Source: Deuterostichococcus epilithicus
Lineage: Eukaryota; Chlorophyta; Trebouxiophyceae; Prasiolales; Stichococcaceae
Length of the DNA: 64,000 nucleotides
Assembly (NCBI GenBank): GCA_033439295.1
Contig: JAVTLE010000013.1
Span: forward strand, 806,001 to 870,000
Direction: 5' to 3'
Below are positions 1 to 64,000 of this stretch, in pieces. The notes beneath the pieces were generated by a model, which saw only the letters and a list, made by a program, of their open reading frames with translations, did not search any database and was not told the DNA's origin. The translations under genes were made by a program, and so were the position numbers. How positions within the stretch are numbered: position 1 is the first letter of the stretch; the number at the start of each line of letters is the position of its first letter.

Positions 1-3000
1 AGCTTCCAGCCAAGGCCTGCACCAGCATGCGGCAGCGTGCAAACACTGCTGACAGGGGCTGGGTCGACAGAGCCGCCAATGGAGCCGCCAGCTTCACAGG
101 CTGCTTTCGTGCAAGAGACAGCATGTTTTTAACACATGCAAAATACTGTTCAGAGACACACGCACCACCGACGGAGTCGCGGGCGTTGACATCGGAGCCC
201 AGCTCCACGAGCTGCAGCACCATGGTACGGTCGCCGCAGCCGGCGGCCAGGTGCAGCGCGGTGCGTCCCTCCGCGTCTGTCGCGTCCAGCTCTGCGCCCA
301 GTCCCACCAGCCGCGCCGCCACAGGCAGCAGCCGGCTGCGGTCCTGCGGTCCAGGTTTTGGGGCGACGCATGAGTCAGCGTCAGGAGGGAGGGCCAAACG
401 ATGGAGTCCAGGAGGCCCTGGGGCCGCCGCCGCCGCCGGCAGCAGCGGGTGCGGTCCAGTGAGGGTGTGCTGCAATGAGCCGTCGGTTGGTTCTGGTTCT
501 GTCATTCCCTCAAGACGGGCCCAGGAGCCGCCGTGCTTGGGGCTGCCGCCTGCGCGGCCAGCTCGAGCAGATCTGGGTGCCGATCTAGGAACTTCGAGAC
601 TGAGAATCGCCGGAAACTCTTGCTGCAAATGTGCGCCGCCTGGGCCCACCTGCTCCATCGACGACAGCTGCAGCGCCTCCGTCTTGCGCAGCAGCGCCTC
701 CAGCCCGAACTCCCAGTCCTGGTTCTTGGCCGAGCCTGCCGCAAAACCACACAAAACTACTGACAGTCGTGGGCTCGCTCACGCTGCGACAGCGACAGCA
801 CCTGTCTTGCCGGCGCTGACACCACAGGAGTCGCCGCGGCAAGCGCTTCTATGTGTGCAAATGCGGGACACGCGCAGGTCCCTTCCCATCAGGCGTCGAA
901 GGCTCCGGCGAGCCGGGCTCTCGCACAATCCACAATACCAAGTACACAAAGCATGCAGGGAGGTCCCTCAGCACGGTGACATATCAACCAAGCAAAAGCC
1001 GTACCAGTCGTGAGTGCGAGGGGAGCCGGAGCCGCCAGGTCCAGTGCTGTGCTCGGCAGCGCGCTGGTGCGCCGCTTTGTGGCGCGCTTGAGCAGCTGCA
1101 TGAGGCCCAGGCCGCGCCAGTCCGCCGCCGCGGCATGCGGCGGCGTCCCCTCCGGCGTCTGGGCCGTCAGCCCGCACAGGTTCGCCAGCACGTCGTTCTG
1201 GCCGGCTGCAGAGGAGCGGACGAGCGCTGTGCATGGCAGTCCTACGCTTGATGAGGCCAGGGATCGAAGCGGCATGTGGACATGGCGGGACCGAACACAT
1301 GCAAGGAGCTGCAGCAGGACGCAGTGCCTCTCACGGGAGCCAGCAGCGACTCGATTGCGGACATGAGCAGGTGTGACACCCTCAGGGGACACACTCATGT
1401 GGCGTTTTCCGAGGCTGCGCAAAGGGTTCACGGCCGCTGAAGTGAGACGCACCCAGGGCGGCCCACGCCAGGCCGGTGCGGACGGGCACGAGGCCATCGC
1501 TCCGCGCCGCCGTGTTGGTCAATGCCGCCTGCGCCGCCTGCTGGCTCGCCGTGAGCTGCTGCCCGCCGCCGGCGCCGGCGCCGCCGCCGGCCGCGCCGTT
1601 GGCCCCGCCGCCCGTGCCGTGGTGCCCGTGCGCGTGCGCATGACCGTGGCCGTTGGCAGCAGCGTTTGCGCCGGCGCCGCTGCGGGCGCCAGCACCGCCG
1701 CGGCCGCCGGCCCCGCCGCCAGCGCCGGCGGCGGCAGCGCCCTGGTTGGGCGGCATGGCGGCGAGTGCAGAGTATGTCCCATGTGCGGCGTTCTGCAGCG
1801 GCGTGCAGCTGGTGATGTCCCGCGCGTTCAGGTCTGCTCCCAGCTGCACCAGCTCATCAATGGCGTCCAGAAACCCACATCCTGCGGCACCGGAGGTCGC
1901 TTTCCTCACGACGCGTGCTGGCGGCCCTGACGAAATAGCAGTATTGTAGCAAGACATGCAGGACTGCTCCTGCCAGAGAGGGTTGCCCAGGGAACGCCAG
2001 CAACTCGCTCGCGCCGAGACTCCATCAAGCTCATCGCGGGGGCGGGACTCGCTGCTGTGCCACCAGTCCCAGGGAGCGCCGCACCGGCGGCGAGGTGCAG
2101 CGGCGTGTTGGAAGCGTTGTCCCGCACGTCCACGGGGCAGCCCGCACGGACAAGTGCCTCCACCACAGCCGACTGCCCGAAGGCCGCCGCATAGTGCAGC
2201 GGCGTGCTGCCGTCCTGCAACCACAGGGAGCGGCAGGGTCGTCAGTAAGCAACTTGTCGGACTGCCTGTCCATGGTGGTTTCTGATGGCCGGGGAGTGCA
2301 GCGGTCGCAGCATGCGGCCGTCGCCGCACCGAAACTGCGGGCAAAGCGTGAGGGAGCGTGCCCCACAGCGGCAACAGGTCCTGCAGGCGATGCACCATGC
2401 CAACTCTCCCAACGGCTGAAGCACACCATCAGCCCTGAGCCTCAAACACAGTCAGGCACCCACCTTGGTGCGCGGCAGCAGGTCGATGGAGCAGCGCATG
2501 AGGCGCTGCACCACGTCCACGCGGCCCGACCGCGCCGCAATGTGCAGCGGCGTCTCCAGGCTGTTGGCCTCAGTGACCACCCGTATGTCCGCGCGGTGCT
2601 CCACCAGCGCGCAGATGGCGTCCACGTTGGCGGGGCCCTGCGGGTGTAGGGGGACCTGCCGGCTTGGCGTTCCGCGCACAGTGCCAGGCTCTGGGTCGTC
2701 AAGCTGTGCGGGCGGAGTTGTGAAACTCAAACCAAAACCCCAGAACCATAAACCCTCAGCTCGCACCTTCATGATGGCCAGCACCAGGGGCGTGAAGCCC
2801 TTGACGGTGCGCGCTTCGATGTCGGCGCGCAGCGCCAGCAGCGCGTTGATGGCCTCGCACTGGCCCGCGTCCGCCGCCAGGTGCAGCGGCGTGAAGTGGC
2901 CCCGTGTGTCCGCCGCCCTCACCGACGCGCCGTGCTGCACCAGCACCGAGATGGCGTCCACGCGGCCATGCATCGCCGCATAGTGCAGCGGCGTCCGCCC

Positions 3001-6000
3001 TGAGCCAGAAGAGGGGAGGCGTGGGACACTCTGGAAGGAAGGGCGGGCAGGGTCGACGAAACCAGCGTGGGGCACCACGGGCGGAGCCGAGCCCGGCAGC
3101 AGGCGCCGCGAGCGAGGCTGCACGGTGACGGGAGACCGTGCGCAGGCCGGCACAGGTGCATGTGGGCCTGCATACTGCTGCTGACGGCAGGTGGGCAGAG
3201 CTCCGCGAAGTCGCGCGCACCGAGGTAGTCGTGCATGTCCACATCGTGCTGGTAGGCGATGAGGCGGCGGATGGTGGGGACGTGGCCGCCATTGGCGGCG
3301 GCGTGCAGGGGGGTGAACAGGTAGCTGTCCTGCGCGTCCACCCGCGACTTGAGCTCCCGCACCAGCAGCTCTATCAGGTCCTCCCACCCCTGTGGGAACA
3401 GATGGTGCAAACCTCAGATGTGTACAAGGTGGAGGCTGAAACCATCTGAGACGACGTTCGCGACTTGCCTTGAGCTCCCGCACCAGCAACTCCATCGGGG
3501 CCTGCCACTCCCGCAGAAGCACCGCTGGTGAATGAAGTGAGCAAGAATTTATTGTAAAGGAAACACTCTTGAACTTGAGCCCTGCAAGCGCAGCAGCTCC
3601 ATTGGGCTCTTTCACACTGGCGCATATTGCCCAGACCCTGTCTGTTGATCAGGATCGTAGGCGTGCAGGTTTGCAGGGATGTTTCCAGGGTCTTGAGGCA
3701 AGTGAAGCGGATGCATCGGTGAGTGAGCATGCTGCCTGCCAGCGCTGCGGCAAGTTTGAACTACCGGGCAAAGCTGCCTGGCTTTCATGTGCCCAGCTGG
3801 CTGGCCACCCAGCAGCGGGAGCAACCGAAAACGCACATGCCAGCACCCGCCTCTGGCTGCCCAGGGGTCCCTCGATCACCCCTGAAATGTTTCCTTTCAA
3901 GCCTTGAATGTGACCGCCATGGCTGCCTGGCTCACCTGCTCCGCCGCGACGTGCACCGGCGTGCGTCCCTCCCCGGACTTCACCCGCGGATCGCAGCCCA
4001 GGTCGCGCGCGAGCGTACGGACAGTGGCCAGCCGGTTCCAGGCAGCCGCGCAGTACAGCGGCGTGCAGCCGTCGCGGTCCAGCGCCGAGGGGTCGCACCC
4101 CTGCGTGATGGATGTAGGAAGACATCAGCACGGAAGCCGTACAGGTATGCACGTCAGTACAGGGTGGGAGTGCAGCAGCATGCAGCCATGCCGGTGCGGC
4201 GCCGACGTCTTCCACTCCTGTGTAGCGCCATGTTGGGGTGGGGGTGGGGGTGGGGGGGGGGGGGCTNACACACCCGGTGGGCACGCTGCTGCAGGCAAAG
4301 CTGTAGAGGGGGGACTGCACAACGCTCGGCCACAAGTCGTACACTGTGCCGCGGCACGCAGAACCAGGTGGGCATGCGACGCATCAGGCGAGGGCTCCAG
4401 CAGCGCAATTCTGCGGTGCGCACGCCTGCCAGTGCCGCAGAGGGATTTTTTGGTTCTTTTCTTGATGTTGACAATAAACAAAACCGCACCAGCTCCTGCA
4501 GCGCCAGGACGGCCTCGTTGTGGCCCTCGCCCGCGGCGACGTGAATAGGAGTGGACAGCACCGAGTCCGTGACAGACACGCTGCAGCCCAGTGCCACCAG
4601 CGCCCTGATCGCCGGCACCTGCGGCAGCGTTCACTGACACTCTGGCATGAAAGGGGACAGGCCAGATGTGCGGCTGGCAAGGACTGGCCAGGTGTTTGGT
4701 GAGCATCTGCTGCACCACATTGTTCGCTTCACCGTTCAGCTGTGCAGCGAGCTTGGGACAGCAGTGGCGACCTGCGGAGAACAGGCTGCGATGCTGAAGG
4801 CAGAGGCCCACCTTGTTGTACGCCGCCGCATAGTGCAGTGGCGTCCACGAGTTGGCGCTGCGGGCCAGCAGGTCGCACTTGTGGTCCTGCACATTGTCGC
4901 AACCGCAGCAGCTTCAGTGAAGTGGCCGACGGACTCAGATGCGCGGAACACTGGTCGCCAGCTATGCACAGCCACCCTGCGACGGCCTGCAAGAGTACGA
5001 CCGTATGCCAGCCATGCGCTGCCAGAAACTGTGGAGGAAGCCCAGGCTGAACTCGACGCGCAGATGTGGCCCACCTGCACGAGTTCCTCTATGAGGTCCA
5101 CGTCGCCGTTCATGGCCGCCACGTGCAGCGGGTGCCACGCCATCGTCTGCCGCACGATGGCGAGGCCGGGGCGCGCCAGGTCCACACGGGCCGCGACTGC
5201 CGCCCACGCCGGCGACTCCTCTGACACGACCGTCGCATCGCCCTCCTCCTTGGTGGCCACATCCCACCCCAGGTGCAGGAAGCCCATGAAGTCCTGGGAC
5301 ATGTGCGAACGACCAGCAAATCAGTGGAGGTGTCCCACCCGAGGAGCAGGATGCCCTCTGACTCGTTCAAGACGACTGGCCACATTCACTCTGAGCGCCT
5401 GACAGGCTGTCCGGGAGCGAGCAGGCTGCTCGTTGGGAGCGAGCTTAGGCGCGCAGCAGGGGTGCGACGCCAGAGCTGCTCGCAGGCCCGTAGCCTGACT
5501 CTCTCCTGCTCAGCCGGAATGCGGGAGCCTTCCGACGCGCCCCACCTGCATGCAGCGCTGGCGAGCGACGACGTGCAGCGGCGTCGACCCGTGCTCGTCC
5601 TTCAGCAGCGCGTTGACCAGCTTCAGGATGAGCGTGACCTGGTTCTGCACCGCCGCCAGGTGCACGGGGGTGCACCCCAGTATGTCCTTCTGCAGCAGCA
5701 GCGCCGGCCCCGCGTGCTCCGTCAGACGGTCCACGACCGCCAGGTAGCCGCGCATGACCGCGTGGTGCAGTGCGGTGCGGCCCTCACTGTCCCGGGCGGC
5801 GGCGTCCGCGCCCTGCGCCGTGTGATCGAATGCCTGTCACCACTCTGCGGCGTGACCTGCGGCCGCGCATGCAGCAGGGCACGCTGCTCGGCAAGCCTGT
5901 GATGCGGGGTCTGCTTCATAGCGCTGCGTGTGGCGCTGCGTCGTTGCAGCCGTGGGGTAGTCGGGAAGCTGTCCCCATAACGGCGCGCTGTCCGCCCGGG

Positions 6001-6100
6001 ACAGCACCGCGCGCCCGGGCCTCACCTCCGCGAGTAGCCTGTCGACGCCCGCCAGGTCATTCTGCTGCGCTGCCTGGATGATGGGCGCCGTCTTTGGCAT
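1..6100 (-). CDS. Ankyrin-repeat protein (3' end beyond window)
   Basis: A large ankyrin-repeat protein, presumably a protein-binding scaffold; no catalytic domain is seen. The ATG at 6100 opens with MPKTAPIIQAAQQNDLAGVD, a typical first half-repeat. Exons that join in frame: 6026-6100, 5546-5812, 5075-5293, 4812-4886, 4490-4618, 3936-4100, 3137-3389, 2767-2999, 2464-2637, 2085-2214, 1453-1881, 1005-1205, 650-735, about 165-343, then 1-16 running off the window. Repeat cores visible include GCTPVHLAAVQNQ, GSTPLHVVA, SWTPLHYAAAYNK, GRTPVHVAAEQ, FTPLHAAANGG, RTPLHYAAMHGRVDAI, ETPLHIAARSGRVD, STPLHYAAAFGQSA and GRTALHLAAGCGD. Exon 1453-1881 inserts a long Gly/Ala/His-rich low-complexity stretch between repeats. 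More than 850 residues lie in the window. The start is divergent from TRM61. No signal peptide or membrane segment was noticed. The specific partner and role are unknown. Confidence 0.85.
3469..3615 (-). repeat. Two decayed copies of the 5' end of ankyrin exon 3137-3389
   Basis: The exon begins GWEDLIELLVRELKS on the minus strand at 3389. In the intron just before it, 3469-3522 reads EWQAPMELLVRELKA and 3570-3615 holds a more decayed copy (same Met-Glu-Leu-Leu core, shifted frame). Both follow the order of the exon start. This is a local tandem copy, not a separate exon: using either copy would shift or duplicate the repeat. Confidence 0.75.
4234..4266 (+). repeat. G-rich simple repeat ending in an assembly N
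   Basis: A run of G3-5T units followed by a G homopolymer and one ambiguous base at 4267, inside an intron of the ankyrin gene. It could form a G-quadruplex, and the N suggests sequencing difficulty. Confidence 0.7.
5325..5372 (-). repeat. Decayed copy of the 5' end of ankyrin exon 5075-5293
   Basis: The exon starts DFMGFLHLGWDVATKEEGD at 5293. The upstream intron carries ESEGILLLGWDTSTD in the same order, about 40 bases before the acceptor. It is recognisable at both DNA and protein level and is not needed for the reading frame. Confidence 0.65.
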
Positions 6101-6973
6101 CTTGACAACTGCGGCCAGCCCCCCGCACGCCTGCCGCGCGTTTCAGATGCCTCTTCCTGCCGAGCTGCCAACCTTCCAGCGGCGCGGCTGCAAGCCGCAA
6201 TCCCCATACATGTGGGTGTCTGTAATGGGGCAGGCTCAGTCAGGAAAGAACGTTTTCTGCCCTGCAGCACCAGTCAGCGAACTCTTGCACAGACGACCAA
6301 GCCGTACCTCGGCAATGCTGTCTCCTCTAGAGTGGCGCTGCAATACACAGTGAATATGAATTGCTGAGTTTGTAGCGCCCGATGCATGCGCACAGGCTGC
6401 CCGTCTGGGTGGTGTAAACCGGCAGGCGCAAAGCGTTCCAACTGTGAGCGGCGCTCCACCGGCAGTGCGGGGCGGTGCGATGCGGATCCCCAGGTGCACT
6501 TGCAAGTTTGCAGCATTCAGATCCAGGTCGATGCGCCAGCTGCTGCTAAAGCGTCTGGGCGGGCTCGAACATCGGCGATTGGATTAGAGTGTTATGTCCC
6601 CTGCGACACCGAAGTCTTCAGCGCGCGGTGACCAGTCCCGCAGTCCGAGAGCATGAGCTTTGCCCGCTTTGCCAGCGCCACTTGCGCGTTGCTGTGACCT
6701 GTGAGTCTCATTATCAAATCTGACTGCCAGGTCTTCCCGAGGCCCCTGCGTCACTGGGCACATCGTCTCGGTGTTTCGGAAGCCATTTCGGAACAACCGC
6801 ATGCGAGACCGTGCATGGCAGCGGCCTCATTTGTGTTTCGAGGTCTGGCGGCAGTCCTCAGCATACAATTTTTGATGTTGATTACATAGCATCTGCAATC
6901 AGCGCGAGATCACTTAAGCTCCTGCCGACGGCAGCCGTCATCGTCAGCAGCGCCACCGCAGCGTGTGTGTGCC
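6101..6973. other. Divergent intergenic region, ankyrin / TRM61
   Basis: 870 bases between two divergently transcribed start codons, so it must hold both promoters. I see no convincing ORF, RNA gene or named promoter element in it. Confidence 0.6.
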
Positions 6974-8957
6974 ATGTTGCACTCTGAGCTGGCGCTGGCC
7001 GACCCCGTCACAATAAAAGAGGGTGACCTCGTGATCGTTTACGAGCGATACGACTGCATGAAGGCGGTGACCGTCACGCTCAAGGGCCGCTATGACAACC
7101 GCTACGGCTCCTTCGCCATGAAGGTGAACCAGCATTGCTGGCGGGCCCAGTCGGCGGCCTCTGAGTCTAGCATTCGATGCGGCTTGGGCGGGCGCTTCGA
7201 GGCGAACGGCAGGTCATAGTTTGGGGTTGCCAAGGTGTCGGCAGAAGGGTGCTTCATGCATCGCCCCACTGCAGCATATACCAGGACGCATGGTTGTGCT
7301 GCAAACAGCTTGATGTTCACTCGACGCAGGACTGGGTTGGCAAGCCGTTCGGCTGCAGGGTGACGGCCCTGGGTGCCTCGGCCGGCTGGGTGTATGTGCT
7401 GGCGCCCACCCCAGAGCTGTGGACGCTGGTGCTGCGCCACCGCACGCAGGTGTCAATCTCAGCCCCATTCCTAGTTCTGCATCGATCATATGCTCCGATC
7501 GCGCCTTTGTCGTTTCATAGGTGCCACCATCTGAACTGCATCGGACAGCCGATGTGTGTCCCTCAGAAGCAGCTCGGACGGTCAAACAATGAGCTGCGGT
7601 GACGCCGCACACAGATCCTGTATGTCGCGGACATCAGCATGGTCGTCACCTTCCTGGAGCTGGTGCCGGGCGACACCGTGTTGGAGAGCGGCACCGGCAG
7701 CGGCTCCCTCACGACGGCGCTGGCACGCGCTGTGGGGCCAACTGGCCGGGTGCACACCTTCGAGCACCACCAGGTGACTACTGCGGCACAGTGTTGCTGC
7801 GCAAGCTCAGACCCTAAAACTGGACAAACCTGTGCAGGCACGCCTTTGAGCGGCGCATCCTGGTCGGTGCATCCACACTCGTTGCCCGCGCAGCCACGGG
7901 ACTGCCCGACGAGGGTGCCCACCGGCAGCAAGGACTGAAGTTCACGGCGTGCAATGGGAAGCGGCTTTCTGGCACAAATATTGTCGTGAGGTGCCACAAC
8001 GAGCTCGCAATACCGGGAGCTGGCCCCTCACACGGCGGCCTGTCCGGGCGCAGGAGCGAGCAGAGGCGGCGGCGGCAGAGTTTGTGCAGAACAGCATCGG
8101 CCAGATCGTGGCGGTGGGGCACCGCGACATCGAGGGCCTGGGCTTCCCCGAGGAGCACCATGGCACAGCGCAGGTGCATAAAGCTCGTCTTGCACCAAGT
8201 TGTATTGAAAGTGAAATGGCGGACGCACGCCCGTCAGCGAGCACGATGAGGTGGCACGATGAGCTGGTATGGGATGCTGGGCAAGGGTTTGCGCGGGGTC
8301 CCGAGTCGTGCAAGGACGAACTCTGAGGGGTGCGCTTGGGTTTCAGGGTGTTCTTCTGCTGTGCAGGGCGTGTTCCTGGACCTGCCTGGGCCCTGGAAGG
8401 CGGCGGAGTCTGCCGTGCGCTGCCTGGTGCCCAACGGTGTATTCATCTCCTTCAGCCCCTGCATCGAGCAGGTGTCCACCCCCCCCTCCTGCAATTGTCG
8501 CCCCCTTCTGCAGCTCTTGCTTGCGCGCTGGCGCTGCAATCTCAGGCAATCTGAGGCGTCATGCCCGCGCCAACGCGTCTGACGAGCACGGGCTGCACAT
8601 GCTGACAGCAGGGCCTGAACACACCAAGAACTGCTGTGGTGCACCGCTAACAAGTACTCCAATGCCTTGCTGCAGATCCAGCGCACGTGCGAAGCAATCC
8701 ATGCAGCAGGGTGCGTCAAGCTGCGCACCTTCGAGTGCATTCTGCGGCAGTACGAGGTGCAGACGGTGAGCATGTCGACGGATCTGAGCATGGCACAAAA
8801 GGCCGGCGGCGGCGGCAAGAAGCGGAAACAGTATGGGGATGGCGCCGCGCCGGCGGCGGCAGGCAGCGTCAGCCAGACGCTTGCGAGGCCATCCATGGCA
8901 GCGCGAGGGCACACAGGATATCTGTTGACAGCACGCAAGGCCGTGCCATTGGATTGA
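6974..8957 (+). CDS. TRM61: tRNA (adenine-58-N1)-methyltransferase catalytic subunit
   Basis: Catalytic subunit of the Trm6/Trm61 complex, which makes m1A58 in the T-loop of nuclear-encoded tRNAs using S-adenosylmethionine. Six exons, all splitting at phase 0: 6974-7123, 7330-7449, 7615-7773, 8054-8173, 8367-8471, 8676-8957 (311 aa). Family landmarks in order: VGKPFG, GWVYVLAPTPELWTLVLRHRTQ, then the SAM-binding motif LESGTGSGSLTTALARAVGP, VHTFEHHQ, VFLDLPGPWKAAESAV, and FSPCIEQIQRTCEAI. Length and order match eukaryotic TRMT61A. The GCD14-type N-terminal part begins at the ATG at 6974. The C-terminus ends in a basic Gly/Ala-rich stretch (GGGGKKRKQ), plausibly RNA-binding or nuclear. TGTAA at 9041-9045 fits a chlorophyte polyadenylation signal. 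All introns are GT-AG. Confidence 0.95.
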
Positions 8958-9295
8958 CGATTGAGCGTCTGCTCAAACGCCTGAATCAGCCCGTATAAGC
9001 CTTTTTGTCATGTTCATCCTCTGGGTGGGCGCTTCGCTGGTGTAAAGAAAACAATTCTTTCTTATCGTTCCTTCTACGAGGGGAGCAAACCTCAATTTGT
9101 CTCTTTCTCTCAACGACGCCTATATCTGCTGAAAGAATTGACACATTCCATGTGGCCGAGTTTCCTTCAAGGAGGGGCGGGCCTCGGCCGCCCTTGAAGA
9201 ACAAGGCGTCTGCCTTCGAACTTGTTGTGACTGAAAGCGGCTGGGCGCCACCCCGTTAAAGAACATGAAGAACAAGATGACAGGTATACGGCTCC
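8958..9295. other. Convergent intergenic region
   Basis: 3' flanks of TRM61 and of the small plastid membrane protein gene. It contains a TGTAA at 9041-9045 and a GC-rich imperfect inverted repeat at about 9166-9200 (CAAGGAGGGGCGG...CCGCCCTTGA). No coding signal was recognised. Confidence 0.6.
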
Positions 9296-10500
9296 TCATG
9301 AAAACCCCTTGCCGCCGCCCGTCTTGCTGGCGCCAGACTTTCGCCGTGGGGGCGCCTTGCGGCCGGCCGCAGCCTTCTCCCTGTCTTGGGCGAGTGCCCT
9401 GCAGCAGAACCAGCCAGAGTGAAGGACATGTAGCACTTCATCTGCTGCCCTGTACAGCCGTGACAACATCACAACCACGTGTCTCATCAAGTTCGGTCTG
9501 CCCAACCCTACACAGCCCACATCACATTCGCCGCTGTGCGCTCAGACTGCTGACATCACTGGCTGCACACCTGGCTGCCGCTGCAGACTCAAATTTCGCA
9601 CGGTCCTCCTTCTCCGCCCTCTCAGCTAGCCAGCTGGTGAGCGTAAGATAGGCCACCTGCATGCAACAGCAGGTTGTCAGTGCAGATGCATGCCAGCACC
9701 ATGGAAATATTGACATGCGCCCCACTGCCGTCCTGGTTTGCTTGACCCTCGGACATGCACCAGCCATGCGGAGCAGATTCGCACCCCCAATGTGACGACG
9801 GAGAGAATGGCGATCGCCACGTAGAACAGCACGGTGATCACAGGATCGTCCGGAAGCGCATTTGTGAATGTGATCAGGGAGCCTCCCGATGGCGCCGCTG
9901 CCGCTGCAGCATTTGCTGCTGTGCCTGCTGCTGACGCAGCAGCATCACCGGCGGCCGCCGCTGACTCCTCCGCACGCGCTGGCGACGCTCTGATCAGCTG
10001 GCTGACGACTGGCGCAAGAACGCCTGCATTGAAAGTGTGTACTACTCGAGATGCATTGTGCGTGATGCCGACCACACGACAGGATGGTGCATTGCGGTTG
10101 CAGTGCATGGGATTTGATGCAGGTCCTGTTACCACATTCTCCCACCAAGTCATGTGATAGCGACCGCAGAAACGGTTGCAAATACATATATGCATGCCGC
10201 ACCAGTTCTGAGCGCTGCCAGGTGCAGAGGTGTGCTTGTGCTGCAGCCGGCGTCGGCTGGCTGTGCCGCCTTGGCCCGAAATGCGTATCTTGCCGCGCAA
10301 TTGTTATGAAAGACGCGCGCTGTGCTGGGAATTGTGCCAATGTGCTGCACTGGTGATGGTCTCATGCAAGGCAGCCCACCAACCCGCATGCTGCTCGTGA
10401 TCAGCGACATCGAGCAGTAGAATAGTGCGGTAGTGGTCACTGCAACGTTTACTGGTGTTTGCTGTGGATGAACAAGAAGACGAAGCACGATTGGCCGCAT
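9296..10500 (-). CDS. Small plastid single-membrane-span protein, function unknown
   Basis: I do not recognise the family. Four exons close in frame: 10203-10500, 9785-10023, 9571-9656, 9296-9398 (241 aa from the ATG at 10500; an inner Met gives a shorter start). The first exon is rich in Ser/Arg/Ala with few acids, as in a chloroplast transit peptide. Then come an Ala-rich linker (about 120-150), one hydrophobic span DPVITVLFYVAIAILSVVTLG plus VAYLTLTSWL, and a charged helix AERAEKEDRAKFE. The C-terminus is basic and ends KTGGGKGFS, a tail style common in small thylakoid proteins. The gene is divergent from chlorophyllase with only 216 bases between starts, so co-regulation is possible. The plastid location is inferred from composition, not shown. 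Confidence 0.6.
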
Positions 10501-10716
10501 TCAGATCAGATATTGGCGGCAGTGCTCCGGAAGCTGACCGTGCAACGGTGGGTCCGGGGACAAATTTCGTCAAGCAAGACTGGGCAAACCCACATGAGTG
10601 AGTGCTTGTGAGGGCTGGGTTGGCGTGCTGTACCACTGGCGCAGTCGTTCGCTTTTTGCTGTATGCCAGTTAAGCACCACAGCACCGTTTTACCGTAGTT
10701 CATCAAGCATGGTCCA

Positions 10717-12937
10717 ATGCACTCCCAGCAGCGCAGCAGAAGCCTGATCATCTTTCTGTGGCTGGTGTCGTTCGCCTGCTTTACATCTGCGTCACATCAG
10801 CGGGGGTTCACCATGGCCGCTGACAGCATCGGGTGCAGCGCCGCCCCCCAGTCATATGCCAGCGCGGGCCCATGCAGCTTCGCCAGTCGTCGAAACATCA
10901 GAATGCAGGGCAACACCTCGGCGGCGACTGACAGAAAGGCGGACGCCCAGCGCAGCTTTGCGGTGCATGTGAGCGTCACATATCCACGTGGCGGCGGCGC
11001 TGGCTCGCGGGAGGGGCCATACCCTGTCGTTCTCTTCCTGAACGGCTTCCAGGTACTGTTTCTGCTCAAGACAACAGAATGGCAATGACCTCACGTTCAA
11101 CCAGCTAAGGCGCTGCTGCCACTGGCCGTGGTGGTGCGATACAGCAGGCTGAGCATGGACATGCGCACAACATGCAGATGCGCGCGTCCTTCTATCGAAA
11201 ATATGCCGACCGCCTGGCGTCCTGGGGCTTCGTCTGCGTGCAGTACGACGACCCGCTGCTCAAAATCATCGATGACGCCACCGAGGTGCACTTGGAAGCC
11301 ACGTCCCTGGTCAGCACTGTGGTACCATCGACCCCGAAACGTGGCCCAGTTGCAGGTATGTCTTGCGGCGTTCAATGCCAGTCGACCCTTTGCGGCACAC
11401 AAGCCGTTTGAAATTGGAACTGATGATGCAAGTCTCAAACAGCTGAATTGCGCCGTGCAGTTGCAGTACTTCGACACCATCACCGCCTGGCTGCGGGAGC
11501 TGAACACGACGGCAGGCGGCTTCCTGGATGGTTTGCTGGACTTGAGCAAGCTCGCAGTGGCAGGGCACAGCCGCGGCGGCAAGCTCGCCGGCCTGCTCTT
11601 TGCAGGTGTGCTGCGTGTATGGCGTCGAAGCTGCCAGATGTGATGCACATGAGCATATCCCAGGTGTGTTCTGCCAGCCATTTACCCATAGGTTTAGTAG
11701 AACGCCGACGTGTGCGCGTTGCTGGATGCTGTCTTCCTGCTGCGGCGCATGTTCAGGAGCACAGTCGAAGCAAATCACGTGATGAATGCAGAGCGCCCGG
11801 AGGTCAGCACTGCCTTCCTTGTCGATCCTGTCGACAACACAGGCGAGACACGAGAGCTACCGTGCTGCGTCACGTTGTGCCTGTCGACTTCGATGCAGTG
11901 ACACCGCGTGCAAGTTCTTAATCGAATGAAGTCCCTGATTCCCATGTCCCCCAGCAGCGCAACACTGAACCAACCCTGAAACTGAAGCACTGAAGCCTTG
12001 CAGTGCTCGGCTGCAGACCAGACGCCAGAGAGCGCCAGCTACCCCAGTGCCATCAGGGCGCTCGCGGCGGCGGGTCGCCCCTTCGGCATGCTGGGCGCCG
12101 GCAGCACTGGAAAGTGCAATCCGGAGGGCGCCAATTACAAGGTTTTCTCATTGCGCATGTGCCATAGATGTGCTTTCAACCCTTGTGTCACAGCTTCGTG
12201 TATGGGCTGTCGTTTTGTGGTGGCCCATACCAATGCCAGTGGGTGTGTTGTGCGCATCATAAATGTGGCGCCACAGGCCTTCTTTGCGGTGGCGGCGGCC
12301 GGCAGCTGGCAGGCTGTCATCGAGCAGAGCGGGCACCTGCAATTTTTATCCGCTGGCCGATTGCTGGACCCCATCCTGCGGCTGCTGTGCCCCGGCGGCA
12401 GCGGCAGCCCAAACGAGGTGCTTCGCCCCCCCCGGGTGATGCCACAGCGAAGGTGCTCTTGCAACACAGAAGCCCACTTCGACAGCCATCTTTTTTTCCG
12501 AAAAGTTTTGTCAAGCGAGGATTGTTCATCTGAGCGTAACAACCATGAGCTGCCTGGGCGTACCACACTTTGTTTCGACAGACGCTGCTGTGAAAGTGCG
12601 GCCAGGTCATGCGCCTGGCGATGCCGGCGCTGGTGGCGTGGCTAGACCAGAAACTCCGACTCACGCCATCTCAGGTGAGGCTCCTGCAGATGGCCCACGT
12701 ACACTGCCACGTGCTCGTTATCGCTTGCCTCGGCCATTTCCCGGTCAACACCACACACTGCTGGTGCTCCACTTGCAGGCGGCACTGCAGCTGGACTTTC
12801 GGCAGTGGGTGCAGAGGGAGGTGGCGGCCGGGAACATCGCATTTGCGGCAAAGGGGGAGGCATCGCGCAGTAGCATGCTGCAGGAGCAGTCTGTGAGCCT
12901 GAAGCAGCCAGCAGCACCCCAGACCGCCGCCACCTGA
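10717..12937 (+). CDS. CLH: Chlorophyllase
   Basis: Hydrolyses chlorophyll to chlorophyllide and phytol (alpha/beta-hydrolase). Eight exons close in frame: 10717-11052, 11178-11285, 11467-11605, 11765-11842, 12017-12141, 12277-12417, 12606-12674, 12779-12937 (384 aa). The nucleophile elbow is AVAGHSRGGKLAGLL (GHSRGG is the chlorophyllase lipase motif). The acidic residue lies in AFLVDPVDNT and the catalytic His in EQSGHLQF, so the Ser-Asp-His triad is complete. The N-terminal part carries YPVVLFLNGFQ and YRKYADRLASWGF, as in plant CLH. The N-terminus (SLIIFLWLVSFACFTSASH) is hydrophobic and looks more like a secretory signal peptide than a transit peptide. The intron after 11842 needs a GC donor (CAG|GCGAGA): it joins DPVDNT to DQTPES in phase. 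The C-terminal 60 residues are less conserved. Confidence 0.92.
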
Positions 12938-13273
12938 GCTTGGCCTACACAATGACTACATGTTACCTCAAGCGAGCACTTCACAGTTCTTCACTGCACA
13001 TCGGGCCTGCCTTAGGTGTCACCTCAGCGACGATGCGGCAGCAATACTGTGCTGGATGCTCTGGTCTGAAGTTGTACCGATGCCCGTGGCATGTACCCAC
13101 TTTGTTCGATGTTCAGACAAACCATGCAGGACACGACACTGTCAACCCCAAAGCACTCGGAAACAAAAGCTGCAGATTGGCTTATGCAGCTGCCAGCAGC
13201 GCTATTGCAACCGCATTTGCAGGCATCACCTGCGCCGCCGTGTTGGTGCCACTCGCGTTGCTGCATCTAGATA
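12938..13273. other. Convergent intergenic region
   Basis: 3' flanks of chlorophyllase and the VOA1-like gene. No gene was recognised. Confidence 0.6.
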
Positions 13274-15213
13274 TCATCGGTTGTCATCCTTTACCGACTC
13301 GAAACGTGTGGGAGTGTCCTGCGGCCACGGTTGCGTTGTCAGGTTGGGTGCCGTCCCTCACACAGCAGAGCACAGCACATCGACATGGGTACAGGCATAA
13401 CGTCAATCTTCACCGCCATGGGCTGAGGATCGAGACTCACCAGGATGCCCATGCAGTATGTCCCAAACGCGAGCGCCACGATCAAGACGATCAGCAGCAG
13501 GCCTGCCTCGAGCTGGTTGACCTGCGGCGGCACAGGAAATGTTGCGTATGAGGCTGGATCCAGGCTCGGGGGATGGACTCGGTGTGGGAGTGTAGGTCTG
13601 GGTCAAACTGCCGGTGCTGTCATCCCCTGCGCCTGACCGTCTGGCATCTCTGTGGCTTGCAGGCTGTGTCAGACCGCACACCAGCTCAGCCAGCGCCGGC
13701 CCTTCTGAAGGATCATCTCAGTGGACCCTGTACATGTGCGCTTATGAGGAAAGTTTCAGTTTGCGCACCTGCGTCTTGCACCTGGCGTCGCACACCAGCT
13801 GGCCCGGCGCCGGCTTTGGGCTGGGAGCCGCCACTCCACTCCTTTCTGCGCTCTTTGCCAGCAGCGTGCGCTGCGCGCCCATTGCTGCCAGGCCCTGCGC
13901 ATCGCAGCGTAGATCCTGAGAATTTGCTGTCTCAGGACGAGCAAAGTTTGTTGCTTGCATTCGATTTGACGGCCTGCTGCTGACTGTGTGTGGAAGAAGC
14001 CGAAGTCGCTCTTGCCAATGAGAAGTCCACCCAAGGGCTGTTGTAAATTGCAAGGGCAGGTTCTCTCGATGGTGCCGCACGTCCGGCTCGGAGGCGTAGA
14101 CGAACAGGTGGCGTGCCCCCGCAGCCGCGACTGCCTCCCTCAGCGCCTGAAGCACTGCCGCCTGGTCCTCCAGGGCATCCCCTTCCGAGGCGCAGACCAG
14201 CACCGCTACAGGGCTGGCGGGGGCGCCGGCAGCAGAGGCTGCGCTGAGGTCCGGCAGCGGGTGGCCAGCCAGCGGCGCCGCGGTGGCGCTGTCGCAGGTG
14301 CCCAGCCGGTGCAGCGTGGCGCCGCCGGCGGCCGCTGCGAGCCTCGCCTGCACGCTGCCGGCTCCCTGCGGTGGCACACGTGCAATATTTCGGAATGCGA
14401 TTTCAGACTGGAAAGCAACGGGATCGGCAGCTGCAAGTGGATCGTGGTCCGCCGTCATGGACGGCATGCGAGCATGGTGGCGCCGAGGCCACCCAGCATG
14501 GTGGGGTGCGTCATTGCAGCAAACGAAATGTACCACCTCGTGGTGTGTGAAGGGCAGCGACACCGAGGCGGGTGCAGCGTCCAGGGCTGCCTTCACGTGT
14601 GCAAACTTTGCTGCGCTCGAGGCATCGACCTGCGGCCATATCAACAACTACGTCGCGTCACCTTGCTGCGGCGCAAGATGTGTCTGAGCTGCGACGCATC
14701 GAACAGCATGTCGACCAACGACCGGCACAGCCTGTTCAGGAAGCAAGATGAGGACAAGTGCAACTCCGACCTTGCTTCCGAGGAAGATGACGGTGACATC
14801 AGGCCTTGCCGCGCCCACACGGAAATACTGCTCAGCCGCAGGCGTCAGGGCCCCACCGCCCAGCAGGCCTCCGACCAGAGACTCCAGCAAGCTTGTCGTC
14901 TCGCCCTGCGCGCGCATCTGGCAGTGTTGATGTTGTAGCAGCAGTAGACAGGCAGGCGGGCGGCCNGNNGGGCGGTGTGCACAGTGCTTGCGGTTTGGAA
15001 CATGCGCAGACGGAGCCCGCGTAGGAGCTGCAGACTACAGACTGGGCGTGAGGTCTCGGCTTTGAATTTATGCACCTGGTAGGACACGCGGCGGTCAGAC
15101 GGGCCAGGTGCAATAAACTCGCTGGAACCCCACGCAAAGGTTGCAGACGGGACATGGCTGGCGCTGCAGACGGACAGCGTGCCGATCAGCAACACGACGT
15201 ACGCAAGACGCAT
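13274..15213 (-). CDS. V-ATPase assembly factor / accessory subunit, VOA1/Ac45-like
   Basis: Type I membrane protein resembling plant VOA1/Ac45 C-domain proteins, which assist V-ATPase V0 assembly in the secretory pathway. Exons: 15076-15213, 14771-14905, a short exon ending at 14662 (boundary unresolved), 14537-14629, 14081-14365, 13769-13894, 13441-13521, 13274-13318 (about 300-310 aa). The signal peptide is MRLAYVVLLIGTLSVCSAS. The lumenal part holds VTVIFLGSK, PVAVLVCASEGD and ARHLFVYASEPD, matching the plant pattern LVVLCSEG...YVSDP. Near the end come VCDARCKTQ, a single span EAGLLLIVLIVALAFGTYCM, and the family signature DTPTRFE just before the stop. The Cys pair before the span is conserved. 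In the doubtful exon, a stretch LVDMLFDASQLRHILRRSK fits the plant alignment, but no acceptor gives the right phase except at 14688. N bases at 14966-14970 lie in the first intron. Confidence 0.7.
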
Positions 15214-15800
15214 CCTAGCTGATGCCCACAGCGAATTGAGCCTGAGGGGTCCGCAAGTCCAAAATAGGTTTGTTTGATGTCCAGGCTGCAAATGGGCTGT
15301 GCTCTTTGCAGCGCTGCGTGGACCACGCCACTGATGCAGATCTTGGCGTCGGGTGCTGCTGTAAAACTACAGATACGCACACCTGCGCAGCTTCGATGCG
15401 AAGACGGAAGACTGCTCACGCATGCTTATTGCTTCGGCTTGACACTTGTGTAAAACCCTGCTCCTGCAAACGTTTGCAGGTTCCCAGTACTTTACATTGG
15501 AACCGTTATCATCGTCAAACGACCCCCGGATGGACAATTGAATTTTCGGACTGCAACATCCTGCCAGCCTCATGCTTGGGCTGCTCGTTTGATGTGCACC
15601 TCTCAGGAGCTCGGTGCTTTGAAACCATCTAGAAGCAGAAGAAGGGTGTACGTCATGAGCAGCGGTGACGTGGCCACACATCGAAGGCGGGAGCTTGCAC
15701 ATGCACATGCAGCTCGCCATAACGTGCAACTCCGTGTTGCCGCATAATTCACGAGTGTATTACAGCTGAACATATCTGTCCTCTCCCTGCTGCTTTCTTC
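15214..15800. other. Divergent intergenic region, VOA1-like / MSRA
   Basis: 587 bases between two divergent starts. No ORF or RNA gene was recognised. It should carry both promoters. Confidence 0.6.
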
Positions 15801-17454
15801 ATGGCTTCCAGACTTACTCTTGCAACAAGTGTCCGTGCCGTTCGCCTCCTGCCTCCCACAGCTCGTGCGTCGCGACCTGCCCTCAGTCAACGCTTCAGCT
15901 CTTGCAGAGCATTCAGTAGCGCATCCTCGACGTTTCTGAGGAGGACAGCAGCGCCGCTGTCCGCACGCACGGCTTCAGTGACTCGGGTGTGCACCTGACT
16001 GATGCACATGTGCAATGGCGCGACGTGTCCCTGCAAGCTCAGCCTGCTTATGATAGTTCTTTTCTTGCGGATATTCATCAAATAACCTTCATCGGCTGTC
16101 ACCGCCCTTGTAGACTTGCTGGCGTTCGTCTTGTCTGACTTCACAACACCACATGGCGTCATGCTTTGGTGTTCCGCAAGGCCCGCTGTTGGACCCTGGT
16201 CTGCTCCGCTCTGACCTCCTGACCTCTTGCAGGCCTTTGGCTCATCCGCTATCGTGTGCGCCTTCGGCACGCAAATGGGCACCCAGCTGGCTCCCAAGAC
16301 TGCGCCCGCGGGCCTGGAGATGGCCACCTTTGCCGGTGGCTGCTTCTGGGGACTGGAGCTGGCGTACCAGCGCGAGCCGGGCGTCGTGAAGACGTCGGTG
16401 GGCTACACGCAGGGGCAGGCCGAGGCGCCCAGCTACAATGCCGTGTGCACCGGCAGGACCGGCCACGCAGAAGCTGTGCAGGTGGGCTTGTGACGGTTGA
16501 AGGACAGCCGGGATTGAAAATCCCGAGCAGCCTTGCATTGTGATTTGGTCGTCTTGCACCAGGCTTGGATCAGCCATGCTGGTGTGAGCGGAAACGGTGC
16601 AGGTGCTGATAGCTACGCCACACTTCATCCTGTATGCTTGATAGGTCCTACTTCGGCAATCCCCTCTTTGGATGTCTACATCAGGGCTTCCTATTCATCG
16701 TTCTTGTTCAGGTGTACTACGACCCCAAGGAGGTGAGCTACGACCGACTGCTGGACATCTTCTTCGACCGGGTGGACCCTACCACCCGGGACCGGCAGGG
16801 CAACGACAGCGGCTCGCAGTACCGCAGCGGCATCTACTATCACAACGAGGAGCAAAAGGCAGCAATCGAGAAGGTGCTGTCTTTGGAGACAAAGACAAGG
16901 CAGAACATGAGAACTGACGTCCAGCGTGCTTGTGTTTCCTCATCTGCATCTGCGCAAGCTGGTGCAGTTCATCAGATCATTGGTCCCTGAGCACGTGTTA
17001 ACGACAGGAGGTCCGCATTTGGCTGCAGGCTATTGCGGCAGTCAACGACAAGCTGCAGCAGAACACTTGGAAGCGCGTCTTTGGTGGCAAGGTGGTGACG
17101 GAGGTGAAGGAGGCTGCCGACTACTGGTTGGCCGAAAACCACCACCAGGTACCATCCTGCCCTTTTCCGGGCAGTTTACGCACCACGATGGAGGCGGACG
17201 TGATTGGTTGACTGCGTTGACGGTGGCACCCCTTGCAGCCTGCCAGCATACCTGGCACTGCTGACATTGTGGACGATTTACGAACGTCTGCCATAACATG
17301 CGTACCTCCAGCACGCCTACCCAGTGCGCGTTGATGAAACCGTTGTGGTGGTTCGGAAGCTGACTTTCTCTTTGCACGATTGCAGCAATACCTCCAAAAA
17401 GGCGGCCAGGATGCCAGCAAGGGAGCGTCCGACCGCATCCGTTGCTACGGCTGA
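15801..17454 (+). CDS. MSRA: Peptide methionine-S-sulfoxide reductase A, plastid type
   Basis: Reduces the S-epimer of methionine sulfoxide in proteins, using thioredoxin. Exons 15801-15986, 16233-16481, 16712-16873, 17029-17148, 17386-17454, all phase 0 (261 aa). The first about 62 residues are Ser/Arg/Ala-rich with almost no acids ([20 protein letters not shown]), a clear organelle transit peptide. The catalytic core is [16 protein letters not shown], with the active Cys in GCFWG, followed by [24 protein letters not shown] and [17 protein letters not shown]. The protein ends SDRIRCYG: the Cys three residues from the end is the recycling Cys of plant plastid MSRA4. TGTAA at 17604-17608 is a likely polyadenylation signal. 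Divergent from the VOA1-like gene. A complete, ordinary gene. Confidence 0.95.
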
Positions 17455-18234
17455 GGAGCTGAGCTTTGGGAGCAGCGCACGGCCGCGTGGGTGCTTGCTG
17501 CAGAGCCAGGGGACGCTTGCCTCTGAATTTGACTTGGAGTTCTCGTGCAACACGTTATACTCGCCAGTGGTGTGTTGAATGCAAGTTGTAGTCTCATTTG
17601 TATTGTAAGGTTCCGATTGGTGAAGGTCTCGTTCATTACATGCTGGTTTTGCAAGACGTACAAATGGAAAGCATGGCTGAAGTGACACCTTCCAGGATGT
17701 TTCCGGGATTTCAACTGTGCCCTGGTGCCACCGATCTTGTCAGAGTTGAATAATGCACCTGCAGCGTGCGCTCAGCGTCTCCAGTCGTGTGACTGTTCCT
17801 CCGCAAAAGCGTCCTCCCACCAGGTCGATGTCTGCATTGCCGCCACAATCAGAGTTATCACTTGTGCTATTACATGCCAGCGCAGCTGAACATGCAGCAG
17901 GCCAGGCAGCATTGCCATCTCAAAGGCACTACAGCTTGATCAGTGCATCGGAACAGCACCTTGTATCCCCTCCTGAAGAAGGCCATGGCAGAGCCCTGCA
18001 GAGGCAGGGGAGGCCATCAGCACATCGGAGAATCGATCAGAGCATCACAAAACATGCCAGACCGCAGCGACAGTCCCCGTCATGCGCCAGCCCGCAGCAT
18101 GTGCCAGCCCACACCCCAAAAGTCAACCCGCATCATGCATCAGTCCACATCATGCGTCAAGCCGTAAAGCACCAGCCTGCATCATGCATCAGCCCGCGCC
18201 TCCACCTCGGGGTCCCATGTACTCGATATACGAA
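17455..18234. other. Convergent intergenic region with short tandem repeats
   Basis: 3' flanks of MSRA and the DUF1995 gene. 18060-18200 holds four to five imperfect copies of a roughly 27-base unit built on CCAGCCYGCATCATGCATCA. No gene was recognised. Confidence 0.6.
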
Positions 18235-21200
18235 TCATGCGTCCGTGACACAGACTATGCAGCATGCAACAGGCCGCACCTCCTCCTCGGTGTTCAGCCC
18301 CATGGAGATCATCAGCTCCTCCTTGAACTGCGGGGCCAAGCATCGAGGAATTTGGGTGAGTGGCAGCCATTTCGGGCAACGGATGATCTGTACGATGGGC
18401 ACCTCACGAGCAGCCTGCCGCATGCTCCTTGCGGTGCACTCCTAGCATTGCAAGCCATATGCAAGAAGACGAGCCAGCGCCCGGAGATCGTTGCCACACA
18501 ACGCAAGCGCTCCGACACAGGACGCCATCGCCACGATGCAGGACGCGGACTAGCGGATGCTCATGTATGCGCAACTGCCGCAGCAGACGGCGGCACGCCC
18601 ATTCCTGACGGTACGAGCCAGGGAAGCCCTGGGCTCACGCACCTCCCCAAGGTTGTACCGCTGGCGGTCTTCGGCGACGCAGACGTAGGTCCCCGTGCCA
18701 TCCTGCTGCCGCAGCAAGACCTGCCAGGGGCCCGGGTACTCCCGGAAAAGCGCCCCGCTGTAGTTTATGATGTACGGCGCCACGGAGACGCTCTGCGCAT
18801 GCGACGCACACACGGCAGGGTCGGCGCGGCTGGGATGTGGCGGTGCCTGCAGCATCATGGGTGCCCTGCACCACGATGGGTGTCGCGCCATGACGAGCGC
18901 ATGCTTCGGAGCTGTGCCCCGGGCTGCAGAAGCTGCCTGGCTCAGAAGTTTGGCAGGCGCTCGGCCGACTTGGCTGGCTCGGCCCCGCCGGGGTTGCGGC
19001 GCAGCGTCCTCCGACGAGGTGCGCCGCCGCCGCCGCTGCTGCAGGTGCCATAGCAGCGGTGCAGCTGGCTGCTGCAGCCGGCCAGCTTGGTCGCCCCAGC
19101 ACGGTGGGTCTGGAAAACAGGTTCCTGCAATCCCGCTCCGATGCCGCTGCACTGCATCCCCCACAGCTCCCATGCTGCATCGCCCGAATCTGGCCGCAGA
19201 TTCACACTCAGTAATGTCCCACCTTGGAATAGTCGCGCTGCCGGATGTAGAAGACCGGCTTGAAACCCGCCAGGAAGCGGTACTGCAGGTCCTTCGACGG
19301 GAAGCCCAGCAGCCCTGCGGTAGGGGGAATGTCTGTCAGTCATGCGCCAGTGCGAAGGGCGCCCGCCTGCTGCGCCGTGCCCGCTGCGGCTGCGCAAGGC
19401 GGCTATGCAAAGCACCCAGGAAGGTTGCACGGCCTTCGTCTGGCTGCACCCCGTGTGCGGCCTGCACTCTGCAATGCGCCAAGGATTGCCCCGCACACAG
19501 CGTGCAGCGTCTCGACTTCGATGCACGACACAGTCTCGTTCATGGAATGCTGGCCCAGCTCCCGCAGGCACATGCCTTCGCCATGCACGCTGGAGGAATT
19601 CCTCGCCCTGCGCACAACTTCGCAGGAACTTCTTCACGCAGCTCGACAGACTTGGCCGCCGAGCGTGGCATTGGCGGCGCCTGAACGGGCGTGTGCTCCC
19701 TGATTTTGTGAGGTTCGTGCGGGAGAAGGGTCCGCCGGAGCAGGTCCCGCGGTACACAGGTCTCTGCCGGAGAGGATTCAGCCGGATGCAAGGTTCTGCC
19801 AACAGCGCAGAGAGCGCACCCAGGTCGGCGCACAGTCCGCCTCGAGATGTCTTCCAATTCTCCAGGGGTTCACTCAGATTCAAGACAACAGGTTCGGAGG
19901 GGCCTGCCGGATTCCAACTGCTGGATCCCGCTGAAGAGGGCTCAAGCGCACCCAGGTCAGCGCGCAGGTTCCCAGCTCCAGGCAGCCTCCAAACAAATCT
20001 GAGGCGCTGGTTTCTGACGATTCTGCCGAAGAAGGCTGACTCAGCTAGACACACTCACCCAGGTCGGCGCGCAGGGTGTCCAGCTCCAAGTTCCACAGCA
20101 CGATGGGCTTGCCGCACACGACCTCGTTCACATAGTTCTCCAGGTCCACCAGCTCCACCGTTGAGGCGTTCACCTGCGCAGAGGGGTGTTCGGTAGAAAC
20201 CGGTTGATTGCAACAGTGCTGCGGACCACCTTCTCGTTCACATGGTGTTTTGGGTCCACCATTGCATTGAGGCGTTGACCTGTGCAGGAGGCTTCCAGGG
20301 TTCTCAGTCCAAAACAGTGGCTGCTTCATGTCTCAGGTAAGCATCGAAGTCCACCAGCTCCATCACTGACACGTTCCGCTGCGGCATGGAGAAGTTCCAG
20401 CGTGTTTTGGCCAGCGTGTCTTGGAAGATGGTGTTAGCTTCATAGTCCATAGTCCATAGTCCATAGTTCATAGTCCGTCGTCGTAGCGTGTTTCATATCA
20501 CGGACTGCGTGCTTCGCGGGCGCACGGTGGGGCAATAGGCCCCTCCAGAGCGCAGCGGGCGAGCCAGAGTGCCCGCATGCATGGCGTGCGTAGCGGTGGC
20601 GCAGCATGTTCAGGCGCGTGTACACGACACCAGACCGCCTGTATTGTTGTGCAGGTTCTCAGGCTCCCTGGCGCTAGCAGGCAACCGGGTGCTCACCGCC
20701 ATGAAGACGTCTGCTTGCTGCGCCGCCTGCGTCTGCTGCAGGTTGCTGCCAGCGCCATTGCCGCGCCCAAACAGCGAGCCAAAGGCGCCTGCGAGGTTGC
20801 GCTTGTCCTCTGTGAGGTACCCCATGCTGACGCCAGGCGACATGTCAAGCGCTGATTTCGACCTGCCGCAGGGAGATAGAACTTCAGGCCTGCATCAGCA
20901 ATTCCTGCCCCCAAGTGAGGCTCGTGCTGCGGACAGCATTCTCTCGCGGTGCTTGACAGTCACTCGTGCGCACTGAGACAAGGCACGGCACTCACAGTTT
21001 GTACGATCGCTTGTACTCGGTCGCGTCCGGCACCACAATGTGCACCGTTTTGCCAGATTTCCGAATCTGCAAGCAGAGACACGAGCTGTCATGGGCTTTG
21101 AAAGCCAAAGCGTCATGTCCGTCATCAGGAAGGGCGCAGGATCATGCAGGGATCGCTGCAGAAAACTTTCATCTCGCCTGCCGCGCTGCCGCAATTGCCA

Positions 21201-21824
21201 GCTGAACATTCGTGTCGATGTACATGTCCGACGCCCCCTTGTAGCCTGTTCGCAGGCCAAATAACTGTCAAAACACTTTCATCTCCTGTGAGGCACCGGC
21301 AGGCAGCGGCAGAAGGCTGGGAGGGAGGACTTACTGTCGACGCCAACCGACGGCAGCTCCACCTCCATGCGCGTAAGGCCATCCTCCAGGCCTTTCAGCA
21401 CAGCTGTCGACGCGTCGTCTATGAGCGTCTGGAATGAGGCTGGCCTGTAGGTGGACCGTCCTGCAGACCGGTCCTCCCGCTGTGGTTGCTGCTGCTGCTG
21501 CGCTGCTGGAGGGATGGCTCTGCTCAGGGCTGCTGCATGCCGCCTGCCGCAGGATCTGCTGGCGCGCAGGTCATGACAGAGGTCGGCCAGGCACGACGAT
21601 TTGCTCGGCCAGCCCGCTGGAGTCCTATGTGCACGACAAAGCTGCGCACTTGCCGATATGTTGCAGCAATCCGTCTGAATGTGACCCGCGAGCTGCATGC
21701 AAGCGCCTGCCATGTCTTTGGCTATCAGCACATGCTTACGCCTTGTGCTAGGAACGCTCCAGCTTTTTGGTGCAAACTCCTGACTGCACTGGCAGAGCGT
21801 GATCTGTGCTGCCACGCCTTGCAT
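18235..21824 (-). CDS. DUF1995 plastid protein, LPA3-like
   Basis: DUF1995 proteins include Arabidopsis LPA3, a stromal factor for photosystem II core assembly. Exons: 21335-21824 (a second ATG lies at 21713), 21178-21245, 20996-21066, 20697-20862, 20059-20173, 19223-19314, 18643-18792, 18235-18327 (414 or 377 aa). Landmarks in order: [167 protein letters not shown]. The N-terminus is Ser/Arg/Gln-rich, plausibly a transit peptide. The intron after 21178 uses a GC donor (CAG|GCGAGA). The two introns flanking exon 20059-20173 carry several decayed pieces of that exon. Head-to-tail behind the lumen methyltransferase, 233 bases apart. Confidence 0.9.
19813..19983 (-). repeat. Two decayed copies of the 3' end and donor of exon 20059-20173
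   Basis: The exon ends in [11 protein letters not shown] with donor GG|GTGAG. In the following intron, 19945-19983 (GAGCTGGGAACCTGCGCGCT then GACCTGGGTGCG) and 19813-19845 (TGCGCCGACCTGGGTGCG) repeat the exon end together with a GTGCG donor. Copies lie downstream of the exon on its own strand. Confidence 0.7.
20221..20394 (-). repeat. Two decayed copies of the acceptor and 5' end of exon 20059-20173
   Basis: The exon starts CAG|GTGAACGCCTC ([15 protein letters not shown]). In the preceding intron, 20221-20287 starts ACAG|GTCAACGCCTC and runs on to a GTGAACGAG match, and 20335-20394 encodes [14 protein letters not shown] after a CCGCAG. Both keep an acceptor-like AG at the same place as the true exon. 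Confidence 0.75.
20440..20482 (+). repeat. Short tandem repeat, unit CATAGTC
   Basis: About six copies of a 7-base unit (CATAGTC with one T variant) in an intron of the DUF1995 gene. The unit is not the plant telomere repeat. Confidence 0.75.
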
Positions 21825-22057
21825 TGTTGGCAGTTGTATTGGCGGGAACGAGCCTCCAGCTCACACTGCACACTGCTGTGCACCTGTGCCGCAGTAATGC
21901 AAGCCATACGACTGCGGCTCTGTCCGCCAGATGTCACAGGAGAATGCGCTGTCCTAGAAAGCATAAGATTTGCTCCTCAAGCCTCCTCGTTCACTCCACA
22001 CGGCGGTACCCGCCATTGTCCCCGCGGGTTACGGTAGGTGGGGATGCCTGTGTGTGT
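21825..22057. other. Short spacer between DUF1995 and methyltransferase genes
   Basis: 233 bases between two genes on the minus strand. It holds the 3' end of one and the promoter of the other. Nothing specific was recognised. Confidence 0.5.
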
Positions 22058-23858
22058 TTACCCTGTTTTTGAGGCTTGTACGATATACATAGGATCCCCG
22101 CCACCCCCGAAGATGCCCTTGGCCCCCGGGCTAATGTCGACTGCCTTGGGCTCGGTGAAGCCGCCCGGAACGGAGTAGTGGAAATATGCTCCCACGATGT
22201 ATGCGTGTGTGGCGTCGTCCGTGGCGGTCCAAACAGAGATGGCCTTCGTCGGGAAGCACCTGGGGAGCACGCGACCGCAGCAACGTCGTTGCCGTTGTGA
22301 GCGGGCAAATGGCGCCGGTCATGGCTGCGGAATATGAGCATGAGGTCGGCCAACGCAACATACCAGAGGTCTCTACCTTTCAGCATGAGCTTGTATCATG
22401 TGGCACATTTGCAGTCGCGCACCTGTTGCTGAAGGACATGATTGCGAGGCCACCCGGCTTCAGCACACGGTGCATCTCCTTGAAGATCTCTAGTGGCCGG
22501 CTCAGGTAGTCGACGCTTACGACGTTGGTGATGACCTACACATGCACAGAAAATGACATGGCATCCTTTCTTACGAACGGCTCGTCGCTGACTGATGTGC
22601 CCTGCAGCAATGCAACAGCCAGACCCTCACATGCCTGGGGCAGCAGAAACGCACATCAAATGTGTTGTCTTCGTATGGCAGCTCTGGGTCCACGTTCAGG
22701 TCCTGCAGGCAGCACCATGGATCATCTCAGGTGATGCGGCAGGCACTTTCTTGACCCCAGCCAGAAAATGAAACGACCATTGAGGTGTGGCGAGTCACGC
22801 AAGCTCAGGCATGGATGCTGTTCAGGCAGATCAGCATACCTTGACTTCGAAGTCAGTCAGCACAGGGTTCTTTGCAAGCTCGTCCCTGTTCATGCCCGCC
22901 CTGCATGCCGTAGCAGTCGTCTGGCAGGTTGCACGTGCGCACAGACCCAGCATACGGTGTGCTGCTGCAGACTTGGTAAAACCTCCAGCATGTCGCACCC
23001 TGAGATCCTGCCAGCTGTGTAGCCCTTTGGGTAATGCGAGATCCACGAGCTGCACATGTCCAGGATGGCCACATCCTTGTTGCCTGATGGCGGCAACACC
23101 TTCTCGTAGTACCTGCGGCAGCGAACCATTCGTTGGTGGTGTCCGGCGAAGATTGACTCTCGTGCACAACAACATAGCAGACCCAGAAGCGGACAGCTTA
23201 CTTTGTCAGCGCAGCAATGGCACCGTCATCAATGTGCGTCACAAAGCGTGGCTGGCCATAGAAGAATGTGTCGGGACTCTCCTGTGAACAAATTGCGAAA
23301 GTACAGTCAAGGGAACGACCATATTGGTAGGGACGCAATGCGCAGCGTCTGTCGTCAGACCTGCAGGGTGGAGGATGGAGGATGCAGGTATGAAACAGAC
23401 CAGCACACTCACATCGAAGCGCTGGAAATCCTCTGCCGTAAACGGGAACTCGTCCGGCCATTTCACGCCTTCCAGCACCTGGCATATCGCACGGGTGTCA
23501 GACGTCATCGTCTGGGTGCATCCGCCGTGCACGCATGCCTGCTGCCGACAACCGTGACGCCGCTGTAGAGGCCGAAGGCACCAACCCGTTCCACTCTGCT
23601 TGCCGCCAGGGCGGTGCTGCTCCTGCCAAACATGCTGAAGCCCAGGACACCGGCGAGCGTGGCCTGCAACAAGCGCCGCCGGTCGTCTGTGTACCAACTC
23701 TGCAGCGAGGCGGAGGCGCCGCCGCGGCTGCGGCCGCCGGTGGAGCCAATGCGTGCTGTCAGGCCGCCGTGTGTCGGTCGGCCTGCATGCAAGCTGCTGA
23801 AGCACCGATTGGCAGGCAAGTGGATCGGGGCGGTGTGTGCCAGCCGGGAGGCGAGCAT
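22058..23858 (-). CDS. Predicted thylakoid-lumen SAM-dependent methyltransferase
   Basis: A plant/algal methyltransferase-11 family protein of unknown substrate. Exons 23559-23858, 23413-23478, 23202-23281, 22999-23112, 22840-22900, 22655-22702, 22423-22535, 22058-22259 close exactly (327 aa). Core landmarks: SWISHYPKGYTAGR, MNRDELAKNPVLTDFEV, DLNVDPELPYEDNTFD, VITNVVSVDYLSRPLEIFKE, MHRVLKPGGLAIMSFSNRCF, HAYIVGAYFHYSVPGGFTEP. This order matches the plant family that carries the CSSW(I)SHYP signature in place of the usual motif I. The N-terminus is bipartite: a Ser/Arg-rich transit peptide, then TDDRRRLLQATLAGVLGFSM and a STALA-type cleavage site, i.e. a twin-arginine lumen signal. Targeting is inferred from that pattern. 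It starts divergently from DEG14. All introns are GT-AG. Confidence 0.88.
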
Positions 23859-24519
23859 GCTTTGAGTTGTTTTGTGTACCAATATTGATGAACTGCCCCT
23901 TGTCACAGCGAGTGCACCGAATGATCAAAGCCAGAAACTGCGCGTGGATTCACCCATCAAACATGTCATGTCAGCCTGCACATCGATGCAACTTGGCCGA
24001 AACTGCCACGTCACCATTGCATGCGACATCCCCCGGCGCTGGCGTCGACCAGTTGAGACCCCCTTTCATGACCCGAAAATTGATGCGGCAGTGCGGGTCC
24101 AGGGTCCACAGCTGCCAGTTGCAGTCCGATTCAGCGTTGCAATCCTATTCTGCAGAGCCGCTTGGGCCTCCGCTCGTGACGCGTTGGCTGACCACGATTC
24201 GCGCGGTTTCGGAAACTCCACATCCCCGCTTTAGGGCAGGCCGCCGTGTAGCACGACTGGTTGCACATCCACGCGCAAATCACAGCGTTCGCTTGACTTA
24301 CCACCACTGCAATGGTTGCATCGCTTCGCAGTAAGTCTGTCGTGCCTGGGTACTGCGACTAGTCGCAGTCATACTCAATTGTGGCTGCCGGCCGCAGCGG
24401 CCTGAGGCGCTGTTGCATCATCAGTCAACGGCGCCGACTGCTGCCGCCCGCTGGTGCGCAAGCTCGGGGGCTCTGCAACGCAGCGGACTGGGCTGTGAGG
24501 CCCGCTGCGCGCTTGCGGG
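23859..24519. other. Divergent intergenic region, methyltransferase / DEG14
   Basis: 661 bases between two divergent starts. No ORF or RNA gene was recognised. Confidence 0.6.
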
Positions 24520-27500
24520 ATGAAGCGGCTGTTTGGGCCCATCGTTCGTCTGCCAGGGCAGCTCAGCCACGCCCTGCACAGTACTTCAGGCGCTCACGCC
24601 GCCATCGAGTGCCCCAATTGCGGCACGCTCGCGCGCAGCGTCGACTGTAAGGCAAATGTGGTGGGCCGCGCCGGCGGCGCTGGCAGTGGCGGCAGCAGCG
24701 GCAGTGGCTCCGTCACAGGCGCCGCACGCCGGCAACAGCAGCGATGTGCCAGCAGCTCTGATGCAGCGGCGCAGCAGCGGCAGGAGCAGCTGGTGGCAGC
24801 CAGCAGCTCCTCGCAACGATCAACACCTCAGGCGGCAACGGGCGCAGGCGGCAGGCAGTCGCTGAGCCAGCTGCTCATGGTCGGCGGCTTTGGAGGCAGC
24901 TGCCTGGCCATTGGTTACGCGTGAGTCCTGCACACACCGCATGTGTTTGCATGTACGATGCCGCAGGCTGGAGGTTCACTGCCTGCCTCAAGAGATACCC
25001 GGCGCTGTGACGCTCGCTACACATGACACTGGTGCCGTGATTTCAACTTGTCAACGTTGAACAATTTCCTCATGCAGATCGAAGTCGTGGGGTCTGTCGA
25101 TCGACAGCCTTGCAGAGGGATTCTGGCCGGAGGGTGAGGTCACTAACGAGCGTTGCGCTGCATTGGCATAGCACTTGCTGTGATTGCTGGAGTCCCGGGC
25201 ATTCGATGCTGATGGTGCCTTCCTGGCTTGACTGTGCAGGGCCCTTGGTTGTGGATGTCCCCGGCGGCCACATCAGCATCAGCCGCGCAAAGTCCGCACC
25301 CGCGCCGCTGCTGTCGCCATATTTCATTGCCGATGCAGCCGCCAAGGTGAGCTTGCTCCCGGAGCGCTGGCGAATGTTTGCGCCTGCTGTAAGCATCGAC
25401 AGGAGGCAGCACTCGCCGTGTTGGCCCAGATGCACCTATCGTGCCCATACCATGTGTGGCCATGGGTCCTGAAGGCTCCAGGGCGACGACCTGACCTGCT
25501 GGTTCCTGCAGGTAGCGCCAGCAGTTGTGAACATCACTGTCCGGGACCCCCGGCGCCCGATGGATACCGCAGAGAATGGCTCAGGCGAGTCCGCAGCTCC
25601 TCTGCATGTTGCAGACGGCGTGCCCTGTGACCTTGGTGTGGTACCAGACACACAGATGCACACTACAGCGATGTCCGCTCGCACGAATGCATGTCGCCCG
25701 AACAGCCTTCGATCAGGCGCCTCTGTAGAACATGGCCTGCCTATTCGGCCTCGGGTCCTCGCAGGCTTCATCATCAGCGCCGGCGGCACGGTTGTGACCA
25801 ACACCCACATCGTCGCCGACGCAATTCCTGCAGCCGGCAGATCCAGCAGCCGTACCATCACGTGCACCCTGCAGGACGGCCGCAGCTTCCAGGCAGACCT
25901 GCTGAACTTCGACTGGTGCGAGCACAGCCCATCGTTTCGTGTGTTGAACCATTTTGCTGCATGCTCGTGACCCGTCTGTAGCGCCATGTGAGGAGTGAAG
26001 TCAGCACTTGCAGATGCATGTTTTAGTACCCGGACACACTTTGCGCCAGGCCTCTGCTGGACACAGCTGGCTGCACAGTGTACTTTCTGCTGGCTACGCA
26101 TTTGGTCGGATCTGGCGACGCTGCAGATCCACACGGCCACACAGTCGCCGGTCGCTGCCCTGCTGCTCGTGGCTGCCGAGTCCACTTTGACAATTCAAAA
26201 CCCACCCCCATCCATCCAACCCGCAGGCAGTCGGACCTGGCGGTGCTGCAGATTCATGCAGCGGCGCAGCTGCCGGTCGCCAAGCTGGGCGCCTCCTCCG
26301 CACTGCGCGTCGGCGAGTGGGTCCTCGCCCTGGGCAGCCCACTGCACCTGAGCAACAGGCGCGTCCGGTGGAAGGGTCACTACGTCTCAGGAGGATCTGT
26401 GCTTGACATCCTCCGCCGCGAGAAACTCCGGCGTCCTGGGAACCACGCACTCCTGCTCTAGTATCCCCTCCTTGCCCTGAGCGCCCCGCTGCGCCCCTGA
26501 GCGACAGGTGTGGCAACAAGCGCCCCCCAGCCTGCTACCCTGCAGTCTCCGAACCCGCTGTAGACGGCCGGAAACCCTGCTCAGCATGCAAGTGGCCGTG
26601 CGTGCGGCACGCAGCATCACTCCGGCGTAGCTCGCGGCGAGCTGCTACTTGTTGTGTTCTCTCGCCTGCCGCTGTCATGGCCGGACAGTGAACCTGTCCC
26701 TGGTCCGTAGATAGGAGGATGACTAGTGTGCCGCAGCGTATCCGCAGGCAATGTGTCGGCAGTAAACCGCAGTTGCGGCTCAGCCCATGCATCCAATGAT
26801 CAGAACAGAAGTTTAGCTACATCTCCTGATGTGCCGCTGCGTGCCCGCGGGCGTCGTGCTGGCTCTGCAGTGCACCATCTCAACCAAAACAGAGTTCGCA
26901 GTTGGAAGGCCCCTGAGACCTTTCATCGCGCCGCAGCGTGTCAGCGGGCATCGTGTCAGCTGTGGAGCGCAAGGGCGCAGAGCTGGGGCTGGACGGCGCG
27001 TCCACCGACTACATCCAGACAGACGCAGCCACAGCCGCCGGCAGCTCCGGCGGGCCCCTCGTCAACGTGCAGGCGCGCGCGCCATGACTCCAGGGACCCC
27101 TGTGCCCCAGGGCCGGTCGCTGTCTCGCAGCTTTCTGAGTGGCTCAGGCGACTGACGACTTCAGGACCCTGTGCAGATGGAAGGCAGAGTCACCACTGGT
27201 AGAAGTCACCACCGGTAGAGGGTACTTGGCAAGTGTTCACACAGTGACGTCGCCAGGAGCTGTTGAGGTTTTCTCAAACACCTTGTCAGCTGGTCGGAGT
27301 CTGAACCCTGGTCGACGCGCGGCGCAGGGCGAGGTGATCGGCATCAGCAACCTGAAGGCCATCGCGGGCGACTCTGTCAGCTTTGCCATCCCCATAGACA
27401 CAGCGAAGGACGTCATCATGCAGCTGCTGGTGCCCGGCGGCCGCGTTGCGCGCCCCTACATCGGCTGCAAGACCCTGGAGCTCAACTCCAGGTGCGCACT

Positions 27501-28220
27501 GGTCGGTCGGGGCACCACAGGCAGTGCCGTCAGGCATGTGCTCAATGGCCGCTCTGATCCTGTCCTGGCTGCCGCTGCAGAAATGCAGGATCGCCCTCCT
27601 GAGGGGCACCGCTGCCGTGTGCATTGCAGGTCGATGCACTGCCCCCGCCCCCGGTGCACGTTCGTCCTTGTGCACACTTTTCCCAAAGCTACTTGAGCTC
27701 TCGCACTTCTCACATGCCTGCCGCCATCCGCCCCGCAGCCTGGCAGTGGAGCTGAAGGCCAACTCGCCGTCGTTCCCGGACCTGGCGGAGGGCATCTACG
27801 TGCCCTACGTGCACCCGGGCGGCCCGGCAGACCGCGCGGGGCTGCTTCCGGGAGACGTGATTACAGGTCTGCCGCCACACGCGCCGGCTGCGCATCGTGT
27901 CCTGCCCCACCACCCTCGTTGCGGCTTCCGGGACTGATGCTTGCAAGCCGAGCAGCACTGGGCATTCCTGGAGAGCACATCAAGGCTTTGCAGAGCCTTT
28001 CAGCACCAGTAGGTAGAGGAGCACATATGGACACATGTGCCAACAACGCTGCTGATCCCGCGCAGGCTTCCCAGGGCAGCCACTCTGCGCAAAGGGCCTG
28101 ACGCAGGCGCTGGCGCAGTGCATGGGCGGTACACCGCTGCCGCTGTCCGTCACGCACGCCGATGGCAGCAGGGCCACGGTCCACGTCGCAGCCACCGACG
28201 CCATGCAGGCCAGGCGGTGA
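24520..28220 (+). CDS. HtrA/Deg serine protease, DEG14-like
   Basis: Trypsin-like HtrA protease with a C-terminal PDZ region, closest in motif order to plant DEG14 (mitochondrial HtrA2-like). Ten exons: 24520-24920, 25078-25133, 25240-25346, 25512-25584, 25765-25915, 26227-26358, 26937-27072, 27328-27491, 27739-27866, 28066-28220 (500 aa). Landmarks: VVDVPGGHISISRAKSAPAP, VAPAVVNITV, NGSGFIISAGGTVVTNTHIV (catalytic His), QSDLAVLQ (Asp), GSSGGPLVN (Ser), GEVIGISNLKAI, YIGCKTLELNS, and PDZ part HPGGPADRAGLLPGDVITG. The usual GNSGG is GSSGG here. The N-terminus has CPNC plus a Gly/Ser/Gln-rich linker and one weak hydrophobic stretch (LLMVGGFGGSCLAIGYA). Three introns (after 25584, 26358, 27072) need GC donors CAG|GCGAGT, CAG|GCGCGT and CAG|GCGCGC; only these restore GSGFI, LSNSVSAGIVS and LVNVQGEVIG. 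Confidence 0.92.
26104..26157 (+). repeat. Decayed copy of the start of DEG14 exon 26227-26358
   Basis: Reads SDLATLQIHTATQSPVA against SDLAVLQIHAAAQLPVA of the true exon, about 80% DNA identity over 52 bases. It lies in the intron just before the exon. The catalytic Asp codon is present in both copies. Confidence 0.85.
26727..26876 (+). repeat. Two decayed copies of the acceptor and start of DEG14 exon 26937-27072
   Basis: The true junction is GCGCCGCAG|CGTGTCAGCGG. 26727-26780 begins GTGCCGCAGCGTATCCGCAG and 26830-26876 begins GTGCCGCTGCGTGCCCGCGG; each stays alignable to the exon for about 45 bases at about 75% by eye. The first keeps a CAG acceptor. Confidence 0.7.
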
Positions 28221-29755
28221 TGGCGTGGCTGATCACCAACCACACCTGATGCTGCATGGAGGCATGCGTCAGAGAGCTCCACGGCAGTGTGCCGCGGTCA
28301 TGCAGCACAGCTTTACGCTTCGTCATGAAAGCGGGCGGCAGCAGCGGTGATCAACGGCAGTGCAGCGCATGCCTGATGCCAGTCGCCGAGTCTGCACGAG
28401 CGGGGCTCACCGCTGAGTTCAGGACGGTCCACCTTGGGGCGGATGGCAAGTTTCAGGAGTTTTGGGGCAACCGTCCAGGTGGACAAGGTTGATGGCTGGA
28501 TCGCATGGTGATTTAGGGTGCATTGAACAGGAGCTAGCAAATAATGCCGGACGCTCGAAGGCGGAGTTCAGGCAGCGAACAGCGTGGCAGCAGCCTGAAT
28601 TTGTTTGCAGAGTCGCATCGGCCTCTGCGCATGAGCGGTGCCGCCGTAGCTTGCATGGCCATTTTGAGGGCATATCTGCGGCCTGGATCGTGGCGATTGA
28701 CTTTGCCTCCCGGCATTACCTGCATACCGGGCTCAACATAGCGCGGCTGTTGGTGCCAGCAGTAGACGGTGGATCACCCCTGATCGAAGAGGAATGGCCA
28801 AGGTTCCAATTTCGGTGTCTCGTCTTGCAAAGTCTCAAACCTACACCCGGGGCAGCCTCACTTGATCGGCTAGTAGGTATCAAAGCACCAAACATATGAT
28901 ATGTATCTTGATATGTATTATATGTAACCCATCGCCACTTGGTCATGAAACCATCGCTAGCAGATGCACTAATGATGTGACCACATCCGCAAGCATGCGA
29001 GCATGGACAGCAAACATAACCTTTACCTCCCATCCCCCAGATCCACCGCTGCATGACTCACGGCGGCGCACACAACCCTCTGGAACGGTGCCACACAACA
29101 GCTGTTACCACGCACTGCATCGAAAAGTAGCACTCACCGCCCACAGCGCCACTGTCTTGAACACATGCACTCCTGCCTCGGCGTCTTTCAATCCTGCCGG
29201 TCTCCACCGGCAGCATGTCCGATCCCCTGCTGAGTCAGTAGTCCTCACCAGGCAGCGGCTCGCCGTGTATGAACCCCCAGGCAACAGAGTTGGTGTCCGC
29301 CCCCAGCGGATGGCGTGCAAATATGCGGCCTGGCAGCGCCGCCAGCTGGTACATCCTAGACTTAGAAAGGTAGAAAGCAGGTCCATTCTGCATGCCAACA
29401 CATGTGCGCCCGATCAGGAATCATTCCGACAAAGTGTGGGGAGGGCACATTCGCACTGTCAAGCTCAGTGGCTCCGCTGGTCCCACTTGATGTGGCCAGA
29501 GCCACTTGAAGGCTGCGAGTTTCAAACCATGAAGGTCTGCCTGCTGATCCAGCTTCGTTGCCTCAGCTGCAGATGAGCCGTCATACCCCTGAAGAACTAG
29601 CTGGAAGACGTATTTGGTAACGAACCCCCTGGATGCAGGGGAGTTTTTGCTACATCACCTTGCTCTTGCAATAGAATCCTTTGCTCGACAGCACAACCGG
29701 GAATATATTTCTTGTCCAGGAAGGAAATGTTCCTACCTCATTGTAGTCCCTGATG
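28221..29755. other. 1.5-kb convergent intergenic region
   Basis: Between the ends of DEG14 and the first LRR gene. It has several open stretches (one of 145 codons at 28462-28899) but none shows a known motif or a convincing splice pattern. Lower GC in parts, e.g. 28890-28930. I see nothing I can name. Confidence 0.5.
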
Positions 29756-32700
29756 TCAAAGTAACGCAGTCGCGGCATCCGGCATGTGGGAGAGGGGGAC
29801 TGCCAGGCCGCCTTCCGTCAATTCCGGCGTGCCGGTGACATTAAATGCGGTGCGCTCGATGTGGCATATCAGCAAGGCCAGGCGCTGCAGCTGCGACAGG
29901 GCCAGCACGCCAGCATCGGTCAGACCCACCATGCCGTTCAGCAATAGACATTCCAGCAGTTTGCAGCCGGCGACAGCCTGCATAGCAGTATCAGACATGT
30001 CGTCAGGTCCACACCAGCGGAGCTTGAGCTGGTGCCAATTGGCAAACAGCCTGGCACGCAGGTGCCGTTCATGCACCCGGGCATGTGTGGCAGCCGTGTT
30101 GATGGCGCCGCGCAGGCGGCGTGCTGCGGTGCTCCAGGCTGGACGATCGCCAGCTTGTTGCACAGACATGTGCTGTACAGCAAGGATGTTTAGGCATGCA
30201 TTCAAGGCGTGCAATAGTGTGTTGAGCAGTGCTTCAGGCCAACAAGGGGTGCGTGCGCGCGCGCCTGCAACACGGAGTCCCCCTTCCACTGTGGCATTTG
30301 TCCCAAATGCGGCAGATCTTCATCCTCTGCTTGCGGCCAGCGGTCGTGCACGAGTTCCTCCGCTTCACCATCGTCGCCATCATATTCCAGATTCAGATCC
30401 AGATCCAGCCATAGGGCGCGCAGCGCAGGCAGTGTTGCCAGCATGTGAAGTTGGGATAGATTTGCACGACTCTCCAGGGTTCGCAACCGCTCCAGCTGCA
30501 GCCGCTGCAGCCCAGACAGCGCGGCAAGCGCCTGGAGCTGCATTCAACACGAGCTCATTAACAGAAGCCATCGATGTTGTGCTATCGTGCCCATGCCGCT
30601 CTGACTCGGCTGTGCTTGGCAGGGCTGAACGTGCTACTATCGACGCCAGCGGTGAGCACAGCCGCACCTGTCTGCCTGGATTGAAGGCGAGGTAGCGGAG
30701 GCCGGCGAGGCGCGCTAAATGGCACCCGGCCGTTGAGTCATCAGCGCACACTGTTGGTGCCGAGGCGTGGTCCATCTGCAGCGACGTCAGACCTGTCCGG
30801 GCGTACAGCATTGTCCCGATCTGCGTGACACGTGTCACAGCAGAATCTGCGTCATCGGTTGTGCTGATCGACTCTGCCAAGCAAGCTCACAAGTGCTGCT
30901 TGACGTCAATGACATAAAGTGGTGTACAGCAGCCCAACCGAGGAACGAATCGCACTGCCACCAGATGCCAGGCCATCACGTCGTCCGGCTGGGTAGACAC
31001 TTCGCTGGCACAGTGCACGAGGCTTCCATGTGCAGCACCTGCTCTGTGGTATCCTCGTTGAGGTCGTCGCTGTGATGCTCTGAATCTTCGGTCGCCAGCT
31101 CCAGCCTCTCGAGTGTCGGCAGACATGCAGGGTCCGCCAGCAGCTCAAAGACCGTCCTGCGCCGTTCAGCAGCACAGCGCAAGTCGATGCTGACTGATGT
31201 GCCTCCTGCTCCTTCCGCGCAACGACAAGCACTGTGAGAGCTTGCGTACGGCGGCAACCACAGCAATGGTGCGCATGTTGTCACGAGATTCGACGCAGTC
31301 ACATCAGGATGGCTATAGAGCGATCACCCAGCCACAGGTTCAAGAAGCCCGACTGACAGACTTCGCAGATGAGGTAGGTGAGAAATGCCGTGAAGGACGA
31401 CCAAGTCGACCCTGCTGTCCCCCGGGTGATCCAGACTGCACAAGCATCTGACACCACCTCCAACAAACATCTGCCTCGTTGCATTGGTGGCCTGAGGCCG
31501 CGTTGAGCGCGCATTCCCTGTTGCACGCACTGCATTGCAGCACCCTCTGTTGCAAAGGACAGGCAAAATCACATTCAGCGCAGGGCAACAATGGAAAAAA
31601 GGCCCCACCGAGATCGGCGTGGTTGAAAAGGCGAAGCTGCAGCAGGCCAGTGCAGTGCCCTAGCTCATGGAGGAGCACGTCGATGTATCGGGAGTCCCAA
31701 TAAATGGAGTCATCCGGATCTGCATCGTCAGCGTCGAGCTGCTCTCCAGTCAGCCGCCAGCGGTTCAGGGACAGGGCGGTGAGCTTCCTGCAGGACATAG
31801 CAAGGTCGGTTCTTACCATGCATGCGGCAACTCACGTGGTCAGAACCCGGTGTAAAAAAATGCTGCTGCTGCTGCTGCTGTGTGAGCAGGACCGTGAACG
31901 GGGCTGGGAGAGTGTGTCTTTCGAGGCCGACTTCAGTCACACCATGTTGAAACTGTCAGGGTTGTGAAGTGCCGCAGATTTGCCAAAGTCAAGCCAAGCT
32001 GTGCTGCAGTACCGCTCCCTCGAGCCACACCTCAGGGATGACAGCGGGAGGCGGTTGGTCATGCGCCCGATGACTCCCCCATCAACAGCCGCTTGGTGCC
32101 ACCTGATACCCAAACTGAGGTTGGATAGGAGTGGCAGCTCTGCCAGCACCCCAGTGCCAGTCACGACATCCGCAGGGCCCTTCAGGTCCAGGGACAGGCT
32201 CTCGAGCATCGTGACAGGCGCCAGCGTCTGAGGCAGGGCCAGCAATCATCTCAGCCGAACTACTTTACCATGTCGCCTCAGCAACTCAACGTCTCTCGTT
32301 TCGGATTGTTGGATGCACACTGCGTGCACACATATTGGACGGTGTACCAGCTGCATGGCCAGAAAAGCCAGCATCTCACCTGCAAATTCCATGGTACCAC
32401 GCTGCTGCCATTGTCGAGAGAGGCCTTCGTCTGCAGGAGCAGTGTCAGGTGTTGCAGCAGTGTGAGGCCGCCAATGCCCGTCAAGGTGGGAGGGTGCTCG
32501 AGGTCCAGCCGCCGCAGAGACGTGCACGCCGCAATGTGTGCCGCAAGGTGGCTCTCTGGCAGCGTCATCCCAGCATCAACGCGCATCAAGTTGATGTTTG
32601 CAGCAGCCAGCGCGGGGCCCTGAGCCAAAACACACAGGCAACCGCTCAATGGTGGTGGCCGCGCAGTTGAACGCTTTAACCACATCGTGGCGCTGATGCA

Positions 32701-33110
32701 CGATGACATAACCTGCTGTTTTCATTCGTAACAAGCGAGAAGTCCTGAAAGCCTGCTTGCCTGCAGGAAGCTGCGGCCTCAGGGAAGTGCAATTCCAGCA
32801 TACAGCAGGTGATAGGTTTCTGCATGCTTACCGCTGCAAGGTACATCCTCAGCGCCACAATGTGGTTGCGAACCTCCTGGTCGGGTGTTTTATATGGCGG
32901 AGGGCTAACGCACAGCTGCATGAGCCCAGTCATGGCGGCGAGCTGCAAGCCGGTTGCCGTGCGCACATGCGCTGCTCCTGCAGCCAACAGCCCCGCCGCT
33001 GCCCAGCGGCGGCTGACTGTTCGACCGGCGCAGAGGTCCTCCGGTTGCAGCACGGACAGAATCTTTTGCAGAAGCTCCTGCGGCAAATCATCGACTGTGC
33101 ACGGCGTCAT
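29756..33110 (-). CDS. F-box / leucine-rich-repeat protein
   Basis: Probable substrate-recognition subunit of an SCF-type E3 ligase. Exon 32832-33110 starts at the ATG at 33110 and holds an F-box: DLPQELLQKILSVLQPEDLC, then GRTVSRRWAAAGLL. LRR exons follow: 32380-32619 (CTSLRRLDLEHPPTLTGIGG, LQHLTLLL), 32031-32227 (MLESLSLDLKGPADVV, LPLLSNLSLG), 31609-31787 (KLTALSLNRWRLTG, LLQLRLFNHADL), 31039-31193 (LPTLERLELATED), a piece near 30680-30880 (LTSLQMDHAS, LRYLAFNPG), 30265-30537 (LSGLQRLQLERLRTLES, LPALRALWLDLDL) and 29756-30172 (CKLLECLLLNGMVGLTDAG, LSQLQRLALL). The joins between 31609 and 30537 are not resolved, so the model is incomplete there. The intron after 30265 appears to start with GC (TTGCAG|GCGCGC). 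The last exon could instead belong to a separate small LRR gene. Confidence 0.7.
31860..31883 (+). repeat. CTG trinucleotide run
   Basis: Seven CTG units in an intron of the F-box/LRR gene, next to a short A run. Confidence 0.8.
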
Positions 33111-33634
33111 GTCGATGACGGAGTCGTCGCCAAGGCACTTGCTCGGGACCACGCTCGCTGATGCATTTGATGTGGACCGATAGCTGCTTCGGCAAGAGCG
33201 TTACAGCACACTGAGGTCAGATGCCAGTCATCAGTATATAATCTGAGCCTGTATGATGGTCGCAAGGGCCAAGCCTGCCAGGATAACTTGTCTGCATTCT
33301 CGGACCTCCGACAGCTTTCTTGGGACCACGAGAGTCCGTCGCGGTTCGGGTAGTTCCAACATTGCAGTCTGTACATTCGCCGTATGCCGTTACAACGGCT
33401 GGTTTGCGGACCACTGTCCATGATTCACAGCCCATGTTCGGGGCTGTGTCAGACGCCAAGGCGGCCAGCAGCATGTGCTTCCGACGCGTGCGACCAGGAG
33501 CGCCAAGATGCGGGCGCTGCAATCTGCCAACCTGCGGACGGTCGTCAAGCGGATTCGAAGCGACCCCCATGCAGTGAACAGCTCCCTCAAAGGGTGACCG
33601 CCGCCGCTACCAACGTCCAATGTAGACGAGCGGA
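33111..33634. other. Upstream region of the F-box/LRR gene
   Basis: 520 bases between the LRR start codon and the first LINE fragment. No feature was recognised beyond being the likely promoter. Confidence 0.5.
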
Positions 33635-33636
33635 GT

Positions 33637-34020
33637 GTGGGACCCATATGTGCAGCGGCTGGCGGCCTGCGAGCTGCTGGAGGAAGCGCTGACGCCGCCA
33701 CTAAACCCTGCCGCCCCGCCGTTCCGGCCTGCACACGCCGCTGCCAGCATCCCGCCGGCAGCGGAGGCGGCCCTCCAGCAGCTCAACTGCCGGCGCTCGC
33801 AGGTTCGGCAGCCCTCACCGATGCATTCTCGCCAGCGGAGGTGCAGGCGGCGCTACGGAAGCTCAACGGCAACAAGGCGCCTGGGGCCAGCGGCCAGCCG
33901 GCAGGGCTGCTCCGATATGCGACCTTGCAGCAGCCGGCAGGGAAGGTGGCGAATGTGCTGCTGCCGGCGCTGACGGCGATGCTGAGGTATTGCCAAGTCT
34001 TATTATTGCCCCTTTAAGTT
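33637..34020 (+). mobile_element. LINE fragment, N-terminal part of reverse transcriptase
   Basis: Translates to AFSPAEVQAALRKLNGNKAP followed by GASGQPAGLLRYA and VLLPALTAML, the pattern of non-LTR retrotransposon reverse transcriptases (LRKLKNGKAPGPDGLPAELLKY...LLPALTAML). The Asp of the PGxDG motif is altered and the frame is lost after about 120 residues. A short truncated fossil on the plus strand. Confidence 0.75.
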
Positions 34021-34369
34021 GGAATAGCCGCATGACTGTCAAGGTGGCTAGCTGCCGCGGCAGCTTGCACAAATCTTATTTGGGCGTCAACAGGGATGCC
34101 CTCTCAGTCCGATGCTCTTTGGACTGTGGAGTGGCAGCGGCTGACGATGCGGTTCTGGAATGCTCTTGTCTTTCTGCAAGCGACCTCCATCTTCAGGCAG
34201 ACTGCCCAGGGTGACGTCATGGCAGCACAGCAGTGTGGTGTTCGCAACTGAGTTGCTGGGCTACTGGAGTGTGCGGCCTACGCCGGCATGCAGCTGGCGG
34301 TGCCAAATGGCAGCCTGGGTTTGGCTGACGATGACGCCGTCACAGACGCGGCTGACGACGCATCGCGGC

Positions 34370-34963
34370 AATGCTCGAGCGGCAGCGGCACGCAGTCTTC
34401 AATCCTCGCACCTCGCCATCAGAGTGCGTCCGTCCAGCACACGACTGCAGTGTGGTTTCCGGGCCCAGAGTGGGCGGGCTCGGGGAGACGATTTCTGGCA
34501 GCTTCTTCTGTCGGCCCCCCAGCTGCGTGCTATCATGAGGTTCAGGCTTGAATCGCACGTGCTGCCGGTTGAGAACGGCAGCTTTGACAACACGCCTAGG
34601 CTAGCGTGTGTCTGCACATTCTGCGACAGCAGTGCTGTAGGCGACGAGCAACATCAGTCGATGGAGTGCGCGCCACGACTGCTGTACGGCAGCACTTTGT
34701 ATGTTTTAGTTGACACGGCACCACCGCCATGCTTGCAGCAGTTGATTTTGTCCGGAGATAGAAATTCTCATAGAATGTACCTAGCGTTGTCATCTCATGC
34801 ATACTATGTAGGGCCGGCAAGCAGCATGCAAGCACTGTGTCACGCCCACAGAGTGCCAAGGCCTTCGTATGATGCATGGTCAAGCGCCGTCATGCAGCCG
34901 TCTTTGAGGCAGGAGCAAGACGTCAATTTGGTGGACCGTCACATTGACAGCCGTGACGAATGA
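34370..34963 (+). mobile_element. LINE fragment, 3' part of ORF2
   Basis: In one frame it encodes LRAIMRFRLESHVLPVENG, then LACVCTFCDSSAVGDEQHQS and MECAP. This is the R-F-R-L...C-x-x-C...GDE-H...EC pattern found at the C-terminus of many LINE ORF2 proteins. Upstream sequence to about 34030 has no clear coding match. Not collinear with the other two fragments, so probably a separate insertion or rearranged. Confidence 0.6.
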
Positions 34964-35446
34964 CACGCTTGCGCGTCCTGATCAACATTACGGTAGATGT
35001 ACGACATACGCCTTGGAACCAAGATCCTGGCATGCACGTTACTTGGGCAGAGCAGACCCTTCTATCTGTAGCGGCAGACAAGCCTGATACAGCTTGTTAT
35101 CTAAGCGGTCCGGCCACAAGTAGGAAATCGGAATGACTCCGGTGGCTGGTCACGGACAAGACAATCTTGCCTTTGACGGCAGCCAGCTTGCAGGCTTGGA
35201 TCGATGATTAATCTAATCAATTCTTCCCTGAAAGTCATCGCTCCGGCTAACCTTGCAGCCTCTGTTCATCCGCCGTCCCCCGTGACTGAGACGTGCTTGA
35301 AAGATCGTCAGCGATGACGAGGCCGTTGTGCAGCCTCGAAAATGTCGGGCACGTGCGCGTCGATGCGCGTCGTGGTTCTGTACGATGAGACGGAGCAGTC
35401 CCTCCGTGAGAGTGATTGCTCCCTGTTTACCGTTTGGCAAAATCGT
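34964..35446. other. Spacer between LINE remnant and tRNA gene
   Basis: 480 bases with no recognised gene. 35200-35446 is the immediate 3' flank of the tRNA gene; no clear T-run terminator was seen. Confidence 0.4.
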
Positions 35447-35587
35447 TGCAGCTACTCGGGTTTGATCCGAGGACCTCCCGCTCGTTAGCTTCATCCTCCT
35501 GGAAGTACATGGTGCTGCCCCAGGGGCATACACTGGAAGTTGGAAGTAGTACTAAACGGGTGCTCTAACCAACTGAGCTATAGCTGC
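35447..35587 (-). tRNA. trnT-AGU: tRNA-Thr (AGT) with a 67-base intron
   Basis: Read on the minus strand from 35587: acceptor GCAGCTA, D arm GCTCAGTTGGTTAGAGC, anticodon stem CCCGT, loop TTAGTA, then an intron 35483-35549, then loop base A, stem GCGGG, variable AGGTC, T arm CTCGG-ATCAAAC-CCGAG, acceptor TAGCTGC and discriminator A. The mature length is 74, acceptor and T stems pair perfectly, and the intron sits at the canonical 37/38 site. The anticodon stem has one G-T pair. The T loop starts with A rather than T (position 54), which is unusual and may mean a decaying gene. It lies just upstream of a LINE fragment. Confidence 0.75.
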
Positions 35588-35629
35588 TGATATATTAAAA
35601 GCGTGGCGCTGTTATAAATATACATTGCC

Positions 35630-36440
35630 GCTGATCAATTTAACCGTGGTTGCTCCGGCGGCCCAAAGTTCGTCGTCGTCAATGCGCCTCATCGATCCGA
35701 CGCTGGAGTTATGTGACGGCAAAGGCATGACGGTCAGCCCTGCAAAACCGGCGCGCGGGGGTTGTGATGTGCCATAGCGCACGGCAGAAGGCGGCCTGGC
35801 CTTATGCTTGGCGGCAGGGTTGCACCGCACGGCGCACGCGTGCGCACGCGCACGCGTTCCGCACGCGTGCGCACGGCCGCACGGCTGTGAGCACTGCCGT
35901 GCGCACGTTGTCAGACGCTGTCAGACAGTAATGTAATCCAGCTAGACAACAGCTGCCGGCCTGCTACAGCGGCTGCAAATGAGACGCAACTGCACATCAC
36001 CGCCGTTTAACATGTTGCATACATCATCTCAACGCATAAGATATATGTGCAGTGAGGTTGTATGCATTGTTCAGCCTGTTATGGCCCAGCGCAGCCTGTA
36101 TCTTCATTCCCCTGGGGGATTAACACAAGCAGCCGTGCGAAAGTGCCGTTCCCTGCCGTGCGACGTGCGCACGCGGTGCGCACGCGTGCGCACAGTCGCA
36201 CGTCAGTGTAAAGTGACGTGCGGTGCAACCCTGCTTGGCGGTGCGGCGACACGCCGCTGCAGCAGTGCGACTCTTGGAAATATATCGGCCTCACCTTCAC
36301 GGGAACCCGCGGCGTCGCAGGCGGTATGCTGGAGGTGCAGCGGCGGCAGGGTGCAGCCAATGGCTTGCTACGCCAGCGCTTTAAGAAGCTCAATTGCCAG
36401 TTCGATTTCGACCTTATGCTCCAGTCGTCTCCGACAGCAG
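35630..36440 (+). mobile_element. LINE fragment, middle of reverse transcriptase, split by a MITE
   Basis: Left part ends LELCDGKGMTVSPAK plus VVMCHSARQKAAW, and the right part resumes CGDTPLQQCDSWKYIGLTFT then GVAGGMLEVQRRQGAANGLL. These match the K-T-x-V-M...F-K-Y-L-G-L-x-F region of LINE reverse transcriptases. A 419-base MITE (35815-36233) sits between them. Without the MITE and one copy of its 8-base duplication the two parts are adjacent. The catalytic ADD box is decayed (LINLTVVAP at 35632-35660). Confidence 0.75.
35815..36233. mobile_element. Non-autonomous hAT MITE, 419 bp
   Basis: Terminal inverted repeats begin CAGGGTTGCACCGCACG at both ends (17 bases perfect). An 8-base target duplication CTTGGCGG flanks it (35807-35814 and 36234-36241). 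An 8-base duplication with CAGGG ends is diagnostic for the hAT superfamily. Both arms carry clusters of ACGCGTGCGCAC, typical of subterminal transposase-binding repeats. No transposase ORF. It is inserted into an older LINE fragment. Confidence 0.9.
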
Positions 36441-36561
36441 GCTCCGACAGCAGGTCGTCTCGATCGCGAGTACATTGCATACACATAGCGGAGGAGACGA
36501 TTTTGTGCGGAGGGTGCACAGGCTGGCCAGAACGCTGAGTGGCCAGCGATCACGTCTCCGG

Positions 36562-38949
36562 CACCGTCGGAAAGGTGTATGGAATCCTGCGCTGGGATTC
36601 CATCACGGGGCCATTCCATCGGGTTTCATGGGTTCCATCGATGGATTCCAACGCTATTCCATCGTGGCATGAGCCTTAGTCATGCAATGGAACAGGCAGA
36701 TGATGGATTCCATCACGTTCCATCGCTGTGATGGAGACGATGGACATCCATCTGATGGAGTCAATCATTTGGGTTGATGGGATCCATCGGTAGCGCAGAA
36801 TCGATGGAAATGATGCAGTGCGATAGAAACAAGCGATGGGACATGATGGAAATAACAGTGTCAGGGAGTTCGATCGTATGCGTAACTACACCGTGCCACA
36901 TGTGCCCGCGAGATGTCAGCGAAGCTTGTTGCCTGGCCTCAAGCACTCTGGCTGCAGAGCAAAGCAGAGGTGGAATGGTGCCACTCAGACATCCCGCTCT
37001 TCCAGTGTTTCAGCCCCTGCAGAGGAATCCCGCCGCAGAGACTGGGAATCTTGTGCCGCCTTTGAAAGCCGAGCTGTCGGGGCTGTTGCCTGTTGGGCAC
37101 TTGCGCTGCTCTCGTCCTCCGTTCCTCGCGCAGCTCTGCCGCAGCAGTGTCTGCTATCTCGCGTTTTTAATGGCGCTTTGCTGCCTGTCTCTGGTGGCAG
37201 CCAGCCTGCGCCCGGCAGCCAAGGCGCAGTCGCCCAATATGGGCCCGGCAGGTCAGCTCGGCGCACGTCGTGCTGCAGCCCCGATGGCGTGAGGTACGGT
37301 CCCTTCAAGACCTTCGAGGACGGCCCAATGCTTGCAGCGGACAGGGCAGCGCAGCAGCTGACGCGTCTGCAGATTGCACTTGTGCTGATCTTGACAAGCC
37401 TGTCCCGGAAGCCTAGCTCTGCGCGCTGCACAAGGCAGCTGCATGGCCAATCACTTACTTAAGTGTGCTGCACACAGACGTTCCGAAGGCGCCCCTTGCG
37501 TCGCAACTACCATGCTTTCGAGAGCTGGTGAGCCCTTGGCCCACTCGACACCTCTGTGCCTCCAAAGCGGTGCTGGCCTGCTGCCGGGTTTGTGGCTGTG
37601 TGGGTCCAACGGCAAATCAAAGCTTCCAGCTGTTGTGCAGTGGCTCTATCTTGCAACTTCCTATGTGGCACACCCTGTGTGGCACAGTGGCGCCCGACCT
37701 AGTTGTGTGGAACTCGAACTTCCAATGCGCTCCTTCAGCCTTTGCTCTGCAGACTGTGCATGATTAAGGCTGCTGTGGGTGCAGATGGCCTGCACTGCGG
37801 GAAAGGGCAGCAGGCGGGCCGTGGCTCAACATGACATGAGCGCACGACGCTCTCCCATTTGACGGTGCAGCAATATTTGCAGTATTTCTTGCTGCCACCT
37901 GCTCCTGAAGGTGCTATTCATGGTGTAGACCAGCCTCTGCAGATGGGCTGCCTGTAGCAGCCGACCAACCGTGTGCTTCACTGGCAGGGCGACGATTCTC
38001 GGCTTCACATGATGAACGCCGGAGGCGGCATTTGCAGAGGAACCAGCTCAGCTCTTCAAGGTGAGCACACAATTTGCTTGCAAGCTGCCCAAATGTCTTC
38101 TTGGCTCCAGAAAGGGCTTGCCTGGGCAGGTAAGCCTTCAAAGGACTCTGCCGCTGTGGCCAATGTCCAGCCGCCTTCAACTTTGGCGGCTCGGCATACA
38201 TCAGGCTGCGGCTGCTACAACTCCAGCTGCATGCATGGCGCGCAGCAGGGCAGCTCGCATTCACATCGGAGGCTTGGGCACCTTACACATCTGTTCATTG
38301 CCATGCGCCGCGTTGCCCAATCCAGGCTGATGTACATGTGCCGTGCTTGCAGGCCAAATGTTGAAGCTGGCGTGCCCCCGCAAGCCATTCCATGACACGT
38401 GCCCTAGTGGCAGCAAGTCCCAGCATTGGCACTAGAGTGCGGGAGCTGCAGATGGAGAGGAGCTTGACCGCCTTAAGAGTAAAGCGGTGCTCCCACAAAG
38501 GCATTTGGGGGCCGCACCCATTGTGACTGTGTCGCAACGGCGCTGGTCGAACAATCCGCAAGCTCAAGGGCTGTGATTCAAGTGTTCTAGGCTTTGCATC
38601 CGTTGCAGCACATTGGTATTGCAGTGCAATCATGCAGCTGGCATTCCGTATAGCTTCAAAACGATGGATTCGTTTCAGTGTTATGGAAGCATTGATGTAA
38701 TTTCGAGCAGTCCATCATGCACTCAATGATGGAATACAGAGTTTGCCCCTGATAGAAATTTATATTCCATCAATGAAATCCATCGTGATCCAGCCACTTT
38801 CCAACGTCAGCAGTTCCATCAGCCTGATGGAACTCCATCGTGTCCATTGATGGGAAGTTCGCTGGAATTTCAGGCGTTCCATGAGGCACCCCGTGATGGA
38901 ATTCCATCGACTCCATCGCAGGATTCCATCAGGTACACTTTTCCGAGTG
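36562..38949. mobile_element. 2.4-kb TIR element with dense ATGGA/TCCAT subterminal repeats
   Basis: The two ends are inverted copies: left 36562-36610 (TCGGAAAGGTGTA, GGAATCCTGCG, TCCATCACGGGG) against the reverse complement of 38887-38949 (TCGGAAAAGTGTA, GGAATCCTGCG, TCCATCACGGGG). Inside each end, about 250 bases are packed with ATGGA and TCCAT in both orientations, many forming short palindromes such as TCCATCGATGGA. The middle (36870-38640) has open stretches but no transposase I can recognise, so it is probably non-autonomous. The superfamily is not settled: no clear target duplication was found. Confidence 0.7.
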
Positions 38950-39568
38950 ACTGTGACGTAACAAATTTCCTGAAGACCCTGGGCTGGGAATTTGCGTTGA
39001 CCACCCTTCCAGGCAACTAATCCCAAACGCCTCGCCGGAGCGGAGTCGCCCGTGCAGCGCCGCATGACCAGTCTGTTTCCGCTCCAGTAGCCGGGCACGA
39101 CGGCACGCCCGCCTTCATCAGCGACCGCCGCGGTCCGTCTGCGGCCGGCGCGATAACCTTGACATCGAGTTCGTCGGAAGGTGAGTTGTTGCTGTTCAAC
39201 GGCCCGACACCTTTTCCCAACCAAAGCGCCGACTTTGCAGAATAATCTTTCAGGCGTCGAAGCAACCGACCCGGTGCGGCGCGCACCTGTTTCCATCGCG
39301 CGCACTGCATGGTGACAAGACCGACTGCTTGCCTCGATGTCGTCGATGCTGACGGACGGCAGGCGTTGACCGCGTTGGCTGCGTCAGGTTGCGTATGTAT
39401 CGGATGAACCTCCACGACGTTTCGCGGCTGCAAGGCGCCTCTGCCTGATGCGTGGGTGCTGTGTTCATTCAGTGCGGTCCGCAGGTGACCTGCTGGTCAA
39501 TGCGAAACCGGAACCCTGCAGCTGGCGCTGACTTGGATAGCCGCTGTTGCAGGCTGATCATATTCGCC
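38950..39568. other. Flank of the TIR element
   Basis: 620 bases. A minus-strand open frame (39017-39433) ends PATGAETDWSCGAARATPLR, unrecognised. Probably more repeat-derived sequence. Confidence 0.4.
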
Positions 39569-39781
39569 ATGATCGTGGAGCTATGCGCGGTATTGGCCGC
39601 CATGGTGGCTGCGATCGCGGTCGTCGCCGGGGCGGGGTTGCCGGGGCCCGGCAAGGGCGGACACTCGAAATGGGGCCCGAACCGCGTGCCCTCCCTCAGA
39701 AGTCCGGTCTACTACAAGTTCGACGACATGCCTGCAGAGCTGAAAGCTGAGGTCGAGAGGCGTCTTACGGTGCGGTTGTGA
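39569..39781 (+). CDS. Possible exon of a small membrane protein, unrecognised
   Basis: An ATG at 39569 opens a frame with a hydrophobic segment AVLAAMVAAIAVVAGAG, then GPGKGGHSKWGPNRVPSL and VYYKFDDMPAELKAEVERR. The composition is protein-like and there is a GTGCGG donor after position 39769. I could not find a convincing next exon before the opposite-strand LRR gene, so it may be a first exon, a small gene or a pseudogene. Confidence 0.3.
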   Translation: MIVELCAVLAAMVAAIAVVAGAGLPGPGKGGHSKWGPNRVPSLRSPVYYKFDDMPAELKAEVERRLTVRL

Positions 39782-40053
39782 TTGCACAGTCGGCGGAGTG
39801 ACACCTGTAGTAAGCATCCATGTTGCCTTGTCATTGTTGAGACCGCCGCTGGCATCATGTCGAGTCTGCAAGTCTGCAAGCCTGCAGCATCTTGCTCCAG
39901 TCATCGAATCGTTGTTAAAGCAGCCGCTGAGTCTCCGTCCTGCACCGTGCTGCCATGCACAGGCCAGGCGGCGTAAAAAAGGGTCTTACCTCGCCGTGTG
40001 GAAGGAGTTGGAGCCCGAACTGCGGGCAGCAAACTTTACGTCAAACATGGATC

Positions 40054-43000
40054 TTAACAACCACTTCCGCCCGGGTGCCATAGCGGGACGACGACATACG
40101 GGCAGCCAACTATTTTCAAACCCGATGCAGCGCAGCCTGGCAGTGAGAATGACAATGGTGCGCTGCGCATCCAATGAATGCATATTGCCATGGTCTGGCC
40201 AGATCTGGTTCCATATACCGCCGCTATTTTTCAGCTCAAGGTTCCGGAGCGCTGGCAGCGAGCACAACGCCTTGACCCCCCTGCGGCATGCAGCGCAACC
40301 ATCAATCAGCAACTCATGGGCGCTTTCACAATGGATGCACCACCAGAGCGCATGTATCCACCTACAGCCAGGGGCCGGACAGATTGCATGTCGTATTCTA
40401 GGTTGCCAGTCTGAACCACAAGAAAGCTACATGTGGGAGCACAAGGACAATCCGGGATGGGCAGTCCAGGTGACAGAGCAAGCTTCACACTGCAACACAC
40501 CTGGGCATGATGTGCTTGCAGAAGCTGGCATCCAGTTTCTGCAGCGCTCGAGCGTGGGCGGCCTGCCGCAGCCCGGCATCAGTCACGCGGCTATGACGTA
40601 TCTGCAGTTCCGTGAGGCGCTGCAGCCGGCCCACTGCCCGCATGGCCGCGACTGGCAGCTCGCAGGAGGTTAGGTCTAGCACCGCCAGGCCCGGCACCTG
40701 AGCGAGCGCATTCAGCCCTGCCGCCAGGCTCTGCATCAGCAAGAGCGTGTGGGCTGCACATCAGTGAGCCTGGCAGGCTGCCAGAGGTGGGAGTGCTTGG
40801 ACAACACACCTCGCTGGGGCAGAGCAGTCACAGGATCCCCCGGATGCCAGCGACCCGGCTGCGCTGCACCACTGGGCATAGCAGCCGCCGCACGGCCGCC
40901 AAGCCTGCTGATGCGCGCATGTGCCACAGCATGGGCACACGCATATCTGCTTCCAGAACAAGAGACCGAACCGGAGGCGTTTTACGAAGCCAGAACAAAG
41001 CAAGGGCAAGTAGAGCGCAGCGCCCACCTCAGCCTCCAGGTCCCCGTCCTCGTACCCTGACAGAACCAGCCGCGTCAGCTGCGCGGCGGCGCTCAGCACC
41101 CGCAGATCTGCAGGCGAGCCTGCGTCCGACAAGTCCAGCTCCTGCAGCTCCGGCAGCGCAGCCAGCTGCCCCAAGCAGTCACGGCTGGCGGCGTCCTCAC
41201 AGTAGCCGTGGAGGCTCACGCGCCGCAGGGACCTCAGCTCCAGCAGACTTTGGTCACAGGAGCTGCGGGGGCAGGACACAATTTGTGCAGCTGTTGCACA
41301 TGGCTCAGCGCCTCAGCCGAAGGTGTGGGGCAGCAGCCTGTGGCGGCCATAGCCATATGGGTGTATGTAACCTGAAGTTGCCACTGACACGTCATCCCAA
41401 GCGGTGTACCCGGGTGCACTCAGTTCTGCATACCGCTCTTCTGTGCAAGCTGGATGACTAAAAGTCTGGTGGGGAGCTCGACTGGCAGGAAACATCTCGA
41501 TTGTCATTGGCATGGCACCTACCCACGAGTGATGGCAGCGGTGCAGTCATTGAGATTGAGGCTCGTCAGCTGGCCAAAGCGGCGGCAGATGTCGATCAGC
41601 CCTGCCTCTTGCAAGTTGTAGTTGCACTCGAGGCTCAGCTCCCGCAGGCAGGGCGGCCAGTGCGCCGTGAACGGCTGCGCACTGATCCAGAGCGGCCACG
41701 GCTCGTCGCCCTCGTCCTGCGAGGCAGTCGTCAGCACCTCGAATTGTGCCAGCACAACACTGCATCACAGGACGGAGCATGCCAGCTTCCACCATGGAAC
41801 AGCTGCCTCATGTGCGTAGGTCTGAGGCTGTGCTTGCAAAGCTACCGCACGCATGCCGGCTGAACTCATTCTGCATCCCGTGCTTGAGACAACACTGCCC
41901 AATTGCGTCACTTGCGCAGACAATATTGGCTGCACAGCACGCACCTCGCCGCCTGCTGAGTGTTGGAATCCTGAGAACTCCGCGCTTGTCACACGAGTCA
42001 ATGCCGCCAGGCCACGCGGCCACGTTGGCACCTCGCTGGCCTTATGGTTGCTGCCATCCAGGACGGCAATTCGCTGCAGGCCCGTCAGCCGTGCCACTGT
42101 GGCTGCCCCCGCGTCTGTGTTTCAATGGAAGAACGGGGTCAATAACGACAGAGCGCTGTGAGCTGAATTTTGTGGGTTATGACGCCAGACACTGCCGTGC
42201 TTGACCCTTTCCACAGCCTTGCCGGTTCGATAGGTCGAGCAATCGGAATGATGCAACTGTAGAGATCACCCAGCAGCCGCAGCGGCTCAATGCGCTCACC
42301 GCACGGCAGTGCCAGTGCAACGAGCATCAGCGACTTGAGGGCCGTGAGGCCCGAAAGTGCCGCCGCAACTGCACCAGGTTGTAGAGCATGACCCGAAAGC
42401 AGCTCCAGGCGTGTCAGCCGCGATAACCCTGCCAGCCCACCGCCGTGCAGCGTGGTGCTGCGAATGCTGCCATAGAGTTCAAGGTCCTGCAGCGCCGGGC
42501 AGATGGTGCCGATGCGCGTCACATCTGTGTGAACGAAAGAAGAAGCCGCATCAGTTGCGACAGACATCAGAAGGACTGTTGGGACAACTGAAATGAGCGT
42601 TATCATAGCGATAGAAGGGGCAGACCTCGAAAGGGGACAAAGATGGGACTGGAGCTCACCGCCATCGGACAGCGGGATGTTGGACAGGCGCAGCCGCTGC
42701 AGCTTTGACAGCGCCGGCAGGGCCGCTAGACTGGCGGCGTCCGAGGACGAACTGTCGCCGATGCCCAAGAGGCGCAGAGTGGTGAGCCTTACCGCCAGAT
42801 GCGATAGCTCTGCGACATCCATGCATGTCACAACCTCTAGGGACAGCTCCTGCGGTCACACACATGGATTTGCTCGAGGGGTGGGACGGCAGGACGGGAG
42901 CGCCTGGCAGGCTACCATCCAACGACACAAATAATACAACAAATATGGTTGGGGGGGCACCGATCACCTGCAAGGGTGTGACCTGCGCCAAGGCAGCTAT

Positions 43001-43500
43001 AGGAGTTCTGCGCAAACGCAAGCGAGGACGGAGGTCAAGGCAGTATCTGATTGGAGCCTGGCAGGACACGTGACCACAGTCAGACCCGGTTGCATGTTCC
43101 GGATTTCTCCAGACAGGCCAGCAGGTTGTGGCACTGACCTCACTGATCCCAGGTGCAGCCGTTTCAGAGCTGTCATGTGTTTGTGCAGCTTCGGAAGCGC
43201 GGTCATGCCACCGCGGACATCTGCTTGCCGCAGGTCCAGTGCCGCAATTGAGCGGAATGCCATCAGATGCTGCGGCGTTTCTAGGTTGGAGGGGGCCAAG
43301 CAGCCGGCAAAGCTCGTTGCAAATACGCGACGCCAGTCACGGCACACCAGCCGGACGGCAGATAGGGCCAGAGCATCTGATCCTGCAGCCCTACACACAG
43401 CCGGCGACGCACATCTCAGATGTCAGCGGAACCTGGGCCGAAGAGTCAATGCAGTAAGCTGCATTCGAGCTGGCATACCTACCTGATGACCGTCGCCACA
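40054..43500 (-). CDS. Leucine-rich-repeat (RNI-like) protein, probable F-box type
   Basis: A second LRR gene on the same strand as the first. Exons: one ending in IPDLQEKIVATVIR near 43495-43550 (start codon not resolved), 43144-43390, 42660-42849, 42270-42524, 41945-42102, about 41530-41716, 41028-41262, 40501-40730, 40219-40280, 40054-40136. The beginning resembles a degenerate F-box: PDLQEKIVATVI then SAVRLVCRDWRRVFATSFAG. LRR cores: LTTLRLLGIGDSSSSDAAS, LQDLELYGSIRSTTL, LTRLELLSGHALQPG, CLRELSLECNYNLQEAG, LPELQELDLSDAGSPADLR, LAVLDLTSCELPVAA, LTELQIRHSRVTDAGLR. Phases close for the joins 43390 to 41716 and 41262 to 40054; the link between 41530 and 41262 is unresolved and may hide a small exon. 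Confidence 0.7.
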
Positions 43501-43550
43501 ATCTTCTCTTGCAGGTCAGGTATCGCGAGAGGAATTTGAAAAGAAAAGGC

Positions 43551-44684
43551 AGCGGCAGCGGGCGACCCGTTGAGCTTCCACCGTCAGCTGCTGCGCTGGC
43601 GATGCGCCTGGATCGTCTCATGCCGGCTTCTCTTCAGATGGCTCTCTGCTGACAGTGTTGAATCTGTGTGCACGATCAAGTCAACCCAAGTGATATGAAC
43701 GTTGTGGAAGGTCAGCAGACAAGCAACGAAGACAACGCTTGTGCCGCAGCAAGGAGCTGCGAGTGTTTTGGAGACGGTAGCTTGAGGAACTTAACGAGGT
43801 TTGGCGCGATCTGACGCCCTGAATCGCAGGCTGCACTTCCCGCAGGTGCTGACAGGCACGTGTGTCCCAGACTTGGACGGATCGACTGGCGGTCAGAATT
43901 CCCTGCGCACATACAACAGCCCGCACGAAAAAGGGATGTACCTACGAATCTGCTGTCGATTGGCAGACTTCTCGACTTCTAGCCTCCATGGTGCTGTTAT
44001 CGGTCTGCGCCCTCTGATATGGTGCGCGCGGCGGCAGCAGCGCATGTGTCGTTGTACAAAGGGCAAGCGGGAGCAGAGGTAAGGGCAATCACAACTGCAG
44101 TCTTGTAAACGCAGGATAGGCTCGCAGGCTCCGTATGTGTCAGTGCACAACCTCTTGAATGAGGGCTGATGAGGCATGAGTTTGTTGCGAGCGCGGCTGT
44201 TTTTGCTATCTGGTTTGTATGTACACCCAGCACGTCCTGCTCTGGATACCCTGGTTCACCTAGCATGCTGCAGCACCCTGGCGGCTCGCCCTGGCGTCGC
44301 TCCCCAGGCCGCGTTCAAATTACTACACCCAACGCTTCAAGCAGACGAGTATACCTATCCATCGCAAACAGTTGATCGAAGGAGTGCGTGAAAGTAGGCC
44401 AGCTTAGCCAAACTAATTCATGCACATGAGTTCGTTGTCTGCATCAGGTTCTAACTGCGTCATCAAGGTCGCTGTCCCCACCTGCTCAGCGTCTCACCTG
44501 GCAATCAGGGGGGGCATACAGCAACAGGCCGTGTGCTTTACAATTTACAAGATGGCATACCCACCTCGCTGGTGCCCATGTCAACCTGCTCATGTGCTTG
44601 CCCTGCAGCAGCTGAGGCGACTCACAGCTCCGATGCCGCATGGTGCCTCCCGCTCACTTTGTTGACTGTTCAATTGTTCAAATG
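43551..44684. other. Intergenic region between LRR and TraB genes
   Basis: 1.1 kb without a recognised gene. Two TTACA motifs at 44538-44542 and 44545-44549 are TGTAA on the minus strand, about 140 bases past the TraB stop, and fit its polyadenylation signal. Confidence 0.55.
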
Positions 44685-46686
44685 TCAAGTCCTTCCTTCT
44701 GTCCAAGCATTCCAGAGCAGAACGGTCACCACCAACAGCGCAATCTCCACACCGATGCGTCGCGCTATCCTCAGGCGAACCTCCCCCTTCGGCTGACGGG
44801 CGCCGGCCAGGTCCCGGAAGCGCAGGTCGCCGTGATGGTGTGTCATGGCATGTATCACCCCGGGAAAGTGGCCCTTGCCGATGACCCCCACAACTATGCG
44901 GCTGCCGTTCACCGCCTTGCTGCGCGTGAGGCTCCAAGCCTGTGCAGCAATAGAGGCGGCATGAGGCTGACCACGAGCAGCAGCATATCAGGTCACATCG
45001 CATTTTCAATGAGCTTATGAGGCTGCAGGTGCCATTACGAGTCTCTTTGGTGGGAGCCCACCAGGAACACATCCCGTTCGAGGATGAGCGCCGGCATGAC
45101 CTCCGGAAACCTGCCGGCAAACTCCGCCAGCATTGCGGAAATCGCTGCGAGTGGCAAGGGGAAGCAGTGTGTGACGTGAGGAACTTTTTATGAGATGAGA
45201 TAACAAGGGCACACACAACAACACCACCCTAGGCGTTCACGGCGCGCCTGTGTCTGACTTCATCTGCTCCACGATGGCCGAGTCGAAATCGGCAGCCGGC
45301 CGCATCAGGGTGGCCTGCAGGCACCACGACGGTCTTGCTCACACAGCCCTCCACATGTGTTCCTGTAGTCCCTGGCCCCTGCACACTCCCACAGCACCGC
45401 AGCAGGAAGCCCCAACCCCAATTCATGTGCTTTGCATTTACAATGCTGAATCTATGTGGTTTCGCAATCTACTCTTGTATATTTGCCACCTGCGCCAGCC
45501 CGCCCAGCAGCTGCGCCCGGCGGCGCAGCCCCAGGGCGGCCCACGCCCGCTGCAGCGACACCTCTATGGGCCGATCGCCCAGGACCACCTGAGCTCCCGT
45601 GGCATCCGCCGCCTCCCGCGCCGCGCGGAACTCGCGCCCTGGTTCTCCCCCCAGCTGCAGAGCATCCTGGTTCGTGTTGGTGCTTTGGCGGTCAGATCTG
45701 TAGAGACACATGGCTGTTGCGCCTTCCCCTACCTGGCCAGAAGATGGGCTGCAGCAGGCGATCGTTTCCCACTGTCAATGGCTACCCCAGCAGAGCTGGA
45801 GCAACAGACATGCTTTCTGTGGTGATGGGCTTGACAGCTCACCTGGCTGCCGAGGCCCTTGGATGCGCGTGCCAGCAGGAGGCGCAGCACCAGCGCCGGG
45901 CCCCCGCCCAGCTGCAGCATTCGCAAGGTGACCTCCATGAAGCTTCCTCCCCTGTGGACGGAAGGGTGGGAGGCCATCAGTGCATGATGTGTTAATATCA
46001 CAATTGCGAGGGCCATGCGCCTGAGATCCTTGACGCCACTGATACATGTTCAAACTCTCGTGTCGCATCGGATCGAGCCCAAGTATGCGCACCCTGCCTG
46101 GAATTCGCCCTTCGATGGGCTGCTGGTCTGTTCTGTTTCGTACATGATGCCGGCGCGGCTACGGCAGAGTTCGACCACGACACTGTCCGGCCGGACGGTC
46201 TCAATGAGGCGTCGCGCATCTTCCGCCGACTTGGCGCTGAGGTGCGCTGTGCCCAGGATCAGCACGACCTCGGGCTCCCGATACCCGTCGGCTCGACGCT
46301 CCACATACAGCGCCGGCCGCTGGATGGCCACCAGCGAGCCTGTGCAATTCGCATGCCACACATCAGCAGGCCCGTGCTGCTGTTCCAGCTTCGTCCCCGT
46401 TCATAGGATGCTGGACACTAGCGTCTAACAGGCCAGGGACACCGGCATGTGAGCGCGGCGGACGAGCAGAGAATGCCAGGCGCTGACCTTCCTGGACAAG
46501 GTCGACCAGTGAGGGGTGGTGCGCATGCACGTAGTCCAGCGACCCTCTGCAGTCTGCTCTGAAGTCGTAGCCGGCAGGCGGAGGAGTCACGCCGGTAGCA
46601 GCGCAGGTGGCGCGGTGAACCGCCTGCAGGGAGCAGGGCCTGAACGACAGAGACCTGGGCAAGTGTTGCGGGACAGTCAGGCGCAT
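44685..46686 (-). CDS. TraB-domain protein (TraB/PrgY family)
   Basis: TraB/PrgY family proteins are widespread in eukaryotes; some plant and animal members act at organelle membranes, but the biochemical role here is unknown. Seven exons: 46488-46686, 46144-46339, 45843-45951, 45490-45654, 45248-45314, 45062-45144, 44685-44939 (357 aa). Motifs: VVLILGTAHLSAKSAEDARR (the GTAHLS signature), DSVVVELCRSRAGIM, GAQVVLGDRPIEVSLQRAW, PEVMPALILERDVFL, RIVVGVIGKGHFPGV, then a single hydrophobic segment IALLVVTVLLWNAW close to the C-terminus, so it is probably tail-anchored. No strong transit peptide. The intron after 45248 needs a GC donor (ACAG|GCGCGC) to give SDTAISAMLAEFAGRFPEV. Divergent from the CLC gene, 649 bases apart. 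Confidence 0.9.
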
Positions 46687-47335
46687 CTGATTGGGCTCGA
46701 AGGTCACGACGGTCTGCTGTGCAAGTGACGAATGAGGCACGGATTGCACCTGCACCTCACGTGGCTGCAGCAGATCGCTATGCCCTGCTGGCACTCCTCG
46801 ACACCAGAAGCTGAGATGCAGAGCATACTTCACCCGTGGAACTTCAAACGATGAGATCGCCGTAGAGCATGTCATATGCTTGCCAAGGAGCCTTTGGCCA
46901 CGGCGCCTTGAGGCAGCAGGTGGGTCCTTTCGAAGGCAGCATCCGACCCGTGTGCAACTGCATTGACGATGGCATGCGCGTATGACGGATATTCCTGACC
47001 GCAGGGTAAGCGTCAAGGAACACTTGCACAGCAAATCCGCAGCCAGCAGACCCGCATCGAGTGTTTACACACTGCCGCGCCGGCAAGAACGGTGCCGCTG
47101 AGCAGCAGGCGTAGCATTCTGCTCGCCCGTACGGAGCGTCAGACTCCGATCTGCAGCAGCCTGCACAGTGCTACTCAGGGCTCCGACAACGGTGAGTGTG
47201 CACGAGACGCTCCAGGTCAGACATTGTGCGGTCCCACGACGGTCACATTGAGTGCCAGCTGCGCCAGCCCCACGCTGAGGCGTTGTGATGGCGCCTGCCC
47301 CATCAGCTGCGCCTGCCCCATTCTGAAGCATTGTG
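46687..47335. promoter_or_regulatory. Divergent promoter region, TraB / CLC
   Basis: 649 bases separate the two start codons. The CLC-proximal end holds a 48-base tandem duplication and an upstream ORF (separate entries). No TATA box was identified. Confidence 0.5.
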
Positions 47336-47350
47336 ATGGCGCCTCCAGGC
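47256..47350 (+). repeat. 48-bp tandem duplication spanning the CLC start codon
   Basis: Unit 1 (47256-47303) begins CAGCTGCGCCAGCCCCACGC and contains TTGTGATGGCGCCT. Unit 2 (47304-about 47350) begins CAGCTGCGCCTGCCCCATTC and contains the same TTGTGATGGCGCCT with the true ATG at 47336. Confidence 0.85.
47288..47326 (+). promoter_or_regulatory. 12-codon upstream ORF made by the duplicated start site
   Basis: The first duplication copy has its own ATG at 47288, which opens MAPAPSAAPAPF and stops at 47326, ten bases before the CLC ATG. If transcribed in the leader, it would act as a start-proximal upstream ORF. Confidence 0.6.
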
Positions 47351-50300
47351 GCCCCCTTCGGCGGGCGGGGGGACGACGACGACGAGCCGGAGGCCGTAGT
47401 GCTGCTGGTGGCTTGCGCCATCGGGCTGTTCTCGGGCGGAGGCGTGGTGTTATTCAATTGGGCTATCCACGGCATCCAGGAAGCGGCATGGGGTCCGGTC
47501 CTGCTGTCACAGGGCGGCGAGTGGGCCCGCAGCATGCCCAAGACCCATCTGTGGCCGCTCATTGTCGCGCCACCCGCCATAGGTGCAGTCGGCTGACGTG
47601 CTGTCGAGGGTTGTCCGCATCGGCATGACGATGCATGCTTGGAGAGGCATCTGCAGATCCCACATCGCAAGCCTGAACAACGGGTTTGTGTGCTGTACAG
47701 GTGGCGTCATTGTCAGCCTGTTGCAGCTCACGTTTGGCGAGTTTGATCCAGCGCCGCAGCCAAAGCCACGCAGTGTCGTCCGCTGGTTCAGCCCCTCGGA
47801 TGCCGCACTCAGCACCGCAAAAGAGGCCGCCACACAGGCTGTCGGCCCTGGCGGCCCCACAGACCAGTCGAAGCAAGGTCAGCAAGCATGGGGCGGCATC
47901 GTATCAGCTTGAAGGAGCTCATGCACGCAAGAAGGAACACATGCACACCATGCATGGCTGAAGGGGATGCACCTTGCCAGCTGGCTTGTTCCGGGTCCGT
48001 CCCCAACTCCTGCACAAGCAGAGTGTGGATTCGACCTCTTGTGTGCTGACCGCCGCGCAGGCAGCAGCCTGGTGGTGTCGGAGTGGACCGCACCGCTGCA
48101 GCGCATCAACGGCCGGCTGCGTGAGGTGCTGCGACCGATCGTCAAAACCGCAGCCGCGGCGGTCAGCCTGGGCACCGGCGCCAGCCTGGGGCCGGAGGGT
48201 CCCTCCGTCGAGATCGGCAAGGCCTTCGCGTCCGGCTTTGGCGGCCTGCTGCGCAGCAAGCATCGGCACGTGCTGTCGCTCATGGCGGCCGGCTCCGGAG
48301 CAGGTGAGCGTGCAGCTGTGCGGGAGTCGGCAGTCGAGGTGCAAGCGGAAGGCCTCGCCATCAGACCTGACGGCTTTTCGCAAGGTCCGGGCTGGCACAG
48401 CTGCGCGGCATCATTCGAGAGCTTCTGTGTTGCCCGGAGGCAATCGTGCTGGTCATTTCTCAGCCCAGCGCGCACAACAGAGAGGCAGCAAGCACACTAA
48501 GCACACTGTGCCTTCCGTTGCGGCACTGCAGGCGTGGCGGCGGGCTTCAACGCACCCATCTCCGGTGTCTTCTTTGCAGTAGAGACTGTCCTGCGACGGC
48601 AGCCGGAGCCAGACGACGATGGCCCAGACTCCTCTGGCTTGACCATCGCAATGGTGGGCGCCGCTCATGTGTCGATCTCGAGACGAGCTGGCTGGCTGAA
48701 CGTGAGCTCGTGTCCAATTTTGCTGAGGAGTGGCGCAGCTGAGCCAGGACCAGGCTGTCGATCGTGAGACCAGCAGACACAGGAGCAGGGGGGAAACATG
48801 GCCGTTTCGCGAGCCAGCGCCCAATAACCACGTTCTGGTGCTGCAGGTCCTGCTGGCGTCGGTGTTGGCAGCGGTGGTGTCGCAGGCGGGGCTGGGCTCA
48901 GCGCCCGCGTTCCGGGTGCCCACCTACTCCCTGGCGACGCCCCTCGAGCTGCCACTGTTTCTGGTTTTCGGCATCATCTGCGGCGCCGTGTCCTCGGTCT
49001 CCACCTACAGCACCAAGGCAGGCATTCCACCTCTTCGTCAGCTCCTGCACCCTCCGCAGCCGCCGTGCGTGCCCAGTGGCGGTTGCGGTTGCTGCACTTG
49101 TGGTGACACCTCATCCAGCACGGCGACACCGACAAGAGACGACTTTGGTGGCTCTGTACCGACAGGTGTCAACGGCAGCATTCACTGAGATCAAACGCTC
49201 CGGGGTTCCCGCGGTGCTGCTGCCAGTGCTTGGCGGCCTGGCGACCGGCTGCTGCGCGGTTTTGTATCCAGAGATCCTGTATCAGGTGGGCTCACGAGGC
49301 TGGTGTCGTGACTCACGCTGCGACTTCCTGCCGTCATTTGCATTCCTTGCAACAGGCTGTGATCAAAGCGCTCTGTCAGCCCAAAACTGCCTCCGGTGCG
49401 ACGACGCAGGGATTCAACAATGTAAATGCCATCTTGCGCGGCGGCTCCAGCTATGCCACAGCATTACTGATCCAAATCCTGCTGATGAAAATCCTCATCA
49501 CTTCAGTCTGCCGGGGTTCAGGTGCAGGATTTGCTTCCATGTTGCGTTGAAACCATTCCCATATAGCGCATGGGCAAGCTCGTCGATGTTGCTTCATGCG
49601 ATGTGTCCGGCAACATGTCTCCAACTGCAAACACGAGCAGATGATGCGTGTGGGTTGAGCTGCTCATGTGTTGCAGGTTTGGTCGGTGGCATCTATGCGC
49701 CGAGTGTTTTCATGGGTACGGGCAAATGCCACCACATTGGTGTAGCATCTGTGTACTTTCAGGGGCATTTATCACCCGGTGTTGAGGGGTCCATGCCATG
49801 TGTTTCAGGCATTCTAACCACGTTTGGCCAATTGTCACCGAGGTCAGTGCTGGTTGATTGCAGGCGCCACCCTCGGCTCGGCTTTTGGCTGCATCGTGGC
49901 CGACATAGCAGGGCCGCTGGGCGCCACAGTCGCAGAGCCACAGGTGCACCGAGGGGTGTTGCTTTTACCATACCCGAAACGATAGGAGGAGCCCCTGGCA
50001 GAACGAGTCGCTTGTCTCAGCTGCCGTGTGTTGGCGCTTCGCTCGGTGATGGCGCCGCCGCCCTTCATGGTTCAAGTTTGGGCTCATTCTCTTTTCGCGG
50101 CTTACACAGGTGTATGCCCTGGTGGGTGTGGCCGCGATGCTTGCAGCAAACTGCCGGGTTCCCCTGACGTCTGTGCTGCTGCTGTTCGAGCTGACGCGAG
50201 GTGGGCTCGCCTCCAGCAGGCCAAAGCAACATGTGCAAGAGAATTCCAACTGCTTGCTTTCAACCCAGGGGGTCGATCCACGACAGTTTGACGCCACGAT

Positions 50301-51553
50301 GCATCATGCGGCAGCTGTTGCTCCGGCATGATCGCCATTCCGACATGGCCAGCCGCTGTCCTGCAGACTACTACATCATCATTCCGTCGCTCATGACGGT
50401 CGGCCTCAGCTACTGGGCGGTGCAGTACTGCCTGCGCGGGATCGCCATTGCCGCCTCCTACACGCCAGACTTCCGCGCCGGTGAGTCCGGCTCCAGTGTG
50501 ACCGCTGTTTTCTGGCTCGAACCTCAGTCCCCTGCTCCTGGTGTCGTCCTCCAGGTGGTCAGGTGCACAATTTTGACATGGTCGGGTGGACTACGGCAGG
50601 GTGAACCAGCAGGATATGGTCCCATCTTAAGACCGCTGTTAATTTGCTGCCACAGACGCGCGAGCGGATGAAGGGCCGCCCTTCGTGGTGCGATCGGACC
50701 TGCCGTTCAGCATCGCCAGCATTCTGTCCTCCATGGACGATGCGGCGGCCGAGGCGGGCGAAGCAGCAACCGAGGCGGCCGCTTCAGCGGCCCAAGCGGG
50801 AGCTTCACCGACTGAGGCGGACGCTTCGGCTGCAAAGACCGGGGAGAATGGCAGCCGCAGCGCGCCTCGGCCCATCTCAGCGACATTCGACATCAAGATA
50901 CCGCAGGTGCGTTTCTGAGCTGACACGCGTCCTGCCGCAGCGACACCTGCACACAGCACCGCGAATGGCAGGCTGGCTGCATGCGAGCGAGCTCTTGACG
51001 CAGCAGGCAGACACCCACATTCCTGACCCTGCAAAGTGGGCAGCTGGGCGCCAGGGGCATGGCTTGGCTGAGGAGGCTGTGCATCAGCCGAAGGCCGAGT
51101 TGGCATCCCTGCACACTCGTGGCAACGCGTCGTTCTGAGTTGCCTCATGTGCCGTGCGCAGGCCATGGACGGGGAAGCACAGACGGTGAAGGCACTTAGC
51201 GTGCAGTGCGCGCTGGAGGACTCGTGCCTGGTTTTCTTCGAAGACACAACCATGGCGGAGGCGCTGGAGGCGTTCAACGAGACCGGACGAGACATTGGCA
51301 TGGTGCAAGGCGACGCCGGGGAGGTGAGGCGTCAGTAAAACTGCACGAGATTGTCGTTTGCGTCTAGGTACGAGCATTCAGTGGGGATTCGGTCCGGGGG
51401 CTTCGATCCCGCAGCCGATGAGCGTGACCTCCCTCGAGCATCACAGCGATGTTTGTTTGCTGCTGTTGAGGGTGTTGGCGCGTGTTGCCGCAGGTGCTGG
51501 GGATGCTGACACGCGCGTCTGTCGTCAGGGCCCTGAAAGCTTTAGAGCAGTGA
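47336..51553 (+). CDS. CLC-type chloride channel/transporter with CBS domain
   Basis: Voltage-gated chloride channel family, nearest in style to plant organellar CLC-e/f. Fourteen exons close in frame: 47336-47582, 47701-47877, 48061-48303, 48532-48653, 48847-49017, 49166-49285, 49410-49521, 49677-49715, 49864-49943, 50110-50200, 50367-50480, 50656-50906, 51162-51323, 51494-51553 (662 aa). Signature: GTGASLGPEGPSVEIGKAFA, containing the gating Glu of G-x-EGP. Then GFNAPISGVFFAVETVL (Glu at the proton-glutamate position), GLVGGIYAPSVFMGATLGSA, and VAAMLAANCRVPLTSVLLLF. The C-terminal part has a CBS-like region (PFVVRSDLPFSI, VFFEDTTMAEALEAFNETGR, VLGMLTRASVVRALKALE) interrupted by an Ala/Glu-rich linker encoded in exon 50656-50906. 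The first helix segment lacks the usual GSGIP motif. The intron after 49017 starts GC (AAG|GCAGGC). Exon 49677-49715 is only 39 bases. Confidence 0.92.
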
Positions 51554-51962
51554 ACGTCGTGCTGATGGAGTCAATCTGTGCGGTTGGGCCACAGCAGGCG
51601 GAGACATCAATTTTGTGAGAGGACTCAACTTCAGTAATTGCTTGCTCGGCCGGAGACACCATTCATTGTACCATTGTTTCACACGAAGTTATCTGTGGCG
51701 ATTGCTTGTGGCGGTTACCAGATAGAACCTGGTTGCTGAAACGCCTTTCATGCCGTGGAACTGTCATGGACAGCAACACTCTCTCGAAAGTCGTCCCGCC
51801 TGCAACCTTCCGCACTCTCACATCGCCTCTGCACCTGCGCCGGGATGCACAATGTCACATGCAGAGGTGCTGAGGAGACCGGTCTGGGTGCAACATCAGT
51901 GAGTCAGGCTCACCTCAATACTTGTCTGCAGCGTTTGTTACGGCCGTCCGGACTGCTCAGAT
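51554..51962. other. Convergent intergenic region
   Basis: 3' flanks of the CLC and CHCH genes. No gene was recognised. Confidence 0.55.
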
Positions 51963-52799
51963 TCACTTTTGCAGATCAATGCCGAGGCGGGCCAGGCATT
52001 CGCGCATCTTCTTGACCTGCACAGCGCCAAACCCCAGAGGGTCTTGCTCTCAGGAGCATGTGCACAGCTTGGGGCGTGCATGTGCAGCTGGTGTGTTGAC
52101 GTTGTTGGGCGCTGCGTTGCCCGATGCGGAGCAGGACATCGATGCAAGTGGTGATGGAGACACGCTGCATGCAAAGCAGTGCTTGCTGCAACTCCGGCAC
52201 AGCGCCCCATCCTACCTCCTGGCTGCAGTTGTCCAGCACAATGTCGCCGCGCGCGAGCGACTTCGAGTAGCAGGCCTGGTAGTTCACCGCCGCAGCAGGG
52301 CAAATCAGCTCGGAGTACCGTTCCAGCAGCCGTACCTGTGTGTACAACATGCTGATACAAATTTGTAATGCTCAAGACGGATGCCGCAGGGGCCCTACTG
52401 AGAATGGCCTGCTAAAATGCGCCATTGCGTCTGTCATGTGTCCAGCAAGAATTCCACATCCGCCAGTTTCGCAGGCGCCGCATGCTGACGTGAGCTGGGG
52501 TGCACAAGGCGCTGCATGCCGACATGAGCTGGTGAGCACAAGGCGCCACATGCTGACATGAGCTCGTGTGCACACACCGGCTTGAAGGCGAATGCTGCAC
52601 AGTACGAAGGTGTTTCAGCACGTCATGAAGGTCAGCCTGACGCGGAGCTCACCTCCAGCTGCTGGCAGTTGGTGGCATCGCCGCCGTGTGCCTTTACACA
52701 TGACTTGTATGCTTTCCGCTCCGGCCGCAGCTTCTTGCGCAGCCGTTCCTGCTGCTCAGCGGGTAGGTGCTTGCTGCTGCCGCCGCCGAACGGCCACAT
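51963..52799 (-). CDS. CHCH (twin CX9C-like) protein, probably mitochondrial intermembrane space
   Basis: Small Cys-rich helical protein of 106 aa. Exons 52653-52799, 52216-52335, 51963-52016, phase 0. It starts MWPFGGGSSKHLPAEQQERL and then has Cys pairs CVKAHGGDATNC, CPAAAVNYQAC and CSQEVKKMREC: one C-x10-C and two C-x9-C spacings. Such coiled-coil-helix folds are oxidised by the MIA40 pathway in the intermembrane space, and several are cytochrome oxidase assembly factors. Which member this is cannot be said. Basic helix RLRKKLRPERKAYKS precedes the first Cys. Divergent from MND1. Intron 1 holds a minisatellite. Confidence 0.8.
52472..52575 (-). repeat. Minisatellite, three copies of a roughly 35-bp unit
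   Basis: Units begin GGCGCCGCATGCTGACGTGA, GGCGCTGCATGCCGACATGA and GGCGCCACATGCTGACATGA, each ending with GAGCTG/C and GCACA. It lies in intron 1 of the CHCH gene. Confidence 0.85.
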
Positions 52800-53245
52800 T
52801 GGACAAATTGGACTTACAGGCGGTTTCAAGCAGTGGCCCTGAAGTCAGTGTACAACGGCTCACAGGCCGGTGTGCCAAGAATTGCACTTCGTCACCAGGA
52901 GCTTGACGACGCGCACTACCGAGAGCTTTAAGTTGAAAGTAGAAGGTGCTAGCGCAGACCCGCTTTGTGCTGTTTGCTTCTACCTGCAAATTGCCACTTG
53001 CCAGCATCGGCTTTCGACGGTTCCGGAGCGGCCGCGGGAAAGATGCTGTGCGTGCTGCGTGATGGCCTTTTTGCCGGCGTTCGAATGCCTATGCGATTTG
53101 CAGGCATCACACACCGCACAAATAGCCCAGTAGGTGACGTACAACCCTGCCATGGTGGGTCTGCGGCCGCGACGATGCAATCACCCTGACGGATGCTAGC
53201 ACGCTACGCAATGTCATGCGATCACCTGCCTGGCACTCCAAAAAG
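52800..53245. other. Divergent intergenic region, CHCH / MND1
   Basis: 446 bases between divergent starts. No other gene was recognised. An undetected first coding exon of MND1 could lie here. Confidence 0.5.
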
Positions 53246-55051
53246 ATGTTGGCAACTGTTTTCGACAACTGTCAGCATTCTCTGATCGCCGATGACTCTG
53301 CGCCTGCTGTGCAGCCACCAAAGCGGGGGCTGTCCCTTGAAGAGAAACGTTCAAAGCTTTTGGAGGTGTTCCACGACAGCAAGGACGTGTTTGTGCTAAA
53401 GGTGAGGTGGCTCTGCACATGCGACCACGCTTGCATGAGCGACGGTTTCAGTAGCGCCATGCGTTGCATAGAGCGCATTGCGCTGTACCTGCGCGGGCTT
53501 GCCTACTGAGCAGGCGGTGGCTTGCAGGACGTTGAGAAGCTTGGCTCGAAGAAGGGCATCGTGTCACAGAGCATCAAGGAGGTGCTGCAGGTGCGCATGT
53601 GCTATTCTGTGCTGTACACGTATTGCACGGCAATCCACCTCGAGACACATCCTGGCCCAAAACCTGGCCACACATGCAGAGCCTTGTGGACGATGACATC
53701 GTGCACCAGGAGAAGATCGGCATCTCAAACTACTACTGGTGAGATGCCCGTGCGCCCCACACAGTGAAATCCATGCTTGCAAACCTGCTGCGTCAGCTGC
53801 CGACAGCTGGATTTTCATAATGAGCCACATGTGTCATTGCGCAGGTCATTCCCGGGCGAGGCAGTCGCAAAGGCAAGCTGCTCTGCCGCCTGGTGCTGGC
53901 TGTCTGCAGACTCGCTTTGGGTTTCTGACTGGGGAATGAAGGGAGGAAACATACACCACGTCCTACTCTGCAGATCGACCAGAACATTGAGCGGCTGCAG
54001 CAGCAGGCAGCGCAGCTCGAGCAGCAGCAGGCAACGCTCGGCCAGCAGGTCGAGGAGGAGGCCAAGCGCAAACCGCAGGCGGTGAGATCTCTGCTTCCGA
54101 TGTGGCCCTGGCGGGAGTCGAACCCAGCAGCAGCAGAGCCGGTGGCGATGGGCACGGCAAGGCTGCTGCGTGGTCAGGGCGCCACTGCATTGCCGTCGGG
54201 CCTCGAGCAACGGCTGTCCGGGGGTCAGAGGAACCGTCTGGCTTACAACCCTTGCAGTCATGCCTTGTCTTCTCCTCAGGATGCAGCTCGGCGACCGGGA
54301 GTGTGCCGCTGCATGCGCAGGCGGAAATTGCGCCCAAGTTGGCGCAGATGAAGGCGCTGGAGCAGAAACGGGCGCTCGTCAAGCACAGCCTGGCGCAGTA
54401 CGCAGACAGCGACCCGGAGCGCATGCAGCTGCTGCGTGCGTTCCTGCTGTGTGGCGCTGTGTCTCTGTTCTGTGGACGGATGCTGTGCCATGCTGTGGGG
54501 CTGCAACCTGGTCAGCGGCCTTCCTATATGTGTCGGAGGAGCGACAATTGGCCATGCTGTGTGCCTCCCGCACCACAACTGTGTTGCAAAATGTGAATCC
54601 TCATCATGTGGCGCCCGCACCTCTGCAAACATTGTGCGACCCTCCCGTCCCGCCTATGCTGTCGGCAGGGGCGGGCGCGGAGACGGCCAAGGACTGGGCA
54701 AACACCTGGCTGGGTGCGCGCACAATGACTTGTTTGCGGCATGCAATGTGTGGGCTCCAGAATGTTTGCCAGCTGGTGCGGTGTGTGCTGCCTCACCTTG
54801 ACAGATAGGGGTCTACTGTTGGATCACACTGCAGATAACATCGAGTGCCTGCGGACTTTCGTGAAAAAGACAAACGAGGGCCGGGAAGGCGACATCGACG
54901 AATTCTTTGCACAGGTAACTGTCAACATTCAGGCTTCACAACAGGGTTCTGCATGTGATAATGGCAATAGATGGGATGCTGCAGCATTTGACTGAAGCCC
55001 ACCTACTTGTAGGAGGGGGCAACCGACGCTCTGGACACTTTGGACGACTAG
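53246..55051 (+). CDS. MND1: Meiotic nuclear division protein 1
   Basis: Partner of HOP2; the dimer stimulates DMC1/RAD51 strand invasion in meiosis. Exons 53246-53401, 53528-53590, 53680-53738, 53845-53872, 53974-54081, 54321-54435, 54669-54713, 54835-54914, 55013-55051 (230 aa). The winged-helix start is KRGLSLEEKRSKLLEVFHDS, KDVFVLK, DVEKLGSKKGIVSQSIKEVL, QSLVDDDIVHQEKIGISNYY, WSFPGEAVAK. Then a coiled coil IDQNIERLQQQAAQLEQQQA, QAEIAPKLAQMKALEQKRAL, and the family core ETAKDWANTWLDNIECLRTF. The start is uncertain: the family normally begins a few residues before KRGLS, and here the frame stays open to the Met at 53246. The last exon (EGATDALDTLDD) is the least certain. The intron after 53872 uses AAG|GCAAGC. 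A TGTAA lies at 55178-55182. The presence of MND1 implies a meiotic programme in this alga. Confidence 0.9.
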
Positions 55052-55405
55052 CAAGCAGCTACACATGTTTGACGGCAGATCGCACAAATGATGAGCAGGG
55101 AAGGACAAGGAAAGAAGGCTGCACTGGTTTGAACGACTAAGATGGGTGGGTCAGAGTGGGAGGCAGGATGCTGATGCTGTAACACTGTGTTGCAACACGA
55201 ACCAGCATGTAGGTAGCAGTACTTAATCACCCTGAAACGTTCAGAGTCAGGCTCAAAATTGCGCGGAATCACACGCAAAGCGGGGTGCAATGTGCCTCCC
55301 ATGGCGGTGCTTGACGTCGCGGTGGGTCAAATGACTACCTTCAGTTCAAGGCACATGAGGTGCCAAGCGCATACGCCAGACAAATCATCTATGCGCAACG
55401 CACGA
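55052..55405. other. Convergent intergenic region
   Basis: 3' flanks of MND1 and the aldo-keto reductase. Contains TGTAA at 55178-55182 for MND1. Nothing else was seen. Confidence 0.55.
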
Positions 55406-58015
55406 TCAGGGCAGGCCGCCAGGGAAGCCCTTGTCCCAGATGTCCGCCTCTGTCTTGTAGGGTCCTGTCTCGGGTTTCAGCCACATTTCAGCGGGCACCG
55501 ACCTCTTCTGGTGGCCCAGTGATGCGATCGTGTCGTAATCCTCCTGTGACAGTTCCAGGCTGGCCGCCTCCAGGTTGGACTGCAGGGAAGGAAATTCGGT
55601 AGGTCAGACAGCGCATTTTGCAACACATGAGCATGTGACGACAGGCCTTATTATGGTGACATGGCAGCAATCCAGGCACCAGTCCAGGCCAACAATGGCT
55701 CCGATCCCACGGCTGTGTGTCTAATCGACTAAGCTGCATTGAGTGTGCCACTCGAGACCAGACACATGGCCTGCCCGCAGAAAGGAACACCAGATGGGTC
55801 GCATGGCAATGGTCAGGTAGGCGCGGCCAGGTGCGCACCTTGATGTGGTCCTCGCCGGTGGCCTTGGGGATGACGGAGGTGCCGTGCTTGATGCCCCATG
55901 CGATCATGACCGCTGCTGGGTGCTTGCCGAGCTTGTCCGCGACCTGGTCGAACCATACACACCACATGATTTTGAGCGTGTTTCTGCTGCAGTGAATCGT
56001 TCAAGCCAGTGGCTCATCTTGACAGCTGAACCGACCCAACAAGAAACACCCTGCAGGAAGAAAAGTCACCTTCTTGATGGTCTCATCATGCAGCGGCGAT
56101 GGCTGGCCCTCAGGTACCTCGCTGCCCAGCGGGCTGTAGGCTGTCACGTGGATGCCCTGTGCGAGTGCAATATGTACTGGGCTGAGCGAGCTTCACAAGT
56201 ACGAGGACACTGCTGATCCTCTTTCACGACGGGAATTGACCATTGTGTTGGGACTCGTTTTCAAGACGGGGGATCTGATACATCACTGACAGCAGCTCAG
56301 CAAGCCACGCACCTCTGCCGCCATGCCATCAATGAGCTCCTGGTTCCTCCTGATCCAGGCAAACACCAGGACGTGTCGGTCACTCGATTAGCAAACTGCC
56401 ACTGGCTGGAGGCCGTGGTGGAAAGAACCGTCGGTGCCCCTGGAGCACTGTGCCACGCTGCCGTGCAGCACTGCTGCATGAGTGGAATGCAGTGGAACAT
56501 TGAAGCGGCAGAGGCAGCTGCGGCGTCTGCGCACCAATAGGGGTGGACCTCGACTTGGTTGACGGCTGGCTTGATGCGGGCGTGCTGCAGCAGCTCCTTC
56601 GTCTTGGCGATGGAGTGGTTGGAGATGCCAATGTGCTTCGTGCGGCCGGCATCCACCTGTGAACCGTGCTAGATCGTTCAGACACCGGCAGAAAGACGCT
56701 GCACACAGCTGCGCCAGCGAGCTGAGCATCGTGCTCGCCGACAAGACATGGACACAGCAGACCTCAGGCTTCCGAAGCAAGAAAAGCTAGGTCGTGGCCA
56801 CTCAGTCCCACCCTTGCCATGGGCTGACACGCAAAACGGTTATCCGTTCAGAAGGGGAAGCAACACCTGCGCCTCCAGCGCCTTCCAGGTGTCGACCGGC
56901 GAAGGCTCGACGCGTGGGCCTTCGTTCATCGAAACAGGCCTGTGCAGGGAGAAGGGAGAACGAGAGGCGAGTTGGCATTCGTCCTCGAAACTCTCAAAAC
57001 AGCAACGCACGTCATCTTCAAGCATGCTCATTCGCAATCTTTACGGATCATGGTGCAGCCATACGCAAGTAGAAGACTCTACAAGCGCACCAGTGAACCA
57101 GGTACAGGTCGAGGTACTCCAGCTGGAGGTCCTTCAGGACCCGCTTCAGGGCCTCCTCCACCTCGCCATGCTCCTGCGACGATAGCCGTAAGCAGTCAGC
57201 CCCCAAACAGCCCGCTGGCCCAACAGCGCACGCAGAACCGCAAGATAGACATGACGTCTGCTTGGAGGCGCACCTTGTTCCACAGCTTCGACCTGCAGGA
57301 GATGACAAACCCTGTTGAGATGACATTGCACCATGACGCGCCAGCTGCACATGTGCACCCCTTTCCCGTACAAAGAAACTTGAGCCCAAATTTAAGAGAT
57401 CATCTTAGACGCAATCAGGAAGAAAAGCCCACGTGATCCAGAGGTCCTCGCGCTTCACCAGGCCGTCATCAAATGCCTTCTTGAAGCCCTTGCCCACGTC
57501 CGCCTGGTTGTCATACGCAGTCGCGCAATCTGCACAGCGCAGCCCAGCCGTGCGCACTGCTCTTCAGGAGTGATACACCTGCCGCACACATGGCGACATG
57601 TGCAAAAAATACGTGAGGAAGACGCTTCGGCGTACCAATGTGGCGGTAGCCCATTTTAATGGCGTTGTAAACGTTGCCGGCGGTGTCATTCTTCAGCCGC
57701 CATGTGCCAAACTGCGCCAGCAGCTCCAGGCGTCAAGCAAACATCACAGAAAACGTGCGCAGGGCCCAGACATGCGTTTCGTTATTGGTTGACATTGCTA
57801 TGGCTGATTTTTTCCGCGAGCCAAGCATGCGAGGACGCGGGACGGTCCGCTCTCACGCACGCATGGCCACTATTGTGACGCAAGCGGCCAAAGCCCGATG
57901 AGATCACCGATCAAGAGGTGGACAAAGCAACGCGCAGATCATAGCTCGAATGGCTTACCCCGATGACAGGAACGGACGCGCCGGTGTGCAACTTTGCTGT
58001 TGGGACCCTCGCCAT
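55406..58015 (-). CDS. Aldo-keto reductase
   Basis: NADPH-dependent reductase of the AKR superfamily; substrate not predictable. Eleven exons close exactly: 57959-58015, 57636-57711, 57433-57529, 57274-57292, 57091-57173, 56867-56939, 56535-56656, 56313-56349, 56070-56156, 55839-55943, 55406-55579 (309 aa). Motifs: SVPVIGFGTWRLKND, YRHIDCATAYDNQADVGKGF (catalytic Asp and Tyr), TSKLWNK (catalytic Lys), LEYLDLYLVHWPVSMNEGP (catalytic His), GRTKHIGISNHS, PAVNQVEVHPYW, HVTAYSPLGS, MIAWGIKHGTSVIPKA (cofactor site), SNLEAASLELSQEDYDTIAS. The SKLWN exon is only 19 bases, and another is 37. The tetrad Asp-Tyr-Lys-His is complete. All introns are GT-AG. Tail-to-tail with MND1. Confidence 0.95.
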
Positions 58016-58317
58016 CCTGCCGACGTTTCTGCGCAGACTCGCTGTCACGCCTCGTATGGCCGCCAGCTTGATACCAAAGGATTTGAGATAGAGATTGCAC
58101 CACTTGGAATGCTGGTGGAATGGTTTTTGACCCTGTGATATCCTGCTGCACTTGGTGTAATTGAGAGCCTTGAAGGCCGCTTCGCAGCAGCAGCATACCC
58201 TGCTTGGCATGACTAACATTTAGTAGCGGGATATCTAGTAGTAATTTCCACCGTCGAGTTTAGGAAACGTTGCTGCCGAGCACGCGTAGTGGTGCCAAAG
58301 CTGCGGCATTACTCGCT
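58016..58317. other. Spacer between VPS41 and aldo-keto reductase
   Basis: 302 bases between two minus-strand genes. It should hold the 3' flank of VPS41 and the reductase promoter. Nothing specific was recognised. Confidence 0.5.
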
Positions 58318-61300
58318 TCAAGTGGCGTCAATCAGCGACGGCAGCTCAGCGCCTGGTAATAATGCGGTCTGCGCGTCCCGCCACCGCTTGATTGCACCCT
58401 TCAGCCCGCTCTCCACCCCGTGCGGCATGTGGATGCCGACCCAGACCTGCGCGCGGACACGCAGCCAGCATCGGCTTCAAACCTGCAGGGATCACCGAGT
58501 GTGCTGGCCGCAAGCGCCGCCGCTCGCAGCTCGTCTGTCAAGAGCCTCTCTCCACAATCCAGGCTGCGCCAGTGCCAGAACTGCACTGCCACAGAGCAGA
58601 TGCGCACCTTCGCTGGTCGATCATCCGCAGGCGCGCCCCCGGAGTCCGCCGGGCTGCTCCTGCTCCCGCCGCCGGCGCCGCCGCTGCTGCTGCCGCCGCC
58701 GCCGACGTCACCCCCCATGGCGTCACCGCCAAAGGCCTCGCCAGAGAGCGCCGCCGGCAGGTCGGCTGTCCGCACGGCGCACCGTTGCCCCAGCGGCGCC
58801 TGCTGCAGCAGCCACTCCGGCGGCGCGGAGCCGTCGCCGGCGCCGGGAGGCCGCACGAACATGCTGCGCAGCGCCCTTTGCACCTCCTTGTACATGCGCT
58901 GCAGTGCAGGACAGTTGGGGTTGCTGGAACCAGCACGGTTTCTTGCTGCCGAGGCACACTGGAGGCGTCACCAGTGCTGCAGTCCCGAGTCCACCAGCAT
59001 GTATAACCATCAGCATGAACACCAAGACCGAGGCAGCGCTCCAGCCCGGTGGGGTGCCAGTCCTTGGCGGAGCGACTGCGATGCATGCTGAAACTCCTTG
59101 CAGGACGCCTAGCTGCTCTGGAGGCGCACGCTTCACCAAACGTCGCTCGCAGTCTGCCACGCTTTGCACCTGGGCCAGCACGATGCAGTCGTGGCGCAGG
59201 ATGGTGTTGCAGCCCTCCGACAGGCTGGTCTGCGTGCGAAACTCGGCGATGATGCGCACGAGGCGGTCCCGCAGCGCGGGGATGCGCATGCCTGGTGGTA
59301 TCTGCTGCACCAGCTGCAGCGGGTTGACATGGCCGCCTATGGAGTCCAGCAGCTGGCCTGCGGGTGCGCAGGGCGAGCAGATTTGGTCTGGCGAACACGG
59401 CGCACAGCAAGCACATGTGGAGTCGACACCCAGTCGGTTGGGCCCGCGCCAGCATTGCGTCAATGTGAAGAGGCTTCAGACACAGCTGCTGCGATGCACC
59501 AGACGACACCCCCTCCCAACTGGTCGCATCCAATTCCCATCAGCTGGGCATTGTCGGGATGCCAGCGTCCGGGCGAGGAGGCGCCACAGAAAATCGACGC
59601 TGCCTGGACGGCGTGTGCGCACCTGTGGACACGGTGCACCGCAGCACCGCGCGGCGACTCGGGGGGCATGCAGTGTCGGAGGCAGATATGCGGGGATGCG
59701 GCGCCACGAGCCAGACTTTAGGGTTTGTGCCCGCGCCTGTGGACTCCGGGTCCCGCAGCGCCAGCGCGATGAGGTGCTGCCACAGCTCCTCGTCCGCCTG
59801 GCCCTGCACGAAGGCGATGGCGGCCGGCACGTCCGCCAGCCGCCCGATGATGAGCTCCAGCGCTCGCGCAGCCGCGCCCATGCGGCCCAGCACGTGCACC
59901 TGCGGCCGGGGGAATGAAGTCGACAGGATACCGAGACGAAAAACGACTCTGCCGGGACGAATGTCCCTGCCCGCACAGGCTTGCCCGCAAGGAAGTGTGC
60001 CTCGGTGCACCGAAGCACTCGTCGAAGCATGGCACGTTTGGGACCAAGGAAAGGAGCTGTTCTCCCAGGGAGGCCTGCCAGAAGCTTCAGCTGCGCAGCA
60101 CGCCAGCGACGCTGGGCGACGGGGGCCGCCCCCGGGGNAGCAGCAGAGTGGCAGAGGGAAAGTCTGGGCAGAAGCTGCGTGCCCCACACCTGCTCGGGGA
60201 CGAGGCCGCGGCGCTCGCACACCGCGAGGGCTGGCTCCAGGCTGTAGCTCTGGCTGGCTGTCAGGAAGGGCAGCAGCGCACCCGGTTGGTACTCCGCATA
60301 CAGCTGCACCTGCGCAGCGTGGAGAGGGTGCGGAGCCTGAGCAGCTGGGTCGGGAACCGCCTGAGCACACAGATCCTCCCCCGCGTTTGTGGTTTCTCCA
60401 AGGGGCGTGTGGACGCCTGAGACCCACTGGGGACTAGGATGGAGGGGCGATGTCACTTTCCAGGGGCGCGCCGCTCTCACCTGAATGTCTGCGAAGTCGG
60501 CACCGGCCGCCGGGTCTCGCTGGAACAGGGCGTCCAAGTATACATGCAACCGCGTGCGCCACAGCGCCGCCTCTTGCGCCTTTTCTGGTCCGCCGCTTTC
60601 CGCCTCTTGGGCGATCGCCTGCGGACGGCGCATCATCAAGGTCGTCAGGCACCAGGAGTCGGAGGTGCGCACCCGGGGCCGGCGCCAGCCGCGTGTAGGC
60701 GGACGCAAGGTGCAGGAACCACAACTCGTGACGGCGGTGCACAAGAGGCCAGTCCATCCAAGCCGAATGCTTCCGGTCTTGCCGCTTGGCTCACGTACGT
60801 GCATGCCGGCCGCCACCCCGCGCGTGTGGCAGCCTCGCATGAGCACACAGGTGCTGCGACGGCAAGGCATCCAAGCCGATTGTCCTGGTTGTTGCAGAAG
60901 GCTTTACGCGCACACCTGCATGGCTGCCACCACCTGGCGCGGGCGGCAGATCGTCGTGGTGCTCCACCAGCGACTGTGCATGATGCAGGACAGCATCCGT
61001 CCTTCTCAGGGGCTGTCCTGCGCACCTGGATGGCGGCCACCACCTGGCGCGGCGGCACCTCGTCATAGTGCTCCACCAGCAGCTGCGTGGCGCCCGGCGC
61101 GTCGATGCGCATCAGCGGCACCACGTGCGCCCCCATGGCCTGCTCCATGGAAAACAGACGACGTTTTTACCAGCGCCTAACCTGAGGTGGCTCGTGGCTC
61201 CCCAAGAGGCGTGCAGGCGGCTGCGTGGCGCCGTCCGCGCCGATACGCATCAGCGGAACCGCATGGGCCCCGGCAGCCTGCTCGAATCAAGCAAATGTCA

Positions 61301-64000
61301 CTTGAAAGAATGCTGCATTTCAGGCTGCTCGTATCAAGCATGATGCTGTGCAGGCGGCTGCATGGCCGCACCAATACCGCGGCGCAGCAGCACACTCAGG
61401 CCACCTGCCGGGGCATGAACCCGTGCCTCACACCATGAGACAGGTCCCAACTGCCCTGCACCCTCCAGGGTCTCGATAAGATATCCGTGTTGCCGGTCCA
61501 CCTGGAAGAGGCCGTGCTCGGAGATGTATGAGAGGATGTCGGGGCGGCCCAGGCGCAGCAGGATGGCCATGGCCAGGTCCGCCCGCCCCTGCACAGCAGG
61601 CATAGCCGGGGGTCACGACACAGCATGGCGACCTGGCACCATGGCGCGACGGCTTCGGGGGAGGCAGGAGCAGTCGACGAGGCTGACGCAGCCGGGACAC
61701 ACAGCAGACCAGGTGCTCAGCCCCAGAGGCTGAACGTTTGGGAGGCGCGCCTGCAAGGTGTACAGGTGCGCGGCGACAGCCATGAGGGCGGGCGTGCCGC
61801 CTCCCAGCGACTTCATCCTGCAAGAGTTTGTGTTTCCTTTAGGCAGGGCCTCTTACTGCGTCAAGCTGGGGGTGTCAGTCTGCCTGCGCTGCGAGACCGG
61901 CGGCAGCATGCCAGCAACCGCAGCCGCCAGACTGCAGTTGCATCAGAGACACACATAGGCTCTGGCATCCGCGCAGAGTCGCCGAAGCCCGAGTGCCGAA
62001 GGAACCAGGGGACGCTGTTGCGTCGGTGCACGGCTTTAACAGCTTCAGTTGGTGTGTCAAGGGACAACAATGCGCAGGGAAACACTGAGCCGCCGCACCA
62101 TTGCGGGACGGCCCCCGTGAGCGCGAAAATGTGGATGGCGGAGGGGCAGGGGTGGGGGAGGAAGCGGTGAAAACACACTGGGCGCCGCACCGGTGCAGGG
62201 CAGCCTCCATGAACGTGTGCAATCGGGCTGCAGAGAGGGGCCCGGGGGGGGGGTTCAGGGTGCCGGCACGGACTGGACGCCGCACCGGTGCAGGGTGGCC
62301 TCTGTGAGTGCGGGCACCGAGTACAGCTGTGGCGGCCAGCGCCGCAGCAGCGGCAGCAGCTGGTCGTGGTGCGCTGGCGACAGCAGGAACGCCGTGAGCA
62401 CCTGCGCGCAGAGACGCCGCCCTGACGCAGACAGCCCGAAAGCGTCTTTCCGATGCTCCCAGATAGTCGGTGACCGACGTTATGATTGCACCGACCTGAT
62501 GATTGCAGGCAGCCGAGCCGGTGGGCTTCAGGCTCTAGCACGAGAGCACAGCGCAATTGCAATTGCAGAAGACCACTCAAGTTTCCCGCCGACTTTGTCG
62601 CTCGTGCGAGTCAGCGAGATGCCGTACCATCTCATATGCCTGCCGCCGCAGCTGCGGCGCCATGATGCCGATGGGGACGTGCGGCGCCAGCACCGGCAGC
62701 TGCCTGTGCTGTGCAAAGATGTAGACCTGCCGCTCCCACGCCGCAGCGTCGTCCTGCGTGGCACGATAAGCAGACACTGGCCTGCTGGCTTCTGCCTGCC
62801 TCTCACCATGTACCTGTCACCCAAGGGCGCCACTTCAAAGCAGCCTTCGAATCGGAATCACAGGATGCCTGAGATGGGTTTGAAACACGACGAAGCATCA
62901 ACAGGCATATCGCGTCTCAGCCCAGTGTCACTCGCCATGGTGGCGCTGCTGCCGCCAAGTACAGGGCCAGCTTCAGGACAGGCACGCGGGTTCTGAATGT
63001 ATGTTGTCATTCACCGACCTTCAGCAGCTCGGGGCACAGCGCGGCGGCGTCAGCAAACTTACGCTGCCCCAGCAGGAACTGCAGGTACTGCATCGCCACC
63101 TGCGGTGCCCCACACGCAACACCCTCACGGTGAGCTAGGGCTCCAGCCTCCCCAGAACACATCAGCGATAGACCAACAGCGTGCAGAAAGGAGTCCTGGG
63201 AGGTCTGTTCAGCCACAGGTCGCATGCGCCACTGCATGGCTTGCACCACACAGCTGACACCCTGATATTCCCGGCGACTGATCGTCACACTCAGCATCGA
63301 CGAGACGCAGCCAAGACAGCTGAGCCAGGACCGGCGGCGCGCCCACCTGCTGGTGGTTGTGCTTGCGCAGGCTGCGGTCGGTGGCTGCGATGGCCAGCGC
63401 CTCCCGGAAGCGTCGCCGCTGCAGCAGCCACGCCACCCGGTCGTCCCCGTCGCGTGGCCGCCCCACCACCACGTCCTGTTCCGAAAGATGCATTCGCCAC
63501 CGTTCCTCCGGAATCTGGTCACCACATTCAGCTGCGCTTGTGCAGAAGGACCGGCTGGAGGTGCTGCATCTTCTCCCAACTCCTTTGCAGCTTTGTAAAA
63601 GTTCTGTAAAAGTTCGAACCGTCACGACAGTATGCCATGTAGCCATTCCCACCCCGCATCCGCCCGACTGCCCCACCACCACGTCCTGCCGCAATGAGAT
63701 ATTTTCGCAACAGGAATGCAGTGCTGCCGTCACCCCAAAGCACGACTGATCAAGCTCCACTTGTTGTGCAGTCGCCTGTGCAAACATTGAAGATGATGCG
63801 GCGCCGCGCATTTTCAACGTGCAGGTGGTGCCTGTGCAGAGTCCAGCCGGAATTGGCAGGGGCCGATCGCCTTGAGTTTAGAGTTGGACCAAGACCAGGG
63901 GCGCACGCATGGGGTGACAATGTAGTACAGTGGCTCGTAGCCACCAGGCCACCACTTGTACTCTGCCTTCTTCGGGGCGGTCAGCCGCCTGTCCGCCTGC
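58318..64000 (-). CDS. VPS41: VPS41, HOPS complex subunit (5' end beyond window)
   Basis: HOPS tethering subunit for vacuolar/late-endosome fusion. Visible exons: 63907-64000 (partial), 63347-63475, 63019-63099, 62628-62753, 62286-62401, 61751-61817, 61502-61588, 61026-61139, 60481-60618, 60190-60309, 59737-59899, 59170-59357, 58608-58898, 58318-58446. Landmarks follow plant VPS41: WPGGYEPLYYIVTP, GDDRVAWLLQRRRFREALAI, QYLQFLLGQRKFADAAALCP, AWERQVYIFAQHRQLPVLAP, LLPLLRRWPPQLYSVPAL, RPDILSYISEHGLFQ, TRLHVYLDALFQRDP, VQLYAEYQPGALLPFL, VHVLGRMGAAARALELIIGR, PPGMRIPALRDRLVRIIAEF, SEGCNTILRHDCIVLAQ. The WD40 N-terminus is outside the window. After RMYKEVQRALRSMF the usual RING finger is not visible; instead there is a Gly/Ser linker and a short tail VWVGIHMPHGVESGLKGAIK. 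Introns after 61751 and 59737 use GC donors (CAG|GCGCGC, CAG|GCGCGG). One N at 60138. Confidence 0.92.
60789..60975 (-). repeat. Two decayed copies of the 3' end and donor of VPS41 exon 61026-61139
   Basis: The exon ends GAGCACTATGACGAGGTGCC ... GTGGTGGCCGCCATCCAG with donor GTGCGC. 60909-60975 repeats GAGCACCACGACGATCTGCC ... GTGGTGGCAGCCATGCAG followed by GTGTGCGCG. 60789-60840 keeps GGTGGCGGCCGGCATGCAC followed by GTACGTGAG. Each sits in the intron after the exon and keeps a plausible GT donor. Confidence 0.8.
61216..61284 (-). repeat. Decayed copy of the acceptor and 5' end of VPS41 exon 61026-61139
   Basis: The exon starts GAGCAG|GCCATGGGGGCGCA and runs to CGCCACGCAGCTGCTG. The copy, in the preceding intron, starts GAGCAGGCTGCCGGGGCCCA and includes CCGCTGATGCGTATC and GGCGCCACGCAGCCGCC. 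A weaker second copy may lie at 61350-61410. Confidence 0.8.
62179..62225 (-). repeat. Decayed copy of the 3' end and donor of VPS41 exon 62286-62401
   Basis: The exon ends GAGGCCACCCTGCACCG|GTGCGGCG. The copy in the next intron reads GAGGCTGCCCTGCACCGGTG then CGGCGCCCAG, so exon end and donor are both kept. Confidence 0.8.
63641..63695 (-). repeat. Decayed copy of the acceptor and 5' end of VPS41 exon 63347-63475
   Basis: The exon begins ACAG|GACGTGGTGGTGGGGC (DVVVGRPRDGDDRVAW). The copy in the preceding intron begins GCAG|GACGTGGTGGTGGGGC (DVVVGQSGGCGVGMATW), identical for the first 17 bases and then diverging. Confidence 0.8.

Follow-up and report, generated by a model that had tools for sequence, protein, structure and literature searches.

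The window analyzed here is a 64-kb stretch of Deuterostichococcus epilithicus DNA (JAVTLE010000013.1) with a GC content of 60.7% and numerous short GT-AG introns. Genes were modelled using a small hidden Markov gene finder whose training data were the window itself. Pfam searches of the resulting products identified a DUF1995 gene (PF09353), a gene with trypsin-like (Trypsin_2) and PDZ domains that represents DEG14, as well as TraB, GCD14, an MND1 domain, VPS41 and a CLC channel. Ankyrin repeats were found by direct translation and Pfam, and a predicted six-exon gene, g3 (13274-14917), had no Pfam match. The curated gene models drop some exons of the gene finder, and some of the corrections were made after the repeats described below had been spotted.

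An earlier note on this DNA had claimed that exons of at least four unrelated genes are accompanied by partial copies ("echoes") in the adjacent introns, the 5' part and acceptor being repeated before the exon and the 3' part and donor after it. We aligned probes consisting of 60 nt of exon end and 10 intronic nt to their own adjacent intron and scored matches at a threshold of at least 30. Matches were obtained for 13 of 224 probes (112 introns of the curated models; 5 donor and 8 acceptor ends). In comparison, dinucleotide-shuffled versions of the same introns gave a mean of 0.02 matches per 224 probes (50 shuffles) and their reverse complements none (0/224), so that exon-end matches clearly exceed those in shuffled introns. 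Other introns of matched length gave a mean of 0.07 per 224 probes (30 draws), which argues against a dispersed repeat. When donor ends were aligned to the upstream intron and acceptor ends to the downstream intron, no match was found (0/188), in agreement with the proposed side rule and against duplication of whole exons. Since the gene models had partly been corrected after echoes were seen, the probe test was rerun on the uncurated models. Here, 12 of 246 probes matched their own intron, with no matches in reverse complements, in shuffled introns (20 shuffles) or on the wrong side (0/208).

An annotation-free BLAST scan of the window (shifts of 40-450, score of at least 30) identified 35 direct and 7 inverted pairs compared to 0.4 in shuffles. 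By hand count, the direct pairs comprise 22 echo pairs, 9 exon-exon pairs (7 of them in the ankyrin gene), 3 intergenic pairs and 1 intron-only pair. The repeats in the ankyrin exons are ordinary protein repeats and were dropped as echoes. The scan added three junctions (DUF1995 exon 18280, VPS41 exon 59737 and VPS41 exon 63475), bringing the total to 16 echoed junctions in five genes, namely those encoding ankyrin repeats, DUF1995, DEG14 and VPS41 and the g3 gene (heterogeneity of echo loci across genes, p=0.064). The claim of partial exon copies in at least four unrelated genes was thus borne out. An ungapped scan with shifts of 20-450 gave 41 pairs, whereas three shuffles yielded 2, 0 and 1; it also recovered one intron-only pair (47256/47304) absent from the BLAST output; BLAST scans miss shifts below about 50 bp, matches near the self-match probably being dropped. 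Weak echoes with scores of 22-30 were not in excess (2 seen versus 4.9 in shuffles). Within the 64-kb window the echo pattern is real and clean.

A profile search was also run, in which each exon end was combined with the closest echo into a profile whose matches were compared with the best of 40 shuffles. In the ankyrin gene (minus strand), the acceptor end of exon 3221-3389 (source segment 3346..3403, profile score 54.2) is repeated with a shift of 121 in intron 3390-3935 at 3468..3523 (probe score 56, profile score 50.1), and a second, weaker acceptor echo lies in the same intron at 3573..3620 (profile score 10.9 versus 5.5 for the best shuffle). Further acceptor echoes belong to exon 3936-4100 (4169..4226; shift 117, probe score 35, profile search) and to exon 166-343 (424..476; shift 113, probe score 39), the lenient homology of the latter spanning 134 source nt with a score of 28 against a null maximum of 20. 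Exon 5075-5293 has an acceptor-side echo at 5333..5368 (shift 71, probe score 33) whose alignment starts 8 nt inside the exon. In g3 (minus strand), exon 13769-13894 is followed by a donor echo at 13644..13700 (shift 114, probe score 32, profile search).

The DUF1995 gene (minus strand) carries echoes on both sides of exon 20059..20173. Its acceptor echoes lie at 20224..20298 (shift 110, probe score 42) and at 20343..20383 (shift 205, BLAST scan and profile search), and part of the second was called as a 24-nt exon by the gene finder. Its donor echoes lie at 19942..19981 (shift 107, probe score 42) and at 19814..19836 (shift 239, BLAST scan and profile search). Exon 18280-18327, known from the gene finder only, has a donor echo at 18145..18222 (shift 80, BLAST scan and profile search). 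The intron that holds the acceptor echoes also contains five copies of the heptamer CATAGTC (20441-20476). In DEG14 (plus strand), exon 26227-26367 has an acceptor echo at 26097..26155 (shift 125, probe score 42) and a donor-side echo at 26469..26520 (shift of about 148, probe score 32), and exon 26937-27066 has two acceptor echoes, at 26827..26874 (shift 97, BLAST scan and profile search) and 26724..26770 (shift 200, exon-end probe and profile search).

In VPS41 (minus strand), exon 61026..61139 (PF23556) is echoed on both sides, by donor echoes at 60902..60970 (shift 110, probe score 80) and 60786..60833 (shift 227, BLAST scan and profile search) and by an acceptor echo at 61217..61291 (shift 138, probe score 63). 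Near 61348-61366 a further copy matches this acceptor echo in BLAST, yet does not rise above shuffles in the profile search. Exon 62286-62401 has donor echoes at 62152..62223 (shift 93, probe score 40) and 62072..62125 (shift 188, profile search and ungapped scan), the exon ending at 59737 has one at 59600..59651 (shift 114; BLAST scan, lenient alignment and profile search), and exon 63347-63475 has an acceptor echo at 63657..63699 (BLAST and profile search) with a shift of 210 that may represent two units. The upstream and downstream echoes of exon 61026-61139 stop at about the same point of the exon, a CAGCTG (61070-61085). This is suggestive of a common breakpoint near 61079 for both echoes, and could be chance.

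The distance between a source and its nearest copy is about 71-148 bp, with one exception at 210. Homology crosses the splice junction into the intron, and at several loci (e.g. 62286, 18280, 61139, 20059 and 26937) it fills the whole repeat period, so that the copies are contiguous. It even exceeds the full period at VPS41 62286 (-30 to +122, shift 93) and at DUF1995 18280 (-24 to +118, shift 80), where it extends 118 nt into the intron. Little or no intron-side homology can be aligned at 13769, 26227, 26367, 5293 and 4100, where it is lost through decay and the full unit is deduced from the spacing. Homology that runs through the junction and over the period on the intron side indicates genomic DNA joined head to tail rather than copies of spliced RNA. 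Direct orientation, as seen in the excess of direct over inverted pairs in the BLAST scan, and local spacing are likewise those of tandem duplication, in support of the earlier proposal of local tandem duplication around splice junctions. For six junctions, namely ankyrin 3389, DUF1995 20059 and 20173, DEG14 26937, VPS41 61026 and 62286, a second copy clearly exceeds the shuffles, and for a seventh, DUF1995 18280, it does so marginally (6.9 versus 6.4 for the best shuffle). Up to four copies per exon had been proposed; the profile search supports only one or two per junction. Spacing within arrays is often similar (93/95, 97/103, 110/117), though not always (107/132), and the shifts do not favour multiples of three as unit lengths. 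Three exons bear echoes on both sides, which is more than independent events would be expected to give.

We then compared the nearest copies with their sources. On the exon side, 158 of 742 sites were mismatched with 45 additional gap columns, compared to 231 of 840 with 150 gap columns on the intron side. Stronger divergence of the intron side would be expected with selection acting on the exon half and both intron halves drifting. This difference is absent at some loci, being level at 26937 and 62286 and reversed over few sites at 20173 and 63475. Pooled exon-side divergence was about 21% in lenient and 17.6% in strict alignments. Individual loci ranged from 9 to 29% in lenient alignments, compared to the 15-30% claimed previously. 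Mismatches were evenly distributed over the codon positions (54/251, 45/243 and 59/248; p=0.36), without the third-position excess expected of a coding alternative exon, and divergence was homogeneous between loci (p=0.70); both tests used nearest copies only, and VPS41 61026 entered with 113 exon sites of which about 55 are securely aligned. Adenine-targeted or error-prone copying was considered and rejected. Substitutions are of all types and the intron side is gappier and more diverged, which is better fitted by ageing.

Outer copies diverge more than inner ones, with 58 versus 31 branch-specific sites in seven of eight arrays; this pool includes DUF1995 18280 with its marginal second copy and omits VPS41 61139, whose outer copy was not above shuffles when compared with the exon. 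When only arrays whose second copy is clear are counted (six arrays), there are 45 versus 25 such sites, with DEG14 being level. The greater divergence of outer copies suggests that duplication recurred at the junction itself. It also speaks against triplication in a single event, unless concerted change was involved.

Echoes do not appear to belong to the conserved proteins. Spliced without them, the VPS41 protein matches the TPR_Vps41 model (PF23556, 333 positions) from position 1 to 332 with E=5e-87, and adding echoes lowered Pfam scores from 195.8 to 184.9 bits for a VPS41 fragment and from 58.2 to 54.0 bits for DUF1995 (echo at 20343..20383), indicating that echoes are not part of either conserved protein. 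No relative without the duplications was found in viral contigs (query GCD14) or in prokaryote contigs (query VPS41), and a plasmid search with the first 25 kb of the window gave one unrelated match of 51 bp.

Taken together, we consider it probable that the echoes arose by head-to-tail tandem duplication of junction-spanning DNA, which was spliced around and then decayed neutrally. Segments of about 70-150 bp straddling an exon-intron junction would have undergone head-to-tail duplication, and some junctions would have been affected twice. Splicing would have stayed with the outer junction, leaving the mRNA unchanged and turning the inner copy into intron, where it would have decayed neutrally with the source exon half fixed by selection. 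Because this half is held by selection, echoes would still be visible today. The reading builds on the tandem geometry, the junction-spanning homology, the side rule, the flat decay over codon positions and the longer host introns described below, all observed in the window. That the outer junctions are those in use is suggested by protein conservation, and the duplications themselves may have arisen by break repair.

Related processes have been described. Hellsten is said to have reported intron gain by tandem genomic duplication in 2011, Gao and Lynch reportedly described internal gene duplications in eukaryotes that contain exon plus intron sequence and activate splice sites (2009), and Vaughn and Bennetzen reportedly traced small tandem duplications to break repair (2014). 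The internal duplications resemble echoes in being partial and lying within genes. Intron gain by tandem duplication also involves a small duplication with AG/GT, of which one copy becomes intronic and the coding sequence stays unchanged. There, however, an exonic segment gives rise to a new intron, whereas the units found here span an existing junction, include intron flank and lengthen an old intron. Tandem duplication of exonic AG/GT segments is a route to new introns (PMC2891723, PMC3443670), as exemplified by a potato RdRp gene (PMC4974935), and small tandem duplications are a product of break repair (PMC8355091). Break repair is therefore a known source of short direct duplications; association with splice junctions is not mentioned in the relevant passages of PMC8355091, and a base-level signature of break repair is illegible in the echoes because about 20% divergence blurs their breakpoints. 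Duplication of tandem or mutually exclusive exons (e.g. PMC5740500) also places exon copies in introns, but these are whole exons with both splice sites, in contrast to the half exons with one site seen here. The view of the earlier note that no described process fits was too strong, given that both small tandem duplications and their contribution to intron gain have been published (PMC2891723, PMC3443670, PMC8355091). Among the matches listed from the open-licence literature we found no account of half-exon copies straddling existing junctions. A mutation of a known kind explains the echoes best, with an outcome, old introns lengthened by echoes of their borders, that was not described among these matches.

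As to why the copies sit at junctions, differences in survival and visibility offer the simplest account and can explain much of the placement. Within an exon, a tandem duplication alters the protein, but when it spans a junction, splicing can bypass it. In the interior of an intron it does no harm and fades about twice as fast because both copies decay. A duplication process that is itself aimed at splice junctions, for instance through breaks caused by transcription, R-loops or splicing, is possible within the 64-kb window, and we regard it as rather unlikely. In its favour, units lie around the junction, with an exon part of 42 +/- 12 nt (24-63 nt), an intron part of 69 +/- 16 nt and an average length of 110 bp at 15 of the 16 loci (VPS41 63475 was omitted because its shift of 210 may represent two units; exon parts were read from BLAST and lenient alignments, and ankyrin 3389 was set to 44, where a lenient alignment reached 81). 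Uniform placement would give such exon parts with P=0.00009 for the maximum and P=0.001 for the mean. If each unit is required to contain about 40 nt of intron, most of this signal is removed and P rises to 0.03 and 0.22, respectively; such a requirement is natural for acceptors, with their branch point and pyrimidine tract, and we see no good reason for it at donors. The exons echoed on both sides also fit targeting. The same holds for the repeats away from junctions, since BLAST and ungapped scans of the whole window found five non-junction pairs, two intron-only (34- and 48-bp units) and three intergenic (shifts 69, 167 and 318), and none with a unit of 71-148 bp. When copies were simulated at a divergence of 0.15-0.18 each, about 7-14 non-junction pairs would be visible under random placement, and with placement restricted to the observed geometry the shortage became stronger. 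At 0.20-0.25 per copy and with frequent indels, however, about 1-8 are expected and the shortage fades. Over ten uniform settings the probability of five or fewer pairs ranged from 0.006 to 1 and that of none in the 71-148 bp class from 1e-6 to 0.5, intergenic opportunity being taken as 18,000 bp of gene-free windows, of which 14,900 bp lack a coding-like frame. Because the simulated outcome hinges on age and indel rate, we dropped the shortage of intron-only pairs as proof of targeting. The idea that the process must aim at junctions is not supported, as survival and detection bias can account for much of the pattern. A more specific form, a junction-directed process active mainly in a past period that time and again copied a module of nearly constant size, about 40 nt of exon and about 70 nt of intron, beside the exon, so that long introns largely consist of their own junction modules, appears distinctly unlikely to us. 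If true, it would mean that the long introns of this lineage are largely made of their own splice-junction modules.

Selection that maintains the echoes because they function as alternative exons or as splice sites of a decoy or regulatory type would be suggested by the GT or AG kept at 13 of 18 echoes with an aligned junction (hand count; 23 echoes are listed), some of them with full consensus. We judge this retention to be near the neutral expectation, as estimated for 20-30% divergence, and the equal decay over codon positions, the single exon end per copy and the unit lengths without bias towards multiples of three make selection very unlikely. Echoes often keep a junction dinucleotide, as the earlier note stated, and decoy splice sites are indeed present in the sequence; this retention does not call for more than neutral decay. 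Intron gain through tandem duplication of an exonic AGGT segment would draw on the same mutational raw material. It predicts that the start of the downstream exon is copied at the 5' end of the intron, whereas acceptor echoes are found towards the 3' end, upstream of the acceptor by one unit length (positions 189-213 of 252, 266-321 of 389 and 424-467 of 546), and echoes include intron flank, which renders this origin highly improbable. Echoes on both sides of three exons could finally be read as remnants of whole-exon tandem duplications of which half was later deleted. The lack of wrong-side matches in curated and uncurated models, copies that never contain both exon ends, and exon parts of at most 63 nt, or 81 nt in one lenient alignment, leave this scarcely credible.

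If junction-spanning tandem duplication is the source of the echoes, it may have acted steadily or in a past burst. A steady neutral flow, in which the few young echoes are due to chance or to collapse of near-identical 110-bp repeats in the assembly, has in our view somewhat less than an even chance. Under steady birth and decay, the probability of seeing no echo at 8% divergence or less was 0.003, and the log-likelihood was -43.5 compared to -36.2 for a single age near 0.20, with approximate detection weights. This test used lenient alignments of 16 loci, with VPS41 61026 hand-trimmed to 7/55 and VPS41 63475 entered as 8/44. The homogeneous divergences and the missing excess of weak echoes also speak against a steady flow. 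On the other hand, there are only 16 loci, VPS41 63475 shows 0/16 exon mismatches in strict alignment, and the shortage of young echoes presupposes that young repeats were not collapsed during assembly. Moreover, inner copies seem younger than outer ones, so that duplication was not confined to one moment. The intron-only repeats (47256 and 52473; 48- and 34-bp units) are 12-15% diverged between copies and thus younger per copy than the echoes, indicating that short tandem duplication did not stop; these young repeats slightly lower the odds of a past burst as well as of the junction-directed reading. The first of them (47256-47344) lies within a CLC channel gene intron and consists of two tandem units of 48 bp, which are 88% identical over 41 nt and unrelated to any exon. 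The second (52473-52574) comprises three tandem units of 34 bp and belongs to an intron of a small gene that resembles COX6B. A GC-rich 66-bp direct repeat with 79% identity and a shift of 318 lies in intergenic DNA (35839-36222) and matches in inverted orientation too.

Introns with an echo are longer, with a median of 398 bp (n=12) compared to 179 bp without (n=102; Mann-Whitney p=6e-7), and an echo is present in 8 of the 14 introns with a length of 350 bp or more. These data support the suggestion that such duplications lengthen introns, although the association is partly built in because each duplication lengthens its intron. Should the share among long introns hold genome-wide, junction-spanning tandem duplication would be a main route of intron growth, a process that is poorly resolved in general. 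It would then also provide a built-in supply of additional splice sites and leave a legible archive of small duplications, since the conserved exon half keeps what plain intronic duplications lose. For annotators the echoes are a warning, as the gene finder mistook parts of several of them for exons or donors.

The proposal that echoes shift exon edges has a single candidate. The VPS41 exon ending at 59737 has a weak GC donor, and its echo 114 nt downstream carries a GT donor that fits the consensus and keeps the phase. Use of the echo donor would add 38 codons; the added stretch scores as intron, and with it the Pfam score drops from 195.8 to 178.1, so that the would-be extension looks intronic and a shift of the exon edge is not supported here. 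The segment 59600-59766 might represent a donor shift in the making.
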